From Enoplolaimus lenunculus (taxonomy: Eukaryota > Nematoda > Enoplea > Enoplida > Thoracostomopsidae): a stretch of 64,000 nucleotides of DNA. Of the stretch, positions 1 through 64,000 are shown in pieces (position 1 is the first letter of the stretch; every line of letters begins with the position of its first letter). The position numbers were made by a program, and so were the translations under genes. Below the pieces are notes generated by a model that worked only from the letters and a program-made list of their open reading frames with translations, ran no database searches and had not been told where the DNA came from. The stretch covers positions 29,061 to 93,060 of the forward strand of contig JASANG010001444.1 in NCBI GenBank assembly GCA_030248215.1. The letters run 5' to 3'.

Positions 1-600
1 GTTGCGTCAAGTTCCGTTGAAAATTAGTCAGCTAGACGTCCATGTTGCAATCGGAACTACAATTTATTTGAAGCGCAATTAGAAAAAAATAACCGGAATG
101 TTAAAAATACATGTCACCGAAAAATTCATTTTAATTTTTTGCTGTATTATTGGTGAAATAACCTCTATCTTATTATAGGTATATACATACAAGTGTATTA
201 GAGATGTCCCGGGGCGGCCGAGACCAGAAAATTACCGAGGGTCGGCGCCAGCAAAATATGCTAAACTTCAAATTTATGTACCATTTCCGTAAGCATGTAC
301 CTGGAAGCGTGGTACCATTTTCATGATATAGCATCACGTGACATTTTGAAGCCCTTTTAACACTCTTTGGCGGATAAATAAATGTTTTCTGGTACTGTCC
401 GTAGTAACGGATAGTCGCGGACCCGACGCTCTCGGCCCCGGTGCCGTGCCCGGGCCACAGTACCGGGGCCGAGACCTGGCACGGTGACATCTGTAATATT
501 TACTTAATCGGCTGTATTTTAGATTTTCATAATCCACAGAAGCGAAATCTACCTTCGATGATTTATGTTCGGTGATTGTCAATGGTTATATATGTAAACA
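1..600 (-). mobile_element. Degenerate family D (CCGGAA) hAT-like MITE split by an insertion
   Basis: Bases about 60-180 and 500-600 resemble consecutive parts of the better copies at 19551 and 31653 (the TTTCACC..AATTTC core and the GAAGCGAAATC..ATTTATGTTCGG part). About 320 bp between them (180-497) interrupt the copy. The insert is GC-rich near 410-490, with a nested palindrome around GGTGCCGTGCCCGGGCC and its partner. No gene is seen. Confidence 0.4.
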
Positions 601-639
601 CCGTACTAATAAAATCAGTTGTATTTTTATCGTAATTTT

Positions 640-1045
640 TTTAGTAAAATACTTAAATTTCCATCGTCTAAAATTTAATACCGGAATACACCAGAACCGG
701 AACGTGAATAAATGCCGGAATTTGAAATCCGGATACAACCGAATCTTGAAAGTTGCAAATTTCAGATGCTTTTGTAATTTGTTTCAGAATATCAACACAT
801 TTTGAAAGCCGCATAATATTTAAATGTTAATATATATTTCGTAACCGACCTCAGTTCTAAGATTTGTGATCTAAAACACAAAAAGATTAATTTATATAAT
901 AATTGATTTAAAAAAATTTTTAATTGCTTAAAAACATATTGCCAAAACATTGCTGGATTCGACTGTTTCACAACCGAATTCGAATGCGAACCGCAAATTT
1001 TTTTGGCCGAATCCGAATCGAACGTATGTTGCCACCATAGTGTAG
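640..1045. repeat. Fragments of hAT-like MITEs
   Basis: The first part (about 660-780) has the GAACCGGAACGTGAAT style of family D. The part from about 760 to 1045 matches the right half of the copy at 2040-2349, sharing TTTGTTTCAGAATATCAAC and ending near TGTTGCCACC. Hence two related elements are fused or nested. Confidence 0.4.
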
Positions 1046-1290
1046 ACTGAGAATTGCTACTACTGCATACATGTGGTTATATAGAAATGTGAATATTTAG
1101 TGTGTATTGTTGTTTAGTACGCGATGGGCGTTAGTATATTGCGACGTATCAATTTTGAATGAAACGATGGGGCTGACTATAGATTCATTGAAGATTAGAG
1201 CAAGTTGAACTTGAATTGGCGTTGGATGCTCAGGGGTGGGGCGTTGGTGAGTTGCGACGTATCAGTTTTGAATGAAACGATGGAGGTGAC

Positions 1291-1437
1291 GGCCCACGTT
1301 ACTTTAAGGGGCGTCCAGGTTTCTGGTGAGTCTATGAAAGAGTGGGTTTGGATTCTAGATTACATTGTTTGCTTAGGCATAGGCTTAGGTATACGTACGC
1401 TTAATCTACTACTACGCCCATAAAAGTAACATTGGCC
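1291..1437 (+). mobile_element. MITE family A copy 1 with TTAGGC-type core
   Basis: The left end is GGCCCACGTTACTTTAAGGG and the right end is the inverted ..AAAGTAACATTGGCC. It is flanked by a perfect 8-bp duplication GAGGTGAC (1283-1290 and 1438-1445). Inside is a short run of TTAGGC-like hexamers. Confidence 0.8.
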
Positions 1438-1756
1438 GAGGTGACTATAGATTCATTAAAGATTAGAGCAAATTGAATTTGAATTGGCGTTTGGATGCTG
1501 AGGGGTGATGTGTATAGAGATAAAAGAGATAAAACGAGACTATCATAAATGTGTGTATTTAATTTATGTATTGCTTGAGGTAATGTGTGTGTGGGTGTGG
1601 AATTTTTAGGGCGGAAAGTTTTGCGAAAAGGTGGGTTGAACGAAACGTTGATCGGAACGAGTATATGTGAGGTTTTCAACGCAAGAATCGAATGCGTTTA
1701 GTGGCGGACATTTTTAAAGTAGGGTATGCGTATTTGAAGGACGTTGAATTTTGCTT

Positions 1757-2040
1757 GGTACCAAGAGGTTGGGGGTAGGGCGGTAGCACCAAGAGTTTGG
1801 GGGTAGGGCGGTACCAAGAGTGGGGTAGGGCAATACCAAGAGTTTGGGTTAGGGCGGTACCAAGAGTTTGGGGGTACGGCGGTACCAAGAGTTTGGGGGT
1901 AGGGCGGTACCAAGAGTGGGGTAGGGCAATACCAAGAGTTTGGGTTAGGGCGGTACCAAGAGTTTGGGGGTACGGCGGTATCAAGAGTTTGGGGTTGGGC
2001 GGTACCAAGAGGATGAGGGTAGGGCGGTACCAAGAAGTGC
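1757..2040. repeat. Minisatellite GGTACCAAGAG with higher-order structure
   Basis: About eleven units of roughly 22-25 bp, each with GGTACCAAGAG and a G-rich tail (TTTGGGGGTAGGGC). A block of four unit variants of about 96 bp occurs twice in a row (about 1798-1893 and 1894-1989). Open frames on both strands through it are a by-product of the repeat. Confidence 0.85.
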
Positions 2041-2349
2041 AGGGTGGCACCGAATCTACGATTTGATCGAATCCGAATTCATTGCTAATTTGCCGAATCC
2101 GAATCTTGCACGTTGCAAATTCCAGTTATATCTATGATTTGTTTCAGAATATCAACGTGATGCCAGCAAACGTTAATATATTTCGTGCCCGGCCTCAGTT
2201 TTGAGATTTGCGACGTGAAGCAAAAAATTTTTTATTATTATAAACATGATATTTACAATTTTTAGTGTTTAAAGCTGAAACAAACATATTGCCGAACACT
2301 GTTGGATTCGGCTTTTTCACATCCGAATCCGAACCTTTGTTGCCTCCTG
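2040..2349 (-). mobile_element. hAT-like MITE, CAGGGTGGCACCGAATC family
   Basis: It starts CAGGGTGGCACCGAATC and ends with the rough inverse (..CCGAACCTTTGTTGCCTCCTG). A longer related copy lies in the opposite direction at 29759-30135. No clear 8-bp duplication. Confidence 0.55.
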
Positions 2350-2521
2350 ACTGTACGCTGCCACTATGCATACTACACAATGTGTATTGGTTATATTGCA
2401 TATGCACCAGGATAAGTATGTCTCACATGCTTACAGTCGCCAAACCGAGACGGACAGTGACGGATGTCAACAAACGTATAGCGCCATCCGTAGAAGTTGT
2501 AAACTATTTGATTAGTTTTTC

Positions 2522-2686
2522 GGCCCATGTTACTTTAAGGGGCGTCCAGGTTTCTGGTGGGTCCGCAAAAGAGTAGGTTTAGATTCTAGATTATATTTTT
2601 GCTTAGGCTTAGAAACCCATTTTTGCAACGCTTAGGCTTAGGAATACGCTTAATCTACTGTTACGCCAATCAAAGTAACATTGGCC
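2522..2686 (+). mobile_element. MITE family A copy 2
   Basis: It begins GGCCCATGTTACTTTAAGGG and ends CAAAGTAACATTGGCC, with CTTAGG hexamers inside. The flanks do not match each other, but the right flank matches the right flank of copy 4 (21228 on), which suggests recombination between copies. Confidence 0.75.
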
Positions 2687-2831
2687 GGAATGCTTATGTT
2701 GTCGCGTGTCGTGAGGGTGGTAACCTGGTTTGAAGTGTGCTTTCGATCTGTCGGCCATGTTTCTGTGTTTGTGTGTATGCTTTATTTATAGTAGGAAAAA
2801 GAGAAACTCGTAACCTGTTGGTGGCCTTAGG

Positions 2832-3055
2832 TTTAGGCTTAGGCATACGCTTAATCTACTGTTACGCTCCTTAAAGTAACATTAGGCTTAGAAACCCATT
2901 TTTGCAACGCTTACTGTTAGGCTTAGGCTTAGGAACTCATTTTCCAACGCTTAGGCTTAGGCATACGCTTAATCTACTGTTACGCCCCTTAAAGTAACCT
3001 TAGGCTTAGGAATACGCTTAATTTACTGTTAACGCCCATTAAAGTAACATTGGCC
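2832..3055 (+). mobile_element. Tandem truncated right ends of family A
   Basis: Three right ends of family A (TACGCTTAATCTACTGTTACG..AAAGTAAC) follow one another, separated by CTTAGG hexamer runs. The last closes with ACATTGGCC. It looks like repeated slippage or nested insertion. Confidence 0.65.
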
Positions 3056-3439
3056 AGTTTATCTAAGAAAACCAATACGTTTCCTAAGCTATACAATAGA
3101 CTGATTGCTATTTGCAGTAAGTAAATGCTAACGTTTCATCCAGTGTTTGTGTTTTGTTAGCAGTCGTCGTCTAGAATGTGGAGTCTCGCATTCGCATCAA
3201 AAGTAGCATTTATGTGTGCATTTTTAACAACGTGAAATACAAACGATATGCATGCATTTGCACTGCAACTGCGCTCAAATTGCAAATTAGTGCAATTGCT
3301 ATTTTTGAGTGTGAATTGCCTTGTCGGCGGTGAACGGACAATGAGTTCGCGCGAAGGTTTGACAGTACAACTGACAAGTTAGTTCGATGATAATAGTATT
3401 TAAAACTTTAGGGGGTAACTTAAAGATGTTGTACGTCAT

Positions 3440-3590
3440 GGGGGGAGGGGGGGTGTTGGTGGAAAAATTGTGGGGCGGGGGTGGAAAAATTGTAGGGTGG
3501 GGGTGGAAAAATTGTGGGGTGGGGGTGGTTAAATTGTGGGGTGGGGGTGGAAAAATTGTGGGGTGGGGGTGGAAAAATTGTGGGGTAGGC
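3440..3590 (+). repeat. G-rich minisatellite, GGGGTGGGGGTGGAAAAATTG
   Basis: About six units of 22 bp contain GGGGTGGGGGTGG followed by AAAAATTGT. The + strand has many runs of four or five G, so it could form G-quadruplexes. Confidence 0.85.
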
Positions 3591-3708
3591 AAATGGGTTA
3601 TGGGTTTATGTTGTATATACGATTGAATTGAACGCTTGTTTATATTTTCAATGATTTTTTCTTAATGATTTTTTGTGTATTTGAGCCAAGAGCGTATGAT
3701 GCATAGTA

Positions 3709-3986
3709 ACAAGAGTATGCAACTGGGTACATTGTGTGTAGAAAAGAATGTCCCAGGTAAGTGTTGCGTTTTTGGCCGACCCCCCCTGTGTTTAGATGGG
3801 GGTATAACCTGTGCGAACCATGCCACTTTATGTATCCGGCAACAAATTGCTCAGGTTATAATTTAATTTAGGGTTATTGCATGCGACAGTGACCTCCCTC
3901 GAAACAAAGGCGAGAGTCGGCCAAAAACGCAACGCCCGGTGGTACATTTGGTACCATGCGGACCCCAAAGGGTTGCACACTCTTGT
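3709..3986 (+). mobile_element. MITE family I copy 1
   Basis: The ends are inverted: ACAAGAGTATGCAACT at the left and GGTTGCACACTCTTGT at the right. The interior carries GCGTTTTTGGCCGACCCCCC and its near inverse, so it can fold back. A sister copy lies at 15559-15832 and a half copy near 50960-51060. Confidence 0.7.
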
Positions 3987-4279
3987 ATCATGCACTCTTG
4001 TTTGAACTGATTACTACTGATGAATTTTACAGTAGTTTTCAGTTTACATAGTTTCACAGCGGTGTCCATGTATAATACAGGATGTGGAGCGATGTTGAGG
4101 ACCGACAAATCGGCGTCCAGTGGCTGTTTAAACGTCGACTTTTTAAATATTCGGCATGATTTCGATGGCGATATTCCAAGTTTGGGTCAGGACTTGTGAT
4201 GTTCGCAGACTGATTTTTTTGGTTCGGTAACATATGGGATTCCAACATACATATAACAGTGGCAAATTGCATCATTTTA

Positions 4280-4690
4280 AAGTTTCAGTTCCAGTTACGG
4301 TTGAAGTTCGAATCCGAGTTGAAATCCGATTTGGAACTTGTTTCCAATCGGAATTCTACTCGGAGTCGGAATAGCCGGGGTCGAATAGGAACTAAATTTT
4401 GCCGGCAGAGGAACCGGAACAGGAATTTGAACTTGTTTGCCGAAACAGGAATTTAAAATAATTTTTAACACCGGATTACTGTTTTACTTTTCAATAAACC
4501 CGTCGAAAACGCGCCGGACGCAAGTTTTTCCGGATTTCTGTTTTCGTTCTTTTCATCACTCGTACAAAATCAATCACCCAATTTACCGAAACCGGAAGGT
4601 GAAAAAGTACCGGAACTTGAATTCCGGTTGCATCCGAATCATGAAAGTTGGAAATTTTACATGTTTTTATAATTTGTTTCTTGCGATGTG
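4280..4690. repeat. hAT-like MITE fragments of the CCGGAAC type
   Basis: Repeated GGAATTC/CCGGAAC motifs (CAGTTCCAGTTACGG..CCGGAACAGG..ACCGAAACCGGAAGGTG) join parts of families seen at 18750 and 19551. Boundaries cannot be set. Confidence 0.4.
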
Positions 4691-4990
4691 TCGATAGCAA
4701 AATTTTTGCTGATTCCGATTCTTATTTTGAATATATGCCGGCGCAGATTCCAACTTGATTACACCATGCTTATAGAATAGATTGGATACTGCATTACATC
4801 ACGAAGCGAAGACTTAAACCCTAACCACCATAAACAATTATAATTTTATGAAAAAGGTTCATTTCACTTATATGTGCTAAGAAGTGAAATTAATAGCATT
4901 TCAACTGACTGGTTATGTGCAAAAAGCATCGGCAAAGAATCGGCAATTTTTTGCAGCACCGCTGTCGATTAATCGTCGGATTGATAATTT
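4690..4990. mobile_element. Family K (TGCCGATTAATCGGCA) MITE, degenerate
   Basis: Contains GTGCAAAAAGCATCGGCAAAG and AATCGGCAATTTTTTGCAG, matching the right part of the element at 22171-23215. The outer ends have decayed. Confidence 0.4.
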
Positions 4991-5203
4991 CAGATGAGAA
5001 ATTTACTAACTGAACTGAACGAGGTGAAATGCGTCAAGTTTGACCAATAATTTTGGACCTACAAATCGTTTAATGGTTAAAAGTTTTGGAACAACACCGT
5101 CAAAATTCCGGTTCATGCGTTCTGCAATGCCGGAACAGGAATCGATTTTTGGCATAAATTCCGGTGGAACCGTGCAGAATAGCGTTTTCATCTTACGGTT
5201 TTG

Positions 5204-5505
5204 GGCCCATGTAAACATCAGGGGCGGAGAGTTTTTCTGTGGGACTGCAATAGAGTAAGCTTAGGCTTTAGACTATTTTTTAATTGGCGTAGGTTTAGGC
5301 TTAGGAATATGCTCATTCTTACGTTTAGGCTTACGCTTAGGCTTAGGAATATGCTCATTCTTACGCCTAGGCTTACGCTTAGGCTTAGGAATATGCTCAT
5401 TCTTACGCTTAGGCTTAGGCATATGCTCATTCTTACGCTTAGGCTTACGCTTAGGCTTAGGAATATGCGTATAATACTGTTCCGCCCTGGTTCTTTACAT
5501 TGGCC
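5204..5505 (+). mobile_element. MITE family B copy 1 with long TTAGGC-type arrays
   Basis: The left end is GGCCCATGTAAACATCAGGG and the right end is TTCCGCCCTGG..TACATTGGCC. The flanks CGGTTTTG and CGTTTTTG differ at one of 8 bases, consistent with an 8-bp duplication. Inside, units of TTACGCTTAGGCTTAGGAAT plus ATGCTCATTC recur about five times. Confidence 0.75.
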
Positions 5506-5506
5506 C

Positions 5507-6880
5507 GTTTTTGTAGGGCTTAGTAATTCGCTTGTTTTGATTGCTAGAAAATCGTAAACAAAACTACGCCAGTTCCCTAAGATTTAGGGAATGTTTGACG
5601 GCTTCAAGCAACACAAAAAAGCCTGTCTTGAGTGTGGTTACGGTTTAATTTGAAGCTTAGAATTGATGGAGATGAATTTCTGTTTCTAAATTGGTGGAAA
5701 TTTGAATATTTTTTAATTATGTTTTTGTGTCACGTCAGCTTAGTTGGGTTGAAATCAGTGATTGAACTGTTGATTTTCGAATGATATGACGCATTGGTTG
5801 TGTTGAAATGTGTCAGGTTGTCAATTTCGCAGCTTAATAATATAGCGTAAAGCGACTTGTGAAAATATATTATATTTTTTCACAGGTTTTGTCGGCTTTT
5901 GTCGAGTTGTTACGGTGTTGAGTGGCGCTGGTAGGTATCGTTTGTCGTGTTTTGTAATAAGCAAAATGAGTTTTAGGGAAAGAAAAGTCGAGTAGTCTGG
6001 GGTATGCTGTGGTTGGATGGCTTGTCTATGGCCCATGACCGACGGTGTGCCCATGATTTTGGAGTGGGGGTGGCGTAGCCGAAAAAAACGATTAAAATAT
6101 CGGTTGTTAAGATAGAATTGGTAAATTGTTAGCGATGGTTATGTAAAGTAGTGTCGGTGTTGTGCTGAATGCCGATTGAGGGCGGGGGGTAGAATCCCTC
6201 CTTGGTGTGGCCAGTGGTGTTGGGAGCGATAGCGACCGCTGCGTGCTAAGCGGTATCGTGGTACGAAACATTTGCTATTGGTTGGTCTTTTATGGTTCAT
6301 GTGCGGGGTTTGGGCGCCGCAGTATGGTCGAATTCTAGCTGGGTTTTCGGTGTTGTTTTCGTTGTTGACTAGTGTGAAGTTTTATGGTTGGCGTAGGAAA
6401 GCTATTTATCAGACTGCAGTTGTGGGTTTATTATTTCGGGTTAATTTTCGAGCAACCCGGGTGAGAGATACATTGTCGTTGAGTGGGGTTATTGACGGGT
6501 CGGAGTGAGTTGAACTGGATTAGGTTCGTTCAGGGGTGTGTGACATGACGCGTAGCTGGTTTGAGTGGCGGTGGTCGGCGGAGAAAATTTTGGTTCAGTG
6601 ATGAAATTGCGTTATTTTTCAATAGTTTGTTTTTTTGGTGTTAGGTTTGGTGTATTTTTATTTAGTGATTTTTGTTTTTGGTATTGTGTTTATTGTTTAT
6701 TATTGTTTATGTTGCCGTGTTGTGGGTATCTGCCAGGGCTTAATGCAGTCTAATCAACAATCGGGGTTTGTGGGGAAAAAAGCTGAATTAGCGGGGTGTG
6801 AATTGGTTAAGTTTGACAAGCGGTCGTTAGTTTGTAGAACTCATTATAAGCTGTTGGTAGATGTTATAACTAGGATGCGA
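5507..6880. other. G+T-rich stretch with no recognisable gene
   Basis: The + strand is visibly enriched in G and T (TGTTTTTGG, GTTGGTTGTG). Short open frames around 6272-6508 and 6565-6970 are hydrophobic because of the T-rich composition. I see no domain, splice structure or repeat ends. Confidence 0.5.
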
Positions 6881-6892
6881 GCAAAAATCTGG

Positions 6893-7545
6893 TGTCGGCA
6901 ATATATTGATACCCGGTTCCGGTATGTTAGGATACCGGATGTTCAGCGTTTTGTTGGATTATGCTCGTAATATCCGGGTTCGGCAATAAATTGATATCCA
7001 GCTCCGGTATTCTAGGATGCCGGATGTTCAGCTTTTTGTTGGATTATGCTCCTAATATCCGGGTTCGGCAATAAATTGATATCCAGCTCCGGTATTCGAG
7101 GATGCCGGATGTTCAGCTTTTTGTTGGATTATGCTCCTAATATCCGGGTTCGGCAATAAATTGATATCCGGCTCCGGTATTTTAGGATACCGGATGTTCA
7201 GCGTTTTGTTAGATTATGCTCCTAATATCCGGGCTCGGCAATAAATTGATATCCGGCTCCGTTATTCGAGGATGCCGGATGTTCAGCATTTTGTTGGATT
7301 TTATGCTCTTTGCAAGCCAACGGACACCATAACTCAGTATTACATTTGTTAATAACAAATTTTTCTTAAAGTCATAAAATTTGTAGTTCCGATTTCGAAT
7401 CAGGTATAAGTTTGCTGTTCCGATTCTACTATAATCCACTTCCACTTTGCATCGGGATATATTGATATCCGGCTTTGGTATCGAGGATGGCGGATGTTTG
7501 CGTTTTGTTGGCTTATGCTCCTAATATCCGGGTGTTCGGCCGCTG
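6893..7545 (+). repeat. 85-bp tandem repeat, six copies, with a MITE piece inside
   Basis: Units of 85 bp begin near GTTCGGCAATAAATTGATAT at 6978, 7063, 7148 and 7233, with a diverged first unit at 6893 and a last one from about 7453. Each contains CCGGATGTTCAGC..TTGTTGGATTATGCTC. Bases 7311-7452 are a fragment of the hAT-like family seen at 59399. Confidence 0.85.
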
Positions 7546-8123
7546 TATATTTTGCTATTCGGTTACATTCTTGTTTTTCCCATGTGTTAGCTTTTAGCGC
7601 GATAAGTTGAGCAAATGGGGAATAGTTTTGATGCTTGAAGACTGGCTTTGTTCTTTGTCTGGAAGCAATAGAAAAATGGCAACTATTGTGTAGAAACGGT
7701 TACTGGATTGCAATTGCAGAAACTGCAGCCTTTGCGTAGTCTTGCATAATTGCTGATCTGCAGTTTAGTTGCGATTTGCAATCGTATGTCGTTTTGCAAT
7801 CTGTCACTTGATTGACAGCTCACGTCGTTTGTGAATACAAAGGGGCATTTGTCAGGGGAGCGGCAGGTGGTCCAAAACCGGCTTGGGCAGGGCAACTACG
7901 ACCGAGCGCAGTATATAATAGTCGAGCAAGCCTTGTTAGTGAAGCGATCGAGAAGCGAAACGCAATTTTAGTATTAAAGCCTAATAAGAAGTTTTAGTTT
8001 TGGGGGCCGGTTCGCAGAAACTGGGGATGGTACAGCACCTGCCCAGCCCTCTGGCTAGCATTTGTGGCTGAGATGAGTGCATGGTTGTTTAGGATTCGGG
8101 CACTGACATAAGTGTTTGGATAG
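7546..8123. other. No feature recognised
   Basis: Mixed sequence without repeat ends or plausible splice structure. Short open frames at 7812-7997 have no recognisable protein content. Confidence 0.4.
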
Positions 8124-8910
8124 TTAGGGTTGCGCTATGCGTTTGTTGATGTGCGGCGTCGTCCGTCACCCGTACGGTACGGTCGGGCGCCGTCCGTCAC
8201 CCATACAGCACCGTGCGTCACCCATACGGCACCGTGCGTCACCCATACGGCACCGTGCGTCACCCATATGGAGCCGGTCGTCACCCATACGGCACCGTGC
8301 ACCCATACGGCACCGTGCGTCACCCATACGGCGCCGTCTGTCTGTCATCCATACGGCACCGTCCGTCACCCATACGGCACCGTGCGTCACCCATATGGAG
8401 CCGGTTGTCACCCATACGGCACCGTGCGTCACCCATACGGCGCCGTCCGTCACCCATACGGCACCGTGCGTCACCCATACGGCACCGTGCGTCACCCATA
8501 CGGCACCGTGCGTCACCCATACGGCACCGTTCGTCACCCATACGGCACCGTGCGTCACCCATATGGAGCCGGTTGTCACCCATACGGCACCGTGCGTCAC
8601 CCATACGGCACCGTTCGTCACCCATACGGCGCCGTCCGTCACCCATACGGCACCGTGCGTCACCCATACGGCACCGTTCGTCACCCATACGGCGCCGTCC
8701 GTCACCCATACGGCACCGTGCGTCACCCATACGGCACCGTGCGTCACCCATACGGCACCGTTCGTCACCCATACGGCACCGTGCGTCACCCATATGGAGC
8801 CAGTCGTCACCCGTATGGCGTCGTCGACCGTGCGGTATTGTACGCAAATAATTCACTTACGATAACGTAGTGACGGACGGCGCCGGACGTCAAATATAGC
8901 GCAACTCTTA
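8124..8910. mobile_element. PIF/Harbinger-like MITE (family C copy 1) swollen by a 21-bp minisatellite
   Basis: Ends are GGGTTGCGCTAT and the inverse ATAGCGCAACTC, flanked on both sides by TTA. Near each end are GACGGACGGCGCCGGACG-type sequences typical of family C. The core is a 21-bp tandem array that has enlarged the element from about 200-300 bp to about 790 bp. Confidence 0.75.
8193..8822. repeat. 21-bp minisatellite CCCATACGGCACCGTGCGTCA
   Basis: About 30 copies of a 21-bp unit. A variant unit with CATATGGAGCC appears four times, near 8265, 8391, 8559 and 8790. Since 21 is a multiple of three and the unit lacks stops, several frames stay open on both strands. These are not genes. Confidence 0.92.
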
Positions 8911-8919
8911 GATTAGCGC

Positions 8920-9050
8920 TATCGCTTGCTGGGAGTGATCGACAGGATATCCGGTTCATTTTTAGTATCCGCCAAGAACCAGCTTTCATTTTAGGTACAT
9001 ATAAACCTACTGTATACCGGATATTTACGGTTGTGGTCTGAAATAACATA
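8920..9050. repeat. Family L (ATATCCGG) hAT-like fragment
   Basis: Contains ACAGGATATCCGGTTC and ATACCGGATATTTACGGTTG, matching the left part of the copy at 18243. Confidence 0.45.
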
Positions 9051-9163
9051 CAACTATATGTTAGATACGGAAATATATACCCAACAGTTTGCTACGACTG
9101 TGTGTCCTTTTAGTAAAATGAAAGGTTCAAGCAAAAAGTAAATTTAAATTAAGAGAAACAAAT

Positions 9164-9380
9164 AAGGGTGCAACCAAAATTCTGGTTCCGGCAATTTTTC
9201 ACCTTCCGGTTCCGGTAAATGTTTACCGAAATTAAAAATTCTGGTATGGCATACAAACCTTGACAATCGCCGAAAATAAACCATCTAAGGTAGATTGCGC
9301 TTTACCTATTTCCAACTAAGGATTATTTCACCAATAATATTACAAAAAAGACAATTAAAATGAATTTTTCGGTTTCATAT
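9164..9380 (-). mobile_element. Family D hAT-like MITE, partial, reverse orientation
   Basis: Starts AGGGTGCAACCAAAATTCTGG and continues with TTCACCTTCCGGTTCCGGTA and the TTTCACCAATAATATTAC core of family D. The left end is lost. Confidence 0.55.
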
Positions 9381-9399
9381 ATATATGGTAAAATGTTTC

Positions 9400-10060
9400 A
9401 GATGTGATCACTAAAATCAAAAACCAAAACGGGGTGTTATGTGTTTTGTATTATGTGCGGACTCGGAAGCAGTCAAGGGCGCACCCCATGAAAATTTTTT
9501 GTTGGTTTCTAAATGGTATCCGTTTGGACCCGCCCTTGTGGCCGCACTCTGTTGAACCTGACGTTCTCACGGTGGCTTTGCTGCGAGTAACGATCTAACA
9601 ACGCGGTTGTTTAATCAATTTGCTCTCTCTCACACACAAGTTCAAAGACGCAGACATCCAGGCGCCGGCCGATTAACCAATCTTGTAGCCTTTGGATCAC
9701 TGAAGCCGGCCCTCTTGGGTCTTAAGAGGTCGGGTTCCAGGTTTAATCTTACCGTCGAACTCGAAGCTCTAATGGTGTATACAAGGGGAACACAGATACC
9801 GTTCCGAAATTGTTTAGACTTACTGTAGATATATTTGCACTTTTACTGGCTTTAGACAAAGAAACGATGTTTTCAGAGATGAAATATTTTTTCGCTCGGT
9901 TGCCTGGGTCGTGAAAATTCAATTGTTGAAGTTCTACCCTCGTGGAATGAAATTCTGGCTACGCCCGTGGGCCTTAGGCCAGTCTGTGGGGCTGTTAGTC
10001 AGACAGCTTAGTGGTTGAGTTTTGAATGAGTGAGATATTTTCAAGTATGCTTTAATGAGT
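9400..10060. other. No gene recognised
   Basis: A run of moderate GC content (9480-9800) has open frames of 64 and 73 codons with no recognisable domains. Bases near 9950-9990 resemble a scrap of the family E repeat (GGCTACGCCCGTGGGCC). Confidence 0.4.
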
Positions 10061-10062
10061 AT

Positions 10063-10068
10063 TGTTGG

Positions 10069-10109
<41 letters not shown>

Positions 10110-10135
10110 GCTGTTGTTGTTGCTGTTGTTGTTTG
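10063..10135. repeat. (GTT)n microsatellite
   Basis: An almost pure GTT/TTG run of about 70 bp with two CTG interruptions. On the minus strand it would read as poly-glutamine, but the surrounding frame has no other coding signs. Confidence 0.95.
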
Positions 10136-10550
10136 AATGGAAGTAGTTGTTGTTGATGTAGATATAAGGCGTTTAGAATTTGTTTATAAGCGTTGTTTGT
10201 TAAATGGAGCAAGTGATGGAGTAGGATCAGTTGGAGATGTGTAGAATTGCGTCTTGGTGGGGTTGGTATAAATGTATGGAAGCGTATCATCAGAATGTTA
10301 TGAATGAATAAATAATCGGAATGTGGCGTGACAGGAGGCTGTTAAGTAGGGGTCCACATCACATCCGAATCCTGGTTTAAATTGATATCCGGTCGCTGGG
10401 AAAGGATGCGTTTGTTTCGAGGATTTTCTCCGGACATTTTAAACGTTTTTGGTTATATTGGTTTATTTTGTAAAATTATTGTTATATTTTTAAGTAATTG
10501 AGTAAGTCGCGATTTCAAGTCAGAATTGGGCCAGCATATCTGTGCGTAGA

Positions 10551-10951
10551 GGCCAACCACCGGAATTCTGGTTCCGATTAGAAGTTCGATTCAACCCGAG
10601 TTCCGATTCCGATTTTGATTGCACAATCAATCGGAGTCGAAATTTTAAAATTTTTGTGATATGTGGCATAAAAATTGTGTATTATTTATCAATTAAATAG
10701 CTTTCGCTGAGAGTAAACTTAGCAATAATTGATTGTAATTGAGCTTTTTTTACAGAACCCAAAATCATCGCCAATTTGTTCATGCAACCATTTTGAAAAT
10801 TGTTGCCAGCCAACAGACACCTTAAATCAATATTATATTTGTCAATACAAATTATCCGTACAGCCACAAAATTTATAGTTCCGATTACAATTCCGGTATG
10901 AATTTGCTGTTCCGAATCAGATTCCGGTATAATTCACTTCCGCTTTATACC
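10551..10951 (-). mobile_element. hAT-like MITE (family M), degenerate
   Basis: Shares AATAATTGATTGTA, GCCAGCCAACAGACAC and the GTTCCGATT ends with the intact copy at 59399-59766. End sequences have decayed. Confidence 0.55.
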
Positions 10952-11099
10952 ATGCCTGTATGCATCGAACGAAATCTGATCGGAAAATAATTTTTCCGTC
11001 AGTCGTTGTCCCATCTTTTAAAATTTTTAATCAACGTACGAAGTTTATGACAGCAAAATTAAATATTTGACCCGTCGAGAAACCTTTTTGAAACCAAAT

Positions 11100-11218
11100 G
11101 AATTTCTGATTTGTGGAGCTGTCGAAAAAAAGAATCGGCAGTTTTTTTGAAGTGCCGATGCCGATACTCACGAAAAGTGCCGATTATTACCGATGCCGAT
11201 TAATCGGCACATCCCTAA
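11100..11218 (+). mobile_element. Family K right end
   Basis: Ends ..GCCGATTAATCGGCACATCC, preceded by repeats of GTGCCGATGCCGATAC. The same end, inverted, starts the array at 17826. Confidence 0.5.
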
Positions 11219-11512
11219 ATAGGACATTTTATTGTTTCACGAAAAAATATGTCGCTACCATAATGTTGAATTATGAAAACGGTCATAGTAAGCAGTTTAA
11301 TATTCAAGAATAATTTTGTTTTAGAAATGGGGTGAGGGTGCGCGTTTGAATTTAAGTTTTAAATCGAATACTCATTCAAATACTCATTCAGTTCAACTAT
11401 CGTTGTGGGATTTCAGTTTTTTAGCTTAATTTAATGGGCTTGGTTCCATGAAAGTAGACGCGTTTTTTATCTGCTCGTGACAACTGGTTTGGGTGGGTTG
11501 TGTTCGAAATTT

Positions 11513-11650
11513 GGGCTCGCGTAAAGATCAGGGGCGAAACGGTTTTCTGGAGGACTGCAATAGAGTAAGGTTAACCTTTATACTAATTTTCTGCTTAGCC
11601 TTAGGTTTTAGCTCATTCGCTTGCGCGAAGGCTTAAGCCATTGCTTATAC
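11513..11650 (+). mobile_element. MITE family B left half, truncated
   Basis: AGATCAGGGGCGAAACGGTT and GACTGCAATAGAGTAAG are the left part of family B. The hexamer array is reduced and the right end missing. Confidence 0.55.
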
Positions 11651-11859
11651 CATGGTGCGATCGGACATCCGGTTCTTGTTTAATATCGGGCAAAAACCGA
11701 TATCCGTAGCAGGTTTTGATATCCGGTCCGGATCAGGGTTGTTTGTTCCAGAAAAAATTATGACCGGGAAAAATGAATTTTTGTCATTTTTTTACGGAAA
11801 AACAGTCATTCTTTGTCTTAGTAAATTTTTCGCGTTTGAATTCTATTGTACGTTAAAAA

Positions 11860-12070
11860 AAGGTACAAAATTAGGGTTTTTTCGGTTATCCCACTCCTAA
11901 CCGGCGTTTGGCCAAAAATACTTGGATTTTTAAACTTTTTACATATTTGAGCTTCTGATGACCTCCCGTGATCATTCCACACCCAAATTTGATTTTTTGC
12001 AAAATTCGGTTTTTAAGGGTACAAGGTCTGGAACTCAAAAGTTTATGCCGAAAAGTTAGACAAATTATAT
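11860..12070 (+). repeat. Half of fold-back family J
   Basis: TTTTTCGGTTATCCCACTCC, TTTGGCCAAAAATACTTGG and ATATTTGAGCTTCTGATGAC match the left arm of the element at 22420-23040. Confidence 0.5.
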
Positions 12071-12417
12071 ATATATCATTTGCGATTATCTTTCAAAAAA
12101 GCTGGTAGGTTTCCACTTACTGTATTGACCTGAATAAGAGGGGGAGGGGTAATAAGAGGGGGTCTCCATTTTGAGTCCGAATCAATTGGAGTCCGCAAAC
12201 CCTAATTAGAGTCCATAAATGTCAATTAACCCTAATTGTAGCGCATAAATGACTCCAGGACCAAATAATTTGAGTTCGAAACTTAAAAGCGTACTTAAAT
12301 TTTGAAACTACATTCCTAAGTGTAACACTTTGTTATCGCTCAACCTATTGACACAAGACAAATAAACGTTTAATTCAACGCATAATTGCAGTGAGCGTGG
12401 GTTAAAAATAAACCAGT

Positions 12418-13320
12418 CGTAGTGGGACTACATTTATTGAGCGAAGCTCGAACACACGTAAGCAATTAAGGTAATATGCAAATTAGTTATTAGCTAACTA
12501 TTCATTTATCGCTTTTAAAGGTTTGTAGACAATTTATTTAGATTCCTCGCACCCGAAAACCCATTATTGCTGAAACTAGATTGCTTGTAACCCTAATAAT
12601 TAGTGAAACATTGTAAAAACATCAGTTATGTTTATATGCAAATGATCTATTAGCTAACTACTCAATCATCGGTTTTAGACGTTTGTAAACAATTTATTCA
12701 GATTCTTCGCACCCAAAAACCTTCAGTAAACCCTAATAATTATTGAAATAATTTAAAAAGTCCTAGTTTTGTCTTGTCAATTTAGCTAATATGCAAATTA
12801 GCTATTAGTTAACTATTCAATTATCAGTTTTGGAGGTTTGTAAACAATTTCTTCAAATTTCTCGCACACAAAAACCTTCAGTAAACCCTAAAAATTATGA
12901 AATAATTTAAAAAGTCCTAGTTTTGTCTTGTCAATTTAGCTAATATGCAAATTAGCTATTAGCTAATTATTCAATTATCAGTTTTGGAGGTTTGTAAACA
13001 ATTTCTTCAATTTCCTCGCACCTAAAAACCCTGTAGTGCTGAAATTATATTGCTTTTAACCTTAATAAATAGTGAAATATTGTCAAAAGTCCTAATTTAG
13101 GCTTATAAACTATGCTAATATGCCAATTATCTATTAGCTAACTGCTCAATTATCGGTTTTGGAGGTTTGTAAATAGTCTACGCAGATTTCTCGCACCCAA
13201 AAAACCTTTAGTGCTAAAATTACGATGCTTCTAACTGTAATAATTTAGTGAAATATTGTGGAAAGTCCTAATTTAGGCTTAATTAATTATGCAAATTAGC
13301 CTGTAGCTAATAAACGGCTT
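12418..13320 (+). repeat. Family F repeat: about 155-170 bp tandem units, six copies
   Basis: A head (GTAGTGGGACTACATTTATT, GAGCGAAGCTCG) is followed by about six tandem units. Each unit has ATGCAAATTAGCTATTAGCT, CAATTATCGGTTTTGGAGG, a CTCGCACCCAAAAACC motif and CCCTAATAATTA. Copies lie at about 12478, 12640, 12795, 12951, 13122 and 13293. A shorter relative lies at 56647. Confidence 0.85.
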
Positions 13321-13499
13321 AAAAGTTTAAAACCCCAATGCGAGGTTGACACCCCAGGATAATTGGCTTTCAAACAAAAAAATATTGGTTCCCTCTGGAG
13401 AGGCTAAATAAATATCAGTCCACTACAGTACTGAAATAAAATGAAAAATCTAAACTAACAATTAATTTAATTCAGTAATCATATAATTTTTAGCGATTC

Positions 13500-13610
13500 A
13501 AATCACGATCAACCATGTTAATTTTACATATTTATCTTCTGAATATCCGGTTAAAATCAATATCCGGCTTTGGTATCCGGTAAATTTATATCCGGGCGAA
13601 GAATTTTTGA
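13500..13610. repeat. Family L hAT-like right-end fragment
   Basis: Contains ATATCCGGTTAAAATCAATA and TATCCGGTAAATTTATATCC, as at the right end of the copy at 18243-18711. Confidence 0.4.
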
Positions 13611-13692
13611 TTTAAAAAAGTTTAATTTTATTAATTAAGCGTTCAAACTAAAGTTATTGTCCATTACACTTTATTCAGTTCATGTTTAAATG

Positions 13693-13855
13693 GGGCCAAC
13701 GGGAGTTCAGCCCCCCCACTGGAAAAATTTTGCACCCTGCCCCTAGAAAAGTTTTAACCTGGCTTGTAAGTCAACGAAAACCCTTGTGGCTTGTATGCCC
13801 CTCCTGAAAAAATCTTAGCCCCCCCCCAGCAAAGTGAGCTTAGCTACGGGCTGCA
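13693..13855 (-). mobile_element. Family E (GGCCCGTAGCCAGCTC) MITE, reverse copy
   Basis: In reverse it carries GCTTGTAAGTCAACGAAAAC, CCCCTCCTGAAAAAATC and GCAAAGTGAGC..TAGCTACGGGC, the complement of the copies at 23346 and 26881. C-runs mark the inner edges. Confidence 0.65.
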
Positions 13856-14250
13856 GTCTCTTGATGATATGAATGCATATTTGAGTTTTAATGCTTCGTG
13901 TGTTACTGATAATGAAGATATGTAGTTGATATATCTCGTGTCAGGTACTGACGTATTTTAACTGTCTGTCTAGAGGCTATTCATGGTCACCGGTCAGTCT
14001 ATAAGAACGATACTTGGTTACTGATGAAGCGAATGCCGGAATTTTTGAGCTATTTTTCTATTAGTTAAAGATGGGTATAGAGTAACGGTGTAGACAGAAT
14101 TTAGGTTTTGAGGAGTTTAGTAGTCTTAAAGAAGTGTTGAGCTTACTTTGCGGCAACGAGCGTTACGAGCGAGAAAGTTTGTTTGACTTTTAGAATGCTG
14201 GGATAACAAAGCATGTTTGAGTGGTTGTCTGATTTTGTGTTAGGAATCTC

Positions 14251-14554
14251 GGTCAATGGAAAGAACAGGGGCGGAACGGTATTATAAGCATGTTCCTAAG
14301 CCTAAGCCTAAGCGTAAGAATGAACATATTCCTAAGCGTAAGAATGAGCATATTCCTAAGCCTAAGTTTAAACGTAAGCCTAAGCGTAAGAATGAGCATA
14401 TTCCTAAGCCTAAGTTTAAACGTAAGCCTAAGCGTAAGAAGGAGTATATTACTAAGCATAAGCCTAAGTCCAGCAAAAAAATTAGTCTAAACTTTAAGTT
14501 TACTCTATTGTAGTCCCACAGAAAAACGTTCCGCCCCTGATGTTTACATGGGCC
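14251..14554 (-). mobile_element. MITE family B copy 2 with TTAGGC-type arrays (reverse)
   Basis: Ends are GGTCAATG..ACAGGGGCGGAACGGT and CGTTCCGCCCCTG..ACATGGGCC. Flanked by a perfect 8-bp duplication GGAATCTC (14243-14250 and 14555-14562). The core alternates CCTAAGCCTAAGCG with TAAGAATGAGCATATT. This is the clearest family B copy. Confidence 0.85.
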
Positions 14555-15180
14555 GGAATCTCGAAAATAGGCGCATCTATCGAATACTACTCAATCTCAT
14601 AGGCGTCGCCTGAAAAAAAATGAGGGAGGCTATTACAAGTTTAGAGGTGAAACCCAAGTGTTTTTTACATGAAAATTTTGTTGTAAGGGGACCCTTAGGG
14701 TTTCATGAAAGTGAGAAGAATTTGTGGGTGTCACTGGGATGAGAGGGACTAAGGTCGACGGTGAGGCATTGCATGTTCTGTCATTCACGTAAGCATGATT
14801 GGAAAATTATACCTGGTTTTATGGTGAAACTATTCAACCGATTGTAAATGGTTAGGTTTCAAATGGCTCAGGTTGTCTCGTTAGGTCTTAGTAATAATTA
14901 CCTGTCTGGCGGTGGAGTGGTAAGCTAAGGTGGCTTTGCATTAAGGTTCTTCTAGGTCGGAATTAGGTTAGCCAATCAGGAGCCGCCGTTGCTGTGGCTC
15001 CTAGGCACAGGGACGATTGGTGCGGTGGCTAGCCGTGTTGGCGATAAGAAGGGTCGTGCAAAGAGGAACTGAATTATACCAGAATCGGAGTGGGAAATGT
15101 GGCATGGGAATTGGTACTATAGTTTTTAAGGGCCCATATGTTTTATATACCGAGTCTCTTTAGTCATGTTTCTATGATAA
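14555..15180. other. No gene recognised
   Basis: Mixed, mildly G-rich DNA without recognisable repeat ends or coding structure. Confidence 0.4.
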
Positions 15181-15184
15181 TTTC

Positions 15185-15357
15185 GGCCCATATTACTTTT
15201 AGGGGCATCCAGGTTTCTGGTGGGTCTATAGTACGTTTAGATTCTAGATTTCATTTTTTGCTTAGGCTTAGGCGTCGGATCACATTTTTGCAACGATTAG
15301 GCTTAGGCTTAGGAATGCGCTTAATCTACTGTTACGCCCCTAAAAGTAGCATTGGCC
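15185..15357 (+). mobile_element. MITE family A copy 3 with TTAGGC-type core
   Basis: Starts GGCCCATATTACTTTTAGGG, ends AAAAGTAGCATTGGCC, and is flanked by a perfect 8-bp duplication ATAATTTC (15177-15184 and 15358-15365). Confidence 0.85.
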
Positions 15358-15558
15358 ATAATTTCCATGCCATATATAGGCAATGTGAGTTGGGAACTGA
15401 TATAAGCACCGGTTATGAGACACTTTAATGCAAATGAAATAGGTTAGAAACGCTGAAAAATGACAATTTCGATTTTGAATCGGAATCCCGGTTGCACCCT
15501 GTGATATGGCTAAATTGTTGCGATGGTTATGACCAATATTAAACGATACAAGCACGAT

Positions 15559-15832
15559 ACAAGAGTATGCAACTCTTGTAGTTCCGCATGGTACAAAATG
15601 TACCACCGGGCGTTGCGTTTTTGGCTGATCCCCCGTATTTAGAGAGGGGGTCGCTACCACACGCAATACCCCTAAATTAGACTAAACGGAGCATTTTTAA
15701 TAGCGGATACATAAAGTGCCGTGGTTCGCACAGGGTTCAACCCCCCTTTAAATAAAAGGGGTCGGCCAAAATCGCGACGCGTGCCGGGTACATTCTTTCC
15801 TACAAAGAATATACCAAGTTGCATACTCTTGT
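15559..15832 (-). mobile_element. MITE family I copy 2
   Basis: Ends ACAAGAGTATGCAACT and AGTTGCATACTCTTGT are perfect inverted repeats. The interior contains GGCGTTGCGTTTTTGGCTGA and a second arm GGTCGGCCAAAATCGCGACG. It is the intact member of the family in this window. Confidence 0.8.
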
Positions 15833-15904
15833 TGAAGTAGGCATCATCCACTGTTGCTATGACTAATATATGGTGGTATTTCATGCCTGAACCAAAGTCT
15901 GTAA

Positions 15905-16096
15905 GGCCCATGTGTAGAACAGGGCCGGATCGTTTTCCGGCGGGGCTGTAATAGAGTCAGTTTGAGCTTTTGACTTACTTTTTGCTTAGACTTAGGCTTA
16001 GGAATAGGCTCATCCTTCTGCTTAGGCTAAAGCTTATGCTTAGGTTTAGGAATATGCTAATACTATACTGTTCCGGACTGGTTCTATACATGGGCC
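15905..16096 (+). mobile_element. MITE family B copy 3
   Basis: Starts GGCCCATGTGTAGAACAGGG and ends GTTCTATACATGGGCC. The flanks GTCTGTAA and GACTGTAA match at seven of eight bases. The hexamer core is partly degraded. Confidence 0.75.
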
Positions 16097-16099
16097 GAC

Positions 16100-16610
16100 T
16101 GTAAAATACCGTACTTCCGCATTTGGATCCGGAAATCCGATTTTGACCCTTGGACGAGATGTAATCTACTGTACGTGCGGCGTTATACCGTTTGCTGACC
16201 TTAATGCTGTTCAGCGCCGTGTGACATCGTATGCTAATTGCCGTACGGTGCCCGGATTGCTATGCGTACTATTTGTAAATATAACCGAAGGACGGCGCCA
16301 CAGAAGGACAAATACAACGCGCCGGAAATGGTTGTCCGCCGTGTTGCCCGACAAACAAACCTGTGTCTAAACACATTTTGTTGAAGTCGTTAAGAAATAG
16401 CGCCGGTCGGACTGTTGCCGAAAGCTATTTCTATCTGTATTGCTATAGGGTGGATTGTAGTGTGTTTAGTACCCGTGAGAAATTATGCGTTTTTCATCAG
16501 TGGGAGACACTACTCGTTGTTTTGGTTACGTCCGGTTATGTATACGTCTCGCTTTTGGTGTCACCGCAATTGCTGGTTTCAGGAATGGGAAATTGTTTTT
16601 CTCCATAAGG
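16100..16610. other. Open but unassigned stretch
   Basis: Overlapping frames at 16143-16370 and 16363-16608 have a more even base composition than the surroundings. I see no start context, domain or splice structure, so no product is assigned. Confidence 0.3.
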
Positions 16611-16616
16611 GGTGCA

Positions 16617-16815
16617 TTTGTTATTATTGTTTATTATTATTATTATGATTATTATTATCATTATATATTATTATTATTTTTTATTATTATTATATATTAT
16701 TATTATTATTATTATATATTATTACGTATTATTATTTTTATTATTATTATTATTGTTATTGTTGTTGTTATGTTGTTGTTGTTTTTGGTGTTTGTTGTTT
16801 TTGTTGTTTGTTGTT
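16617..16815. repeat. (TTA)n/(TTG)n microsatellite
   Basis: TTA trinucleotides with TATAT interruptions, grading into TTG units. Frames through it are runs of Ile/Tyr/Leu and are not genes. Confidence 0.9.
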
Positions 16816-16899
16816 ATTTACTACGCCTATATATGTATACTTGGGTTGTTTTGTTTATGTGCCAAGAACACAACGCCGCCATTCTTTAGTTGTCGAGCA

Positions 16900-17820
16900 C
16901 ATATGAAGACTCTTGAGAGTAGGGTGGGTCTGCTGGCAAAGCGAACTACTCGATAGATATCTAGAAGGCAGTAGGCAAAATAGTTTAGTTGCGTTGTTCA
17001 TAGATAGGATATAGTATTCGAGAAAAGGTAAGCGGTGTTGGCTAGTTATGACGGTAATTTGGTCACAAACGCCAAAAGCTGCGCAGTGTCCAATGCTAAT
17101 AGGGCTACTTTAGGTTGTGTTAGCTAAGAAATGAAATCTGTCTTTGAGTTCAGAGAGACAGAGAGAGATAGAGAGAGAGGTACACGAACCTTTGCGGTAC
17201 AGGGTTGGGTTTATGTGACCGGTATAAGACGAGAATATTCGCTGGCGATTGTTTATTTCGAATGAGCGATTTTGGTGTTTGGAAAATAATTATTATTGCA
17301 CGAGAGTGAAGTTAGGTATAATTTATGTGTTTATGCATTATTATGGTCAGTACCGGCGGAAGCGTCTCTGAAACCTGCCCATTGGGGGGTTCGACCTGTG
17401 GGAAGTCCGAGCCTTGGGGGCGGCCTCGCCTTGGGAAACTAAAAATTTTTTTTGCGGATCACGAAGTTAGGCTGTGGAACATTTTGTTGGGCACCGTCAG
17501 ACCTGTTTGGGAGGGCTGAGTATCGTAACGCCGGCCCGTGATTATGGTGGGGTTTGTTTCATTGTTGACGGTGGCATGGTGAGATTTGACGAAGTAGGAA
17601 AATGGTTCGCTTGAAAGGTCATTGCGTTATTGTGAGCGGTTTGTTGGTTTTTGAGGTTTGGCGTGGCCAAAAAGCATTAAGTATGTGTGGAGATGTGATA
17701 GCTGTGATGAGTCTAGGTTTTCGACGAACGTATGCGGAAGTCAATCTGAGAAATGAGTTTGTGCGAGAAGATGAATATGCTTAAAATGTTTAAAACAAAA
17801 AATATTTGTTTAAACTAAAC
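16900..17820. other. G+T-rich stretch, no gene recognised
   Basis: The + strand is rich in G and T. A (GA)n patch lies near 17150-17180. Bases 17345-17520 might be a decayed MITE (GTACCGGCGGAAGC..AACGCCGGCCCGTG). Open frames at 17325 and 17602 are short and unrecognised. Confidence 0.4.
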
Positions 17821-17825
17821 TTGGG

Positions 17826-18160
17826 ATGTGCCGATTAATCGGCATCGGCAAAATTTCAAAATAGGAATCGGCATTGGCAAAATTTCAAAATAAAAATCGG
17901 TATCGTCAAAAATTTTAAAATAAGAATCGCCATCGGCAAAACTTTAAAATAAGAATCGGCATCGGCAAACTTTTAAAATAAGAAGTGGCATCGGTATCGG
18001 CATCGGCAAAAATTTTGGCATTGGCAAAATTTTAAAATAAGAATCGGCATCGGCAAAAATTTTGGCATTGGCAAAATTTTAAAATAAGAATCGGCATCGG
18101 CAAAAATTTTAAAATAAGAATTGGCATCGACAAAAATTTTGGTATCGGAACATCCATAAA
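17826..18160 (+). repeat. Family K-derived tandem array of AATCGGCATCGGCAAAATTT
   Basis: Starts with the family K end (GATGTGCCGATTAATCGGCA) and then repeats units of about 28-35 bp of the form AATCGGCATCGGC plus AAAATTTTAAAATAAG, about ten times. It appears to be an internal expansion of the MITE end. Confidence 0.75.
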
Positions 18161-18242
18161 ATATACTATATTTATATTAAATATGTTTTGCTATTTTGTG
18201 GTAAATTTTGATGTACTAAGCCAACGGTCTGAATCTATATAT

Positions 18243-18711
18243 CAGGTGCGACCGGATATCCGGTTCCGGTTTAATATCCGGCAAAACTAATATCCGTATC
18301 CGGTTCTGGTATCTGTTATAAACCTGCCGGATACTGAATATTTACGAATGTGGTGCCGAATATAATAAAACTGATTTTTACAACTAAGCATCTATAATAT
18401 CTTGATGTGATTACATTTCCGGGCAAGTCAAGAAGTTCAAGTTTCGATGCGGTTTCAGCAACTTTTAACTGATATAAGCGAGCGCGAGTTAAACACATTT
18501 TTGCATTAAATAATTTAAGTTTATCCGCAGCAATTATGAACTTTATAACAAATGAAAACCGTAAGTACGCTAAAAATACTATTTCAACACATGCAATATC
18601 CGGTATTCAGTTCCGCTTGCGCCAAAAACTCAATTCCTGTATCCGGTTCCGGCAAAAAAGTCAATAGCTGTATGATCCGGGTCCGGTAAATTAGTATCCG
18701 GTCGCACCCTG
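18243..18711 (+). mobile_element. Family L hAT-like MITE, best copy
   Basis: Starts CAGGTGCGACCGGATATCCG and ends ATCCGGTCGCACCCTG, an inverted pair. The flanks CTATATAT and ATTGTATT are not a convincing duplication. Fragments of the same element are at 8920, 20745, 28015 and 30160. Confidence 0.7.
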
Positions 18712-18751
18712 ATTGTATTTGTTTAATTAACTATATATACCTTTGACACGG

Positions 18752-19150
18752 TTCGAACAGAAACTAAATATTGCCGGAACAAGAACAGGAATTGAATTTT
18801 TGCAGGAACAATAACTGGAATTTGGAATAATTTTTATCACCGAATTGCTGTTCGACTTTTCAGAAAACTTGCCAAAAATGGTTTAAGTGAATTGCCAGCT
18901 ATTTCATCGTCAAGTTTTGCGAAAACACATCAGAAATCGTTTATTAACAAAGTTGAAAACTAATTGCAAAAACATTCATTTCGAAATAATAATAATTTTT
19001 CGAACAACAACAACAACTTTCCAATGCTTAAATGATTAGGCATAATTTGTTTCAAAACCGTGAAAATTCCGGATTCGGCATCTTTTAATGCAAAAAACAG
19101 GAACAGGAATTGAATTTTTGCTGGAATTCCGGTTGAAATCTGTCACCTTT
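18752..19150 (+). mobile_element. hAT-like MITE, GGAACAGGAA family
   Basis: Contains GAACAAGAACAGGAATTG, TTTCATCGTCAAGTTTTGCG, GATTAGGCATAATTTG and a final ..GGTTGAAATCTG. The same order of segments is in intron 17 of the cadherin gene (46637-47002) and, reversed and partial, at 27600-28003. Confidence 0.6.
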
Positions 19151-19550
19151 GGTTATGGTTGGTAAAATAATTTCAATTTAATATTTGATAAAGTACGCAT
19201 TCTGCTAAAAGTTAGATTCAAGTTGTTCAGTGTAAGCTATTTTGATGGTAGGTTGTTAGGTATATATTTTGTTAGATGTTTCGTATTGTTCTTGGCACTG
19301 TGATTATTTTAAAAGCGTAAAGGGTGTGGCGTGGCGCCTCTCATTGCGGTCCTGGCTCGTACCGCCGATGTTGAGGCTCATGGGCGTAGCTAGGATTTTG
19401 GAAAGCGACGGGTATGAAAATTTCGAAACGCAGTTTCTTGTGGTGCACACTGAAAAGGGTATCTGAAAACCATATTTGCCAAAATCCCAAGTAGGGGTTG
19501 ATTATTGACGTCTAAATCAGTAGTGGCTGCGTCCTTAGCGACCTTATAAC

Positions 19551-19953
19551 CAGGGTGCAACCGGAATTACGATTTACCGGAACCGGAATTTGAAAATTTT
19601 ACCGGAACCGGAACCGGAAAGTGAAAACTGCATTTCACCAAAAATTTCATATTAATCGTATTTTTTTGCTCTGTTATTTGTGAAGCAACCTTAGTCGAAC
19701 ATAGGTATTTATTCTATTTGTTGTATTTTAAATTTTCGTCGTAGACTGAAGTGAAATCCGCCATCAATGGCTTATATTCGGAGTACAAGTGGCTTTCAAA
19801 TCGGAGTACAAGTGGCTTTCAAAAGAGATTCTTAAAAATTAGCAAAGTTAAGAAAACGGCCAAATTATAACACCGGAATTTTTAAATCCGGTAAAAATTT
19901 ACCGGAACCGGAATGTGAAAAAATGTCGGAACCAGAATTCCGGTTGCACCCTG
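19551..19953 (+). mobile_element. Family D hAT-like MITE with perfect 8-bp duplication
   Basis: Starts CAGGGTGCAACCGGAATTAC and ends GAATTCCGGTTGCACCCTG. Flanked by CTTATAAC on both sides (19543-19550 and 19954-19961). CAGGG ends and an 8-bp duplication are the hallmark of hAT elements. No transposase is encoded. Confidence 0.88.
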
Positions 19954-20059
19954 CTTATAACGTCGAAAATTTTCTCGAGTGTTACAACTCGTGCCCCCTC
20001 CCATGGCTCATACGATTATATTCACGTTATTTAGTGTCAAAGTTTCTGTTTATATCGAA

Positions 20060-20188
20060 CCGTCGAAAAATTCTATCTACACCCTGGAAAATTTTCAACT
20101 TTGCTTGTAAGACATATCGACAACCATTGTATGCCACTCCTGAAAATTTTTTACACCCCATGAGCAAGGTGAGCAGGCTACAGGCCTG
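20060..20188 (-). mobile_element. Family E MITE fragment, reverse
   Basis: Carries ACCCTGGAAAATTTTCAACT, TTGCTTGTAAGAC and GAGCAAGGTGAGCAGGCTAC, the complement of family E. Confidence 0.55.
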
Positions 20189-20189
20189 A

Positions 20190-20744
20190 CCCGAATGATT
20201 TTTATGACACCTTGTTGGTACGTTTTTCGCTTGGAGCTATTATTGTTGAAGATAACGTTGAAACTGACACTCGGGTGGTCTTTCTTGTCTTCGGTTGAGT
20301 TGTGAAAATAATTTTCATAAAGTTTGAAGCGAAGAAACGAAAAACTGTTTTGAACTCAAGCGAACGAAATCAAATTATAATTCATGTATGCGAACTGTTG
20401 TTGAGTCGAATTGGTGGGATGCGATGGTACTGAAGAGAATGAAAGGGGAGATGAAAAACGGTTAGTAGGATTATGGGAGGGTCGAGTGTTTTGGTTTTGG
20501 GAATTTTGTCAGGGGGTGAGGTATGTTGCTGTTTGGTGGTTCATTATATTTAGCAAATGGTCGGTGAGCTTGAAGTGTTGTGTATATTAGTAGTTTGATG
20601 AAAAGGGGATTATAAGTCTTGTAGCCACCCCCTCTTTTGTTGGTTTCGTTCAATGAATACTTAGGTTTTCCAGTACAGTTGAACTCTACGTTTGGGTAAC
20701 CGTTATTCTGGGTTCTGGGGATACGTAATAGTGTTAGAGCTACG
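20190..20744. other. No gene recognised
   Basis: G-rich on the + strand; the minus strand open frame at 20471-20653 is short and unrecognised. Confidence 0.4.
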
Positions 20745-21030
20745 CGTCGATCGGATATAAGTATTACTGGATGGCGGAACCGGAGTCAGATAGTAAATTT
20801 CGTGCCGAAAACGGAACCGGATGTTAACCGGATATAGGATATAAATTTGTTCACTGTTGGTAGTGTTTGAGTGTGCCGAAATGAATTTCTCGTTTCATGT
20901 CAGTTTTGGAAGTTGTTGATTTGCCAGGAAATGCAGTCTCAGCGAAATATCAAGTATTTCCGCATGTAATCAGCAGCTTTATGATATTTGGAACCACATC
21001 CGCAAATATCCGGTATACGGAGTTCTGGTC
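20745..21030 (-). repeat. Family L hAT-like fragment
   Basis: Contains CCGGATGTTAACCGGATATA, GCCAGGAAATGCAGTCTC and AAATATCCGGTATACGG. Similar content lies at 30160-30475. Confidence 0.5.
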
Positions 21031-21049
21031 TGGCTGGCAATGGAATGCT

Positions 21050-21227
21050 GGCCCATGTTACTTTAAGGGGCGTCCAGGTTTCTGGTGGGTCTATAAAAGA
21101 GTAGGTTTGGATTCTAGATTACATTTTTTGCTTAGGCTTAGGCTTAGGAACCCGTTTTTGCAACGCTTAGGCTTAGGCTTAGGAATACGCTTAATCTACT
21201 GTTACGCCCCTCAAAGTAACATTGGCC
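21050..21227 (+). mobile_element. MITE family A copy 4 with TTAGGC-type core
   Basis: Starts GGCCCATGTTACTTTAAGGG and ends TCAAAGTAACATTGGCC. Flanked by a perfect 8-bp duplication GGAATGCT (21042-21049 and 21228-21235). Inside are runs of CTTAGG hexamers separated by AACCCGTTTTTGCAACG. Confidence 0.88.
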
Positions 21228-21548
21228 GGAATGCTTATGGTGTCGCGTGTCGTGAGGGTGGTAACCTGGTTTGAAGTGTGCTTTCGATCTGTCGTCCTTG
21301 TTTCTGTGTTTGTGTGTATGCTTTATTTATAGTAGGAAAAAGAGAAACTCGTAACCTGTTGTTGGCTGATGTTGCCTGTTTTATTATGACGAATGCGAAT
21401 TGTGGAAATATGAAATTGCTATAGCCAGGTTTATCTCGCTCCCGTATGGTGTTGTTGTTTTTTTCGTTTGTGTTTATACTTGAGGGTGTGTAACTAATAG
21501 TTTGTGGAGTTCAGTATAAATAATGTATACATTATATATTATATATTG

Positions 21549-21886
21549 GGCTAATGTTACTTTTATAGTCGTACCAGTGGATTAAGCGTATTCCTAAGCC
21601 TAAGCATAAACGTTGCAAAAGCGTATCCCTACGCCTAAGCCTAATCGTTGCAAAAGCGTATTCCTAGAAAGGCTGCAAAAGCGTATTCATAAGCCTAAGC
21701 GTTGCAAAAGCGTATTCCTAAGCCTAAGCCTAAACGTTGAAAAAGCGTATTCCTAAGCCTAAGCCTAAACGTTGCAAACGCTTATTCCTACGCCTAAGCC
21801 TAAGCAAAAAATGTAGTCTAGAACGTAAGCCTACTCTTTTTACACACCCACCAGAAACCGGGACGGCGTTAAAAGTAACATGAGCC
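21549..21886 (-). mobile_element. MITE family A copy 5, expanded TTAGGC-type array (reverse)
   Basis: Ends are GGCTAATGTTACTTTTATAG and ..GTTAAAAGTAACATGAGCC, flanked by a perfect 8-bp duplication ATATATTG (21541-21548 and 21887-21894). The core has about seven blocks of CCTAAG hexamers separated by CGTTGCAAAAGCGTATTC, so the array has grown compared with copies 3 and 4. Confidence 0.88.
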
Positions 21887-22170
21887 ATATATTGAGTGAA
21901 AATAGAGAATTGAAATTGTATATACATGTTCGAAGTCGTATACGGTTCAGGTTTGTATATACCCTTAGGGTAGACTGAGCTGACATCTCGAAAGGTTTTG
22001 AACGGGTTTTGTTCCAATAAATTGGTGAAGAATTTTTTGTGTTTGAGATGGACATGGGTGGAAGCCTGCGGTTAAGAAACTGAGACCATTTTAGGCCCTA
22101 CTTGGTACGCCGTTTAGGTTTAGATTGAGTCCGGTTTCAGCGGCTGACTGTATAGTTCAGCATTTAGTAG

Positions 22171-23215
22171 TGATGTGCCGATATCAAAAGTTGTGCCGAT
22201 GCTCGATTTTTACTTTGAAATTTTGCCGATGCCGCCGATGCTGATGCCGGGTCCAGTTGTAATACATAATGCTAATAGAACCGTTAGGGTTAATAAATTA
22301 CATCATTATAAATGCGAAGACGTCAACCATAACTGCAACCACGAGCGGTTATAATTTTATGAGAACGGTTCATTTTAATTAATTGTTTCAAATGAAACCG
22401 CAAGAGGTATGACAGGTTCCTGGGGGGGGGGTCTTTTCGGTTATCGTCCCCCCCAAGCCGGAGTTTGCCCAAAAATGATCGGATTTTAAAAAGGTTTGCA
22501 TATTTGAGCTTCTCATGACATGCGGTAATCATTTCACACCAAAATTTGAATTTTTGAAAAATTTGATTTTTCAGGTCCGAGGTACCACCTTCTTGGCACC
22601 CAAAAAATTTGTTTTGTAAACAAAGTTAGGCAAATTATGCAACATTCGACGCAGCCGGCGGAGCTGAGTTGAATGGTGTTAAATTTTCCTTCATCTGACC
22701 TCTGACTAACGAGTTATGATCAAATAACTGATTTGGCGCACTGCCAACTATTTGGGACGGCGCTAAATCAGTTATTCGACCGTGATTCGTTAGCCAGAGG
22801 TTTGATTGAGGAAAATTTAAGCCCTTTCCACTTAGCTTCGCCAGCTGCTTCGAATGGTTTATACGTATTAATTTGTATAACTTTTCGACAAATTTTTTTG
22901 GATCCCTTTGGGGACCTTTGGACCATGGGATTTTAAAAATCAAATTTTTCAAAGTTCAGCTCAAATATGCAAAAAAGTTTAAAATCCGTCCATTTTTGGG
23001 CAGCTCCGACTGGTGGAGGATATCCGAAAACCCGTTCAAACGCCAGACGTATGATGGTTCCAGAACAGATGCACTGATAACCCCAAAAAGTGAAATTGAT
23101 AGCATTCCAACTCATTGTTTTGTGCAAAAAGTATCGGCAAAGAATCGGCAATTTTTTGCAGTGCTGGCGCCAGTACTCATAATAAAAAGTGCGGATGTTA
23201 CCGCTAAATCGGTTT
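22171..23215. mobile_element. Family K element with nested fold-back J
   Basis: The outer parts (22171-22420 and about 23080-23215) are K-like: GTGCCGATATC.., GTATCGGCAAAG, AATCGGCAATTTTTTGCAG. They correspond to the uninterrupted K copy at 4690-4990. Between them sits element J. Confidence 0.5.
22420..23040. mobile_element. Fold-back element J
   Basis: Two long arms are imperfect inverses: GCATATTTGAGCTTC..AAATTTGATTTTTCAGG on the left and AAAATCAAATTTTTC..CAGCTCAAATATGC on the right. The inner halves are GAAAATTTAAGCC versus GTTAAATTTTCCTTC with GATTTGGCGC and GGCGCTAAATC at the centre near 22740. A half copy is at 11860-12070. Confidence 0.65.
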
Positions 23216-23345
23216 TGTAATGTCTTGGCTACGTCTGCCTGTTGAGAGTTGGAAGGACGCTGGGCAAAGAACCAACGTATTTTGGGGTTCCGTCAGGATT
23301 ACACCGGTTGAGTTTGTGAGTAGGTATATAGTAGCTTTGCGGTCA

Positions 23346-23508
23346 GGCCTGTAGCCGACTCACTTTGCTACGAGGGGATTGAAAAAAAATTTTCAGGACG
23401 GGCATACAAGGGTTTTCGATGATTTACTAGCAAGGTTGGAAAGTTTCTAAGAGGGGGTTTGTTTAAGGTACCAGGCACGTGTGGTGCGCCCCCTTTGGCT
23501 GCGGGACC
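23346..23508 (+). mobile_element. Family E MITE copy
   Basis: GGCCTGTAGCCGACTCACTT, then ATTTTCAGGACGGGCATACA and a close TTTGGCTGCGGGACC, the expected family E order. Confidence 0.6.
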
Positions 23509-23649
23509 GTTTGCGGTTAATAGTGTTATAATAATAGACACAACGTTCACGGTAAACATTGCTTAAAATGTGTCATCATTTGCAAGTACTCATCGTTTAG
23601 CCATCCGCCCACCCGCTAGTTACACTCGGCCAAGGCGGTTATGGAGTCA

Positions 23650-23803
23650 GGCCAGTAGCCAGCTCACCTTGCGAGAGGGGGCTAAAAATTTGTTAGGAGG
23701 GGCATTTAAGGGTTTTCAATGACTTACAAGCAAAGTTGAAATTTTTCTAGGCGGGGGCCAAAACGTTTCCAGGTGGGCTGAACGTCCTCTTGGCTACGGG
23801 CCC
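23650..23803 (+). mobile_element. Family E MITE copy
   Basis: Starts GGCCAGTAGCCAGCTCACC and ends CTCTTGGCTACGGGCCC, with GGCATTTAAGGGTTTTCAAT in the middle. Confidence 0.7.
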
Positions 23804-23809
23804 GTATGA

Positions 23810-24180
23810 AGTGCCATGTTGCTTGTTCAATTTAATAATATATCTATTTATGTTGTTTTGTGCATGTATTTATTGTTGATGTGACGGGTATGATTGGTAC
23901 ACTTAAGTATATAAAGCGGTTTATATCTGTTAATATGTCGGATATATGTATCTATAATCAATGTATACATTTATGCTGAATATATACCAAGGTTATACCC
24001 AGGGAGTTTGGGAATATGGGCCCAGGAATTCATTTCGGGATGTCAGGGACGTTACGTTATATAAATGGTTTTTGTTGGTGTGAAAATGATTTTCGATCTT
24101 TACGATCCAGCAGGTAATTACAAAGCGTATATATTAAAATTGCTTTATTTCGTATTTCAACAGATTTCGAGGAGATAACT
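23810..24180. other. No feature recognised
   Basis: AT-rich DNA with many TATA runs and no repeat ends. Confidence 0.4.
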
Positions 24181-24181
24181 C

Positions 24182-24350
24182 AGGTCTGTGGTCAACTCGC
24201 CTTGCTAGGGGTGGGCTAAAACTTTATTAGAACGGGAACACACGGGTTTTGATGACTTACAAGCAAGGTTTGAAAATATTCTAGGGGGTGGCAAAGTTTA
24301 TCGGGGTCGAAGTGCTGAGTCCCCTTATTGCTCATTCTGTCTACGGGTCC
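24182..24350 (+). mobile_element. Family E MITE, diverged
   Basis: GGTCTGTGGTCAACTCGCC through GATGACTTACAAGCAAGG to TGTCTACGGGTCC follows the family E order with more substitutions. Confidence 0.5.
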
Positions 24351-24547
24351 GAGGTAACCCCTTGTATAGTGCCCCGACCCTTAGTATATACTATTGAATA
24401 TATATATATATATATATTTATACTTGAACTGGATGTGTAGTTAATGCATAACGTATGCTTGTGTATTGCCTGGTTGAGGCATGGCTCTTTAAGCTATTGG
24501 TACTCTTGGTCTGCTTGGGGTAACAGAGTTGTGGTGCTCTATATTTT

Positions 24548-24723
24548 GGCCCATTTATAGATCAGGGGTGGGCGGTTTTGACGTGGGACTGCTATTGGAG
24601 TAGGCGTAACCTTAAGACTAATTTTTTTTCTTCGGCTCAAGTTTTTAAATATAAGCGTAGCATTACGCCTTAGACTTAGGAATATGCTTATACTACTGTT
24701 ACGGACCTGATTGTTACATTGGC
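24548..24723 (+). mobile_element. MITE family B copy, degenerate
   Basis: GGCCCATTTATAGATCAGGG, then GTGGGACTGC..GAGTAGGCG and an end GTTACGGACC..TTACATTGGC. The hexamer core is mostly decayed. Confidence 0.6.
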
Positions 24724-24729
24724 TTGTAG

Positions 24730-25660
24730 TTTCAGCGTTTCGAAGATGCAACTTGTATATTAGACGGGTTGTGGAAGGGATGGTGGGGAGAGTGCGTGGA
24801 GATTTGTGTCCAGAAAAGCGCTATATCTGCCACCAAATAGATTGGTTTAAGATTTATTGGACGTTTAGGATGTGGTTCATTTTTACGGATGATGTGGGAT
24901 ATAAGCGAAGAATCTCGGTCTCGGATGCAATGATTTCTGAAGGCAATTAATTGCTGTTTTAGTCTTTTTTTCACTAGAGTTGACGTATGGATCGTCCATC
25001 GCCGGAAAAATAGACTCTGGTTGCACGCAGTACGTATTGGTGTAAAATCTGTCGGTGGTTTCTAATAAAGCCTGAAGGTCTCGCGTCGGATCCGACCGGA
25101 TACCCAACTAATAGTTCCGGATTAGCGCGTCGGCTAAAATCATCGTTATCCGGTTCCGGGTTTGGTATCGCCAAGCAAATGCTTTTATATTACAGTGAAA
25201 TATAGGATGTGTTTTGTTGTGGAAAAGCTTGAACCGGAACCGGATTGCAAAATTTTAAACCGAATTCGGAACCGGATCATCAGACGAGCCACATCTCGAG
25301 TGTTCGCCGGATGTTATCCACCTGGAAGTAGGGCAGAGTATCCATAGGTATAAGCTTACTATGCTATAGCCAATGGGCTGGTGTTTAAAAGTTAAACTTT
25401 GGGACCAGAATTGTGCAGCAAGCAGTGCAATCTACGCCCCATAGTCCCGATCGCGGACTACCACCCTAGCCAATTTAGGCAAAGATCGCTGTCGTAATCA
25501 AAATTTATGCTAAGATTTGATACTAAACGTGCCGTTTAGCTTCTGGCTCGCTTCGTTCCACGAAAGTTTTTTCAACTGTTCTGTATCGCGTGGACCCCCC
25601 ATCAGAAATTTTGTGTGGATTTACACTGAAATGGCTTCGAATATTGCGTCACCACAGCAT
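24730..25660. other. No gene recognised; scattered CCGGAACCGG fragments
   Basis: Bases 25080-25290 hold hAT-like scraps (GACCGGATACCCAAC, GAACCGGAACCGG). Frames at 24711-24950 are not recognisable as proteins. Confidence 0.35.
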
Positions 25661-25830
25661 TATTGAGCGAAGCTCGGAGTTTCGCGAAGCGTTTTTCTGT
25701 TTTGTACTTTGGGGTCGAAAGGTGGATGTCCGTCCGTCCGTCCGTCCGTCTGTCCGTCCGAAACGAATCTCAGGAACGGCTGAACCGATTTTGATAACCT
25801 TTTTTTAGGATCATGGTTGGTTAATATTTT
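25660..25830 (+). repeat. (GTCC)n-containing dispersed repeat
   Basis: GAGCGAAGCTCG, also in the head of family F, is followed by GTCGAAAGGTGGAT, eight or so GTCC/GTCT units and GCTGAACCGATTTTGATAAC. Similar GTCC-then-GACCGATTTT repeats are common in invertebrate genomes. Confidence 0.5.
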
Positions 25831-26580
25831 TACACAGATTTTTTCACGGTTTGGGAGCGAATATCGTTTCGAATATGTTGCATCTGGCAAAGCGCAACAG
25901 TTTTTGTGAAAACAGGTTGTGTAATTTGTGTTAATTTGCGAATGGCTCGGGTCAAAATTTGTTTTCGGAGGCCGAGAAAGCCAGCTAATGGGAGTCTTGG
26001 CCTGGACAAGTCTCGGTTTTTGCCAGGTCTCGGTGTTGGTTTTTTGAGTCGCGGTGGTTTACAACCGGGACCAAAAGTCGAACGTTCAGCGAATAGACGG
26101 CTGTATTGTTGAAGTAAGCGATGCCTGATAAGTAGAATTTCGATGTGAATATGTAAAAATTTTCATAGTTACACAATAATTACGAGTTGATATTGTGAAA
26201 AAACTCAAAAAAAACTGTGGAAACACAAAAAAGCTATGAAAAAAGCATTAAAAATAATTTATTGTGACAATTTTAATTGTTTTCGGTTATGACCAAACAT
26301 TGGCCGAAGCTGAGACGTTTTATGGCCGGTCTCGTTTAGTCGCAGGTCTTGGTTTTCAACTGGGACCGGTCATCGTTGGCCCGGATCCGATATCCGGTTG
26401 CATTCTGGCTACCAGTTTTTTGGTTTGCAACGCACATCAGCGTAGTCGTCGTCATACTTACGACTCAAAATTGCAGTTGAGTTTTAAATACGTGAGACAG
26501 ATGTTTCTTCAATATTTAGCATGTATTTGTTTTTATCTCGGAATCTTATTTTAACACAAGAACATAATTTTCAATGTTTT
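25830..26580. other. No gene recognised
   Basis: Contains hAT-like scraps near 26370-26400 (GGATCCGATATCCGGTTGCA). Nothing else stands out. Confidence 0.35.
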
Positions 26581-26584
26581 TCTA

Positions 26585-26665
26585 TTACTATTTATTATTA
26601 TTATTGTTGTTGTTGTTGTTGTTGTTATTTATTATTTTTATTATTATTATTATTATTATTATCGG
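26585..26665. repeat. (TTA)/(TTG) microsatellite
   Basis: Runs of TTA, then TTG, then TTA again. Confidence 0.9.
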
Positions 26666-26739
26666 TAAATCTTATATTTCAAAGTAAAAGAATCAAGCTA
26701 TGCTGAGGGTTTGAGGGCAGCCTTCTTAAAAGCCGTCCA

Positions 26740-26830
26740 GGCCCGTAGCCAGCTCACCTCGTTAGAGGGGCTAAAAAATTTTCAGGAGGGGCTGAGCCTC
26801 CCCTGGGCCTTTCCCCTTGGCTACGGGCCC
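26740..26830 (+). mobile_element. Family E MITE, short internally deleted copy
   Basis: GGCCCGTAGCCAGCTCACCT to CCCCTTGGCTACGGGCC in 91 bp, with the middle GGCATTCAAGGG segment missing. Confidence 0.75.
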
Positions 26831-26880
26831 ACAGCCAGCTACGTACACGTGCCTTGATTAAGTATATAATATGGGCCTCA

Positions 26881-27050
26881 GGCCCGTAGCCAGCTCACCT
26901 TGCTAGTGGTTGGGGCGGGGCTAAAAAATTTTCACGAGGGGCATTCAAGGGCTTTTAATGAGTTACAAGCAAGGTTGACAATTTTCTAGGGGGGACACAA
27001 AATATATCCGGGGGGAGGCTCAGCCCCCCCCCCCCCTTGGCTACTGGCCC
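26881..27050 (+). mobile_element. Family E MITE, full copy
   Basis: Starts GGCCCGTAGCCAGCTCACCT and ends CTTGGCTACTGGCCC. The middle has GAGGGGCATTCAAGGGC and GAGTTACAAGCAAGGTTG. A long C run marks the right inner edge. Confidence 0.8.
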
Positions 27051-27054
27051 ATAT

Positions 27055-27590
27055 GGGCTGTTGTTAGTTGTGCACTACTTTTTCTTTCGACTGTTTTTGA
27101 AATTTTCAAACTGGAAATTTGTTTCTGGTTTTGTTTATTTTGATTCAGTTGTAAATCCCGTTGAATTATTTGGGTTTTGGTTTGTAGGTTTTTTGGCGAT
27201 TGTTACCAGCCAGCCAGCCAGCGGAGGATACTGGTTGAAATTTCGACGGGCGTCTGGTTAATGGGTGGGTTATAGTGTGTTTTGGTTATATGTATCATTT
27301 ATTACTTTTTAATATATGATTATTATTGTTGTTGTTTTGTTTTCTGGTTTGGTTTTTGAGATGAAGATTTGTGCGAAATTGTACGCAAACGTGTGTTTTG
27401 AAGATATGATGCTATTATAAGTGAAGTTTTGTTGCGGATGTTGAGTTATATTTTGGAATATTTTGAAATGGTACATGGTACGTAAATATATTTGGAACCT
27501 TAACGACCAAACTTTCTTTTACGGCAAAAAAAAGAATAATACTGCTTGATGTGAGAGTTTTTAGGGGGAACGGTATATGTACCCGGTACA
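27055..27590. other. G+T-rich stretch, no gene recognised
   Basis: T- and G-rich on the + strand. A short (CCAG)n tract lies near 27208-27225. Hydrophobic open frames reflect composition. Confidence 0.4.
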
Positions 27591-27599
27591 TATAGCGGA

Positions 27600-28005
27600 G
27601 TTCAAAAGTGGAATTCGTGTTCCGGCTGGAATTCCGGAAAAAATTCATTTCTTGTTGACGTTCCTGTATTCAAAGATGCAAGAACCGGAATTACGGTTTT
27701 GTGGCAATTTATTGCTAATCATTGGAATATGGAAAACTTTGTGTTTGAAAAATTGTTATTTTGACATGAATAATGTTGGAATTACTTCAATTTTGCTATT
27801 AAACTCTTTCTGGGGTGTTTTCTCGTTAAACTTGATGATGAAATTGCTGAAAATTTGTTAAAGCCATTTGTGACAATTTTTCTAAAAAGTCCAACAGAAG
27901 TTCGGTGATGAAAATTATTTCAAATTCCCCGTTCCTGTTCCTGTTCCTGCAAATAAATTTAGTTCCTGATCGCACAAAATTTAATTCCTGTTGGAACACT
28001 GATAT
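27600..28005 (-). mobile_element. hAT-like MITE, GGAACAGGAA family, reverse
   Basis: Contains AACTTGATGATGAAATTGC.., TTCCCCGTTCCTGTTCCTG and TTTAGTTCCTG, the reverse of the copies at 18752 and 46637. Confidence 0.5.
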
Positions 28006-28014
28006 ATAAGTATG

Positions 28015-28215
28015 TAGGGTGTCAACGGATATATGTAGGGTGTCAACAGATAACTGAAATAGATTGAAAAATGCAAGCTAACAATTAATCTTAAGCCAGT
28101 AAACATACGTATACGTTTGTGCGATTTCATTTACTTTCTTCAATAATGATTCATATTTACATGCTATATCCGGTGTGGTGTAATATCCGGTAAACTAATA
28201 TCCGGTCGAATCCTG
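28015..28215 (+). repeat. Family L right-half fragment
   Basis: GTAGGGTGTCAACGGATATATG occurs twice at the start, and AATATCCGGTCGAATCCTGG closes it, like the right end at 18711. A second closing fragment is at 28640-28721. Confidence 0.45.
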
Positions 28216-29270
28216 GTTTTGTGTAAACACATATATTTCAGATAATGATCTGTCTAGAGGATGCAGGATTTTTTGGTGAACAGTTGAACCGTTAGGCTTT
28301 GTGGCTAAAACTCTATCAAATTTACAAAATAACCAGAAATAACCAAATGTCTCTATGAGTAGATTAATCAACTCATCGGAATTTACAGTGTAGACTGTGT
28401 TCCAAATTATGGAATTTTTTTAGTCAAATGCGAATTAATAATTTGCTAAAATACATATTCGTTTGCATTTATCGACTGGTTTGGAACCTGAAAGCTTTGG
28501 AATCACCAAAAATTACGCCCAAAGGTTTGTATTTTTGCGGCTGTCGTTAGGGTATAACAATGTCAAGAGTGGACACTGACATGGAATGAAGATTCCAAAC
28601 CAAAAGTTAATCTTAAATCCACACAAATTTATAGCCTATATCCGATTTATATCTTGGTTCCGGTTCCGGTACGAAATTTGCAATCCGGTTCCGGTAAAAT
28701 TAATATCCGGTCGATCCCTGTCTTGTCCCTCATATGATGATTTTCGCTTTTATCTCGTGTAGTCCATGAACCGCTCCCTCTGGTCCCTTAAAATTAATGT
28801 TTGGTTGATGAAAATCCAAACTTCAAACCATTATACTGTGAACCCATCTCTTCGAGTTGCAATTAATTAAAATGCAAATTACGGACTCTGACACGGAATT
28901 TTTTGGCGAAAATAATCGGACCGGAATACCTGGACTCGGATGCAACTGTGTATCAGCGCTTTAGTACAATAACATGTATTGAGTTGTTCAAGACTGCATT
29001 ACTTAACGAGTTTAATTCAAGTTATTGGTTGTACATAACACCCTAGGGGGTAAAGTACTGTATATAATATATATGTTATTTAGGTAGGTCTATCAACTAT
29101 TTTGAGGGGCGTTGGCAGTGGTGTTATTGAGGGACAGTACCCCCCAAAGTTGGCGTGGCCTTAAACTTGGACGTGGACAATATTTAGCGTTAGGGTTTAG
29201 TTATTTGTTGTGGTCACAGAGAATTTCTTGCGGCGCCTCGAGGTCAAAATTTTCAAGATGCAAGTATGTA
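28216..29270. other. No gene recognised
   Basis: AT-rich with one family L scrap (28640-28721). No coding structure seen. Confidence 0.4.
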
Positions 29271-29274
29271 CGCA

Positions 29275-29478
29275 GGCTCGTAGCCAGCTCACCTTTGCTA
29301 AGGGAGGGTTAAAAATGTTCAGGAGGGGATTCAAGGGTTTTTAATGAGTTATAAGCAGCGTTGAAAATTTTCTAGTGGAGCCCGAATTTCTACAGGGGTG
29401 GCCGAAATTTTTGGGGGGGGGCACAATTTTTCCAGGGGTGACGAGTCCCCCCTCCTGGTTCCCCTTGGCTACGGGCCC
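29275..29478 (+). mobile_element. Family E MITE, full copy
   Basis: GGCTCGTAGCCAGCTCACC to CCCTTGGCTACGGGCCC, with ATTCAAGGGTTTTTAATGAG and two G-rich blocks inside. Confidence 0.75.
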
Positions 29479-29758
29479 GTACATATATATGTATTGATTA
29501 GAGTTGTCGTTCATCATATGTCGAATTTTAATACAGTAAATAAGCCCAGCAATTGTTTCTTTCGCCGTCTCCGTTCCAGCTCCCGAAGGGATTTCTAGGA
29601 TGGGTTTTGAAATTTTTTTAATTATTGAAATGTATAGGGATTGGTAGACGCCACTGGCGGTCATAGTATTTTTTCAGGAAAGGGGGGTGTTTATTATTTT
29701 AGTGATTCTAAATTTGATTTTATTTATGTTTTGAAAATTCTGCTGTATATGTGTGTAC

Positions 29759-30135
29759 CAGGGTGGCGACAAATGTTCGGATTCGGATTTCCGAGTCGGC
29801 AAAAACTTGTGGTTCGGATTCGGATTCGATTGTGAAAAAGTCGAGTTCAACAGCGTTCGGTAATATGTTTGTTTTCAGTTTTAAGCAATGAAAATTTAAA
29901 TATCTTGTTGTATTAATAAAAAATTTTGTTTCAGGTCATAAATCTCAAAACTGAGGTCGGGTACAAAATATATTAACGTTTAAAAGGTATACGGCTGGCA
30001 TTGCGTTGATATTCTGAAATAAATTATAGATATAACTGAAATTTGCAACATGCAAGAGATTCGGATTCGGATTCGGCAAATTAACAATGGATTCGGAACC
30101 GGATTCGGTCAAATCGTAGATTCGGTGCCACGCTG
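29759..30135 (+). mobile_element. hAT-like MITE, CAGGGTGGC family, best copy
   Basis: Starts CAGGGTGGCGACAAATGTTC and ends GATTCGGTGCCACGCTG. The middle shares ATAAATCTCAAAACTGAGG and GCGTTGATATTCTGAAATAA with 2040-2349 in reverse. No clear duplication. Confidence 0.65.
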
Positions 30136-30159
30136 GTATAGGCAAAACTATTTAGGGAC

Positions 30160-30475
30160 AAAAATCAGCCGGATATTAATTTAACTGAACCGGATGTTAA
30201 CCGGATATACGTAGCATTGAAATTGATGCGCTGTTAGTGTTAGCTGATTTAAAATTTGAGGTTAGCTCGGATTCTTCATTTCACTTCTATGCCAGAAACT
30301 GTAAGCCTGTTGACTTGTTCTGAAATGCAGTTACAGCAGAATCAGCAGAATGTCTGTATTTCCACACGTAATAACCAGCCGTATGATATTCAGAACCGCA
30401 ACCACCAATATCCTGTATCCGGTAGGTTTATATCGGACACTGAGTCGGTTTCCTGTCGGATATGAAACCGGAACC
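30160..30475 (-). repeat. Family L fragment
   Basis: AACCGGATGTTAACCGGATA, TGTATTTCCACACGTAATAA and GGAACCGGATATTCGAAC follow the order seen at 20745-21030. Confidence 0.5.
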
Positions 30476-30479
30476 GGAT

Positions 30480-31245
30480 ATTCGAACGTTGAATCGGCAG
30501 CATTAAAGGAGGTTTGTTTTTGGACAAATTTTCCTTGCCACCTGTGTAAATCTTGCTCGCTTTGCTATTGACAGCTGCCCCGTGGTTTGTGTAAGGGTCT
30601 ACGGCTAGCATAGTCTTTCTCATAGGGAAAACTAGACTAGCGACATTTTGACCACAGAAATACTGCGATAGCTTAAAATAGTTAGGCTTACTTTGCGTAA
30701 CTTTTGTCAAGCGTTATTTAGCTAAAATATATATCATGGATCGTACAAACTTTGTCACATCGTATAATTTGTCAGGTGTCGACGTATTCAAAATGGGTAT
30801 AGTTCAGGTACGAATAAGGATTCAAATTTTACCAGGGTAAGCCAAATTTAGGGAGGGGCAAATTTAATTAGACTAATTCGGTATACCTGCTGGACATCGA
30901 AGGAAAATGACACTTACGTTTAGGGGTGGTGATATGCCGAGGGGGAGGGTATCCATTTACTTAGCCATTGAAAACAAGGGGTTGACAGGGATTATTCGAG
31001 GTGGTTCTAGAAATGTTATGGGACAAATAGCATGTTTTCGTGCGATAAGAGCGTAATTGCGAATTTTGAAAGTGTTGTTGGTGGCGGACCTAAAAATTTC
31101 GCACGAAATTGCCGATTATGTAATAGTGTAACCGTAGAAGAAGCTTTGTCAGCGAAGCGAACTACATTTTCCATAAAATACCAACGCAAAAGTTTGGGTT
31201 GGATGGTTCCGTTTGGTGGCCATATATGTGTGTTAACAGGTATCA
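30480..31245. other. No gene recognised
   Basis: Mixed DNA without repeat ends I can name or convincing coding content. Confidence 0.4.
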
Positions 31246-31247
31246 CA

Positions 31248-31545
31248 ACAATTCGTCGCCCGACAACTTGTCGACCGACAACTTGTAATCCGAAATTTCA
31301 TCGACTCGACAATTCGTCGCCCGACAACTCGTGGACCGACAACTTGTAATCCGAAATTTCATCGACTCGACAATTCGTCGCCCGACAACTCGTGGACCGA
31401 CAACTTGTAATCCGAAATTTCATCGACTCGACAATTCGTCGTCATTAATTATTCATAGGATTAGGATTACGCTTAGGATTGTGGTTAGATGTATTAGTCG
31501 GCTTTCGAGTACTATTGAGCGACAAGTTTTCGGGCGAGGAATTGT
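31248..31545 (+). mobile_element. MITE with ACAATTCGTCGCCCGACAAC ends and internal 61-bp tandem repeat
   Basis: The left end ACAATTCGTCGCCCGACAAC is the near inverse of the right end CGACAAGTTTTCGGGCGAGG plus AATTGT. Inside, a 61-bp unit beginning AATTCGTCGCCCGACAAC recurs at 31250, 31311, 31372 and 31433. The direct repeats TGTTAACAGGTATC and TGTTAACAGGCATC lie just outside both ends. Confidence 0.7.
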
Positions 31546-31652
31546 CGTATTCATGTTAACAGGCATCGAGCGTTGAAACAAGTGTAGAACAGAGAAAAGT
31601 AGTCTTTCAACTTGGTTTGTCGACGGGGGGATGTGTGTGCATTTATTATCTG

Positions 31653-32324
31653 CAGGGTGCAACCGGAATTACAATTTACCGGAACCGGAATTTGAAAATT
31701 TTACCGGAACCGGAAAGTGAAAAATGCATTTCACCAAAAATTTCATTTTAATCTTATTTTTTGCTCTATTATTTGTGAAACAACCTTAGTCGATCATAGG
31801 TATTTATTTTATTTGTTGTATTTTGGATTTTCGTCGTCGGCTGAAGTGAAATCCACCATCAATGGCTTATATTCGGAGTACAAGTGGCTTTCAAAAGAGA
31901 TTCTTAAAAATTAGCAAAGTTAAGAAAACGGCCAAATTATAACACCGGAATTTTTAAATCCGGTAAAAATTTACCGGAACCGGAAGGTGAAAAACTGCCG
32001 GAACCGGAACCGGAAAGTGAAAAATGCATTTCACCAAAAATTTCATTTTAATCGTATTTTTTGCTCTATTATTTGTGAAATAACCTTAGTCGAACATAGG
32101 TATTTATTTTATTTGTTGTATTTTGGATTTTCGTCGTCGGCTGAAGTGAAATCCACCATCAATGGCTTATATTCGGAATACAAGTGGCTTTCTAAAGAGA
32201 TTCTTAAAGATTAGCAAAGTTAAAAAACGGCCAAATTATAACAACGGAATTTTTAAATCCGGTAAAAATTTACCGGAACCGGAAGGTGAAAAAATGCCGG
32301 AACCGGAATTCCGGTTGCACCCTG
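31653..32324 (+). mobile_element. Family D hAT-like MITE with internal duplication
   Basis: Ends are CAGGGTGCAACCGGAATTAC and CCGGAATTCCGGTTGCACCC plus TG. Flanked by a perfect 8-bp duplication ATTATCTG (31645-31652 and 32325-32332). The inner segment of about 300 bp (about 31700-31990) is repeated in tandem at about 32005-32290 with few differences, so the element is almost twice normal size. Confidence 0.9.
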
Positions 32325-32447
32325 ATTATCTGTAATGTGATGTTAAACCAGTTTGGTTTAGGATTATTTTTTAATGAAATCAAGACAGTTAATTCCTCAA
32401 AATTGTACCAAAATTTAAAGTCGAACTTACTGAGCGATTCAATTCAT

Positions 32448-32598
32448 GGCCAATGTATAGAACAGGGCCGGCACAGCAGTATAAGCATATTGCTAAGCCT
32501 TAGCCTAAGCCTAAACAAAAAATTAGTCTAAAAGCTTAAGCTTACTCTATTGCAGTCTCGCTGGAAAACGTTCCGGCCCTGTTCTATATACATGGTCC
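32448..32598 (-). mobile_element. MITE family B copy 4, small
   Basis: GGCCAATGTATAGAACAGGG to GTTCCGGCCCTGTTC..CATGGTCC, with CCTAAGCCTAAAC hexamers inside. The right edge directly adjoins the target duplication of the next element. Confidence 0.7.
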
Positions 32599-32604
32599 TA
32601 GTTC

Positions 32605-33007
32605 CAGGGTGCAACCGGAATTCCGGTTCCGGTTCCGGTTCCGGCATTTTTTCACCTTCCGGTTCCGGTTCCGGTAAATTTTTACCGGATTTAAAAATTC
32701 CGGTGTTATAATTTGGCCGTTTTTTTAACTTTGCTAATCTTTAAGAATCTCTTTAGAAAGCCACTTGTATTCCGAATATAAGCCATTGATGGTGGATTTC
32801 ACTTCAGTCGACGACGAAAATCTAAAATACAACAAATAAAATAAATACCTATGTTCGACTAAGGTTATTTCACAAATAATAGAGCAAAAAATAAGATTAA
32901 AATGAAATTTTTGGTGAAATGCATTTTTCACTTTCCGGTTCCGGTTCCGGTAAAATTTTCAAATTCCGGTTCCGGTTCCGGTAAATTGTAATTCCGGTTG
33001 CACCCTG
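32605..33007 (-). mobile_element. Family D hAT-like MITE, reverse, perfect 8-bp duplication
   Basis: CAGGGTGCAACCGGAATTCC to TGTAATTCCGGTTGCACCCTG. Flanked by CCTAGTTC on both sides (32597-32604 and 33008-33015). Together with 31653-32324 it forms an inverted pair of similar elements about 280 bp apart. Confidence 0.9.
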
Positions 33008-33111
33008 CCTAGTTCATATAGAGCTATAGATAATTTCTCTGCCGAAATTGCCGGAACCGCCGACAGAATTCTACCGGAATCTTAGCCGGAGGCAAACGTC
33101 CGGTTATACCA

Positions 33112-33254
33112 GGCCCGTAGAAATTATTCAGGAGGGGCATTCAAGGGTTTTCAATGAGTTACAAGCAAGCTTGAAAACTTTCTAGGGGACTCCCGAAATT
33201 TTCAAGGGGGCGGGTCTGAGTCTCTCGTGGCCTATTTCCCCTGGCTACAGGCCC
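33112..33254 (+). mobile_element. Family E MITE, partly deleted
   Basis: GGCCCGTAG, then AAATTATTCAGGAGGGGCAT and a close CCCTGGCTACAGGCCC. The usual CAGCTCACC segment is missing. Confidence 0.65.
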
Positions 33255-33810
33255 GAGTTATACCCGGACATCTATGTTTAGTTATTATTTTACAACTGCC
33301 ATTAATGTATACCTGTGTATATGCTTTGATATATTAAATGGGGGTGTATTAATTTGTGACTGCAGTACCTGCATGCAAGTTCCTGGCGTTGCGTGCAAAT
33401 TTAGCTGGGTCGCAGTGATGTTTATAGATATATATTGGGTTACCCTGTCATAAATAGGTTTGATTCCTTCGTTTGTTAATCGCAGCTGTGTGTTGGGGGT
33501 GTTGTGCTAGGGCTCGTAGCCAAGGGAGGGCGGGGGGGGGGCTTTAAAAAGCACCACAGGCTACTGAATTAATCTGCTTGTCGGCTTGGACTTGTAGTCT
33601 GGGTGCGGCCAACGGATACTAAGTTTCTGGCTACCAGAGCCGGATAGTGATTTTTTTGCTGGAACCGGATATTGACCGGATATAGCGTATACACTGTTGG
33701 TTGCACAATTGAGGGGTTTGATGGCTTAGGCTAATACGTAGTGTACTTTGACGGTCACTGAGGTTTTAGGTAACTTTTTTACACGCCATACACAGTCATT
33801 ATATGCGTAT
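33255..33810. other. No gene recognised
   Basis: Contains a family E scrap at 33510-33545 (GGGCTCGTAGCCAAGGGAGG) and a family L scrap near 33640-33680. Confidence 0.4.
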
Positions 33811-34218
33811 CAGGGTGCAAAGCGCAACTGGATTATACCCGAATCGGAATCGGAACAGCAAATACCGGAATCGGAACTACAAACTTTGTAACTATATGGA
33901 TAATTTGTGTTAACAAGTATAATATTGATTTAGGGTGTATGTATGCCGGCAAGAATTCTCAAAAAACGTCACATGAACAAATTGGCAATCATTTTTGGCT
34001 CTGTCAAACTAAACTACAATCAATTATTGACAAGTCAACTCATCGAAAACAATTTAATAGACAAATGATGCAGAATTTTTATACAACACATCACAACAAT
34101 TAGGCCTAAAATAAAAATGTGGAAATTCCAATTCCGACTGATTGTGCGATCGAAATCGGAATCGGAACTCGTTTTGAATCGGAATTCTAATCGGAATCGA
34201 AATTCCGATTGCACCCTG
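33811..34218 (+). mobile_element. hAT-like MITE family M, 7 of 8 bp duplication
   Basis: CAGGGTGCAAAGCGCAACTG to AAATTCCGATTGCACCCTG. Flanks ATGCGTAT and ATACGTAT (33803-33810 and 34219-34226). It is the reverse partner of the copy at 59399-59766. Confidence 0.85.
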
Positions 34219-34552
34219 ATACGTATACATATATATTCACGGAACTTGATTATAAAATTGTTGACAATTCTCTTAAGCCGTCTTCTGGCTAGTTTTCTAA
34301 AAAGCACAACGGTAATTCGGTGAAGAAAATTATTTCAAATTCGACTTGTGCAAAAAAATTTAATTCATGTTTCTGTTCAGGTAAAACTTAGTTCCTGTTG
34401 AAACCCTGCCATGTGTATAATATTGATTTCATGACTCGGTTCGGTCATAATCATATTCGCGTGTGTAATGCTTATATTTTAGACGGCTTTTACGAGTTAT
34501 AATGGCTAATAATGTAATTAAAGCTTTAGTGATTGAGCTTTAATGTAAACAG

Positions 34553-34566
34553 CATAATATATATAG
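34553..34566 (+). promoter_or_regulatory. Possible TATA-like element upstream of the cadherin exon
   Basis: TAATATATATAG lies about 25-35 bases before the first ATG of the open exon. A start site 25-30 bases downstream would fall at or past 34590, which would favour a later ATG such as 35145. AT-rich runs are common here, so this is weak. Confidence 0.2.
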
Positions 34567-34589
34567 TGTTTAGTTACGTAGTTATGTAG

Positions 34590-36741
34590 ATGTGTATATT
34601 TTCAATGAGTCTAAAAGGAGGAAGCATGTACGCTGACGTCATTGAGTTAGTAATGGACTGGTTCCGCAATAGCGACACTCAAAATAAAATTGGACAACGA
34701 AATATTCTTCTGGCTTCGTCCACTCCTATTATTGCTGATCCTGTTTTTACGCCTGCTGCCTACTCTGAAGATATTGATCCTGCCGCAAACACTCTTTCTG
34801 CCAAGAGTCACCCAGTCTTGCCTCAATTTGGTGCCACCTGCCGTCTCCGCTCACGTCATAATCGTAATTCTAGCCTACGACATAGCAATAGCGGTACATC
34901 ATCGAATCTCAGGTTTTTTCGGCGACTGACGACGTCACCAGCCGAAATCGCATTTGGAGTGACGTCACTTGCGCTCGTAATAACGTCACTTGTAGTTGCG
35001 ATGACGTTATTTACGTGTGTGATGACATCGTTCACAGTTGTGATGACGTCATGCACAGCCATCGTCGCCGTTGTAGTGCCATTGTGCCTGAACACGATAA
35101 CGTTGTCCTCATCTGTCGCAGCTATGACGTCATCAGTTGCGACTATGACGTCATTGTGTTACAGAAGACGCAACTTGTCGCTTCTGCCGCCTGCGACTAG
35201 TGTCGTGTCATCGCTGATTGTCACTTCAGTATTGTTGCTCTTGTGTTGCACTGCCACTTGTTTTGCTACTACTAGCGCTATTGCTACTTCAGCTACAACT
35301 GCCAACGGCGATCTTGCTGACGTGATGAACGAAAATGATAATCTTGAGGCAATCGATCCAGGGATACAATGGTTTCGTCAGACCCTTGCTGGTAGTGCTA
35401 AAGCCTCCCTGGCTGACGAACACCGCTTGCCACGGCTAAGCCGAGAAGTTGAACGGTCGCTGCCATATGCAATTGTTATCGCTGATAAATTGCCACCAAA
35501 CAGTGATATTCTCGATCTCAATGATGCGTTTGAGCCGAAGAAACGTTGTCGGTTGCGTAAACGCCGCAAAGGACCGCAAACAGTTCCGCTCCCACTCCGC
35601 CTGTCGAAGTCAAAGAAAATCCTGACCGGGTTTCGTGAGCTTTACTCTTCGATCGATCTCAGGGATATCAGACGGCGACGACCGATATCAGGATGTGCTA
35701 CGGACACGGCATCGATTTTGTTCCGCTACCAAATCGTAGGTGTCGACCCTCCGTCTGCGGCGAAATTGTTCTCAATTCGGCAGTCAAACGTTGCCGCAGC
35801 CTTGGTGACCACCCAACCGATATCGATCGATCTTATAGGACATTCGATCGATGTCAAGCTGTTGATCTCAATAGTCGGACTCCGCGGACGTCGCGCTCAG
35901 TCGATCCATACGATCCGAGTATCGATCGTTGAACCGGCGAATGTTTTGAAGTTCGAGCAGGCGACGTACAATGGCGTCGTGACGGCGCCGGCGCCTGAAC
36001 GTCTCGTACTCGACGAGTTCGATGGGATTTCTGCTGGCGGCAGTCGCGACGTCACTGGTGACGTCATGTATTCGTTGACGCCGGCAAGAGACGACGGTAA
36101 CGTTAGCGATGACGTGTGTTCGTCGTGTGTCGCTTCGATGACATCATCACCACTGCGTGATCATCGTCAGCCACAATTGTTCGACATCGAAACTATCCAT
36201 TTGGGTGCGCCGTCGACGTCGTACTGTCGAATCGTCACCGCGCGACGTCTGACAACTGCGGCCGGTGTTGTCGGTCGACACTGTCTCGTTCTCAAGGCTG
36301 TTGCGGCGAAGCCTGAAGGCAACTCTGCAACAGCGTGTCTCGAAATTGATATAGTTGCCAAGGATGGCATCCGTACGCCACGAATCCTAGACGTTGTCGA
36401 TCAACAGCGTCTAGACGATGATAGTCGACGACGTCTTGACAGATACCATCGTGAGTCAAAGCTGTCGACTGACCGGATTGACATAATGGCAACACGTCCA
36501 AAACGCGATCTCAAACAAGATTTGATCGTTCCGTTGCCCGAAGATCAACCGTTGGGTGTGTTGCCTGCGACGATTCGTCTCGGAACGTATGAACGCGTCA
36601 AAAACGCTCCGATACGTCACGTCGACAACGGACACGTCACCGTTTACGCCAACGGATCGATGGAACTCAACCATGCGTTAAATTACGAATTGAACCGAAA
36701 CATTGTGTTCGGAGTGATTGTTGAGAACGAAAAGACCAAAG
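34590..36741 (+). CDS. hmr-1: Cadherin exon 1: signal peptide, propeptide, furin site, start of mature repeat 1
   Basis: An open exon of 2,152 bases ends at AAAG|GTAAGA in phase 1. The first ATG is at 34590. The in-frame ATG at 35145 (residue 186) gives a textbook signal peptide: MTSLCYRRR, then a hydrophobic stretch ending LLLLCCTATCFA. I therefore prefer it as the true start. Before it lie hydrophobic segments built from repeated VMTS/AMTS units, encoded by TGACGTCA palindromes. A polybasic stretch (RKRRK) lies near residue 323. Two weakly cadherin-like segments without calcium motifs follow. Then RPKR|D near residues 636-640 matches the classical position of furin cleavage, followed by IVPLPED, like the start of mature classical cadherins. 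An N-terminal exon upstream cannot be excluded. Confidence 0.8.
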
Positions 36742-39700
36742 GTAAGAGTAAATTATTTATTAAATGCAATTTTTGTAATTAAAAATACTGAACATCACGT
36801 AGTAAACTTGGGTTCCTCCCGAATTCCCGACAAAATTCAATTCCTGCTCCTGTTCTTTCATGCTGAGACATCTAGTCTCTGTAGGAACCCTGTTTGCAGC
36901 CTTTAACGGAGCGTTTTATTTATGTTCAAAACTTGTTCTTTGGTGATAAACATGACTGGAGTTAGCTTTCAGGTATGGAAAATTGGGTAGGTTTTAGTAC
37001 CTGGCTTGTACGTAGTAGTAATTGTTAATTTTTGGTATGTAAAATGGGTGACCAGTGGTCGACGATTGTAAATGAATGCTATTTTATAGCCTGGTTATTG
37101 AATATTGACTATTTACTTACATTTATTTTGTAATATATTTTGAGTTTTTGTGTAGCTTTATACTTCTTGACCATTTTAATTGCCGTTCGGTGTCGTACCG
37201 TACCGTCTAGCGAACCACAAGAATGCTTGCTGCCGCATAGCTCAGCTTAACAAAATATTTGTCAATAAATTTTTTTTGAAAGATTGTTGAAGTAACAAGC
37301 GGTTTAGTTATTGGGTTACTTAAACATAAATTAATGTTGAATTAATAAATTATTAATTTTGTGTATTTATTTTCAGTTGAAGCACCTCAGAAAGTCGAAA
37401 TTTTGGTTCAGGATGTTGACGAACCGCCGAAGTTTATCACTGCGCCTATTCCTTATCAGGTATGATAATAGTTTCTTTGAGAAGTTGTTTGAAACGTAGC
37501 AATTTATTCATCGAACGCTTTTTGGAAGATTATAATTCTTGTTGAAAAGTAAATAAATAGTTTATAATGAAATTTGCGAACACGTACATGTGAAGCGGTT
37601 GGTACCGACAGTAAGTTGGTTTCTACGAAGAAACGCATATTTTTAATTAGAATACATGATCATTGGTGCTTGTCATCGTTGTGAAGCTGGTCTCGGTTCC
37701 GGTAGGCAAATTGGTATTTTTTTACTATCCGGTCTCGATTTTATAACTCCGGTATTTTTTGCGCCGAACTTTCCAGTATTCTCGGTGTTGGTAATTTTGA
37801 ATTTCAAAAGTTAAAGTTAAACTTGCGTTTGAATTTATTACGTTGTATATCTATATGTGACGCTAGCGAAATTTAAAAGTTTCACATGATTGTTAGAAAT
37901 AACGATTCAGTGTTCCAATTTTCGTGAATAGTTTAATTTCATAAGTATAAACTGCCCGAAATGCGGTTTGAGTTACGTATCTTACCATAGTGGTTTGATA
38001 ATGTGCTCATATTACACGATCCTATGATCGGTTCTATCGGCCCGCGATATCAAAGGATCCATCGTGCTTCGGTTGTCCCTTTTCATCAACCAGTTTGGAG
38101 AAAATGCTTTTTTTTCTTTTTTAGGCTGTGGTGCCGATTGAGACACAGCCGGACATTACAATATTCAAATTCACAGCTCGTGACGAAAATGGCGACGGCG
38201 ATCGCGATGTTACTTATCAGTTGGTCAATTCTGGACGTGAGTTCGCTTGATTTGTAATTTCAATTGAGCAGAATTTCGCTTTGAAATGGGAATCTTATAG
38301 AAACAGATTTGTTTGTTTTTGTTATTTATTAATGAAATATATCTGTCTTGAAATTGGTAAAGAATTTTAGTTCCTGCGTTGTGGAAACCTAAATAGATGC
38401 AGGAGTAGAATTTTAAATTTGTCAGGAATTCAGCTGGAATAGGGGTTTCCAGTTGAATTCAAAATATGTTTGTTAGTTTGGATGAGTAGTGTGATGTTTC
38501 GTTTGTTTATCGATATGTTTTTATGTATTATACATGTGCGTTTGTTGTTTAATAATGCTGTAGTTTTGAATTTGAAACATGGATTTGAATACCGAATTTT
38601 GCTACCAGAGCCGGATAGTGAAAAAACAGCATATAACGGAGTTGTATGTTTTAGCTGATGCAAAATTTACCATTGATAATTTGGGACGTGTACGGACTGC
38701 AGCATATCGTTATGAAGAAGGTAAAGAGTATAAAGTTCACGTTCAAGCGTGTGAAGCTGACGTAAGTTTGTTTATGTATTTTTGAATATTGTAGCAGTAA
38801 CGAAATTAGTGTATATTATTTGTGAGATAAGGGTTGAATTTTGATGCGATTTTTAATTGATCGAAAAGTGACTTGATAGTAGGGTATTTGTTTGCGTTCT
38901 TGCCGCAAAAGCCCTCTCCCGACATAATGACTTAATGAGTTAAGTAGATTTAGGGTTGCGCTGTACTTAACGTGCGGTGCCGTCCGTCACCCGTGCGGCG
39001 CCGTCCATCGCTACACGGTATCGTACGTGAGTGATTTGCGTACGATACAGCACGGTGACGAATGGCACGGCGCCGTACGGTGACGGACGGCGCTTTACGG
39101 GTGACGTACAGTGACAGACGTCGCCGGACGTCGACAATATTATAGCGCCACCCTAAGGGTTATGTTTATATCTTTGGGGCAGGTTTAGGCTCAAGCTTTG
39201 GCTTAGGAAAATGATAGTCAGTGATGTGGGCGGAGTTTTCCCTTTTGTTAAATAAATACTAGTGTAGGAGAAAATAAACGAGTACCTATAGTAGAAGATG
39301 CGAAGAATTATACTGCTGAATTCCGCTATATTCAAGCTTAGTAGCTCGGATGTATGTAAGCCTCCCAATTCATTACGGAAACATCGGGAATGGAACGAGT
39401 TCACCAACAATTTATAAAATTTATGAACCTCAAATTATTGTTCTTTGTGTTTGTTCAATTTGATTTTAGGAAAAGAAAGAATTGGGCAAACAACGACAGT
39501 GCAGCGAAATGGGTGTATTATCGGTGGTGGGCGGAATGCGTGAACCTCAGTTTTTGGAAGAATCTTATGAAGTTTCAGTCGCCGAAGATACTAAGATCGA
39601 AGCCAGGTTTGTAGCTGAATTTGATAAGTTGGTTTTCGGGGTAGTTTGTTGGAAGTTGTGAAGGAGAGGGTGGTGGAATGGTGAAAACTTATTTTGTACC

Positions 39701-42700
39701 AACGGTAGCATAGCGGTGGCCCAAATTCGTTTTCTGTATTAATTATCGTTGTTGACTACATGTTTGCGGCTTATTCTATTTTTGGGGGTGAGCGAGCCTC
39801 CTTGTAAAAGCATGATGGCTCGTTAAGGCAGGCTTATAGCCGGTGCTTCCTCAAGTTTACATATCTACGGTCCCAGTTGGCCACCATTTAACTCACTTTT
39901 CTATTTTTGGGTTAGGAAGAGAAGCAAGAGGTTAGTCGAGTTTTGGGATTTGAGTACTTTTTCGGTTCATTATTATTAATTGGAATATTGTTTGGTTTTA
40001 GTGTCGTCCATATACAAGCGAAATCGTTTCTACACGATCCAGGAACGCCGATCTATTATTCTATGTTTGAAAGTAACGCAGGAGGTGGCTCCAGTAGGCC
40101 AAGCTCAACGTTTGCCATCGAGGAAACGAGCGGAGTTGTTCGGTTGCTGAAAGCGTTGGATGCAGATGACCCTACACAGAATGGAGATCATTTTTTGAAA
40201 GGTTAGTTTTCATGGATGGTGATGAATATCAAAAGGCGAAGATGATAATAAACAAGCGGTTTAAAGTGGGTGTTCGGGCAAGGGGACATGAAGGATAGAA
40301 GGATATGGTAGACTGTTTATGGAGCGTAGCTAAGAGATTTAGGGTTAAACCTTCATTAGTTTGGTTTTTTAGCCCAAAATTAAAACCTAAAATATGCTTA
40401 CACTGGCTTCGAAAATTTAAAACTGAACGGAACTCTATTCAGATTATATCATGAGCATAAGGTGAAAGCTTGATTCGCTTAGTATGACAGTTTGTTTTTG
40501 TTTAAGTTTTTGCACGTGAAGGCACGATGGAAAGCACAGCGGATTTGGTAATCAAAATTGCCGATGTCAACGATAATTCACCCGTGTTCTCACAGCCATT
40601 ATATTCGAAAAATGTGAAAGAAAATGTTCCGATTGGGCAAACGATTCTGGAAGGTGAGGGTTTTGCAATTTGAGTGTTGCTGTTTCTTTCTCTTTCTGCT
40701 GACGTGGTGTCGTCGGTTCGGACAGTGCCATTACATCCTTTGGGTTCGTCCGCAGTGTTTCAATGGCTGGCTTTCAGCCAACTGAAAAATTGTGTGTTGA
40801 TGAGCATATTATGCCGTATGTCTTCGAACATTTTGAATCTAGGATACTCGTAGTAGGGTACAACCGGTTATCCTACTTACATGTTTTAGTTGTTGCGTTG
40901 GATAAAGATCGAGGTGTGAATGCTGACGTAAAATATACGGTGGATAATGGGAATTTCACTGTTAATGAAAATGGTCACATTTCGGCTCAACGACGCCTGG
41001 ATGCAGATCAAACCGGGCAAGGACGGTTTATATACAAGTTCAAAGTTCATGCGCAAGATAAAGGCGTGCCGACTAGGACGACTTATGCTGACGTGAGTTG
41101 GTTTGGCGCATGCCTTGATGTAAAATTAGACTCAGGCCCCGGCCTGGTAGGGCTAATGCTTCATGGCTTTATGTTGAATACTGTTTGATGATGATAATAA
41201 TAATGGTTTTCTTTTGATATTTTAAAGTCTAATGAGCACCAGATATTTGAATTTACGTTTCTGTTCTGGACCTATTTTATACCTTGGCTTAAATTTTGAC
41301 GAACGTGGAAACCCCTCATATAACTTCCTGCAGCGCAGGAACCTTCCAGTTGGACAGAATCATTTTTGCTTTCACAATTATTTGATGAATTTTGATTTTT
41401 TAGGTTCATATCACAACCGAAAATGTAAACGATGAAGCTCCGATATTTCGTCCAACAGATCAGTATTCAGCGTATGTGGCGGAAGATGCGCAGTTTGGAA
41501 CACCGATTATCACGATTGAAAGTAAAGATCCTGATCGGGTAAGCATTAATATTTTGGGTTTCTTACCCTGTTTGTAAATAACGTTTGCAATAAGGCGCGA
41601 AATACATTGCTTGCTGGCATTAAAATAATGTAAATACGTAGTGGCATTCGAATTTCAAGTCAAAATGCTTTACCTAAATGAAAACATTCCGCTTGCTTAG
41701 CTTACTATATGATCTTAATTTTCAGGACAAAGTGACGTATGCGTTTCGGTTGGCGAACGGTGAAACAGCGCTTGAAGATGGATTCTTCTCGATTGATGCG
41801 CCGACAGGTAATTTTTTATTTGAACTGAGATACATTTACTTTTACTCACTGAAATGGCTAAGGCCTAAGCGTTATTAGTGATAAAAGAGGTGCATGCGAA
41901 GTTACCGTTACGTTGGAAAAATTTCAACGTTAGTTTTTGACCGACGATAGGATGCTAAAAGCGTGGCTGTAAGGTTTCAAGACAAGATTTTTAGTGCGTA
42001 TTTTATTGAAGGAACAATCAAGTTGAGCTCGGCAGTTGAACCGAACGGAAATGCGTTGACTGAACGTGATATGTATAATTTGACCGTGATCGCAACTGAT
42101 GATGATGGCTGTTGTGAACCGAAAGCTGGAGTCACACATTCGAGCGCCGCGATTGTTATCATTGGTAAGCGTGGATGCTCCCTGCCGCCCTCCCTGGTGG
42201 CGGCAGATACGCTGAGAAGACTCCAACTTTCGATCTGCTCCCAGGTTAAAACTGGGGATGTGGATACTTCAAGATTGAACTTAGGGAATGCTTCCCACAA
42301 AGAGTATGGTGAGAGCGAGCTCGGGTGGAAGGAAAAGTAAGGGTGGGATTACTGGAGATAGACTTTCCTTTGGTTGTATGGAAGAAAACGACAGAAATCT
42401 TTGAATTTCGTATAGTCGCAATGGTATAGTGCATTATATATCTAAACGTAAGTCAGTTTTGCACATTGTATCACAGGATGTTGGTAAAAACAAACGTTAA
42501 TGTCTGACTTGTTATTGTGCCAAAGTACATAAATCACAAATTTTTGCATCTGTAAAAACTAAATACGTGTCTAGAAAGGACGTAAATGTAAAAAACGAAA
42601 TTAAACACGTCCCCGCACATTTCGGTTCTTAAAGTTCTCCTCCTTGGTAGTGGCAGCTTGTCCCCTCTGTCCACTCGCCAGCAGCATCAGGAAATTTCGC

Positions 42701-45700
42701 TTACAATCACCTGATTCAAGCGTTCATGCGAAACATTATATATTGTGCGTACAGTAAATGTATCAAAGCTTTAATGCTGTTCAAATTACGTATTGCTGGC
42801 GTTTTAGCTTTATTATTCTGTTTTGTATTTGTCATTTTTGATTTTCAGGCATAAAAGACGTCAATAATAATAAGCCAGTGTTCAAAGAATGTGATACGTA
42901 CAGCCGTCTTGCAAAAGTTCCAGAAGGCAAACATCGTGATTTAAGCATTATATCGGTATGATATAGGTTTTTTTAGTGATCATAGTTTACGTCATTCGTT
43001 TGACAGGCCAGGTTAGGCATATAAAAAAGGTATGTTCTTAACTTTCATTGACTAATAGGATTCAGTTGTTAATTTTGTCTATTCATGACTTGGGACAGGA
43101 GTAAAATATTATTTTTCACATTTTGTCACTAATTTTACTACCTTCTCATATTATGAGCACTTTTTGTTTTATCTGGCAAGTAATTTTAAAGTGGGATTCG
43201 AACCCCGGTCCGTCGGAATTGAATAGGAGGCATTTACTATTGCTGCTCACTTTAGGAGGTTAGCACTTGAGCTTAAAAGGATTCCCACGTCTTGTGTATA
43301 TTTTGTACCGTGTATAGGAGTGTAGTAATAGTACGTTGAACGTTGGAAGTACACAGTTTGCGCTTTGTTGCACACAGTATACTCTCTTTGAGAATGCGTT
43401 AATTATTGTGTTCGTTGTAATTTAAGGTCAAAGCTACTGATGACGATTCTGGCCTCAATGGGCAAATCAGCTATTCGATCTATCAGCCCGAAGGACAAAC
43501 ACGACAACCGTTTTTGATCAACGCATCAACTGGGGAACTGATGGCGTCACCGTACGTTGAATTTGACAGGGAAGAACGGCCGTTTGAAGATGTTACTGTC
43601 AAGGTGAGTCTAAGGTCCGATGTTCTTAAATATGCGTTGCACTTATTAACAGTTGGTGATAGGTTTTCAAGCTGACGAACTATTGCAATTGGGATTAATA
43701 AAATTGGTACAGACGTAGGACAAACGAAATGAATAATGCTTGATTTTGATGCCATTATTGGTTCGAAAGTTGCAAGACCTGTTACCAGCTAGTGATAGGT
43801 GCTACACACATTTGAGAATACTGGCCTAGGATCCAGAGGGATAGATTTTCGTGTTAACTTTTTTAGTTTTTGTACTTCCTATATTGAGTTTGAAGTTTGT
43901 AGTTCGACATAGTAACAAAATGAAGATGAATAATTGTATATTTTATTGTGGAGTTAAACCTTAGACCTTTTACTGTATTTTAACGTAACTAATAATTTCA
44001 ATAACTTACTTTTGACAGGATTTTAGCGAGGTTTAGACTGCTTTGGATGCTTAATTGCATTTAGCAAAAACGTTGATGATAGCATTCAATAAATCTGATG
44101 AAATCCTGCAGAATTTATCTGGGAACAAGACTGAATAGTACCAAATACCATAGACCAAGATGTTTACTGTTGAGTGACATTCTGAGAAACCAGAGTAGTT
44201 CGTGTTTAACTTACGGTACGTCAAACTGGGGCGTACGATGACCGCAAGCTATTTGTATATTTTGCCACACAATGTTCCAGGGAACCGATAAAGGCGACCG
44301 GCCTCTGATTGGATTTTGCCATTTTACCGTCGCCATTCAAGATATCAACGATAATAAACCGGATTTTGACAGGCAAGAATACGAAACGACCATTTCACGG
44401 TCGATGTCTATTGGAAAATCGGTCCTGACGGTGTTTGCAGGTATTGTGATTTTTGTGCTGCCGCTGGCTTTGGTAAGACCAGATATTAGGTGATTGATTG
44501 AAAAGCAGGTATCCAGTGTCGGATTAGAATCTGTTCCCGTTTACCATCAAATTGCAACACGGCTTGCTGTTTTTATAGCCAAGTAACCAGATTTTGAGTT
44601 GCACTGGTTTGGATTACCTCTGCCTAGCTCTGGTTGATACGGTCATTACTAGGTTTTTGATTTTTATAAGATTTCATGCGACTCAAATTGTATTGAAAAG
44701 TTCAAATCGGTATTAACTTTAGTCTTTGTAACATTACTTGATACGAAGTCTGATTTTTATTGTTTGCTGTCGAGGTGAACGAACTAAACTTTCGTCTAAG
44801 AGAATCGGCCAGGTTGAATGATAGATTCAAGATTGAAACCAGTGCCTGTATTTTCAAATGTGTGTAGCACGTATCACCAGTTGGGGATGGGTCTTATATC
44901 TCACGAATCACTGAATGGTGACCTTCGAAATTTAGCTCATTTTTCAGATTCGATTTGTTTTACTTTTTGCAAGTTTTGAGATTCGCAATTGAAAGAGCTC
45001 GGGAATTTAAAAATTGATCACTAAATGGTGAATGGTGCTTGACGCGGTTAAGAATATCTGATCAAGTGGTTGCTTCGGTTCTCTCGCCAAACTTCAGTTA
45101 AGCCAGTTAGTTTTCAAGACGTTGAAGTTGTTGGTGTTTGCTATAATACCGTTTATTTTCTGATGTTTGATTGACAGATGACCGCGACGCACCAAGCAAT
45201 GCTCGTATTTCGTACAGTCTGGCAACTGAAAATACGGCAGATCCGTCACACGACAATGATAAATCATTTTTTGATATCCGAAATAGCAGTGGTGAAATTG
45301 TGTTGGTCAAAAGTATACCAGCAAACGTAAGTACAGAATTGTTTTGTCCAAATGGAATTCAGTTTGACTGGTATAGGTCTTTTTCGTTAAACAATTTTCT
45401 GTTGTTCAGTGGACACTTATGTCAATTTTTTAGAAGTGTAGATTTTGCCAAGTCTTAAATCCGGATTAAAATTGTTTGTTTTCAGAAGCGTGAACTGCGT
45501 TTCCTGGTGAATGCCTCGGATAACGGCGATCCGCCTCTGTGGAACACAGCACGGATTTTGCTTAAAATCGCTGATTCTGACCAACCGTTTCCGGTGTTTC
45601 AACCCAGCAGCGAATGCCAACCGGAACGAACGGTGCTGGAAAATATTCCGCTGAACACAATTTTGTTCCGGTGTTGCGCTGTACCAACATCAGGAGATCA

Positions 45701-48700
45701 AGGCAGTCCGATGACGTATACGTAAGTAGAGGGAGGCCGAAAGGACAAACTGAAGGGAGTTTCTCAATCTTTGAAACAGCCCAGATAAACAAAAAATTAT
45801 GTTGTTGGCAATGCACTGATTTTCAGCAATGAAGCTGGCGTATATCTTTTTGTTCAAAGGGGTAAGGATGGCACGTTTTTAACTAAGTCTCCTATAGGCC
45901 CGTGGGGTGCCAAACGGAACTGGATTATATCGGAAGCGGGACCGGATGAGTGAATTCATACCGGAATCGGAGCTGTAATTTACCCCAAACAAATTTTGAT
46001 CATCTAAGTCTGTCGAAAGCCATTACACCCTGGTTGTTGTTAAAAATGTACAAAATTTGTTCGAAGTGTGAACATCTGTTCAACTGTAATCGGAAACCGG
46101 ATCGGAAGTCTAATCTTTATCGGAACTCCGTTTGCATAATGTATTTGTATATTGAATACTTGTTTTTCAAGTTTTCGTAAATTACTGAAAGTTTTGATTT
46201 TCAGACAGATGACAGGAAGCGAACTTTGTAATGTAAAACTTTTCCAAAACGGTTTGTGAGTATTATGCTGAAACTAGCCAAGCCTAACGTAACTGCGATA
46301 TACCATGTACCCTGAGTGTTTTTAGAATTAGAAACGGAGCGAAATTGGAGAAAAATCGTAACGGGATTTTCCGAGCGTTTCAAGAAAAGAAAGGACGCAC
46401 AGATTGCGCTGTGATCCGCAACATGAAACCTTTGGACTTTGAACGGGTGAAGCGGTACGATCTAACGTTGTCGGCATCGGTAAGTAAATTTGGCAAAAGC
46501 TCTGTGTTGGATTATCATATACGGATCTTTAACACTATTTCGTCAGTCGGTCTTTGCTCAAAAATGGTTATGTTTTGAAAGTGTTTTGCTTATTTGAGCA
46601 TTGCATACACTTCCGTGACCATTTCATAACCAAATTGTTCCAACAGGAACTAAACTTTGCCGGAACAGAATTTCTTTGCACGAACCGGAACAGGAACCGG
46701 GATTTGAAATAATTTTCGATACCGAATTACTGTTGGACTTTTTACAAAACCAACCGAAAAATAGCTTGAGCGAAATTTCAAGTATTTCATCATCAAGTTT
46801 GCGAAAACACAACAGAGTGCAACAGTTTATCAACAAAATTGAAATAACTGGAAAAACACTCATGTCGAAATAACATTTTTAAAGACAAAGTTTCTAATAT
46901 TTAAATGATTAGACATAATTTGCCACAAAACCGTGAAAATTTCGGTTAATTGAATTTTTGCAGAAATTCCGGCCGGAACAGGAATTCTGGTCGAACTCTG
47001 TCGGTTATCTAATTGTATAACTGAAAGCTTTCCACGGTACCTTGCGTGCATCATGTCATAATTTTCATACGTTGTAGATTCGTTGGGATCAGTAGTACAT
47101 TATTAAAAGGTATGTGAAATTTGTGACATGATATAGACAAGTTATTGTCGAAGATGCATAACTGGATGACTGTATTGTGTTATTGTTTAGGATTTACGTA
47201 ACAAAGCGAACGTAGACAAAACGTTAACAATATTTGTCAATGATGTGAACGATAATATCCCGAAGTTTCAAGGCGACCGGTTTACCGGATCTGTCAAAGA
47301 AGAACAGGAACCGATGCCGTTTCGCGGCCCTGCCATTACTCAGGCGGTTGCGGTTGATTCTGACTCGGCTGATAACGGATATAATAAGGTACAGTCTTGG
47401 GCAGAATTGCTCGTTACTTAGGGTTGCGCTACACTTTTGTTGACGTCCGGCGCCTTCCGTCACCCGTACGGAGCCGTATGTCACCGTACGGTATGATACG
47501 CAAATAACTAACATACGACAACCTACGTATGGTACGAACAGTGGCTGGCGGCCCGTACGGATGACGCACGGTGACGGAAGGCGCCGTACGGGTGACGTTC
47601 GGCGACAGACGGTACCGTACGGTGACGGACAACGCCGCACGGTGACGGACGACACCGCACTGGTGACGCTAGGTGACGTACGGCGCCGAACGATAAGTAT
47701 AGCGCACACTAACTTGAAAGCAATCGCTCGCAAAACGCAATTTGAATTCTGTCCGAGATTAATGCGATCTAGGGTGGCAACAAAAAATATGCTCGCCGGA
47801 AACGCAGTATATGCAATCAGGATTAATGTGCACGTAAGTTTAAAGTGTTTGACTTAATTAGCTAATTATCATCATTAGGTACTGAAGCCACTTTGCTCGA
47901 TGTGCAGTTTTGTGTCATCTGAGGCATTAGACGAGCAAAGTATAATTACGGTTTGTGTTTCGTTTCACTCTACTGCTTTGACATTTGTGGTTAAATGTCT
48001 GTGTATTTTCAGTCTGATTTCAGGCGATGAAACCTATTATTAGAACATTTAACGATCGATCAGCGAAATAGAGACAGTATTGAATTGAATTGTTTATCAA
48101 AAATGTAGTTATATTTCAGGTGATGTACAGTATCTACGATGGTCCGTACTCAAAACTGTTTGTTATCAATCCGGAAGACGGCCGTATTTGGGCGAATGCC
48201 AAATTCGATCGTGAGAAAAATGATTCGTTTATTATCGAAGTCGAAGCTCAAGACTCCGCGCCGTCTGCGTTGCCTGGCTCAACTGGACCGAATAGAGGTA
48301 AGTGAATGAATGAATTTTATTCTCAAATTTATGTAGTACCTATCACTAGTTAGTAATATGTCTGGCATCTTTCGAACCCGTGATTAGTGAGCTTCGAATT
48401 TCAGCTGATATTTAACACTTGATTTGTCCGCAAAGAGCTTTTTTATAATATGATTCTGAATATAAATGAATTTTATTCTCAAAAATTAATTTGCTCATGG
48501 GCATTATATTCGGCTAAACGAGCGCAGTATGGAATAACGTTTATTTAAGCAATTTCATAATTTCAGATATTGTGAAAGTACAAATTGTTATCGAAGACAT
48601 TAATGACAACGCGCCGTATTTTACCGAAACGTTGTACGAAGTCAAAATTGATGAAAACGCCGAACAGGGACAGGGTGTTTTGACCGTGAAGGCGCATGAT

Positions 48701-51700
48701 AGTGATAAAGGTTAGTTGAAAATCGATTATTTGGTTTCTGCGGAACGCTCCAGCTTTATGCTTGATAGGTCCTGTAGCTCTCGAACTAATATGTGGTGAT
48801 GTTTGAAATTCAGCATATGTTTCAAAGTTGATTTGTCCTACTTCTGTGTATGATTAAGGTCCGCAGTTACAGTAGTTCGTCAGTTTGAAAACTTATCGCT
48901 AACTGGAGATAAGTGCGATGCGCATTTGGGAATATGGACCCTAGACGCAAAGATGGGCAGTCTTCAAAATTGAATCTTTATCGCACGGTTTAATATCTCG
49001 ACCGAACGTGAGGCTACTCGTTGTAGTAAAATCGGGAGCGCTGTGGGCCGAGGTGTGGTGTACTGCGAGCGAGTATTTGTTTAGCTATAAAACAGTGTTT
49101 TTTCGTTTTTGAGTCACGAAAGGTTAAGTCTTATATTCATACATGTAGGTTTTAGCAGCGAGAACTCGCAGCTGCAAGTTACACGAGTACCTTGCAGCTG
49201 CAAACGCTAAATTTTGACATGAAAGCCAAATTTCATAGACGGTAAAGTAGTAATTTATAAGACTTGCGCTGCCGTCCGTCTCGCAATCATAGCAAAATTT
49301 TCATGAAGGGCTCTATTATGGCATTGCATTCATATCCAATTTCCTGCCAGTCTGGTTATGATGCAATACGGTGAAACGGCTGTCTGAGCGTACTCGTTAT
49401 GTACAAGAGTAAAAATGCAGATAAAACATTGACAATGAATTTGAATTTTGCTATTTTAATAATTTAGACGCAAAATTGTCGTACAGTTTGGACGATGCTG
49501 GAAATGAAGACAGCACATTTGGAATGCGGACATCCAGTGGACAGTTGTTTATCAACGGACAACTTGATTATGAAACGAAACAGGTAAATGTTGTAGTTTA
49601 GTGTTGTTAGAGATTTAGGGCAGACACCATATTACGGATTTTAGCATTGTATTTTATTGACCGCTTTTTAAAAACGACGCAAAATAGTGAATTACTTAGA
49701 AGGTGCCGGACGGTGACGGACGGCTACGGACGGCGCCGCATGACAAAGAACACTTTAGGTTGCTTAGCTTTGATAGAATACCGGTAGGAGATATTTAGTT
49801 TTATATTTTGAAGAATAAAATGGATCGGAGAACTTGCAAATTGTAAACTCCAGTGTTGTTGATGCATATTTTTGGCTGAAATTTAGCTGGATTTGATTCG
49901 TTGTTTAGAAATACTATCTGACCGTGATTGCAAGTGACGGTGTCAACAAAGCGAGCACTAAAGTTGAAGTGGACGTTGGTGATGTTAACGATAACGCTCC
50001 GGTATTCGAACAGAAAGTCTACAAGTTGACGATGAAGGAAGAAAATGCTGATAACAAACCGTTGCCGCATTGGATATTGACGGTTAGTAGATGTGTCACA
50101 GTAACTGGCGGTTAGCCGGATAGGGATATAAGTCAAGCTGTCATGAAATATCCGAATGTGGTTTAGTATCCGGTGGAAAATCGACATCTGTCTCTAGTTT
50201 TGAAACGATCACCAACTTGCCATGATATTTGAAACCAAAATTCCCTCAAAGGCAAAGAGACTAAACAATTTAAATTTAATCATATTGTTGTATGTCTGAA
50301 TATTGGAATTTTCAATTAGCATTTGATTCAACATTTGGATGATTTCGTTATTCCGTGACGTTCGCTGGAATTTTGGTGAATTTTTGTAATTTTGAGTATT
50401 TATTACTTTGGGCCATGTTATTTATTAGTGGCCTGTCGACTTTTGTTTCTAATATTAATCTTGTTTCAAAAGCTGTTGCTGTTAGATTGTAGTAAATGCT
50501 GCCAGGGCCGGAGCAGACACCCCCATTTTAGGGGGGAGGGCCGCATCCTAACCGGTTAAAACAAAAGCCGCCGAAGTTTTAATATGCGCTTCACGACCGC
50601 TTCGCTCAAGAGTTTGGGTCCCCAATCCTGGAGTTTGGGGGAGCCCCCACCCCTGTGTGCTCCAGCACTGAATGCTGCACTGACATTTAGATAATTCCTT
50701 TACTATCACGCAGTGGAAATGTTATAAAAATTCACATTTTGCTTACAGGTACGCGCTGCCGACATGGACAGCCCTGATGAACAAATCCGGTATCAGCTGT
50801 TGGGACAAGGTGCAAAAGAATATTTTACTATCAACGATAAATCTGGTCAGATTTTTGTTCAAAAACCGCTCGATCGAGATCCACCCGAAGGCGCTGATGT
50901 CTGGAATTTAATTGTTCAGGTATGTGTTGCTTGGTATTAACTATGCGGTTTAAATTGTGACTTCCCCCTCTAATTGAGGGTGTGGTCGGGCAGAAATAAA
51001 ACGCGCGCTGGTACAATTTGTACCACGTAGAACCCCAGTAGTTGCTCACACACTTGCTTAAGAGCGATCTTCTATTCCTGGTGGTATTATCAAGAGTGGA
51101 TGGCATCTGTTGGACAAGTAGTACGCATATCGGTGGTGTAGAAAATGCCTAACAAACGTTGTGTTTAGCCACTTAAGTAAAAATATGCAGTAGCATTACA
51201 CGATCTGTGTAAAAATAGTATTAACTCCCTTTGCGTTTTGTTAGCATTTCATTTTTTTGTGTGTTTTTAAGGCAACGGACGAAAATGGACGTGGATTGTC
51301 CGGATATGCAGATGTGATCGTGACACTGCAAGACATCAATGACAATGCGCCGATATTCGAAAAAGGAACGGTGGTTGGATATGTCAAAGAAGAAGAAGAG
51401 CCACGTAAGTGGCTGGAGACATGCTGGTTTCCTTACGCCTGGGCTCAATGACCTTGATCGTAAATGCGTATAACACCTGTCACCAGTTAGCAATAGGTTT
51501 TCAAAATTCTTGAGTTGCGGATCTCAAAATTGGTACAGAATTATGACAAATTCAATGCGAAAAATGCGCTAAATTAAAATTTGTAACGTTCTACTGTTAC
51601 AGGTGCAACGGCTTAGGATTGTGCTTAAGGTTTTGTTTAGTCTTAGTGTTACATCGCGTCACTAGTCGTCTATAAAGGGTGTTTTGTATTTTTAGCACCA

Positions 51701-52820
51701 GATGGTATATGGGTAATGCCGATGACCGCAACGGACTACGATGATAAACGGCCGCCGAGTCGGAATGCAATTTTGTCGTATCACATTCAAAAGAACAAAG
51801 CTTTCACTGCGAACAAAGATATCTTTCGGATTGATCCGTTGTCAGGAAATCTTTATGTCATGGTAAGTCGAGACAGATTGTAGGGCAGCAATAACAGGGA
51901 TGGGGCGCTTCTATTTTGAAGTACCTTTCTAGTCCAACCCTAAACGCCATCATGCCTTTTGTACTAAGAATTCCAAGTTACGGGGCTAAAACATGGTCAC
52001 TTAATTTTTAGACAGGGGTCTCATAACCAGTAACCAGAATAAGTTTTCAATTTAATTTAAAAAAAAATGACTTGAAGTGTTAAATTTCACAGCAACATTA
52101 TATTGTTACCAACACAGCGAGCATTATATCAATTTAATCTGTGGTTGATTGGAATACCAATTCTTAATATCAGTAGCCCGTGGCCTTTCATAGCGCCTAC
52201 GCGATCTCGGCATGTAATATAAACCCATGCAACAGCTTACTGGGTTACTCTTGCTGTGACGGTAGTACGCAGGAGCAACAACAAAGCACTATAGAGTCAT
52301 GGACAGAACCAAGTACGCAATAATTGTGACTGCGTCTGCGATGGCGTTTTATACTCTCGTCTAGAATTCGTTTGCTGACGACCAGTGGCGTCTTCAAGCG
52401 TGATAGCAGTCTCGCGTTCCAAACATCGGTTGTAACCGTGCTTGTAAGCGATTGAAAATTTAAAAATAAGCAATCGCGACATGATTGTTGTAGCGACGAG
52501 TAGTTGTAATCACTTCTGCAAGCGATCGCCTGCAAGAAACCACCAATTGCTACCGGGACCGCGATTTAAAACGCGGTTACATTAGCTATCAATTCTGTTC
52601 GTGACTGCTATTGGAAAAGCAATGTTTGTGTTATGGTGAGGTTGTTGTTTTATCAATCATTTTGTTTTTCAGGTGAAACTTGATCGCGAAAACGCATCTC
52701 AACGGGCGTTTGAAATTGAAGTTGTCGCTAAAGACGATGGAAACCCTTCGTTGTCAGGTTGGTGTTTTTTAATTTAATTTTTTATTATAAACTCAGTGTT
52801 GGAGAAATTTAAACAATAAC

Positions 52821-52854
<34 letters not shown>

Positions 52855-55340
52855 TTAATAACAAGAATAATAAAGAGAAAAATTGCTTAGTAAGAAATCT
52901 GTGAGATCGCAAGTCCAGTACACAAGGTTCCAATACGAATTGCTCTTAAAGTTGGAAGCATACATTTTACGTACGAGGTATGGGGAGCATTGCGGCCTGT
53001 AGAGCATGGAACATTCCGGTCAAAAAATTGCCGGTTCCTGTTATTAGCCACTGAAGGCATTTGGCAAAACCTGGTATTTTAAAGAAAGTTTGATATACTC
53101 ATGAACTTTGTGCCAATTCTTTTGAGCATTTTGCTGGTAAAAATGATCCGTAAGACTACTTCTGTAAACTATTAATTTTTGTCACATTTTTTTCGATTTA
53201 TGCTTATTCATATGATTGTGAGCTTAGAGACTGTAATTTTGAAATAGTAATAATGCGCTTGCGTTGCGTTGTACCATGCTTGCCGCTCGCTTACTCCCTC
53301 GCGACTGAATCTGCTCAAGTATTCAAATTGCACATCCGACCATACCAAGTATTTAAAGGGCAGATTTACAAAATTTATGCAAATTACAATTACAATTTTT
53401 TGTTTTCAGGAACCGGAATTGCCCGGATTGAAGTGATCGATCGCAACGATAATCCGCCAACGTTTGAGTTTGAACGTTATGATGCAAGCGTCGAGGTAAT
53501 GCAACTTCCACAATAACATGCGTACACCAGGTGACTTTTGATGGGGTAGTGTCATGGACACTGAAGTCAAAAAAGCTTCAGTATCCTGAACGTTGAAGCC
53601 AAAAAGCTTCAGTGTCCTGGACATTGAAGCCATTGGCGTCAACGTTCAGGATGCTGAAGCTTCCCTTTTTGGCTTCAGCATCCTTCACACTGAAGCATTT
53701 TTGGTTTCAGCATGCCACCTGGTATACGCATGTTATTGTGGAAGTTGCATAAAAGCGAAGTTGAAATGCTACATTAAAATGTTTTCTACGCATGCATGAA
53801 ATACCGATGCTCTTGATATGGATGCATGTAATATGTTTAAATTGGCAAAGAAAACAAACAGTGTGCGTGACATAGGTTGATGGAACTGCATCCCTATTTT
53901 TAAAAAGTGTCTAGCAATATCACCAGTTTGGTAACTGGTTTTGCGAGTTTGCCAGTTGCTCGAAAGCGTGCTAATAGTTTGGCTTGTAAGCTTAGAAGTT
54001 GATGGGAAGTTTGATTATATTATTATGTATTGCGATAATTGTATTGAGCGTATTTTTTTTGTTTTGCTTGCGTATGTTTTGGTTTAATATTTTTGTTCTG
54101 ATTTTTGGTTTCAGGAAACAGCGAAAATCGGTTTCGCTGTTATGACGCTATCGGCAAAAGATCCAGATGATGAAGCTGAAGACAATTTGTTGACATACGA
54201 AAGTAAGTGATTTTAAACCAATTTCTCATTAAACGTTTATAGGATGGGACTTGTGGGTTTGTGTTACAACGTGTGACAATTACCAATAGTGTTTGCATTC
54301 GAAGCAGGTTCTTTTTAGTCTGTTGATAACTACGAATAGATTTGCCGAGCTGGTATGGAAACAACAAAGGAAGTATAAGGAACCCGGATAGATGCTACTT
54401 TTAGCGTCGTCCCGTTTTTTGTGAGCTGCAAAAGAGTAGGATTAGATTTTAGATTATTTTTTATTCAAGCTTAGGCTTAGGTTTTCACTTTTCAACGCTT
54501 AAGCTTAGGCTTTGGAATATAATTAATCTACAGTTACGACCCAGAAATTACATTGGCCAGAACTGTAAATCGTCTAGTTAGGTGACAATGAATAATAACG
54601 TATGTGGTGATTGTCTGACAAATCTTAATTAGTCACTAACGAATTATTGGTGTGTGTGTGGCATTGTTTATTCGAGCTGGTTTATATACCTTGCCACCTC
54701 TAATGATGTTGAAAAAATAGTATTTCTGTTAAGTAAATTTTAGCTGAGACCAAAGCCCGTATTTTCAAATGTGTGTAGCACCTATTACCAGGTGGTGATA
54801 GGTCTTGTAACTTTCAAACCAGAGAATGATGAGGTTTGAAATTCAGCAAATTTACTGCATTTGGTATACTCTACTTCTGTGCAAATTTTGATATCTACAG
54901 ATGCAACAACTCGTTAGTTTGAAAACCTAGTACTAACTGGTTTGTAGGTGCTATATGCATTTGAGAATATAAGCCCTAATGTTGTATTGTTGTAAACTGT
55001 GTGTAGTGCCTATCGCCAGTTAGTTAGTAATAGGGTTTGAAACAACTATCTCAGCTTACGTGTAAAACAAATTCTGTTCAATCAGTACGTCAACACTACT
55101 GTTGAGCCTATCGCTATTTGATAATCCTTTTTACTTTATAAGGCTTACTAAACAACGCGAAGGCGCTATGTGTATTTAAGGATATGGGCAAAAAACTACG
55201 CTTGTGCTGTGACCGCGTCTATGATTACGAATATTTTAATTTCAGTAATTGAAGATGGAAGTTTTGCGACGAACTTTTTCTACATGACCAGTGAACCAGA
55301 CAGCTCTGGCTCCCGAGTTGGCGTGCTTCGAGTCGAAAAG
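34590..55340 (+). CDS. hmr-1: Neural-type classical cadherin (HMR-1/CadN-like), 29 exons, 3' end outside window
   Basis: This gene encodes a calcium-dependent homophilic adhesion receptor. Family members act at the cell surface in epithelia and axons and bind beta-catenin through a cytoplasmic tail. Joining 29 exons across GT-AG introns keeps one reading frame of about 2,040 residues from the first ATG, or about 1,860 from the ATG at 35145. After a furin-type RPKR site near residue 636 there are twelve complete cadherin repeats with linkers such as DVNDNSPVF, DINDNKPDF and DINDNAPYF, LDRE/FDRE motifs, and the start of a thirteenth. Repeat order and details, including a paired cysteine (DDGCC) in the fifth repeat and the TGPNR segment in the ninth, match my memory of Drosophila CadN; this was not aligned. 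The LamG/EGF modules, transmembrane helix and tail are missing, so the gene must continue past a final intron of more than 8.6 kb. The symbol follows the nematode orthologue and is inferred. My hand count of exon 12 is one base off frame, which may be a counting error. Confidence 0.88.
34634..36066. promoter_or_regulatory. Cluster of TGACGTCA (CRE/ATF-type) palindromes within cadherin exon 1
   Basis: Perfect TGACGTCA octamers occur at about 34634, 34960, 35044, 35125, 35146 and 36059, with one-mismatch versions at 34930, 34981, 35002 and 36048. Chance would predict far less than one perfect site in 1.4 kb. Most lie before the preferred start ATG at 35145. In the reading frame they encode the recurring MTS, VTS or DVT tripeptides. 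Binding by CREB/ATF-type factors is inferred from the motif only. Confidence 0.4.
37377..37459 (+). CDS. hmr-1: Cadherin exon 2: end of repeat 1
   Basis: The acceptor TTTTCAG precedes the exon and the donor GTATGA follows. It encodes VEILVQDVDEPPKFITAP, the calcium linker closing the first mature repeat. It begins in phase 1 and ends in phase 0. Confidence 0.88.
38125..38236 (+). CDS. hmr-1: Cadherin exon 3: repeat 2, first part
   Basis: It follows the acceptor TTTTTTAG and ends at GGAC|GTGAGT. It encodes AVVPIETQPDITIFKF and then ARDENGDGDRDVTY, with the acidic calcium-binding cluster. It ends in phase 1. Confidence 0.88.
38655..38761 (+). CDS. hmr-1: Cadherin exon 4: repeat 2, middle
   Basis: The acceptor GTTTTAG joins a split proline codon. 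It encodes DAKFTIDNLGRVRT and then YKVHVQACEAD, the strand and core pattern of a cadherin fold. The donor is GTAAGT and the end is phase 0. Confidence 0.85.
38950..39156. mobile_element. PIF/Harbinger-like MITE (family C) in cadherin intron 4
   Basis: TTA then GGGTTGCGCTGTA at the left, and TATAGCGCCACCC then TAA at the right. The body is rich in GGCGCCGTCCGTCACC and its inverse, so it can fold into a long hairpin. Confidence 0.8.
39470..39606 (+). CDS. hmr-1: Cadherin exon 5: end of repeat 2, start of repeat 3
   Basis: The acceptor GATTTTAG precedes EKKELGKQRQ. MREPQFLEESYEVSVAED then follows, a linker with an atypical calcium motif (GGMREPQF in place of DVNDNAPxF), as in this region of CadN. 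It ends in phase 2 at CCAG|GTTTGT. Confidence 0.83.
40002..40201 (+). CDS. hmr-1: Cadherin exon 6: repeat 3 core
   Basis: The acceptor TTTTAG completes a split serine. It encodes VVHIQAKSF, then YYSMFESNAGG, FAIEETSGVVRLLKALDADD and HFLK. The IEETSGVVRL stretch is the usual cadherin strand D/E motif. It ends in phase 1 before GTTAGT. Confidence 0.85.
40507..40653 (+). CDS. hmr-1: Cadherin exon 7: end of repeat 3, start of repeat 4
   Basis: It encodes STADLVIKIADVNDNSPVF, a canonical linker, then YSKNVKENVPIGQTILE, the start of repeat 4. The acceptor is TTTAAG, the donor GTGAGG and the end is phase 1. Confidence 0.9.
40890..41092 (+). CDS. hmr-1: Cadherin exon 8: repeat 4 core
   Basis: It follows ATGTTTTAG and encodes VALDKDRGVNADVKYTVD, then FTVNENGHISAQRRLDAD and FKVHAQDKGVPTRTTYAD. 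LDAD and AQDKG are the expected calcium-site motifs. It ends in phase 0 before GTGAGT. Confidence 0.9.
41404..41538 (+). CDS. hmr-1: Cadherin exon 9: end of repeat 4, start of repeat 5
   Basis: It encodes VHITTENVNDEAPIF, then YVAEDAQFGTPIITIESKDP. The linker has NDEAP rather than NDNAP. The acceptor is TTTTTAG, the donor GTAAGC and the exon is phase 0 at both ends. Confidence 0.9.
41726..41807 (+). CDS. hmr-1: Cadherin exon 10: repeat 5, middle
   Basis: It encodes DKVTYAFRLANGETALEDGF and FSIDAPTG. The acceptor is TTTTCAG, the donor GTAATT and the end is phase 1. The short exon fits the frame on both sides. Confidence 0.88.
42012..42164 (+). CDS. hmr-1: Cadherin exon 11: repeat 5 with conserved Cys pair
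   Basis: It encodes TIKLSSAVEPNG, then YNLTVIATDDDGCCEPKAG and HSSAAIVII. The adjacent cysteines after the DDDG calcium site are also present in CadN at this position, as I recall it. The acceptor is TTGAAG, the donor GTAAGC and the end is phase 1. Confidence 0.88.
42850..42955 (+). CDS. hmr-1: Cadherin exon 12: end of repeat 5, start of repeat 6
   Basis: It encodes GIKDVNNNKPVFKECDTY, then AKVPEGKHRDLSIIS. Both halves are cadherin-like, but by my count the exon is one base short of keeping frame between them, near 42900. I treat this as a likely counting error rather than a frameshift. The donor is GTATGA. Confidence 0.8.
43191..43266 (-). repeat. tRNA-like sequence (SINE head or tRNA relic) in intron 12
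   Basis: On the minus strand GGGGTTCGAATCCC is a good B box. About 50 bases before it CTCCTAAAGTGAGCAGC resembles an A-box region. The stem pairing is poor, so a SINE head or relic is more likely than a working tRNA. Confidence 0.3.
43427..43603 (+). CDS. hmr-1: Cadherin exon 13: repeat 6 core
   Basis: It encodes VKATDDDSGLNGQISYSIY, then PFLINASTGELM and VEFDREERPFEDVTVK. These are standard cadherin motifs (ATDDDSGxNG, INxSTGEL, FDRE). It is phase 0 at both ends and the donor is GTGAGT. Confidence 0.92.
43613..43827 (+). mobile_element. Family H MITE in cadherin intron 13
   Basis: Inner ends ACTTATTAACAGTTGGTGAT and CCAGCTAGTGATAGGTGC..CACATTTGAGAATACTGGCC are inverted relatives. It starts only about 10 bases after the exon 13 donor. 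Confidence 0.55.
44281..44440 (+). CDS. hmr-1: Cadherin exon 14: end of repeat 6, start of repeat 7
   Basis: It encodes GTDKGDRPLIGFCHFTVAI, then QDINDNKPDFDRQEY and SIGKSVLTVFA. The acceptor is GTTCCAG, the donor GTATTG and the end is phase 1. Confidence 0.92.
44841..45060 (+). mobile_element. Family H MITE in cadherin intron 14, degenerate
   Basis: CTGTATTTTCAAATGTGTGT and AGCACGTATCACCAGTTG match the left end at 54755. The right part is diverged. Confidence 0.5.
45178..45326 (+). CDS. hmr-1: Cadherin exon 15: repeat 7, first part
   Basis: It encodes DDRDAPSNARISYSLATEN, then SFFDIRNSSGEIVLVKSIP. The acceptor is TTGACAG, the donor GTAAGT and the end is phase 0. Confidence 0.9.
45486..45721 (+). 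CDS. hmr-1: Cadherin exon 16: end of repeat 7, start of repeat 8
   Basis: It encodes KRELRFLVNASDNGDPPLW, then LLKIADSDQPFPVFQPS and ERTVLENIPLNTILFRCC. The linker has DSDQPFPVF in place of DxNDNxPxF, so this interdomain site is expected to bind calcium weakly. It ends in phase 2. Confidence 0.9.
45895..46140 (+). repeat. hAT-like family M fragment in intron 16
   Basis: GTGCCAAACGGAACTGGATT, ACCGGAATCGGAGCTG and TCGGAACTCCGTTTGCA are in the family M order but the middle is deleted. Confidence 0.45.
46326..46479 (+). CDS. hmr-1: Cadherin exon 17: repeat 8 core
   Basis: It encodes GIFRAFQEKKGRTDCAVIR, then NMKPLDFERVKRYDLTLSAS. The LDFE and YDLTLSAS strand pattern is typical. The acceptor is TTTTTAG, the donor GTAAGT and the end is phase 0. 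Confidence 0.88.
46637..47002 (+). mobile_element. hAT-like MITE, GGAACAGGAA family, in cadherin intron 17
   Basis: CAACAGGAACTAAACTTTGC to GGAACAGGAATTCTGG..CTCTG, with TTTCATCATCAAGTTTGCG and GATTAGACATAATTTG inside, as at 18752-19150. Confidence 0.6.
47191..47388 (+). CDS. hmr-1: Cadherin exon 18: end of repeat 8, start of repeat 9
   Basis: It encodes LTIFVNDVNDNIPKFQGDRF, then VKEEQEPMPFRGPAITQAVA and DSDSADNGYNK. It is phase 0 at both ends and the donor is GTACAG. Confidence 0.92.
47418..47712. mobile_element. PIF/Harbinger-like MITE (family C) in cadherin intron 18
   Basis: TTA then GGGTTGCGCTACACTTTTG at the left and GTATAGCGCACAC then TAA at the right. The interior repeats GACGGACGGCGCCG-type units and their inverse. 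Confidence 0.8.
48120..48297 (+). CDS. hmr-1: Cadherin exon 19: repeat 9 core
   Basis: It encodes VMYSIYDGPYSKLFVINPED, then GRIWANAKFDREK and IIEVEAQDSAPSALP, ending GSTGPNR. The EARDxAPSA..GPN segment is also found in CadN. It ends in phase 1 before GTAAGT. Confidence 0.92.
48316..48420. repeat. Family H fragment in intron 19
   Basis: GTAGTACCTATCACTAGTTA and TTCGAACCCGTGATTAGTGA are family H left-end sequences. Confidence 0.45.
48567..48710 (+). CDS. hmr-1: Cadherin exon 20: end of repeat 9, start of repeat 10
   Basis: It encodes IVKVQIVIEDINDNAPYF, then LYEVKIDENAEQGQGVLTVK and AHDSDK. The acceptor is TTTCAG, the donor GTTAGT and the end is phase 1. Confidence 0.92.
48750..48953. mobile_element. 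Family H MITE in intron 20
   Basis: TTGATAGGTCCTGTAGCTCTC to GTTTGAAAACTTATCGCTAA and CATTTGGGAATATGGACCCT. It shares GTTTGAAATTCAGCA with the copy at 54755. Confidence 0.55.
49468..49583 (+). CDS. hmr-1: Cadherin exon 21: repeat 10 core
   Basis: It encodes DAKLSYSLDDAGNEDSTFGM, then SSGQLFINGQLDYETKQ. The LDYE motif is canonical. The acceptor is AATTTAG and the donor GTAAAT; it is phase 0 at the end. Confidence 0.9.
49690..49757. repeat. Family C remnant in intron 21
   Basis: Only AGGTGCCGGACGGTGACGGA and CGGACGGCGCCGCATGAC remain of a Harbinger-like MITE. Confidence 0.45.
49909..50082 (+). CDS. hmr-1: Cadherin exon 22: end of repeat 10, start of repeat 11
   Basis: It encodes YYLTVIASDGVNKAS, then VDVGDVNDNAPVFEQKVY and MKEENADNKPLPHWILT. 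It is phase 0 at both ends and the donor is GTTAGT. Confidence 0.92.
50503..50670. mobile_element. hAT-like MITE in cadherin intron 22 with perfect 8-bp duplication
   Basis: CAGGGCCGGAGCAGACACCC at the left and GTGTGCTCCAGCACTG at the right are inverted. Flanked by AATGCTGC on both sides (50495-50502 and 50671-50678). G- and C-runs lie at the inner edges. Confidence 0.82.
50749..50919 (+). CDS. hmr-1: Cadherin exon 23: repeat 11 core
   Basis: It encodes VRAADMDSPDEQIRYQLLGQ, then YFTINDKSGQIFVQKPLDRD and VWNLIVQ. It is phase 0 at both ends, with acceptor CTTACAG and donor GTATGT. Confidence 0.92.
50960..51060. repeat. Family I MITE half copy in intron 23
   Basis: CTTCCCCCTCTAATTGAGGG, TGGTACAATTTGTACCACGT and GTTGCTCACACACTTGCT match the inner and right parts of the copy at 3709-3986. 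Confidence 0.5.
51272..51404 (+). CDS. hmr-1: Cadherin exon 24: end of repeat 11, start of repeat 12
   Basis: It encodes ATDENGRGLSGYADVIVTL, then QDINDNAPIFEKGTV and YVKEEEEP. The acceptor is TTTTTAAG, the donor GTAAGT and the end is phase 1. Confidence 0.92.
51696..51862 (+). CDS. hmr-1: Cadherin exon 25: repeat 12 core
   Basis: It encodes GIWVMPMTATDYDDKRPPSR, then ILSYHIQKN and FRIDPLSGNLYVM. The ATDYDD calcium cluster matches CadN at this position. The end is phase 0 before GTAAGT. Confidence 0.9.
52200..52560. other. Unassigned moderate-GC block in intron 25
   Basis: It differs from the AT-rich intron around it. Short antisense open frames cover it but are not recognisable. It may be another decayed repeat. 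Confidence 0.3.
52673..52757 (+). CDS. hmr-1: Cadherin exon 26: repeat 12, LDRE strand
   Basis: It encodes VKLDRENASQRAFEIEVVAK, then DDGNPSLS. The acceptor is TTTTTCAG, the donor GTTGGT and the end is phase 1. Confidence 0.9.
52816..52872. repeat. (AAT)n microsatellite in intron 26
   Basis: A run of AAT units from about 52816 to 52870 with few interruptions. Confidence 0.95.
53410..53495 (+). CDS. hmr-1: Cadherin exon 27: end of repeat 12
   Basis: It encodes TGIARIEVIDRNDNPPTFEF, then YDASVE. The linker is DRNDNPPTF. The donor GTAATG lies directly beside a 33-bp inverted-repeat arm that starts at 53501. Confidence 0.9.
53501..53748. mobile_element. Fold-back MITE in intron 27, next to the exon 27 donor
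   Basis: The left arm (53501-53533, GCAACTTCCACAATAACATG..) and right arm (53716-53748) are inverted repeats with about one mismatch in 33 bases. The interior has further self-complementary pieces built on CTTCAGTGTCC/GGACACTGAAG and AAGCCAAAAAGCTTCAG. The left arm starts about five bases after the GT of the donor. Confidence 0.85.
54115..54202 (+). CDS. hmr-1: Cadherin exon 28: start of repeat 13
   Basis: It encodes ETAKIGFAVMTLSAKDPDDE, then AEDNLLTYE. The acceptor is TTTCAG, the donor GTAAGT and the end is phase 1. Confidence 0.9.
54386..54558 (+). mobile_element. MITE family A copy 6 in cadherin intron 28, degenerate
   Basis: GATGCTACTTTTAGCGTCG at the left and TTACGACCCAGAAATTACAT plus TGGCC at the right. 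CTTAGGCTTAGG remains inside with GAGTAGGATTAGATTTTAGA, as in copy 4. Confidence 0.65.
54755..54974 (+). mobile_element. Family H MITE, best copy, in cadherin intron 28
   Basis: GCCCGTATTTTCAAATGTGT plus GTAGCACCTATTACC at the left is the inverse of GTAGGTGCTATATGCATTTG plus AGAATATAAGCCC at the right. Confidence 0.65.
55246..55340 (+). CDS. hmr-1: Cadherin exon 29: repeat 13, last exon seen in window
   Basis: It encodes IIEDGSFATNFFYMTSEPD, then SGSRVGVLRVEK. It ends in phase 0 before GTAAGT. The expected next motif (an LDYE strand) was not found in the remaining 8.6 kb, so the next exon must lie beyond 64,000. Confidence 0.85.
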
Positions 55341-55593
55341 GTAAGTGAATGTCAGTTGAAAACTGTTAGCGGTAGATGTGGCGTATCCATGAGTTTAGTA
55401 TAATCACATCTTTTTTGGGGGGTTCTGTCTGCTGGGGAGATTTGCCGGTGACACGCCGGCAGTCGACATAATAGTAGTGGCAAAGTTGATAGTTTAAAGG
55501 ATTAATATTTCGGTCTCTTAGACGAGGTGGTGGTATTGAACTCATGGACAGGCTGTTGGATGCAATATTTGTTTAATTGGATTTTTCAATGCA

Positions 55594-55747
55594 TTAGGGT
55601 GGTGCTATACTTTTGATGATGCCCTGCGCAGTCCGTCACCCATACCACAACACGCACGTTTATTGACGCGTGGAACAGCATTTGAATTTTTTGAACAAAA
55701 AATTTGTGGCGTTGCGGCGTCGCATGACAGGTATAGCGGCACCCTTA
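55594..55747. mobile_element. PIF/Harbinger-like MITE (family C)
   Basis: TTA then GGGTGGTGCTATACTTTTG at the left and GGTATAGCGGCACCC then TTA at the right; both flanks are TTA. Confidence 0.75.
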
Positions 55748-56130
55748 TTGTGAACTTGGTTTAAGATTAAGCATGTGCGGTTGTACGTGCAACCCTATGG
55801 AGCCATCAGGAGGTTTAGGTTGAACGGAACTGAGTTCAGCCGTGCGCTCTGTTAGTCGATCACAGTACGCCAAGTGATGGTATATTCTCAAATGGATGTA
55901 GCATCTGTTACAGTAGCTGACAGCTTGGAATGGGCTTTGATTTGTAATTGCCGGATGGAACATCTATCATTGAATGTTGATTTACGTGTATTTATGGAGA
56001 CCGTAGTGTATGTAAGCATGGGAGACATGCTTGTTCGTGTGTATATGTAAATGCACTATACTGTATAGTATGCTTGCCGGCGGCATACGGTCGATACGTT
56101 ATAGTCGATGAAAAAATACGGAGACGGACT

Positions 56131-56210
56131 ACGTGGCGCAGTGGTAGAGCGTTCGCTTAAGGATCCGTGAGCTGAGAGTTCGAACCACCCCTGTACGCCT
56201 GCTTTTCCAG
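56131..56210 (+). repeat. tRNA-like SINE head with A and B boxes
   Basis: TGGCGCAGTGGTAGAGCG (about 56134-56151) fits the Pol III A box and D arm, and GAGTTCGAACC (56176-56186) fits the B box at normal spacing. The anticodon and acceptor stems do not pair well, so this is more likely a SINE head than a tRNA gene. Confidence 0.5.
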
Positions 56211-56646
56211 CTGTTTAGTTAAAAGTTCTCGAGTCCCTGGTTCCTGCTTAGACTGACACGTAGTTCACAGGCTTGCAAAATGTATTGAAATACCAGGAAG
56301 CGAGATAGTATTTGAAAATTGGTTTCCAGAGCTAAATTGAAAATTATTTTTGAAAATTATTTTGTACGAGTATATTGTAAGTTATCTGGCATTTTTGCGC
56401 TGTATCCCATTGTGTTCCAAATTGGCTTGACTTCGTATACGGTTATGCTTAAATTTTTCATGAAAGTGTGCCTTCAAAGTTTGTTGGTCTCCCTTCTGTT
56501 TAAATTTTGAATCAAGTTTTTTCTTTGTATGAAATTGTTTTGTTTACTGGTGATAGGTGTTACAGCGATTTGAGAATTGTATCATTAATCAGTTACAATA
56601 ATTTAACTTATAATATTGTTACTCGTATTATTATTATTATTATTAG

Positions 56647-56955
56647 TTGTAGTGGGACTACATTTATTGAGCGAAGCTCGAACACACGTAAGCAATTAAG
56701 GTAATATGCAAATTAGTTATTAGCTTGCTTATTACCTTTAGTGAAATATTGTAAAAATGCATAATTCATGCTTATCATTTATGCTTATAAGCAAATTGTC
56801 TATTAGCTAACTACTCAATTATCGGTTTTGGCGGTTTCAGTAACCCTATTAAAAAGTCTTAATTTTGTCTTGTCAATTAAGCCAATATGCAAATTAGGTA
56901 TTAGCTAACTATTCAATTATCGGTTTTGAGGGTTTGTAGACAATTTATTCGGCAA
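56647..56955 (+). repeat. Family F repeat, short copy
   Basis: About 77 bases of the head are identical to 12418-12495. They are followed by about two diverged units (TATTAGCTAACTACTCAATT, TATCGGTTTTG). Confidence 0.8.
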
Positions 56956-57139
56956 TTCTGTTTATCGATTGATAGGAGATTGGTATGTATCGCACGAAGC
57001 TAGTGATGTGTGTTTAGTTGTGTAAATGAAAAACTACTAGCTATCCAGTGATATAAGTTCAGTTAACATATTAATATACCTTTGTGCGACTCAATTACTT
57101 TCAACATTGGTCATATTTACAAGCTATATCCCGTTAATT

Positions 57140-57335
57140 ATCGGGTAAATTAGCATTCGGTTCCGGTATCGGGTAAATTAGCATCCGGTTCCGGTATCGG
57201 GTAAATTAGCATCCGGTTCCGGTATCGGCTAAATTAATAGCCGGTTCCGGTATCGGCTAAATTAGCATCCGGTTACGGTATCGGCTAAATTAATATCCGG
57301 TTTTCGGTATCGGGTAAATTAATATCCGGTCGACC
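57140..57335 (+). repeat. 29-bp tandem repeat derived from family L
   Basis: Six to seven units of TTAGCATCCGGTTCCGGTAT plus CGGGTAAA, ending AATATCCGGTCGACCGCTG, which is the family L right end. It is an internal expansion of that MITE end. Confidence 0.8.
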
Positions 57336-57784
57336 GCTGTTGTACAATACTATTATTATAGCACATAGTTTTTTGAGAATTGCGCTGTTATGCGCTTGTT
57401 GTACTACTAGTGAGAGTGATTATACAAAATATTATTGAAAATTTCAATTCTGTAACGATGAAAGGAATTTCAAACGTTTGTGTGTTCCGCAAATTCGAAA
57501 CGGAAAGCGAAACTGTGAAAAATAATCGTTAACGCATGATTGGGAAGTGGAAACAGCATTGTGAAAAGCCGTTTTTGGTGTTTTATTTGTAATGTTGTTT
57601 TTCTTTGTTTTTGTTTGTGATTTATCGGGCGGTGCAAAGGTTTGATGTTGCGCCCTTTGCTCGTTTGGCTGCGGGCGTTTATAGAAATTGCTATTTGCGT
57701 TCAAAATCGTAAATGTTCCACGTTTGCTCTGATCGAAGACGCTGGCTAAGTTCATTTTTTAAAAAGAAGTGTAAACTTTGTATT

Positions 57785-58060
57785 ATTTTATTTTTGTTAT
57801 TTTATTATTGTTATTTTGTTTATCATTATTGTTATTCTTATTATTATTGTTATTATTTATTATTATTGTTATTATTATTATTATTATTACTATTATTATT
57901 ATTGTTATTACTATTATTATTATTATTACTATTATTATGATTATTATTACTATTATTATTAATATTAGTATTATTATAATTACTATTATTATTATTACTA
58001 TTATTATTAATACTATTATTATTATTATTACTATTATTATGATTATTATTATTATTAATA

Positions 58061-58091
<31 letters not shown>

Positions 58092-58470
58092 TACTATTAT
58101 TATTAATACTATTATTATTATTACTATTACTATTATTATTAATATTAGTATTATTATAATTACTATTATTATTATTACTATTACTATTATTATTAATACT
58201 TATTATTATTATTACTATTATTATGATTATTATTATTATTAATTATTATTATTATTATTATTATTACTATTACTATTATTAATACTATTATTATTATTAC
58301 TATTACTATTATTATTAATACTATTATTATTACTATTATTATTAATACTATTATTATTATTATTATTACTATTATTATGATTATTATTATTATTAATATT
58401 ATTATTATTATTATTATTACTATTACTATTATTATTAATATTATTATTATTATTATTATTATTATTCATA
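57785..58470. repeat. Long (ATT)n/(ACT)n trinucleotide array
   Basis: About 690 bp of ATT units with regularly placed ACT and AAT substitutions, giving blocks that recur (ATTATTAATACTATTATT). Frames through it read as poly-Ile or poly-Asn and are not genes. Confidence 0.95.
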
Positions 58471-58868
58471 TTTTATTTGCTTTGTTATCAACATTAACGA
58501 CCAGTTGAAATAAGACGTATATTTGAGTTAGTGAATGACTGTTTATTGTTACTGATTATAGGATGTTTTTAATGTCAACAAAATATACTGAGGTCTGTGT
58601 CATTGTATTACAATCAGTTATTTTGACCATTGAACGCAAGCTGTTGTTTGGGCAGTACCGTTCTAGAGGAGATGAGGGTGGTCATTTTTTGAGCTGCAGA
58701 TGACTGTGTGGATTTAAAATTAAATTTAAAATCGTCAGGACGCGTGTTTGGTTTAAAATGGCAATGTATGCATAATTGTTGGGATGAAAAGGATGAATAA
58801 AACAAAAACAAGAGTGCATTTTTTGAATGTGAGAAAAATTCAATGAAAGAATTGTAGACTATTGGAAC

Positions 58869-59266
58869 CAGAGTGGGCATTTACCCGCGAGTCGGGTAAA
58901 AAAATTTTGAGGCGCGGGATACTACCCGCGGGTAAAGATTTGTATCACGTGAGTAAAAAATTCACAGTTTTTACTCGCGGTAAACTTTTTTAAGTTTTAA
59001 GGTGGAAAAGCTACGCTACTGTCTGTCTTGTTTGTGGTCCGATGCTGCGCGTGGTTTATTTAGAGGCGTTTGAAATTGAGTTGTTTCTACGTGGTCAAAT
59101 TTCATTTGTAAAGTTCATTGAAGTTATGACAGAAAACTTCATTAAAGTGCGAATCACCAGCGATCTTTAAAACACTACTTTAACTTCAGGTGCGGGAAAA
59201 AGTTCTTGTTTGTGTGGGTAACGCACGGGTCGGGTACACAAAACCTTACCCACTTCAGAGACTCTG
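58869..59266. mobile_element. hAT-like MITE with CAGAGTGGGCATTTACCCGC end
   Basis: CAGAGTGGGCATTTACCCGC at the left and ACCCACTTCAGAGACTCTG at the right. ACCCGCGAGTCGGGTA and its relatives are repeated inside. Flanks ATTGGAAC and ATTCGGAAC are nearly the same. Confidence 0.7.
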
Positions 59267-59398
59267 ATTCGGAACGGCGTTTAAAATACGCCTTCAGTTC
59301 AGATGCGGTCGTCGAAATTTGCTGACTGCGGCTCTTTTTTGAACTGTCGATTTTCGACGAAGCCGAGCTTTTGTTGCCATCCTGCAAGTATTCAATAT

Positions 59399-59766
59399 CT
59401 GGGTGCAATCGGAATTTCAATTCCGATTAGAATTCCGAATCAAAACGAGTTCCGATTCCGATCGCACAATCAGTCGGAATCGGAATTTCCACATTTTAGA
59501 CCTACTTGTTGTGATATGTTGTATAAAAAATCTGCATCATTTGTCTATTAAATTGTTTTCGATGAGTTGACTTGTCAATAATTGATTGTAGTTTAGTTTT
59601 ACAGAGCCAAAAACGATTGCCAATTTCTTCATGCGACGTTTTTGAGAATTGATGCCAGCCAACAGACACTCTAAATCATTATTACACTTGTTAATACAAT
59701 ATATCCGTATAGTTACAAAGTTTGTCGTTCCGATTCCGGTATAATCCAGTTCCGCTTTGCACCCTG
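59399..59766 (-). mobile_element. hAT-like MITE family M with perfect 8-bp duplication
   Basis: CTGGGTGCAATCGGAATTTC at the left and CAGTTCCGCTTTGCACCCTG at the right. Flanked by TTCAATAT on both sides (59391-59398 and 59767-59774). Confidence 0.88.
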
Positions 59767-59840
59767 TTCAATATGTATGTATTTATGTATATATGTATTT
59801 TGTATAGAAGTATGATGCTAATCACACGGATATGTATGTT

Positions 59841-60016
59841 CAGTGGCGGATCCAGGATGTCAAAATGGTGGGTGCCAAAATTTCACAGGTAATAAACTTA
59901 CTTTTGACCCACACACAAACCACCAACTATTGTCACAAAATTGCTATATAATTTTTGTCGAGATGCTGTTGGGGGGGGGGCACGGCCGGGGTGGCCCCCC
60001 CATGGATCCGCCAGTG
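59841..60016. mobile_element. hAT-like MITE with CAGTGGCGGATCCA ends
   Basis: CAGTGGCGGATCCAGGATG and CATGGATCCGCCAGTG are inverted ends of a type I recognise from many animal hAT MITEs. The flanks TGTATGTT and CGTATGAT match at six of eight bases. Confidence 0.8.
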
Positions 60017-60019
60017 CGT

Positions 60020-60880
60020 ATGATTATATAACATTTCATGGTAAATACGTAACGACGTCCGTTTTTGCTGTGAAGCGAAACTGTTTCAGCTCAGCGATGA
60101 TTGGTTGTTGCGTATTTATCGCTGAAATACGGATCGATTTTACTCAAATTGAAACCTTGGATCGCTGAATAATTGTATGATTTCCGTGGTTTATTGTTAT
60201 TATTATTATTTGTGTTGTTATTTTTGTTTTTTTTTGTATTTGGAATTGTATTGTTGTTATTTTTTGTTGTTTTGTTGTTTGTATTTGAAATTGTTATGTT
60301 TTTATTTTGTTGTTGTTGTTGCGGTCGTTGTTGCGGTTGTATGATTCTATTTTTGACGAGAAAATTGAAAAAAATTAAGAGAAAAATTTATAGTTTTTAG
60401 GTATATACATACATATATAAATATATACATATATATGAATATATATGTATGTATAGTGCTTGACCTAGATTCTGTCGGCCAAGTTCATGGATAAATTTAT
60501 GGGAATTTCGAGGAAGCCGACGTGGTCGTGTGCTGGCTGATTATGATGGAAGAAAGTTTGAGTTTGAGTTTAAAATAATCGGTGGTGTTTGTAGTTTTGT
60601 ATTTAATGTTTAATTTTTATGATGGTTTTTGTTTTTATGTTTTTATTGTTTTTTTGTGTGTGTGTGTGCTGCTTTTTGGTTTCTATTTTTTATTTTGTTT
60701 CCGAATGTTTTGTTTATGAAATCCGATTGAAACGACTAAAAATGGAAAGTTATTATTATTGTGTGTGTTTGCTGTGTTTTGTCCGGTTCGACTGGTCTTA
60801 ATTAGGTTTTGGTTTACTACATTGCATTGTGAATAATGTCATTGTCAATGCTGACAATTTTGGTGAAATTTTGATCGAAT
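60020..60880. other. T- and G+T-rich DNA, no gene recognised
   Basis: T-rich runs with GTT units (60190-60340) and a TATA/CATA microsatellite (60400-60455). Hydrophobic open frames at 60173 and 60619 reflect composition. Confidence 0.45.
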
Positions 60881-61028
60881 TAGGGTTGAGGTGTGCGTGT
60901 CATACGGCGCTGTCTTCTCACCGTCAGTCAGTATACGGGTATTGTACGTGTGAGTGATTCGTGTACGATACGTACCGTACTGTGACACACGGCGCCGGAC
61001 GTGATCAAAAGTATAGCGCTATCCTTAC
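60880..61028. mobile_element. PIF/Harbinger-like MITE (family C), parent of the adjacent satellite
   Basis: TTA then GGGTTGAGGTGTGCGTG at the left and AGTATAGCGCTATCC then TTA at the right. Its right half (from GTACGTGTGAGTGATTCGTG) is the part repeated in the satellite that follows. Confidence 0.75.
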
Positions 61029-62590
61029 TATGTTGTTATCACTTATCAGGTATTAAGCCTAAGCCTAAGCCTAAGCCTAAGCCTAAGCTGTACGTGTGAG
61101 TGATTCGTGTACGATACGTACCGTACTGTGACACACGGCGCCGGACGTGATCAAAAGTATAGCGCTATCCTTACTATGTTGTTATCACTTATCAGGTATT
61201 AAGCCTAAGCCTAAGCCTAAGCCTAAGCCTAAGCCTAAGCCTAAGCTGTACGTGTGAGTGATTCGTGTACGATACGTACCGTACTGTGACACACGGCGCC
61301 GGACGTGATCAAAAGTATAGCGCTATCCTTACTATGTTGTTATCACTTATCAGGTATTAAGCCTAAGCCTAAGCCTAAGCCTAAGCCTAAGCTGTACGTG
61401 TGAGTGATTCGTGTACGATACGTACCGTACTGTGACACACGGCGCCGGACGTGATCAAAAGTATAGCGCTATCCTTACTATGTTGTTATCACTTATCAGG
61501 TATTAAGCCTAAGCCTAAGCCTAAGCCTAAGCCTAAGCCTAAGCTGTACGTGTGAGTGATTCGTGTACGATACGTACCGTACTGTGACACACGGCGCCGG
61601 ACGTGATCAAAAATATAGCGCTATCCTTACTATGTTGTTATCACTTATCAGGTATTAAGCCTAAGCCTAAGCCTAAGCCTAAGCCTAAGCCTAAGCCTAA
61701 GCTGTACGTGTGAGTGATTCGTGTACGATACGTACCGTACTGTGACACACGGCGCCGGACGTGATCAAAAGTATAGCGCTATCCTTACTATGTTGTTATC
61801 ACTTATCAGGTATTAAGCCTAAGCCTAAGCCTAAGCCTAAGCCTAAGCCTAAGCCTAAGCCTAAGCTGTACGTGTGAGTGATTCGTGTACGATACGTACC
61901 GTACTGTGACACACGGCGCCGGACGTGATCAAAAGTATAGCGCTATCCTTACTATGTTGTTATCACTTATCAGGTATTAAGCCTAAGCCTAAGCCTAAGC
62001 CTAAGCCTAAGCCTAAGCCTAAGCCTAAGCCTAAGCTGTACGTGTGAGTGATTCGTGTACGATACGTACCGTACTGTGACACACGGCGCCGGACGTGATC
62101 AAAAGTATAGCGCTATCCTTACTATGTTGTTATCACTTATCAGGTATTAAGCCTAAGCCTAAGCCTAAGCCTAAGCTGTACGTGTGAGTGATTCGTGTAC
62201 GATACGTACCGTACTGTGACACACGGCGCCGGACGTGATCAAAAGTATAGCGCTATCCTTACTATGTTGTTATCACTTATCAGGTATTAAGCCTAAGCCT
62301 AAGCCTAAGCCTAAGCCTAAGCCTAAGCTGTACGTGTGAGTGATTCGTGTACGATACGTACCGTACTGTGACACACGGCGCCGGACGTGATCAAAAATAT
62401 AGCGCTATCCTTACTATGTTGTTATCACTTATCAGGTATTAAGCCTAAGCCTAAGCCTAAGCCTAAGCCTAAGCCTAAGCTGTACGTGTGAGTGATTCGT
62501 GTACGATACGTACCGTACTGTGACACACGGCGCCGGACGTGATCAAAAGTATAGCGCTATCCTTACTATGTTGTTATCACTTATCAGGTA
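61029..62590 (+). repeat. Satellite: half of a Harbinger-like MITE alternating with (CCTAAG)n
   Basis: Ten near-identical units follow the parent element. Each is about 125 bp of the right half of family C plus its flank (CTTACTATGTTGTTATCACT..CAGGTATT), followed by about four to nine CCTAAG hexamers. GTACGTGTGAGTGATTCGTG starts recur near 61088, 61247, 61393, 61544, 61703, 61866, 62038, 62178, 62329 and 62481. Unit sequences are almost invariant (AAAAGTATAG or AAAAATATAG), pointing to recent amplification. Confidence 0.95.
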
Positions 62591-62783
62591 TCAGGTCATT
62601 TTTTGGGGGGGGGGTAACGTTAGTTTGTATAAGTTTCAATTTTAATAGCACATTTAAGCACGTAATTCGCTGATCACATAAGGTTTAGTACTTGAAAGGT
62701 TTTAAATTTAACAAACAAAATAACTGCCGCAATCGAGAAAATCAGATTAGAGCAAACCCGCGAGAACCCTGTATGGACAATGG

Positions 62784-63150
62784 CTGGGTGTCCGAAACCC
62801 TACTTAAGTACGATTTAGTACTTAAGTACGGGTTAAGCAATTACTTAACCATTTTGTCGTTATTAAAAGCGTACTTTTTTAGTTAAGTAAATACTTAAGT
62901 CGACGATTAAATGGGTCGTATTACAGCGTGGCAGCTCAGGTATGCTGACCTTGGTCTAACTGAAGTAGTAGACTCATGGTGCCTCTTTGATAATAAAGCA
63001 GAACTAATTGCTATTTCGTTGTGACAGTGGCTCTCGTTTGTCTTTTATCTGTTTTTGTTCGAAAAGTTAAGTATTTACTCAAGTAGGTCACTTAAGTAAT
63101 TACTGAAGTATAATTTAAGTAAATACTTGAGTAAGATTTCACAAACCCAG
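62784..63150. mobile_element. MITE with CTGGGTGTCCGAAACCC ends, full of ACTTAAGTA palindromes
   Basis: CTGGGTGTCCGAAACCCTAC and GTAAGATTTCACAAACCCAG are inverted ends. Near both ends ACTTAAGTA or close variants recur many times. The centre (62900-63050) has no such motif. Confidence 0.7.
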
Positions 63151-63640
63151 GCATTATTCGTTATTTTTTGAAGCTTAGTCTATACCCGAAATTAACATCT
63201 TTGTATTGTGTTAGTATTTTGAAACAAATTATATATACATATACATACATACATATATATCTGAGATTTACAAACTCCAAGGTTCGAGCTCGGATTCGGT
63301 CATATGTCGCGGATCCGGTGCCACCCGGATATATACCGGATACTTAATTTGCTAAAAAAAATGTGAATTGGTGTAATTTGTAGTTAAGTGATAAAATAAT
63401 AGTCACTGTTTGCGAATACAATAATATTAATTTATAAGACTAATGTAATATTGCCAATTTTGTTGAGTTTTTGACGCGTTTATGTGTTGTATTTGTGTTG
63501 CTTATTTTTTTGTTTTATTGTTGCTATGTTTTTTGTTTTGTTTGCATTCAGTTGAAGCGTTTGAATTAATTTATTTGAAATATTCGCGAATTTTTTTTGA
63601 CGTTTACAAGTGGATCTAAGTTAGGTACGTTCTGAATGAG
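63151..63640. other. AT-rich DNA, one hAT-like scrap
   Basis: A fragment of the CAGGGTGGC family lies near 63280-63330 (GAGCTCGGATTCGGTC, GATCCGGTGCCACCC). Nothing else is recognised. Confidence 0.4.
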
Positions 63641-63641
63641 T

Positions 63642-63896
63642 TTAGGGTGGCGGTATACGTTTGATGACGTCACGGCGCTGTCCGTCAGCGTAAGGTATCG
63701 TAAGTGAATTATATACGTACAATACCATGATAAATGGAGCTAAGTTAGATACGTTTTGAATGAGTTTAGGGTGGCGGTATATTTTTGATGACGTCACGGC
63801 GCTGTCCGTCACCGTAAGGTATCGTACGTGAATTACTTACGTACAGTACCGTATGTTGACGGACGGCGCTGTGCGACAAGTATGGCGACGCCCTTA
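63642..63896. mobile_element. PIF/Harbinger-like MITE (family C), left half duplicated in tandem
   Basis: TTA then GGGTGGCGGTATACGTTTG at 63642, and the same left end again at about 63766 including 30 bases of its outer flank. The right end TATGGCGACGCCC then TTA occurs once. The first copy breaks off after about 80 bases. Confidence 0.75.
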
Positions 63897-64000
63897 GCGT
63901 ACAGGAGACAAGAATATTCAGCTGGTTAGAAAAAGTAAAAGTGTTTAAGGTTCAACTTGAATTTATATACGTTTTCAACGTTAAAGTTTGAAGATTTTGA

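Follow-up and report, generated by a model that had tools for sequence, protein, structure and literature searches.

A superfamily of non-autonomous DNA transposons in Enoplolaimus lenunculus, with at least three subfamilies (A, B and B2), very probably carries the hexamer TTAGGC from site to site as passive cargo. TTAGGC is the nematode telomere unit, and interstitial telomere-like repeats are commonly taken as traces left behind when chromosomes fused or breaks were repaired. Here, a transposition route is visible in the sequence, in the form of target duplications, an empty site, a fixed orientation and thousands of copies. The DNA from which the analysis started, hereafter the window, is a stretch of 64,000 nucleotides that forms the right end (29061-93060) of a contig of 93,060 bases, in an assembly of 296.3 Mb and 3,185 contigs.

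The window contains 11 related MITEs of 147-534 bp (Table 1), which were read together with their flanks, their ends being paired via a degenerate terminal motif. Among the ten elements with pairable ends, five are flanked by a perfect 8-bp target duplication and three by a duplication matching at 7 of 8 positions. An earlier note on this DNA had reported the five perfect duplications, and all of them are present. The same note had assigned the 11 copies to families A and B, with GGCC ends and a core of hexamers. They are indeed related MITEs, but the copy at 24548 contains no exact TTAGGC, and those at 32448 and 54386 each have one decayed end. A single family B-type end at 11514 (3 mismatches) has no convincing partner and may be a lone real end. 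Between 34590 and 53516, the reading frames resemble by eye those of a large cadherin gene, and the Pfam Cadherin domain was found in one of seven frames tested (40703-41188, E 3e-9); some of the window MITEs may sit within long introns of this cadherin-like gene.

Table 1. MITE copies, captured flank and empty site in the window, in window positions.
Position	Strand	Feature	TTAGGC hexamers	Target duplication
1126-1238	+	Empty site paralogous to the 1291 insertion, in the adjacent, unbroken unit of a local duplication		Single target copy GGGCTGAC (6/8 like GAGGTGAC)
1291-1437	+	Family A MITE	1	GAGGTGAC, perfect, at 1283-1290 and 1438-1445
2522-3055	+	Composite family A element: whole A copy, captured flank, repeated partial right ends	10	AGTTTTTC/AGTTTATC (7/8)
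2687-2825	+	Captured 139 bp inside the composite element, homologous to 21228-21366
5204-5505	+	Family B MITE	9	CGGTTTTG/CGTTTTTG (7/8)
14251-14554	-	Family B MITE	7 (minus strand)	GGAATCTC, perfect
15185-15357	+	Family A MITE	4	ATAATTTC, perfect
15905-16096	+	Family B MITE (B2-like by eye)	2	GTCTGTAA/GACTGTAA (7/8)
21050-21227	+	Family A MITE, genome query	4	GGAATGCT, perfect
21228-21366	+	Flank with a homologue inside the composite element at 2687-2825
21549-21886	-	Family A MITE; a 35-bp unit, made up of a TTAGGC run and a spacer, is present about 6.7 times	10	ATATATTG, perfect
24548-24724	+	Decayed family B MITE	No exact TTAGGC	6/8
32448-32598	-	Family B MITE (B2-like by eye); one end decayed	2	No clear duplication
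54386-54558	+	Decayed family A MITE; 5' end decayed	2	No clear duplication

The elements start with GGCC(C)ATGT and end with ACATTGGCC, giving an imperfect inverted repeat of about 23 bp per side, with terminal inverted repeats of the form GGCC(C/A)ATGT..AGGG(G/C)CG. In the consensus sequences, the left part preceding the hexamers measures 81 bp in A and 85 bp in B, while the right part measures 44 bp in both. The TTAGGC hexamers between these parts run in a single orientation and are interrupted by spacers, such as AACCCATTTTTGCAACG in A and AATATGCTCATTCTTACG in B. In 74 elements or pieces of elements, the longest perfect run is between 1 and 79 units long. The array is internal in all ten hexamer-bearing window elements, its first hexamer lying 49-87 bp from one end and its last 48-87 bp from the other. 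Its direction follows that of the element: on the TTAGGC strand, the 5' end carries GGCCC and the 3' end GGCCA in 60 of 69 elements, and hexamers on both strands were seen in one of the 69.

A and B, separated by the earlier note as two families, are instead homologous subfamilies, judging from their alignment outside the terminal repeats, which scores better than every shuffle (47 against a maximum of 32 for the left part and 26 against a maximum of 17 for the right part; 500 shuffles each). The hexamer array looks like ancestral cargo of A and B, because the two are homologous outside their ends and hold the hexamer block at the same place and in the same orientation. The third subfamily, B2, was recognised from its left end, of which the sequence examined contains seven. 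In the mechanism that we propose, the common ancestor would already have carried the block of TTAGGC, a trans-acting transposase, with a Merlin-like enzyme as the best guess, would have moved the whole unit to many thousands of sites, and the hexamers would have been copied along as passive cargo of transposition.

The exact terminal motif occurs 11,098 times genome-wide (5,605+5,493) and its reversed control not once (0+0), and (TTAGGC)3 occurs 30,537 times (14,969+15,568) against 10+8 for the reversed string. Similarity searches with the window copies at 21050 and 14251 returned 1,252 and 5,790 first-look candidates, respectively, and 40 of each were scored. By extrapolation from the window and from samples of contig C1, we estimate that about 10,000 elements retain one or both ends in perfect form and that all elements together number some tens of thousands. 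When 20 sites on C1 were picked by the terminal motif alone, 16 could be paired with a second end and 4 had no convincing partner; each of the 16 paired elements contains at least one hexamer.

The search for target duplications beyond the window, which the earlier note had proposed, was carried out on sampled copies. Duplications of 8 bp with at most one mismatch flank 44 of 70 elements, 27 of them perfectly, and 26 elements lack one at this threshold. These 70 comprise 10 window elements (8 with a duplication), the 29 best matches to family A (18) and the 7 best to family B (4), both sets being ranked by similarity to a window copy and hence non-random, the 16 elements found by end motif on C1 (9) and 8 long-array elements (5). 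With shuffled partners, only 403 of 138,011 comparisons (0.3%) reach at most one mismatch, and shifting the register by 1-3 bases leaves a duplication in 0 or 1 of the 70 per shift. The duplicated targets lean to RAAATTTY. Left out of the count were 12 window pairs whose ends jointly mismatch the motif at at least 9 positions (including 11514), L087 and L096 (chance partners by eye, with no hexamer; the count with both is 44 of 72), a second pair in L039, L009 (the same as window 21050) and L075 (a presumed allele of L073). L124, with a one-base shift at its 5' end, was scored as a failure, and window 54386, missed by the end scan, stands outside the 70.

An empty site and a composite copy, both read from sequence comparison, support the mobility of these elements. 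The joined flanks of the 1291 element show 89% identity to the neighbouring unit at 1126-1238, which retains the unbroken target. In total, 52 joined-flank probes gave five spanning matches for three elements, one of them L029 against the window; of the other four, which were inspected, only that of 1291 was clean. L022 was rejected both against L105, with which it is only 78% alike with gaps nearby, and against the window, where it failed with a shorter probe; L029 was rejected against L015, as the match covers just 12 bases left of the junction. The composite element joins a family A copy, 139 bp homologous to the DNA on the right of the 21050 element and extra partial right ends within its 7/8 duplication, and it is 92% alike to the 21050 region over a 317-bp match that includes the A copy. 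Presumably, flanking DNA was captured in repair or aberrant transposition, and the whole unit then moved.

The distribution of TTAGGC in the window (either strand, TTAGGC/GCCTAA) is strongly uneven. In 2,669 bp of MITE sequence there are 51 hexamers, where base composition predicts 1.1; a satellite holds 63 in 1,649 bp, and the remaining 59,682 bp contain 20, where 25.6 are predicted. Each of the 24 window arrays with at least two units belongs to either a MITE (14) or the satellite (10). The wider sample of about 207 kb comprised the window, the sequence flanking 29 family A loci, 14 loci either related to Merlin or bearing a third type of end (see below) and the first C1 matches, with overlapping or allelic loci removed. 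The satellite aside, it contains 64 arrays of at least two units, of which 55 lie between both MITE halves, 4 beside one half and 5 outside. By set, arrays between both halves account for 14/14 in the window, 31/37 in the family A flanks, 10/10 at the first C1 matches and 0/3 at the Merlin and related loci; when overlapping loci and the satellite are included, the count is 60 of 81. Since 55 of the 64 lie between both halves, we are confident that, in the sampled sequence, most of the separate short TTAGGC tracts go back to one transposon superfamily.

These positions also bear on the conventional explanation, in which the arrays are relics of chromosome fusion or of telomere-repeat insertion at double-strand breaks and the MITEs inserted nearby or into them. 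Arrays outside MITEs, namely 5 of the 64 short ones and 3 of the 5 long ones listed below, would suit such an origin. However, it is hardly credible for the 55 arrays that are enclosed by matching left and right halves in a fixed orientation, with 8-bp duplications outside the terminal repeats. The claim of the earlier note that the hexamers moved as cargo of transposition, rather than being left by fusion or break repair, thus holds for most of the separate short arrays sampled, but not for the satellite or for those three long arrays. TTAGGC also multiplies outside MITEs, since the satellite contains more hexamers than the MITEs of the window, and MITEs account for two of the five long arrays listed.

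The satellite (60943-62591) consists of 11 near-identical units, the 111-bp core of which matches at 99-100%. After ten of the 11 units comes a perfect (TAAGCC)4-9 array, the length of which varies, and no MITE halves adjoin the satellite. Its layout resembles TALT-type telomeres, in which unique sequence alternates with the telomere repeat. A search with this satellite (40 of 191 candidates scored) found strong tandem matches only in the window's contig and weaker dispersed ones elsewhere.

Long arrays were sought as (TTAGGC)32, which has 534 matches genome-wide (82+452); those listed represent five arrays, on contigs C2, C47, C81, C84 and C86. Two are part of MITEs, one on C2 with a longest perfect run of 79 units and a 7/8 duplication, and one on C81 with 65 perfect units and the perfect duplication AGAACAGG. 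The other three lie outside recognised MITEs and contain 33 perfect units on C47 (233050-233750, L069), 35 on C84 (49950-50750, L071), shortly after a family B-type element, and 98 on C86 (269000-270600, L072). Genome-wide, the MITE junction TTAGGAATA closes 27+22 arrays of eight or more units. Ten of these 49 arrays were fetched; all ten pass into right ends or spacers of MITEs, which the search pattern already implies, and in six the fetched stretch includes both element ends.

Hexamers and the remainder of the element have diverged to a similar extent. In the 24 elements of the window and C1, 116 of 1,290 hexamer positions (9.0%) are changed against 175 of 1,898 elsewhere (9.2%, a figure that may be inflated by a consensus set without B2). 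The corresponding values are 60/1,128 (5.3%) and 112/2,258 (5.0%) in the 29 family A elements, and 82/846 (9.7%) and 42/571 (7.4%) in the 7 family B elements. In the eight long-array elements, the flanks are diverged at 48 of 579 positions (8.3%, B2 consensus included) and the runs of 9-79 units are perfect; judging from this flank divergence, these elements appear no older than ordinary ones. The flanks differ at 6 of 82 positions in the 65-unit element and at 4 of 26 in the 79-unit element. Long perfect runs are selected for purity; 65 unchanged units beside 6 changes in 82 flank positions would not be expected without renewal, either at the present site or in the source. Array purity alone is no proof of growth at the present site, because flank divergence may predate the last insertion.

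Several contigs (C1378/C1711, C158/C702 and C2243/C2195/C621) have near-identical stretches that look like uncollapsed alleles. The presumed alleles C2243 and C2195 share the same insertion with 0 substitutions and one extra hexamer over 520 aligned positions, and C621 differs from C2243 by one substitution. In the second presumed allelic pair, C158/C702, the array length is unchanged with 15 substitutions in 698 positions. The growth after insertion suggested by the earlier note therefore has some support, from one presumed allelic trio and not from the other pair; the extra hexamer could also stem from misassembly, or the contigs compared could be duplicates and not alleles. In our model, inserted copies would decay, the hexamers like the rest of the element, except for short perfect runs that expand. 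Such expansion would most simply proceed by replication slippage or unequal exchange and would occasionally produce long perfect arrays, as in the two elements with 65 and 79 units.

Alternatively, the long MITE arrays could have been renewed by real telomeric DNA, through telomerase at breaks or recombination with chromosome ends, instead of local slippage. The perfect runs of 65 and 79 units within diverged flanks and the three pure arrays that lie outside MITEs, 33, 35 and 98 units long, in a genome that encodes telomerase, would agree with such renewal, and a precedent is found in C. elegans, where internal TTAGGC tracts can be copied to telomeres upon telomerase loss (PMC9071541). Nevertheless, we regard this as improbable: no subtelomeric sequence was recognised beside any array, presumed alleles were seen to differ in length only once, by one hexamer, the kind of step that slippage produces, and repeated blocks in elements such as L126 and L127 look like unequal exchange. 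Slippage or unequal exchange is the preferred explanation for the growth of the arrays.

Whether the hexamers are telomeric in origin is a separate matter from how they moved. The block might be an ordinary hexanucleotide minisatellite, or a set of internal transposase binding sites, that matches the nematode unit and has no relation to telomeres, which would be compatible with movement as cargo. We consider this unlikely, albeit with an appreciable chance of being right. The hexamers decay much like the rest of the element, so that no special constraint on telomere identity is visible. Variant units expand too, since (TTACGC)3 occurs 54 times and one of its runs reaches 6 units. (TTAGGC)3 is 565 times as frequent as this variant, an excess that does not go beyond the expectation for randomly ordered units (unit ratio 753:53, with a cube of about 2,900, from a sample enriched for long arrays). 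As a control for sequence-specific growth, the variant is thus non-discriminating, the unit ratio alone predicting a difference of that order or more. In addition, none of the five long arrays listed among the 534 matches lies at a contig end. On the other hand, the unit is exactly TTAGGC, and it forms long perfect arrays outside MITEs as well. The block is also internal and in a single orientation, unlike subterminal transposase-binding repeats, which occur at both ends. Furthermore, the genome contains a telomerase gene, a 729-residue open frame on C1120 matching Telomerase_RBD and RVT_1, and (TTAGGG)6 is absent from the assembly (0 matches), both of which fit a TTAGGC telomere. The first TTAGGC block was likely captured from a telomere.

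The best guess for the mobilising enzyme is a Merlin-like transposase. Members of the Merlin superfamily make target duplications of 8-9 bp and have ends that start with GG, and both features are found in the MITEs. Elements of the hAT superfamily make 8-bp duplications in which the second base is T and the seventh is A, and have ends starting with CAG or TAG; the RAAATTTY-leaning duplications and the GGCC ends do not fit hAT membership. A search for the Merlin transposase (PF12762) gave 15 matches in the assembly, and no Merlin frame enclosed by MITE ends was found at the 13 of these 15 loci that were read (2-10 kb each). The near-identical contigs C1378 and C1711 hold a Merlin frame, which is open over 342 residues on C1378; isolated MITE-like ends occur near the frame on C1378, and none encloses it. 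One complete Merlin copy (L104, C872:70049-72195) measures 2,147 bp, with inverted repeats of more than 400 bp and the 8-bp duplication AAGTTTGT on both sides. This copy and the MITEs have in common the 8-bp duplication and the GGC start, as in Merlin/IS1595-type elements. In contrast, the terminal repeats of the MITEs differ from the L104 ends beyond GGC, and no transposase was found between the MITE ends at the 13 loci read.

A third end type, GGCCCATGTTAC[C/G]CTGAGGG, was observed at L107 (C1:814920-816600) and L087 (C1:58121-58720). In L107, this end is followed by a G+C-rich minisatellite (GGGTCGGTCGGGACAGCTTCGAGCC...) in place of TTAGGC, and motifs of this minisatellite also adjoin the Merlin frame on C1378 and C1711.

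Tandem arrays that change in number within MITEs and travel along with them are already known, from the Xenopus Xstir MITE and miDNA4 and from MITEs of Donax trunculus (PMC12628747). The elements described here resemble them: they are short, non-autonomous and bounded by inverted ends, and the copy number of their internal tandem array varies. They differ from what is described there in that the array unit, TTAGGC, is identical to the nematode telomere repeat. For C. elegans, the accessible text of PMC9071541 gives 1,229 interstitial telomeric tracts, some usable as telomere templates (TALT). They share with the present tracts the hexamer, its degeneracy and the scattering over chromosomes; the same text does not tie them to a MITE family, whereas here MITEs with target duplications carry the tracts. 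The interstitial telomeric sequences that were inserted at double-strand breaks in vertebrates, mammals among them, likewise form short telomere-like arrays at internal sites, but inverted ends or 8-bp duplications, both present here, are not described in the portions of those reports at hand (PMC7215372, PMC8537989, PMC2246262). Movement of telomere repeats by mobile elements is named in PMC6410037 as a possible origin of heterochromatic interstitial arrays. Among the matches listed from the open-licence literature, no description of MITEs with TTAGGC or other telomere repeats was found.

In such a genome, TTAGGC tracts counted as fusion relics would mislead, and read-based telomere detection could be confounded by MITE-borne tracts. 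In a bolder reading, which we regard as a long shot, the MITEs would represent captured telomeric DNA spread as thousands of oriented, renewable seeds, which grow to hundreds of bp, exchange with chromosome ends and, like the TALT tracts of C. elegans, could template telomerase-independent repair or the healing of breaks into new telomeres. The many similar tracts, of differing length and at mapped sites, offer a testable system in which tract length can be measured against telomere-protein binding, fragility and telomere healing.
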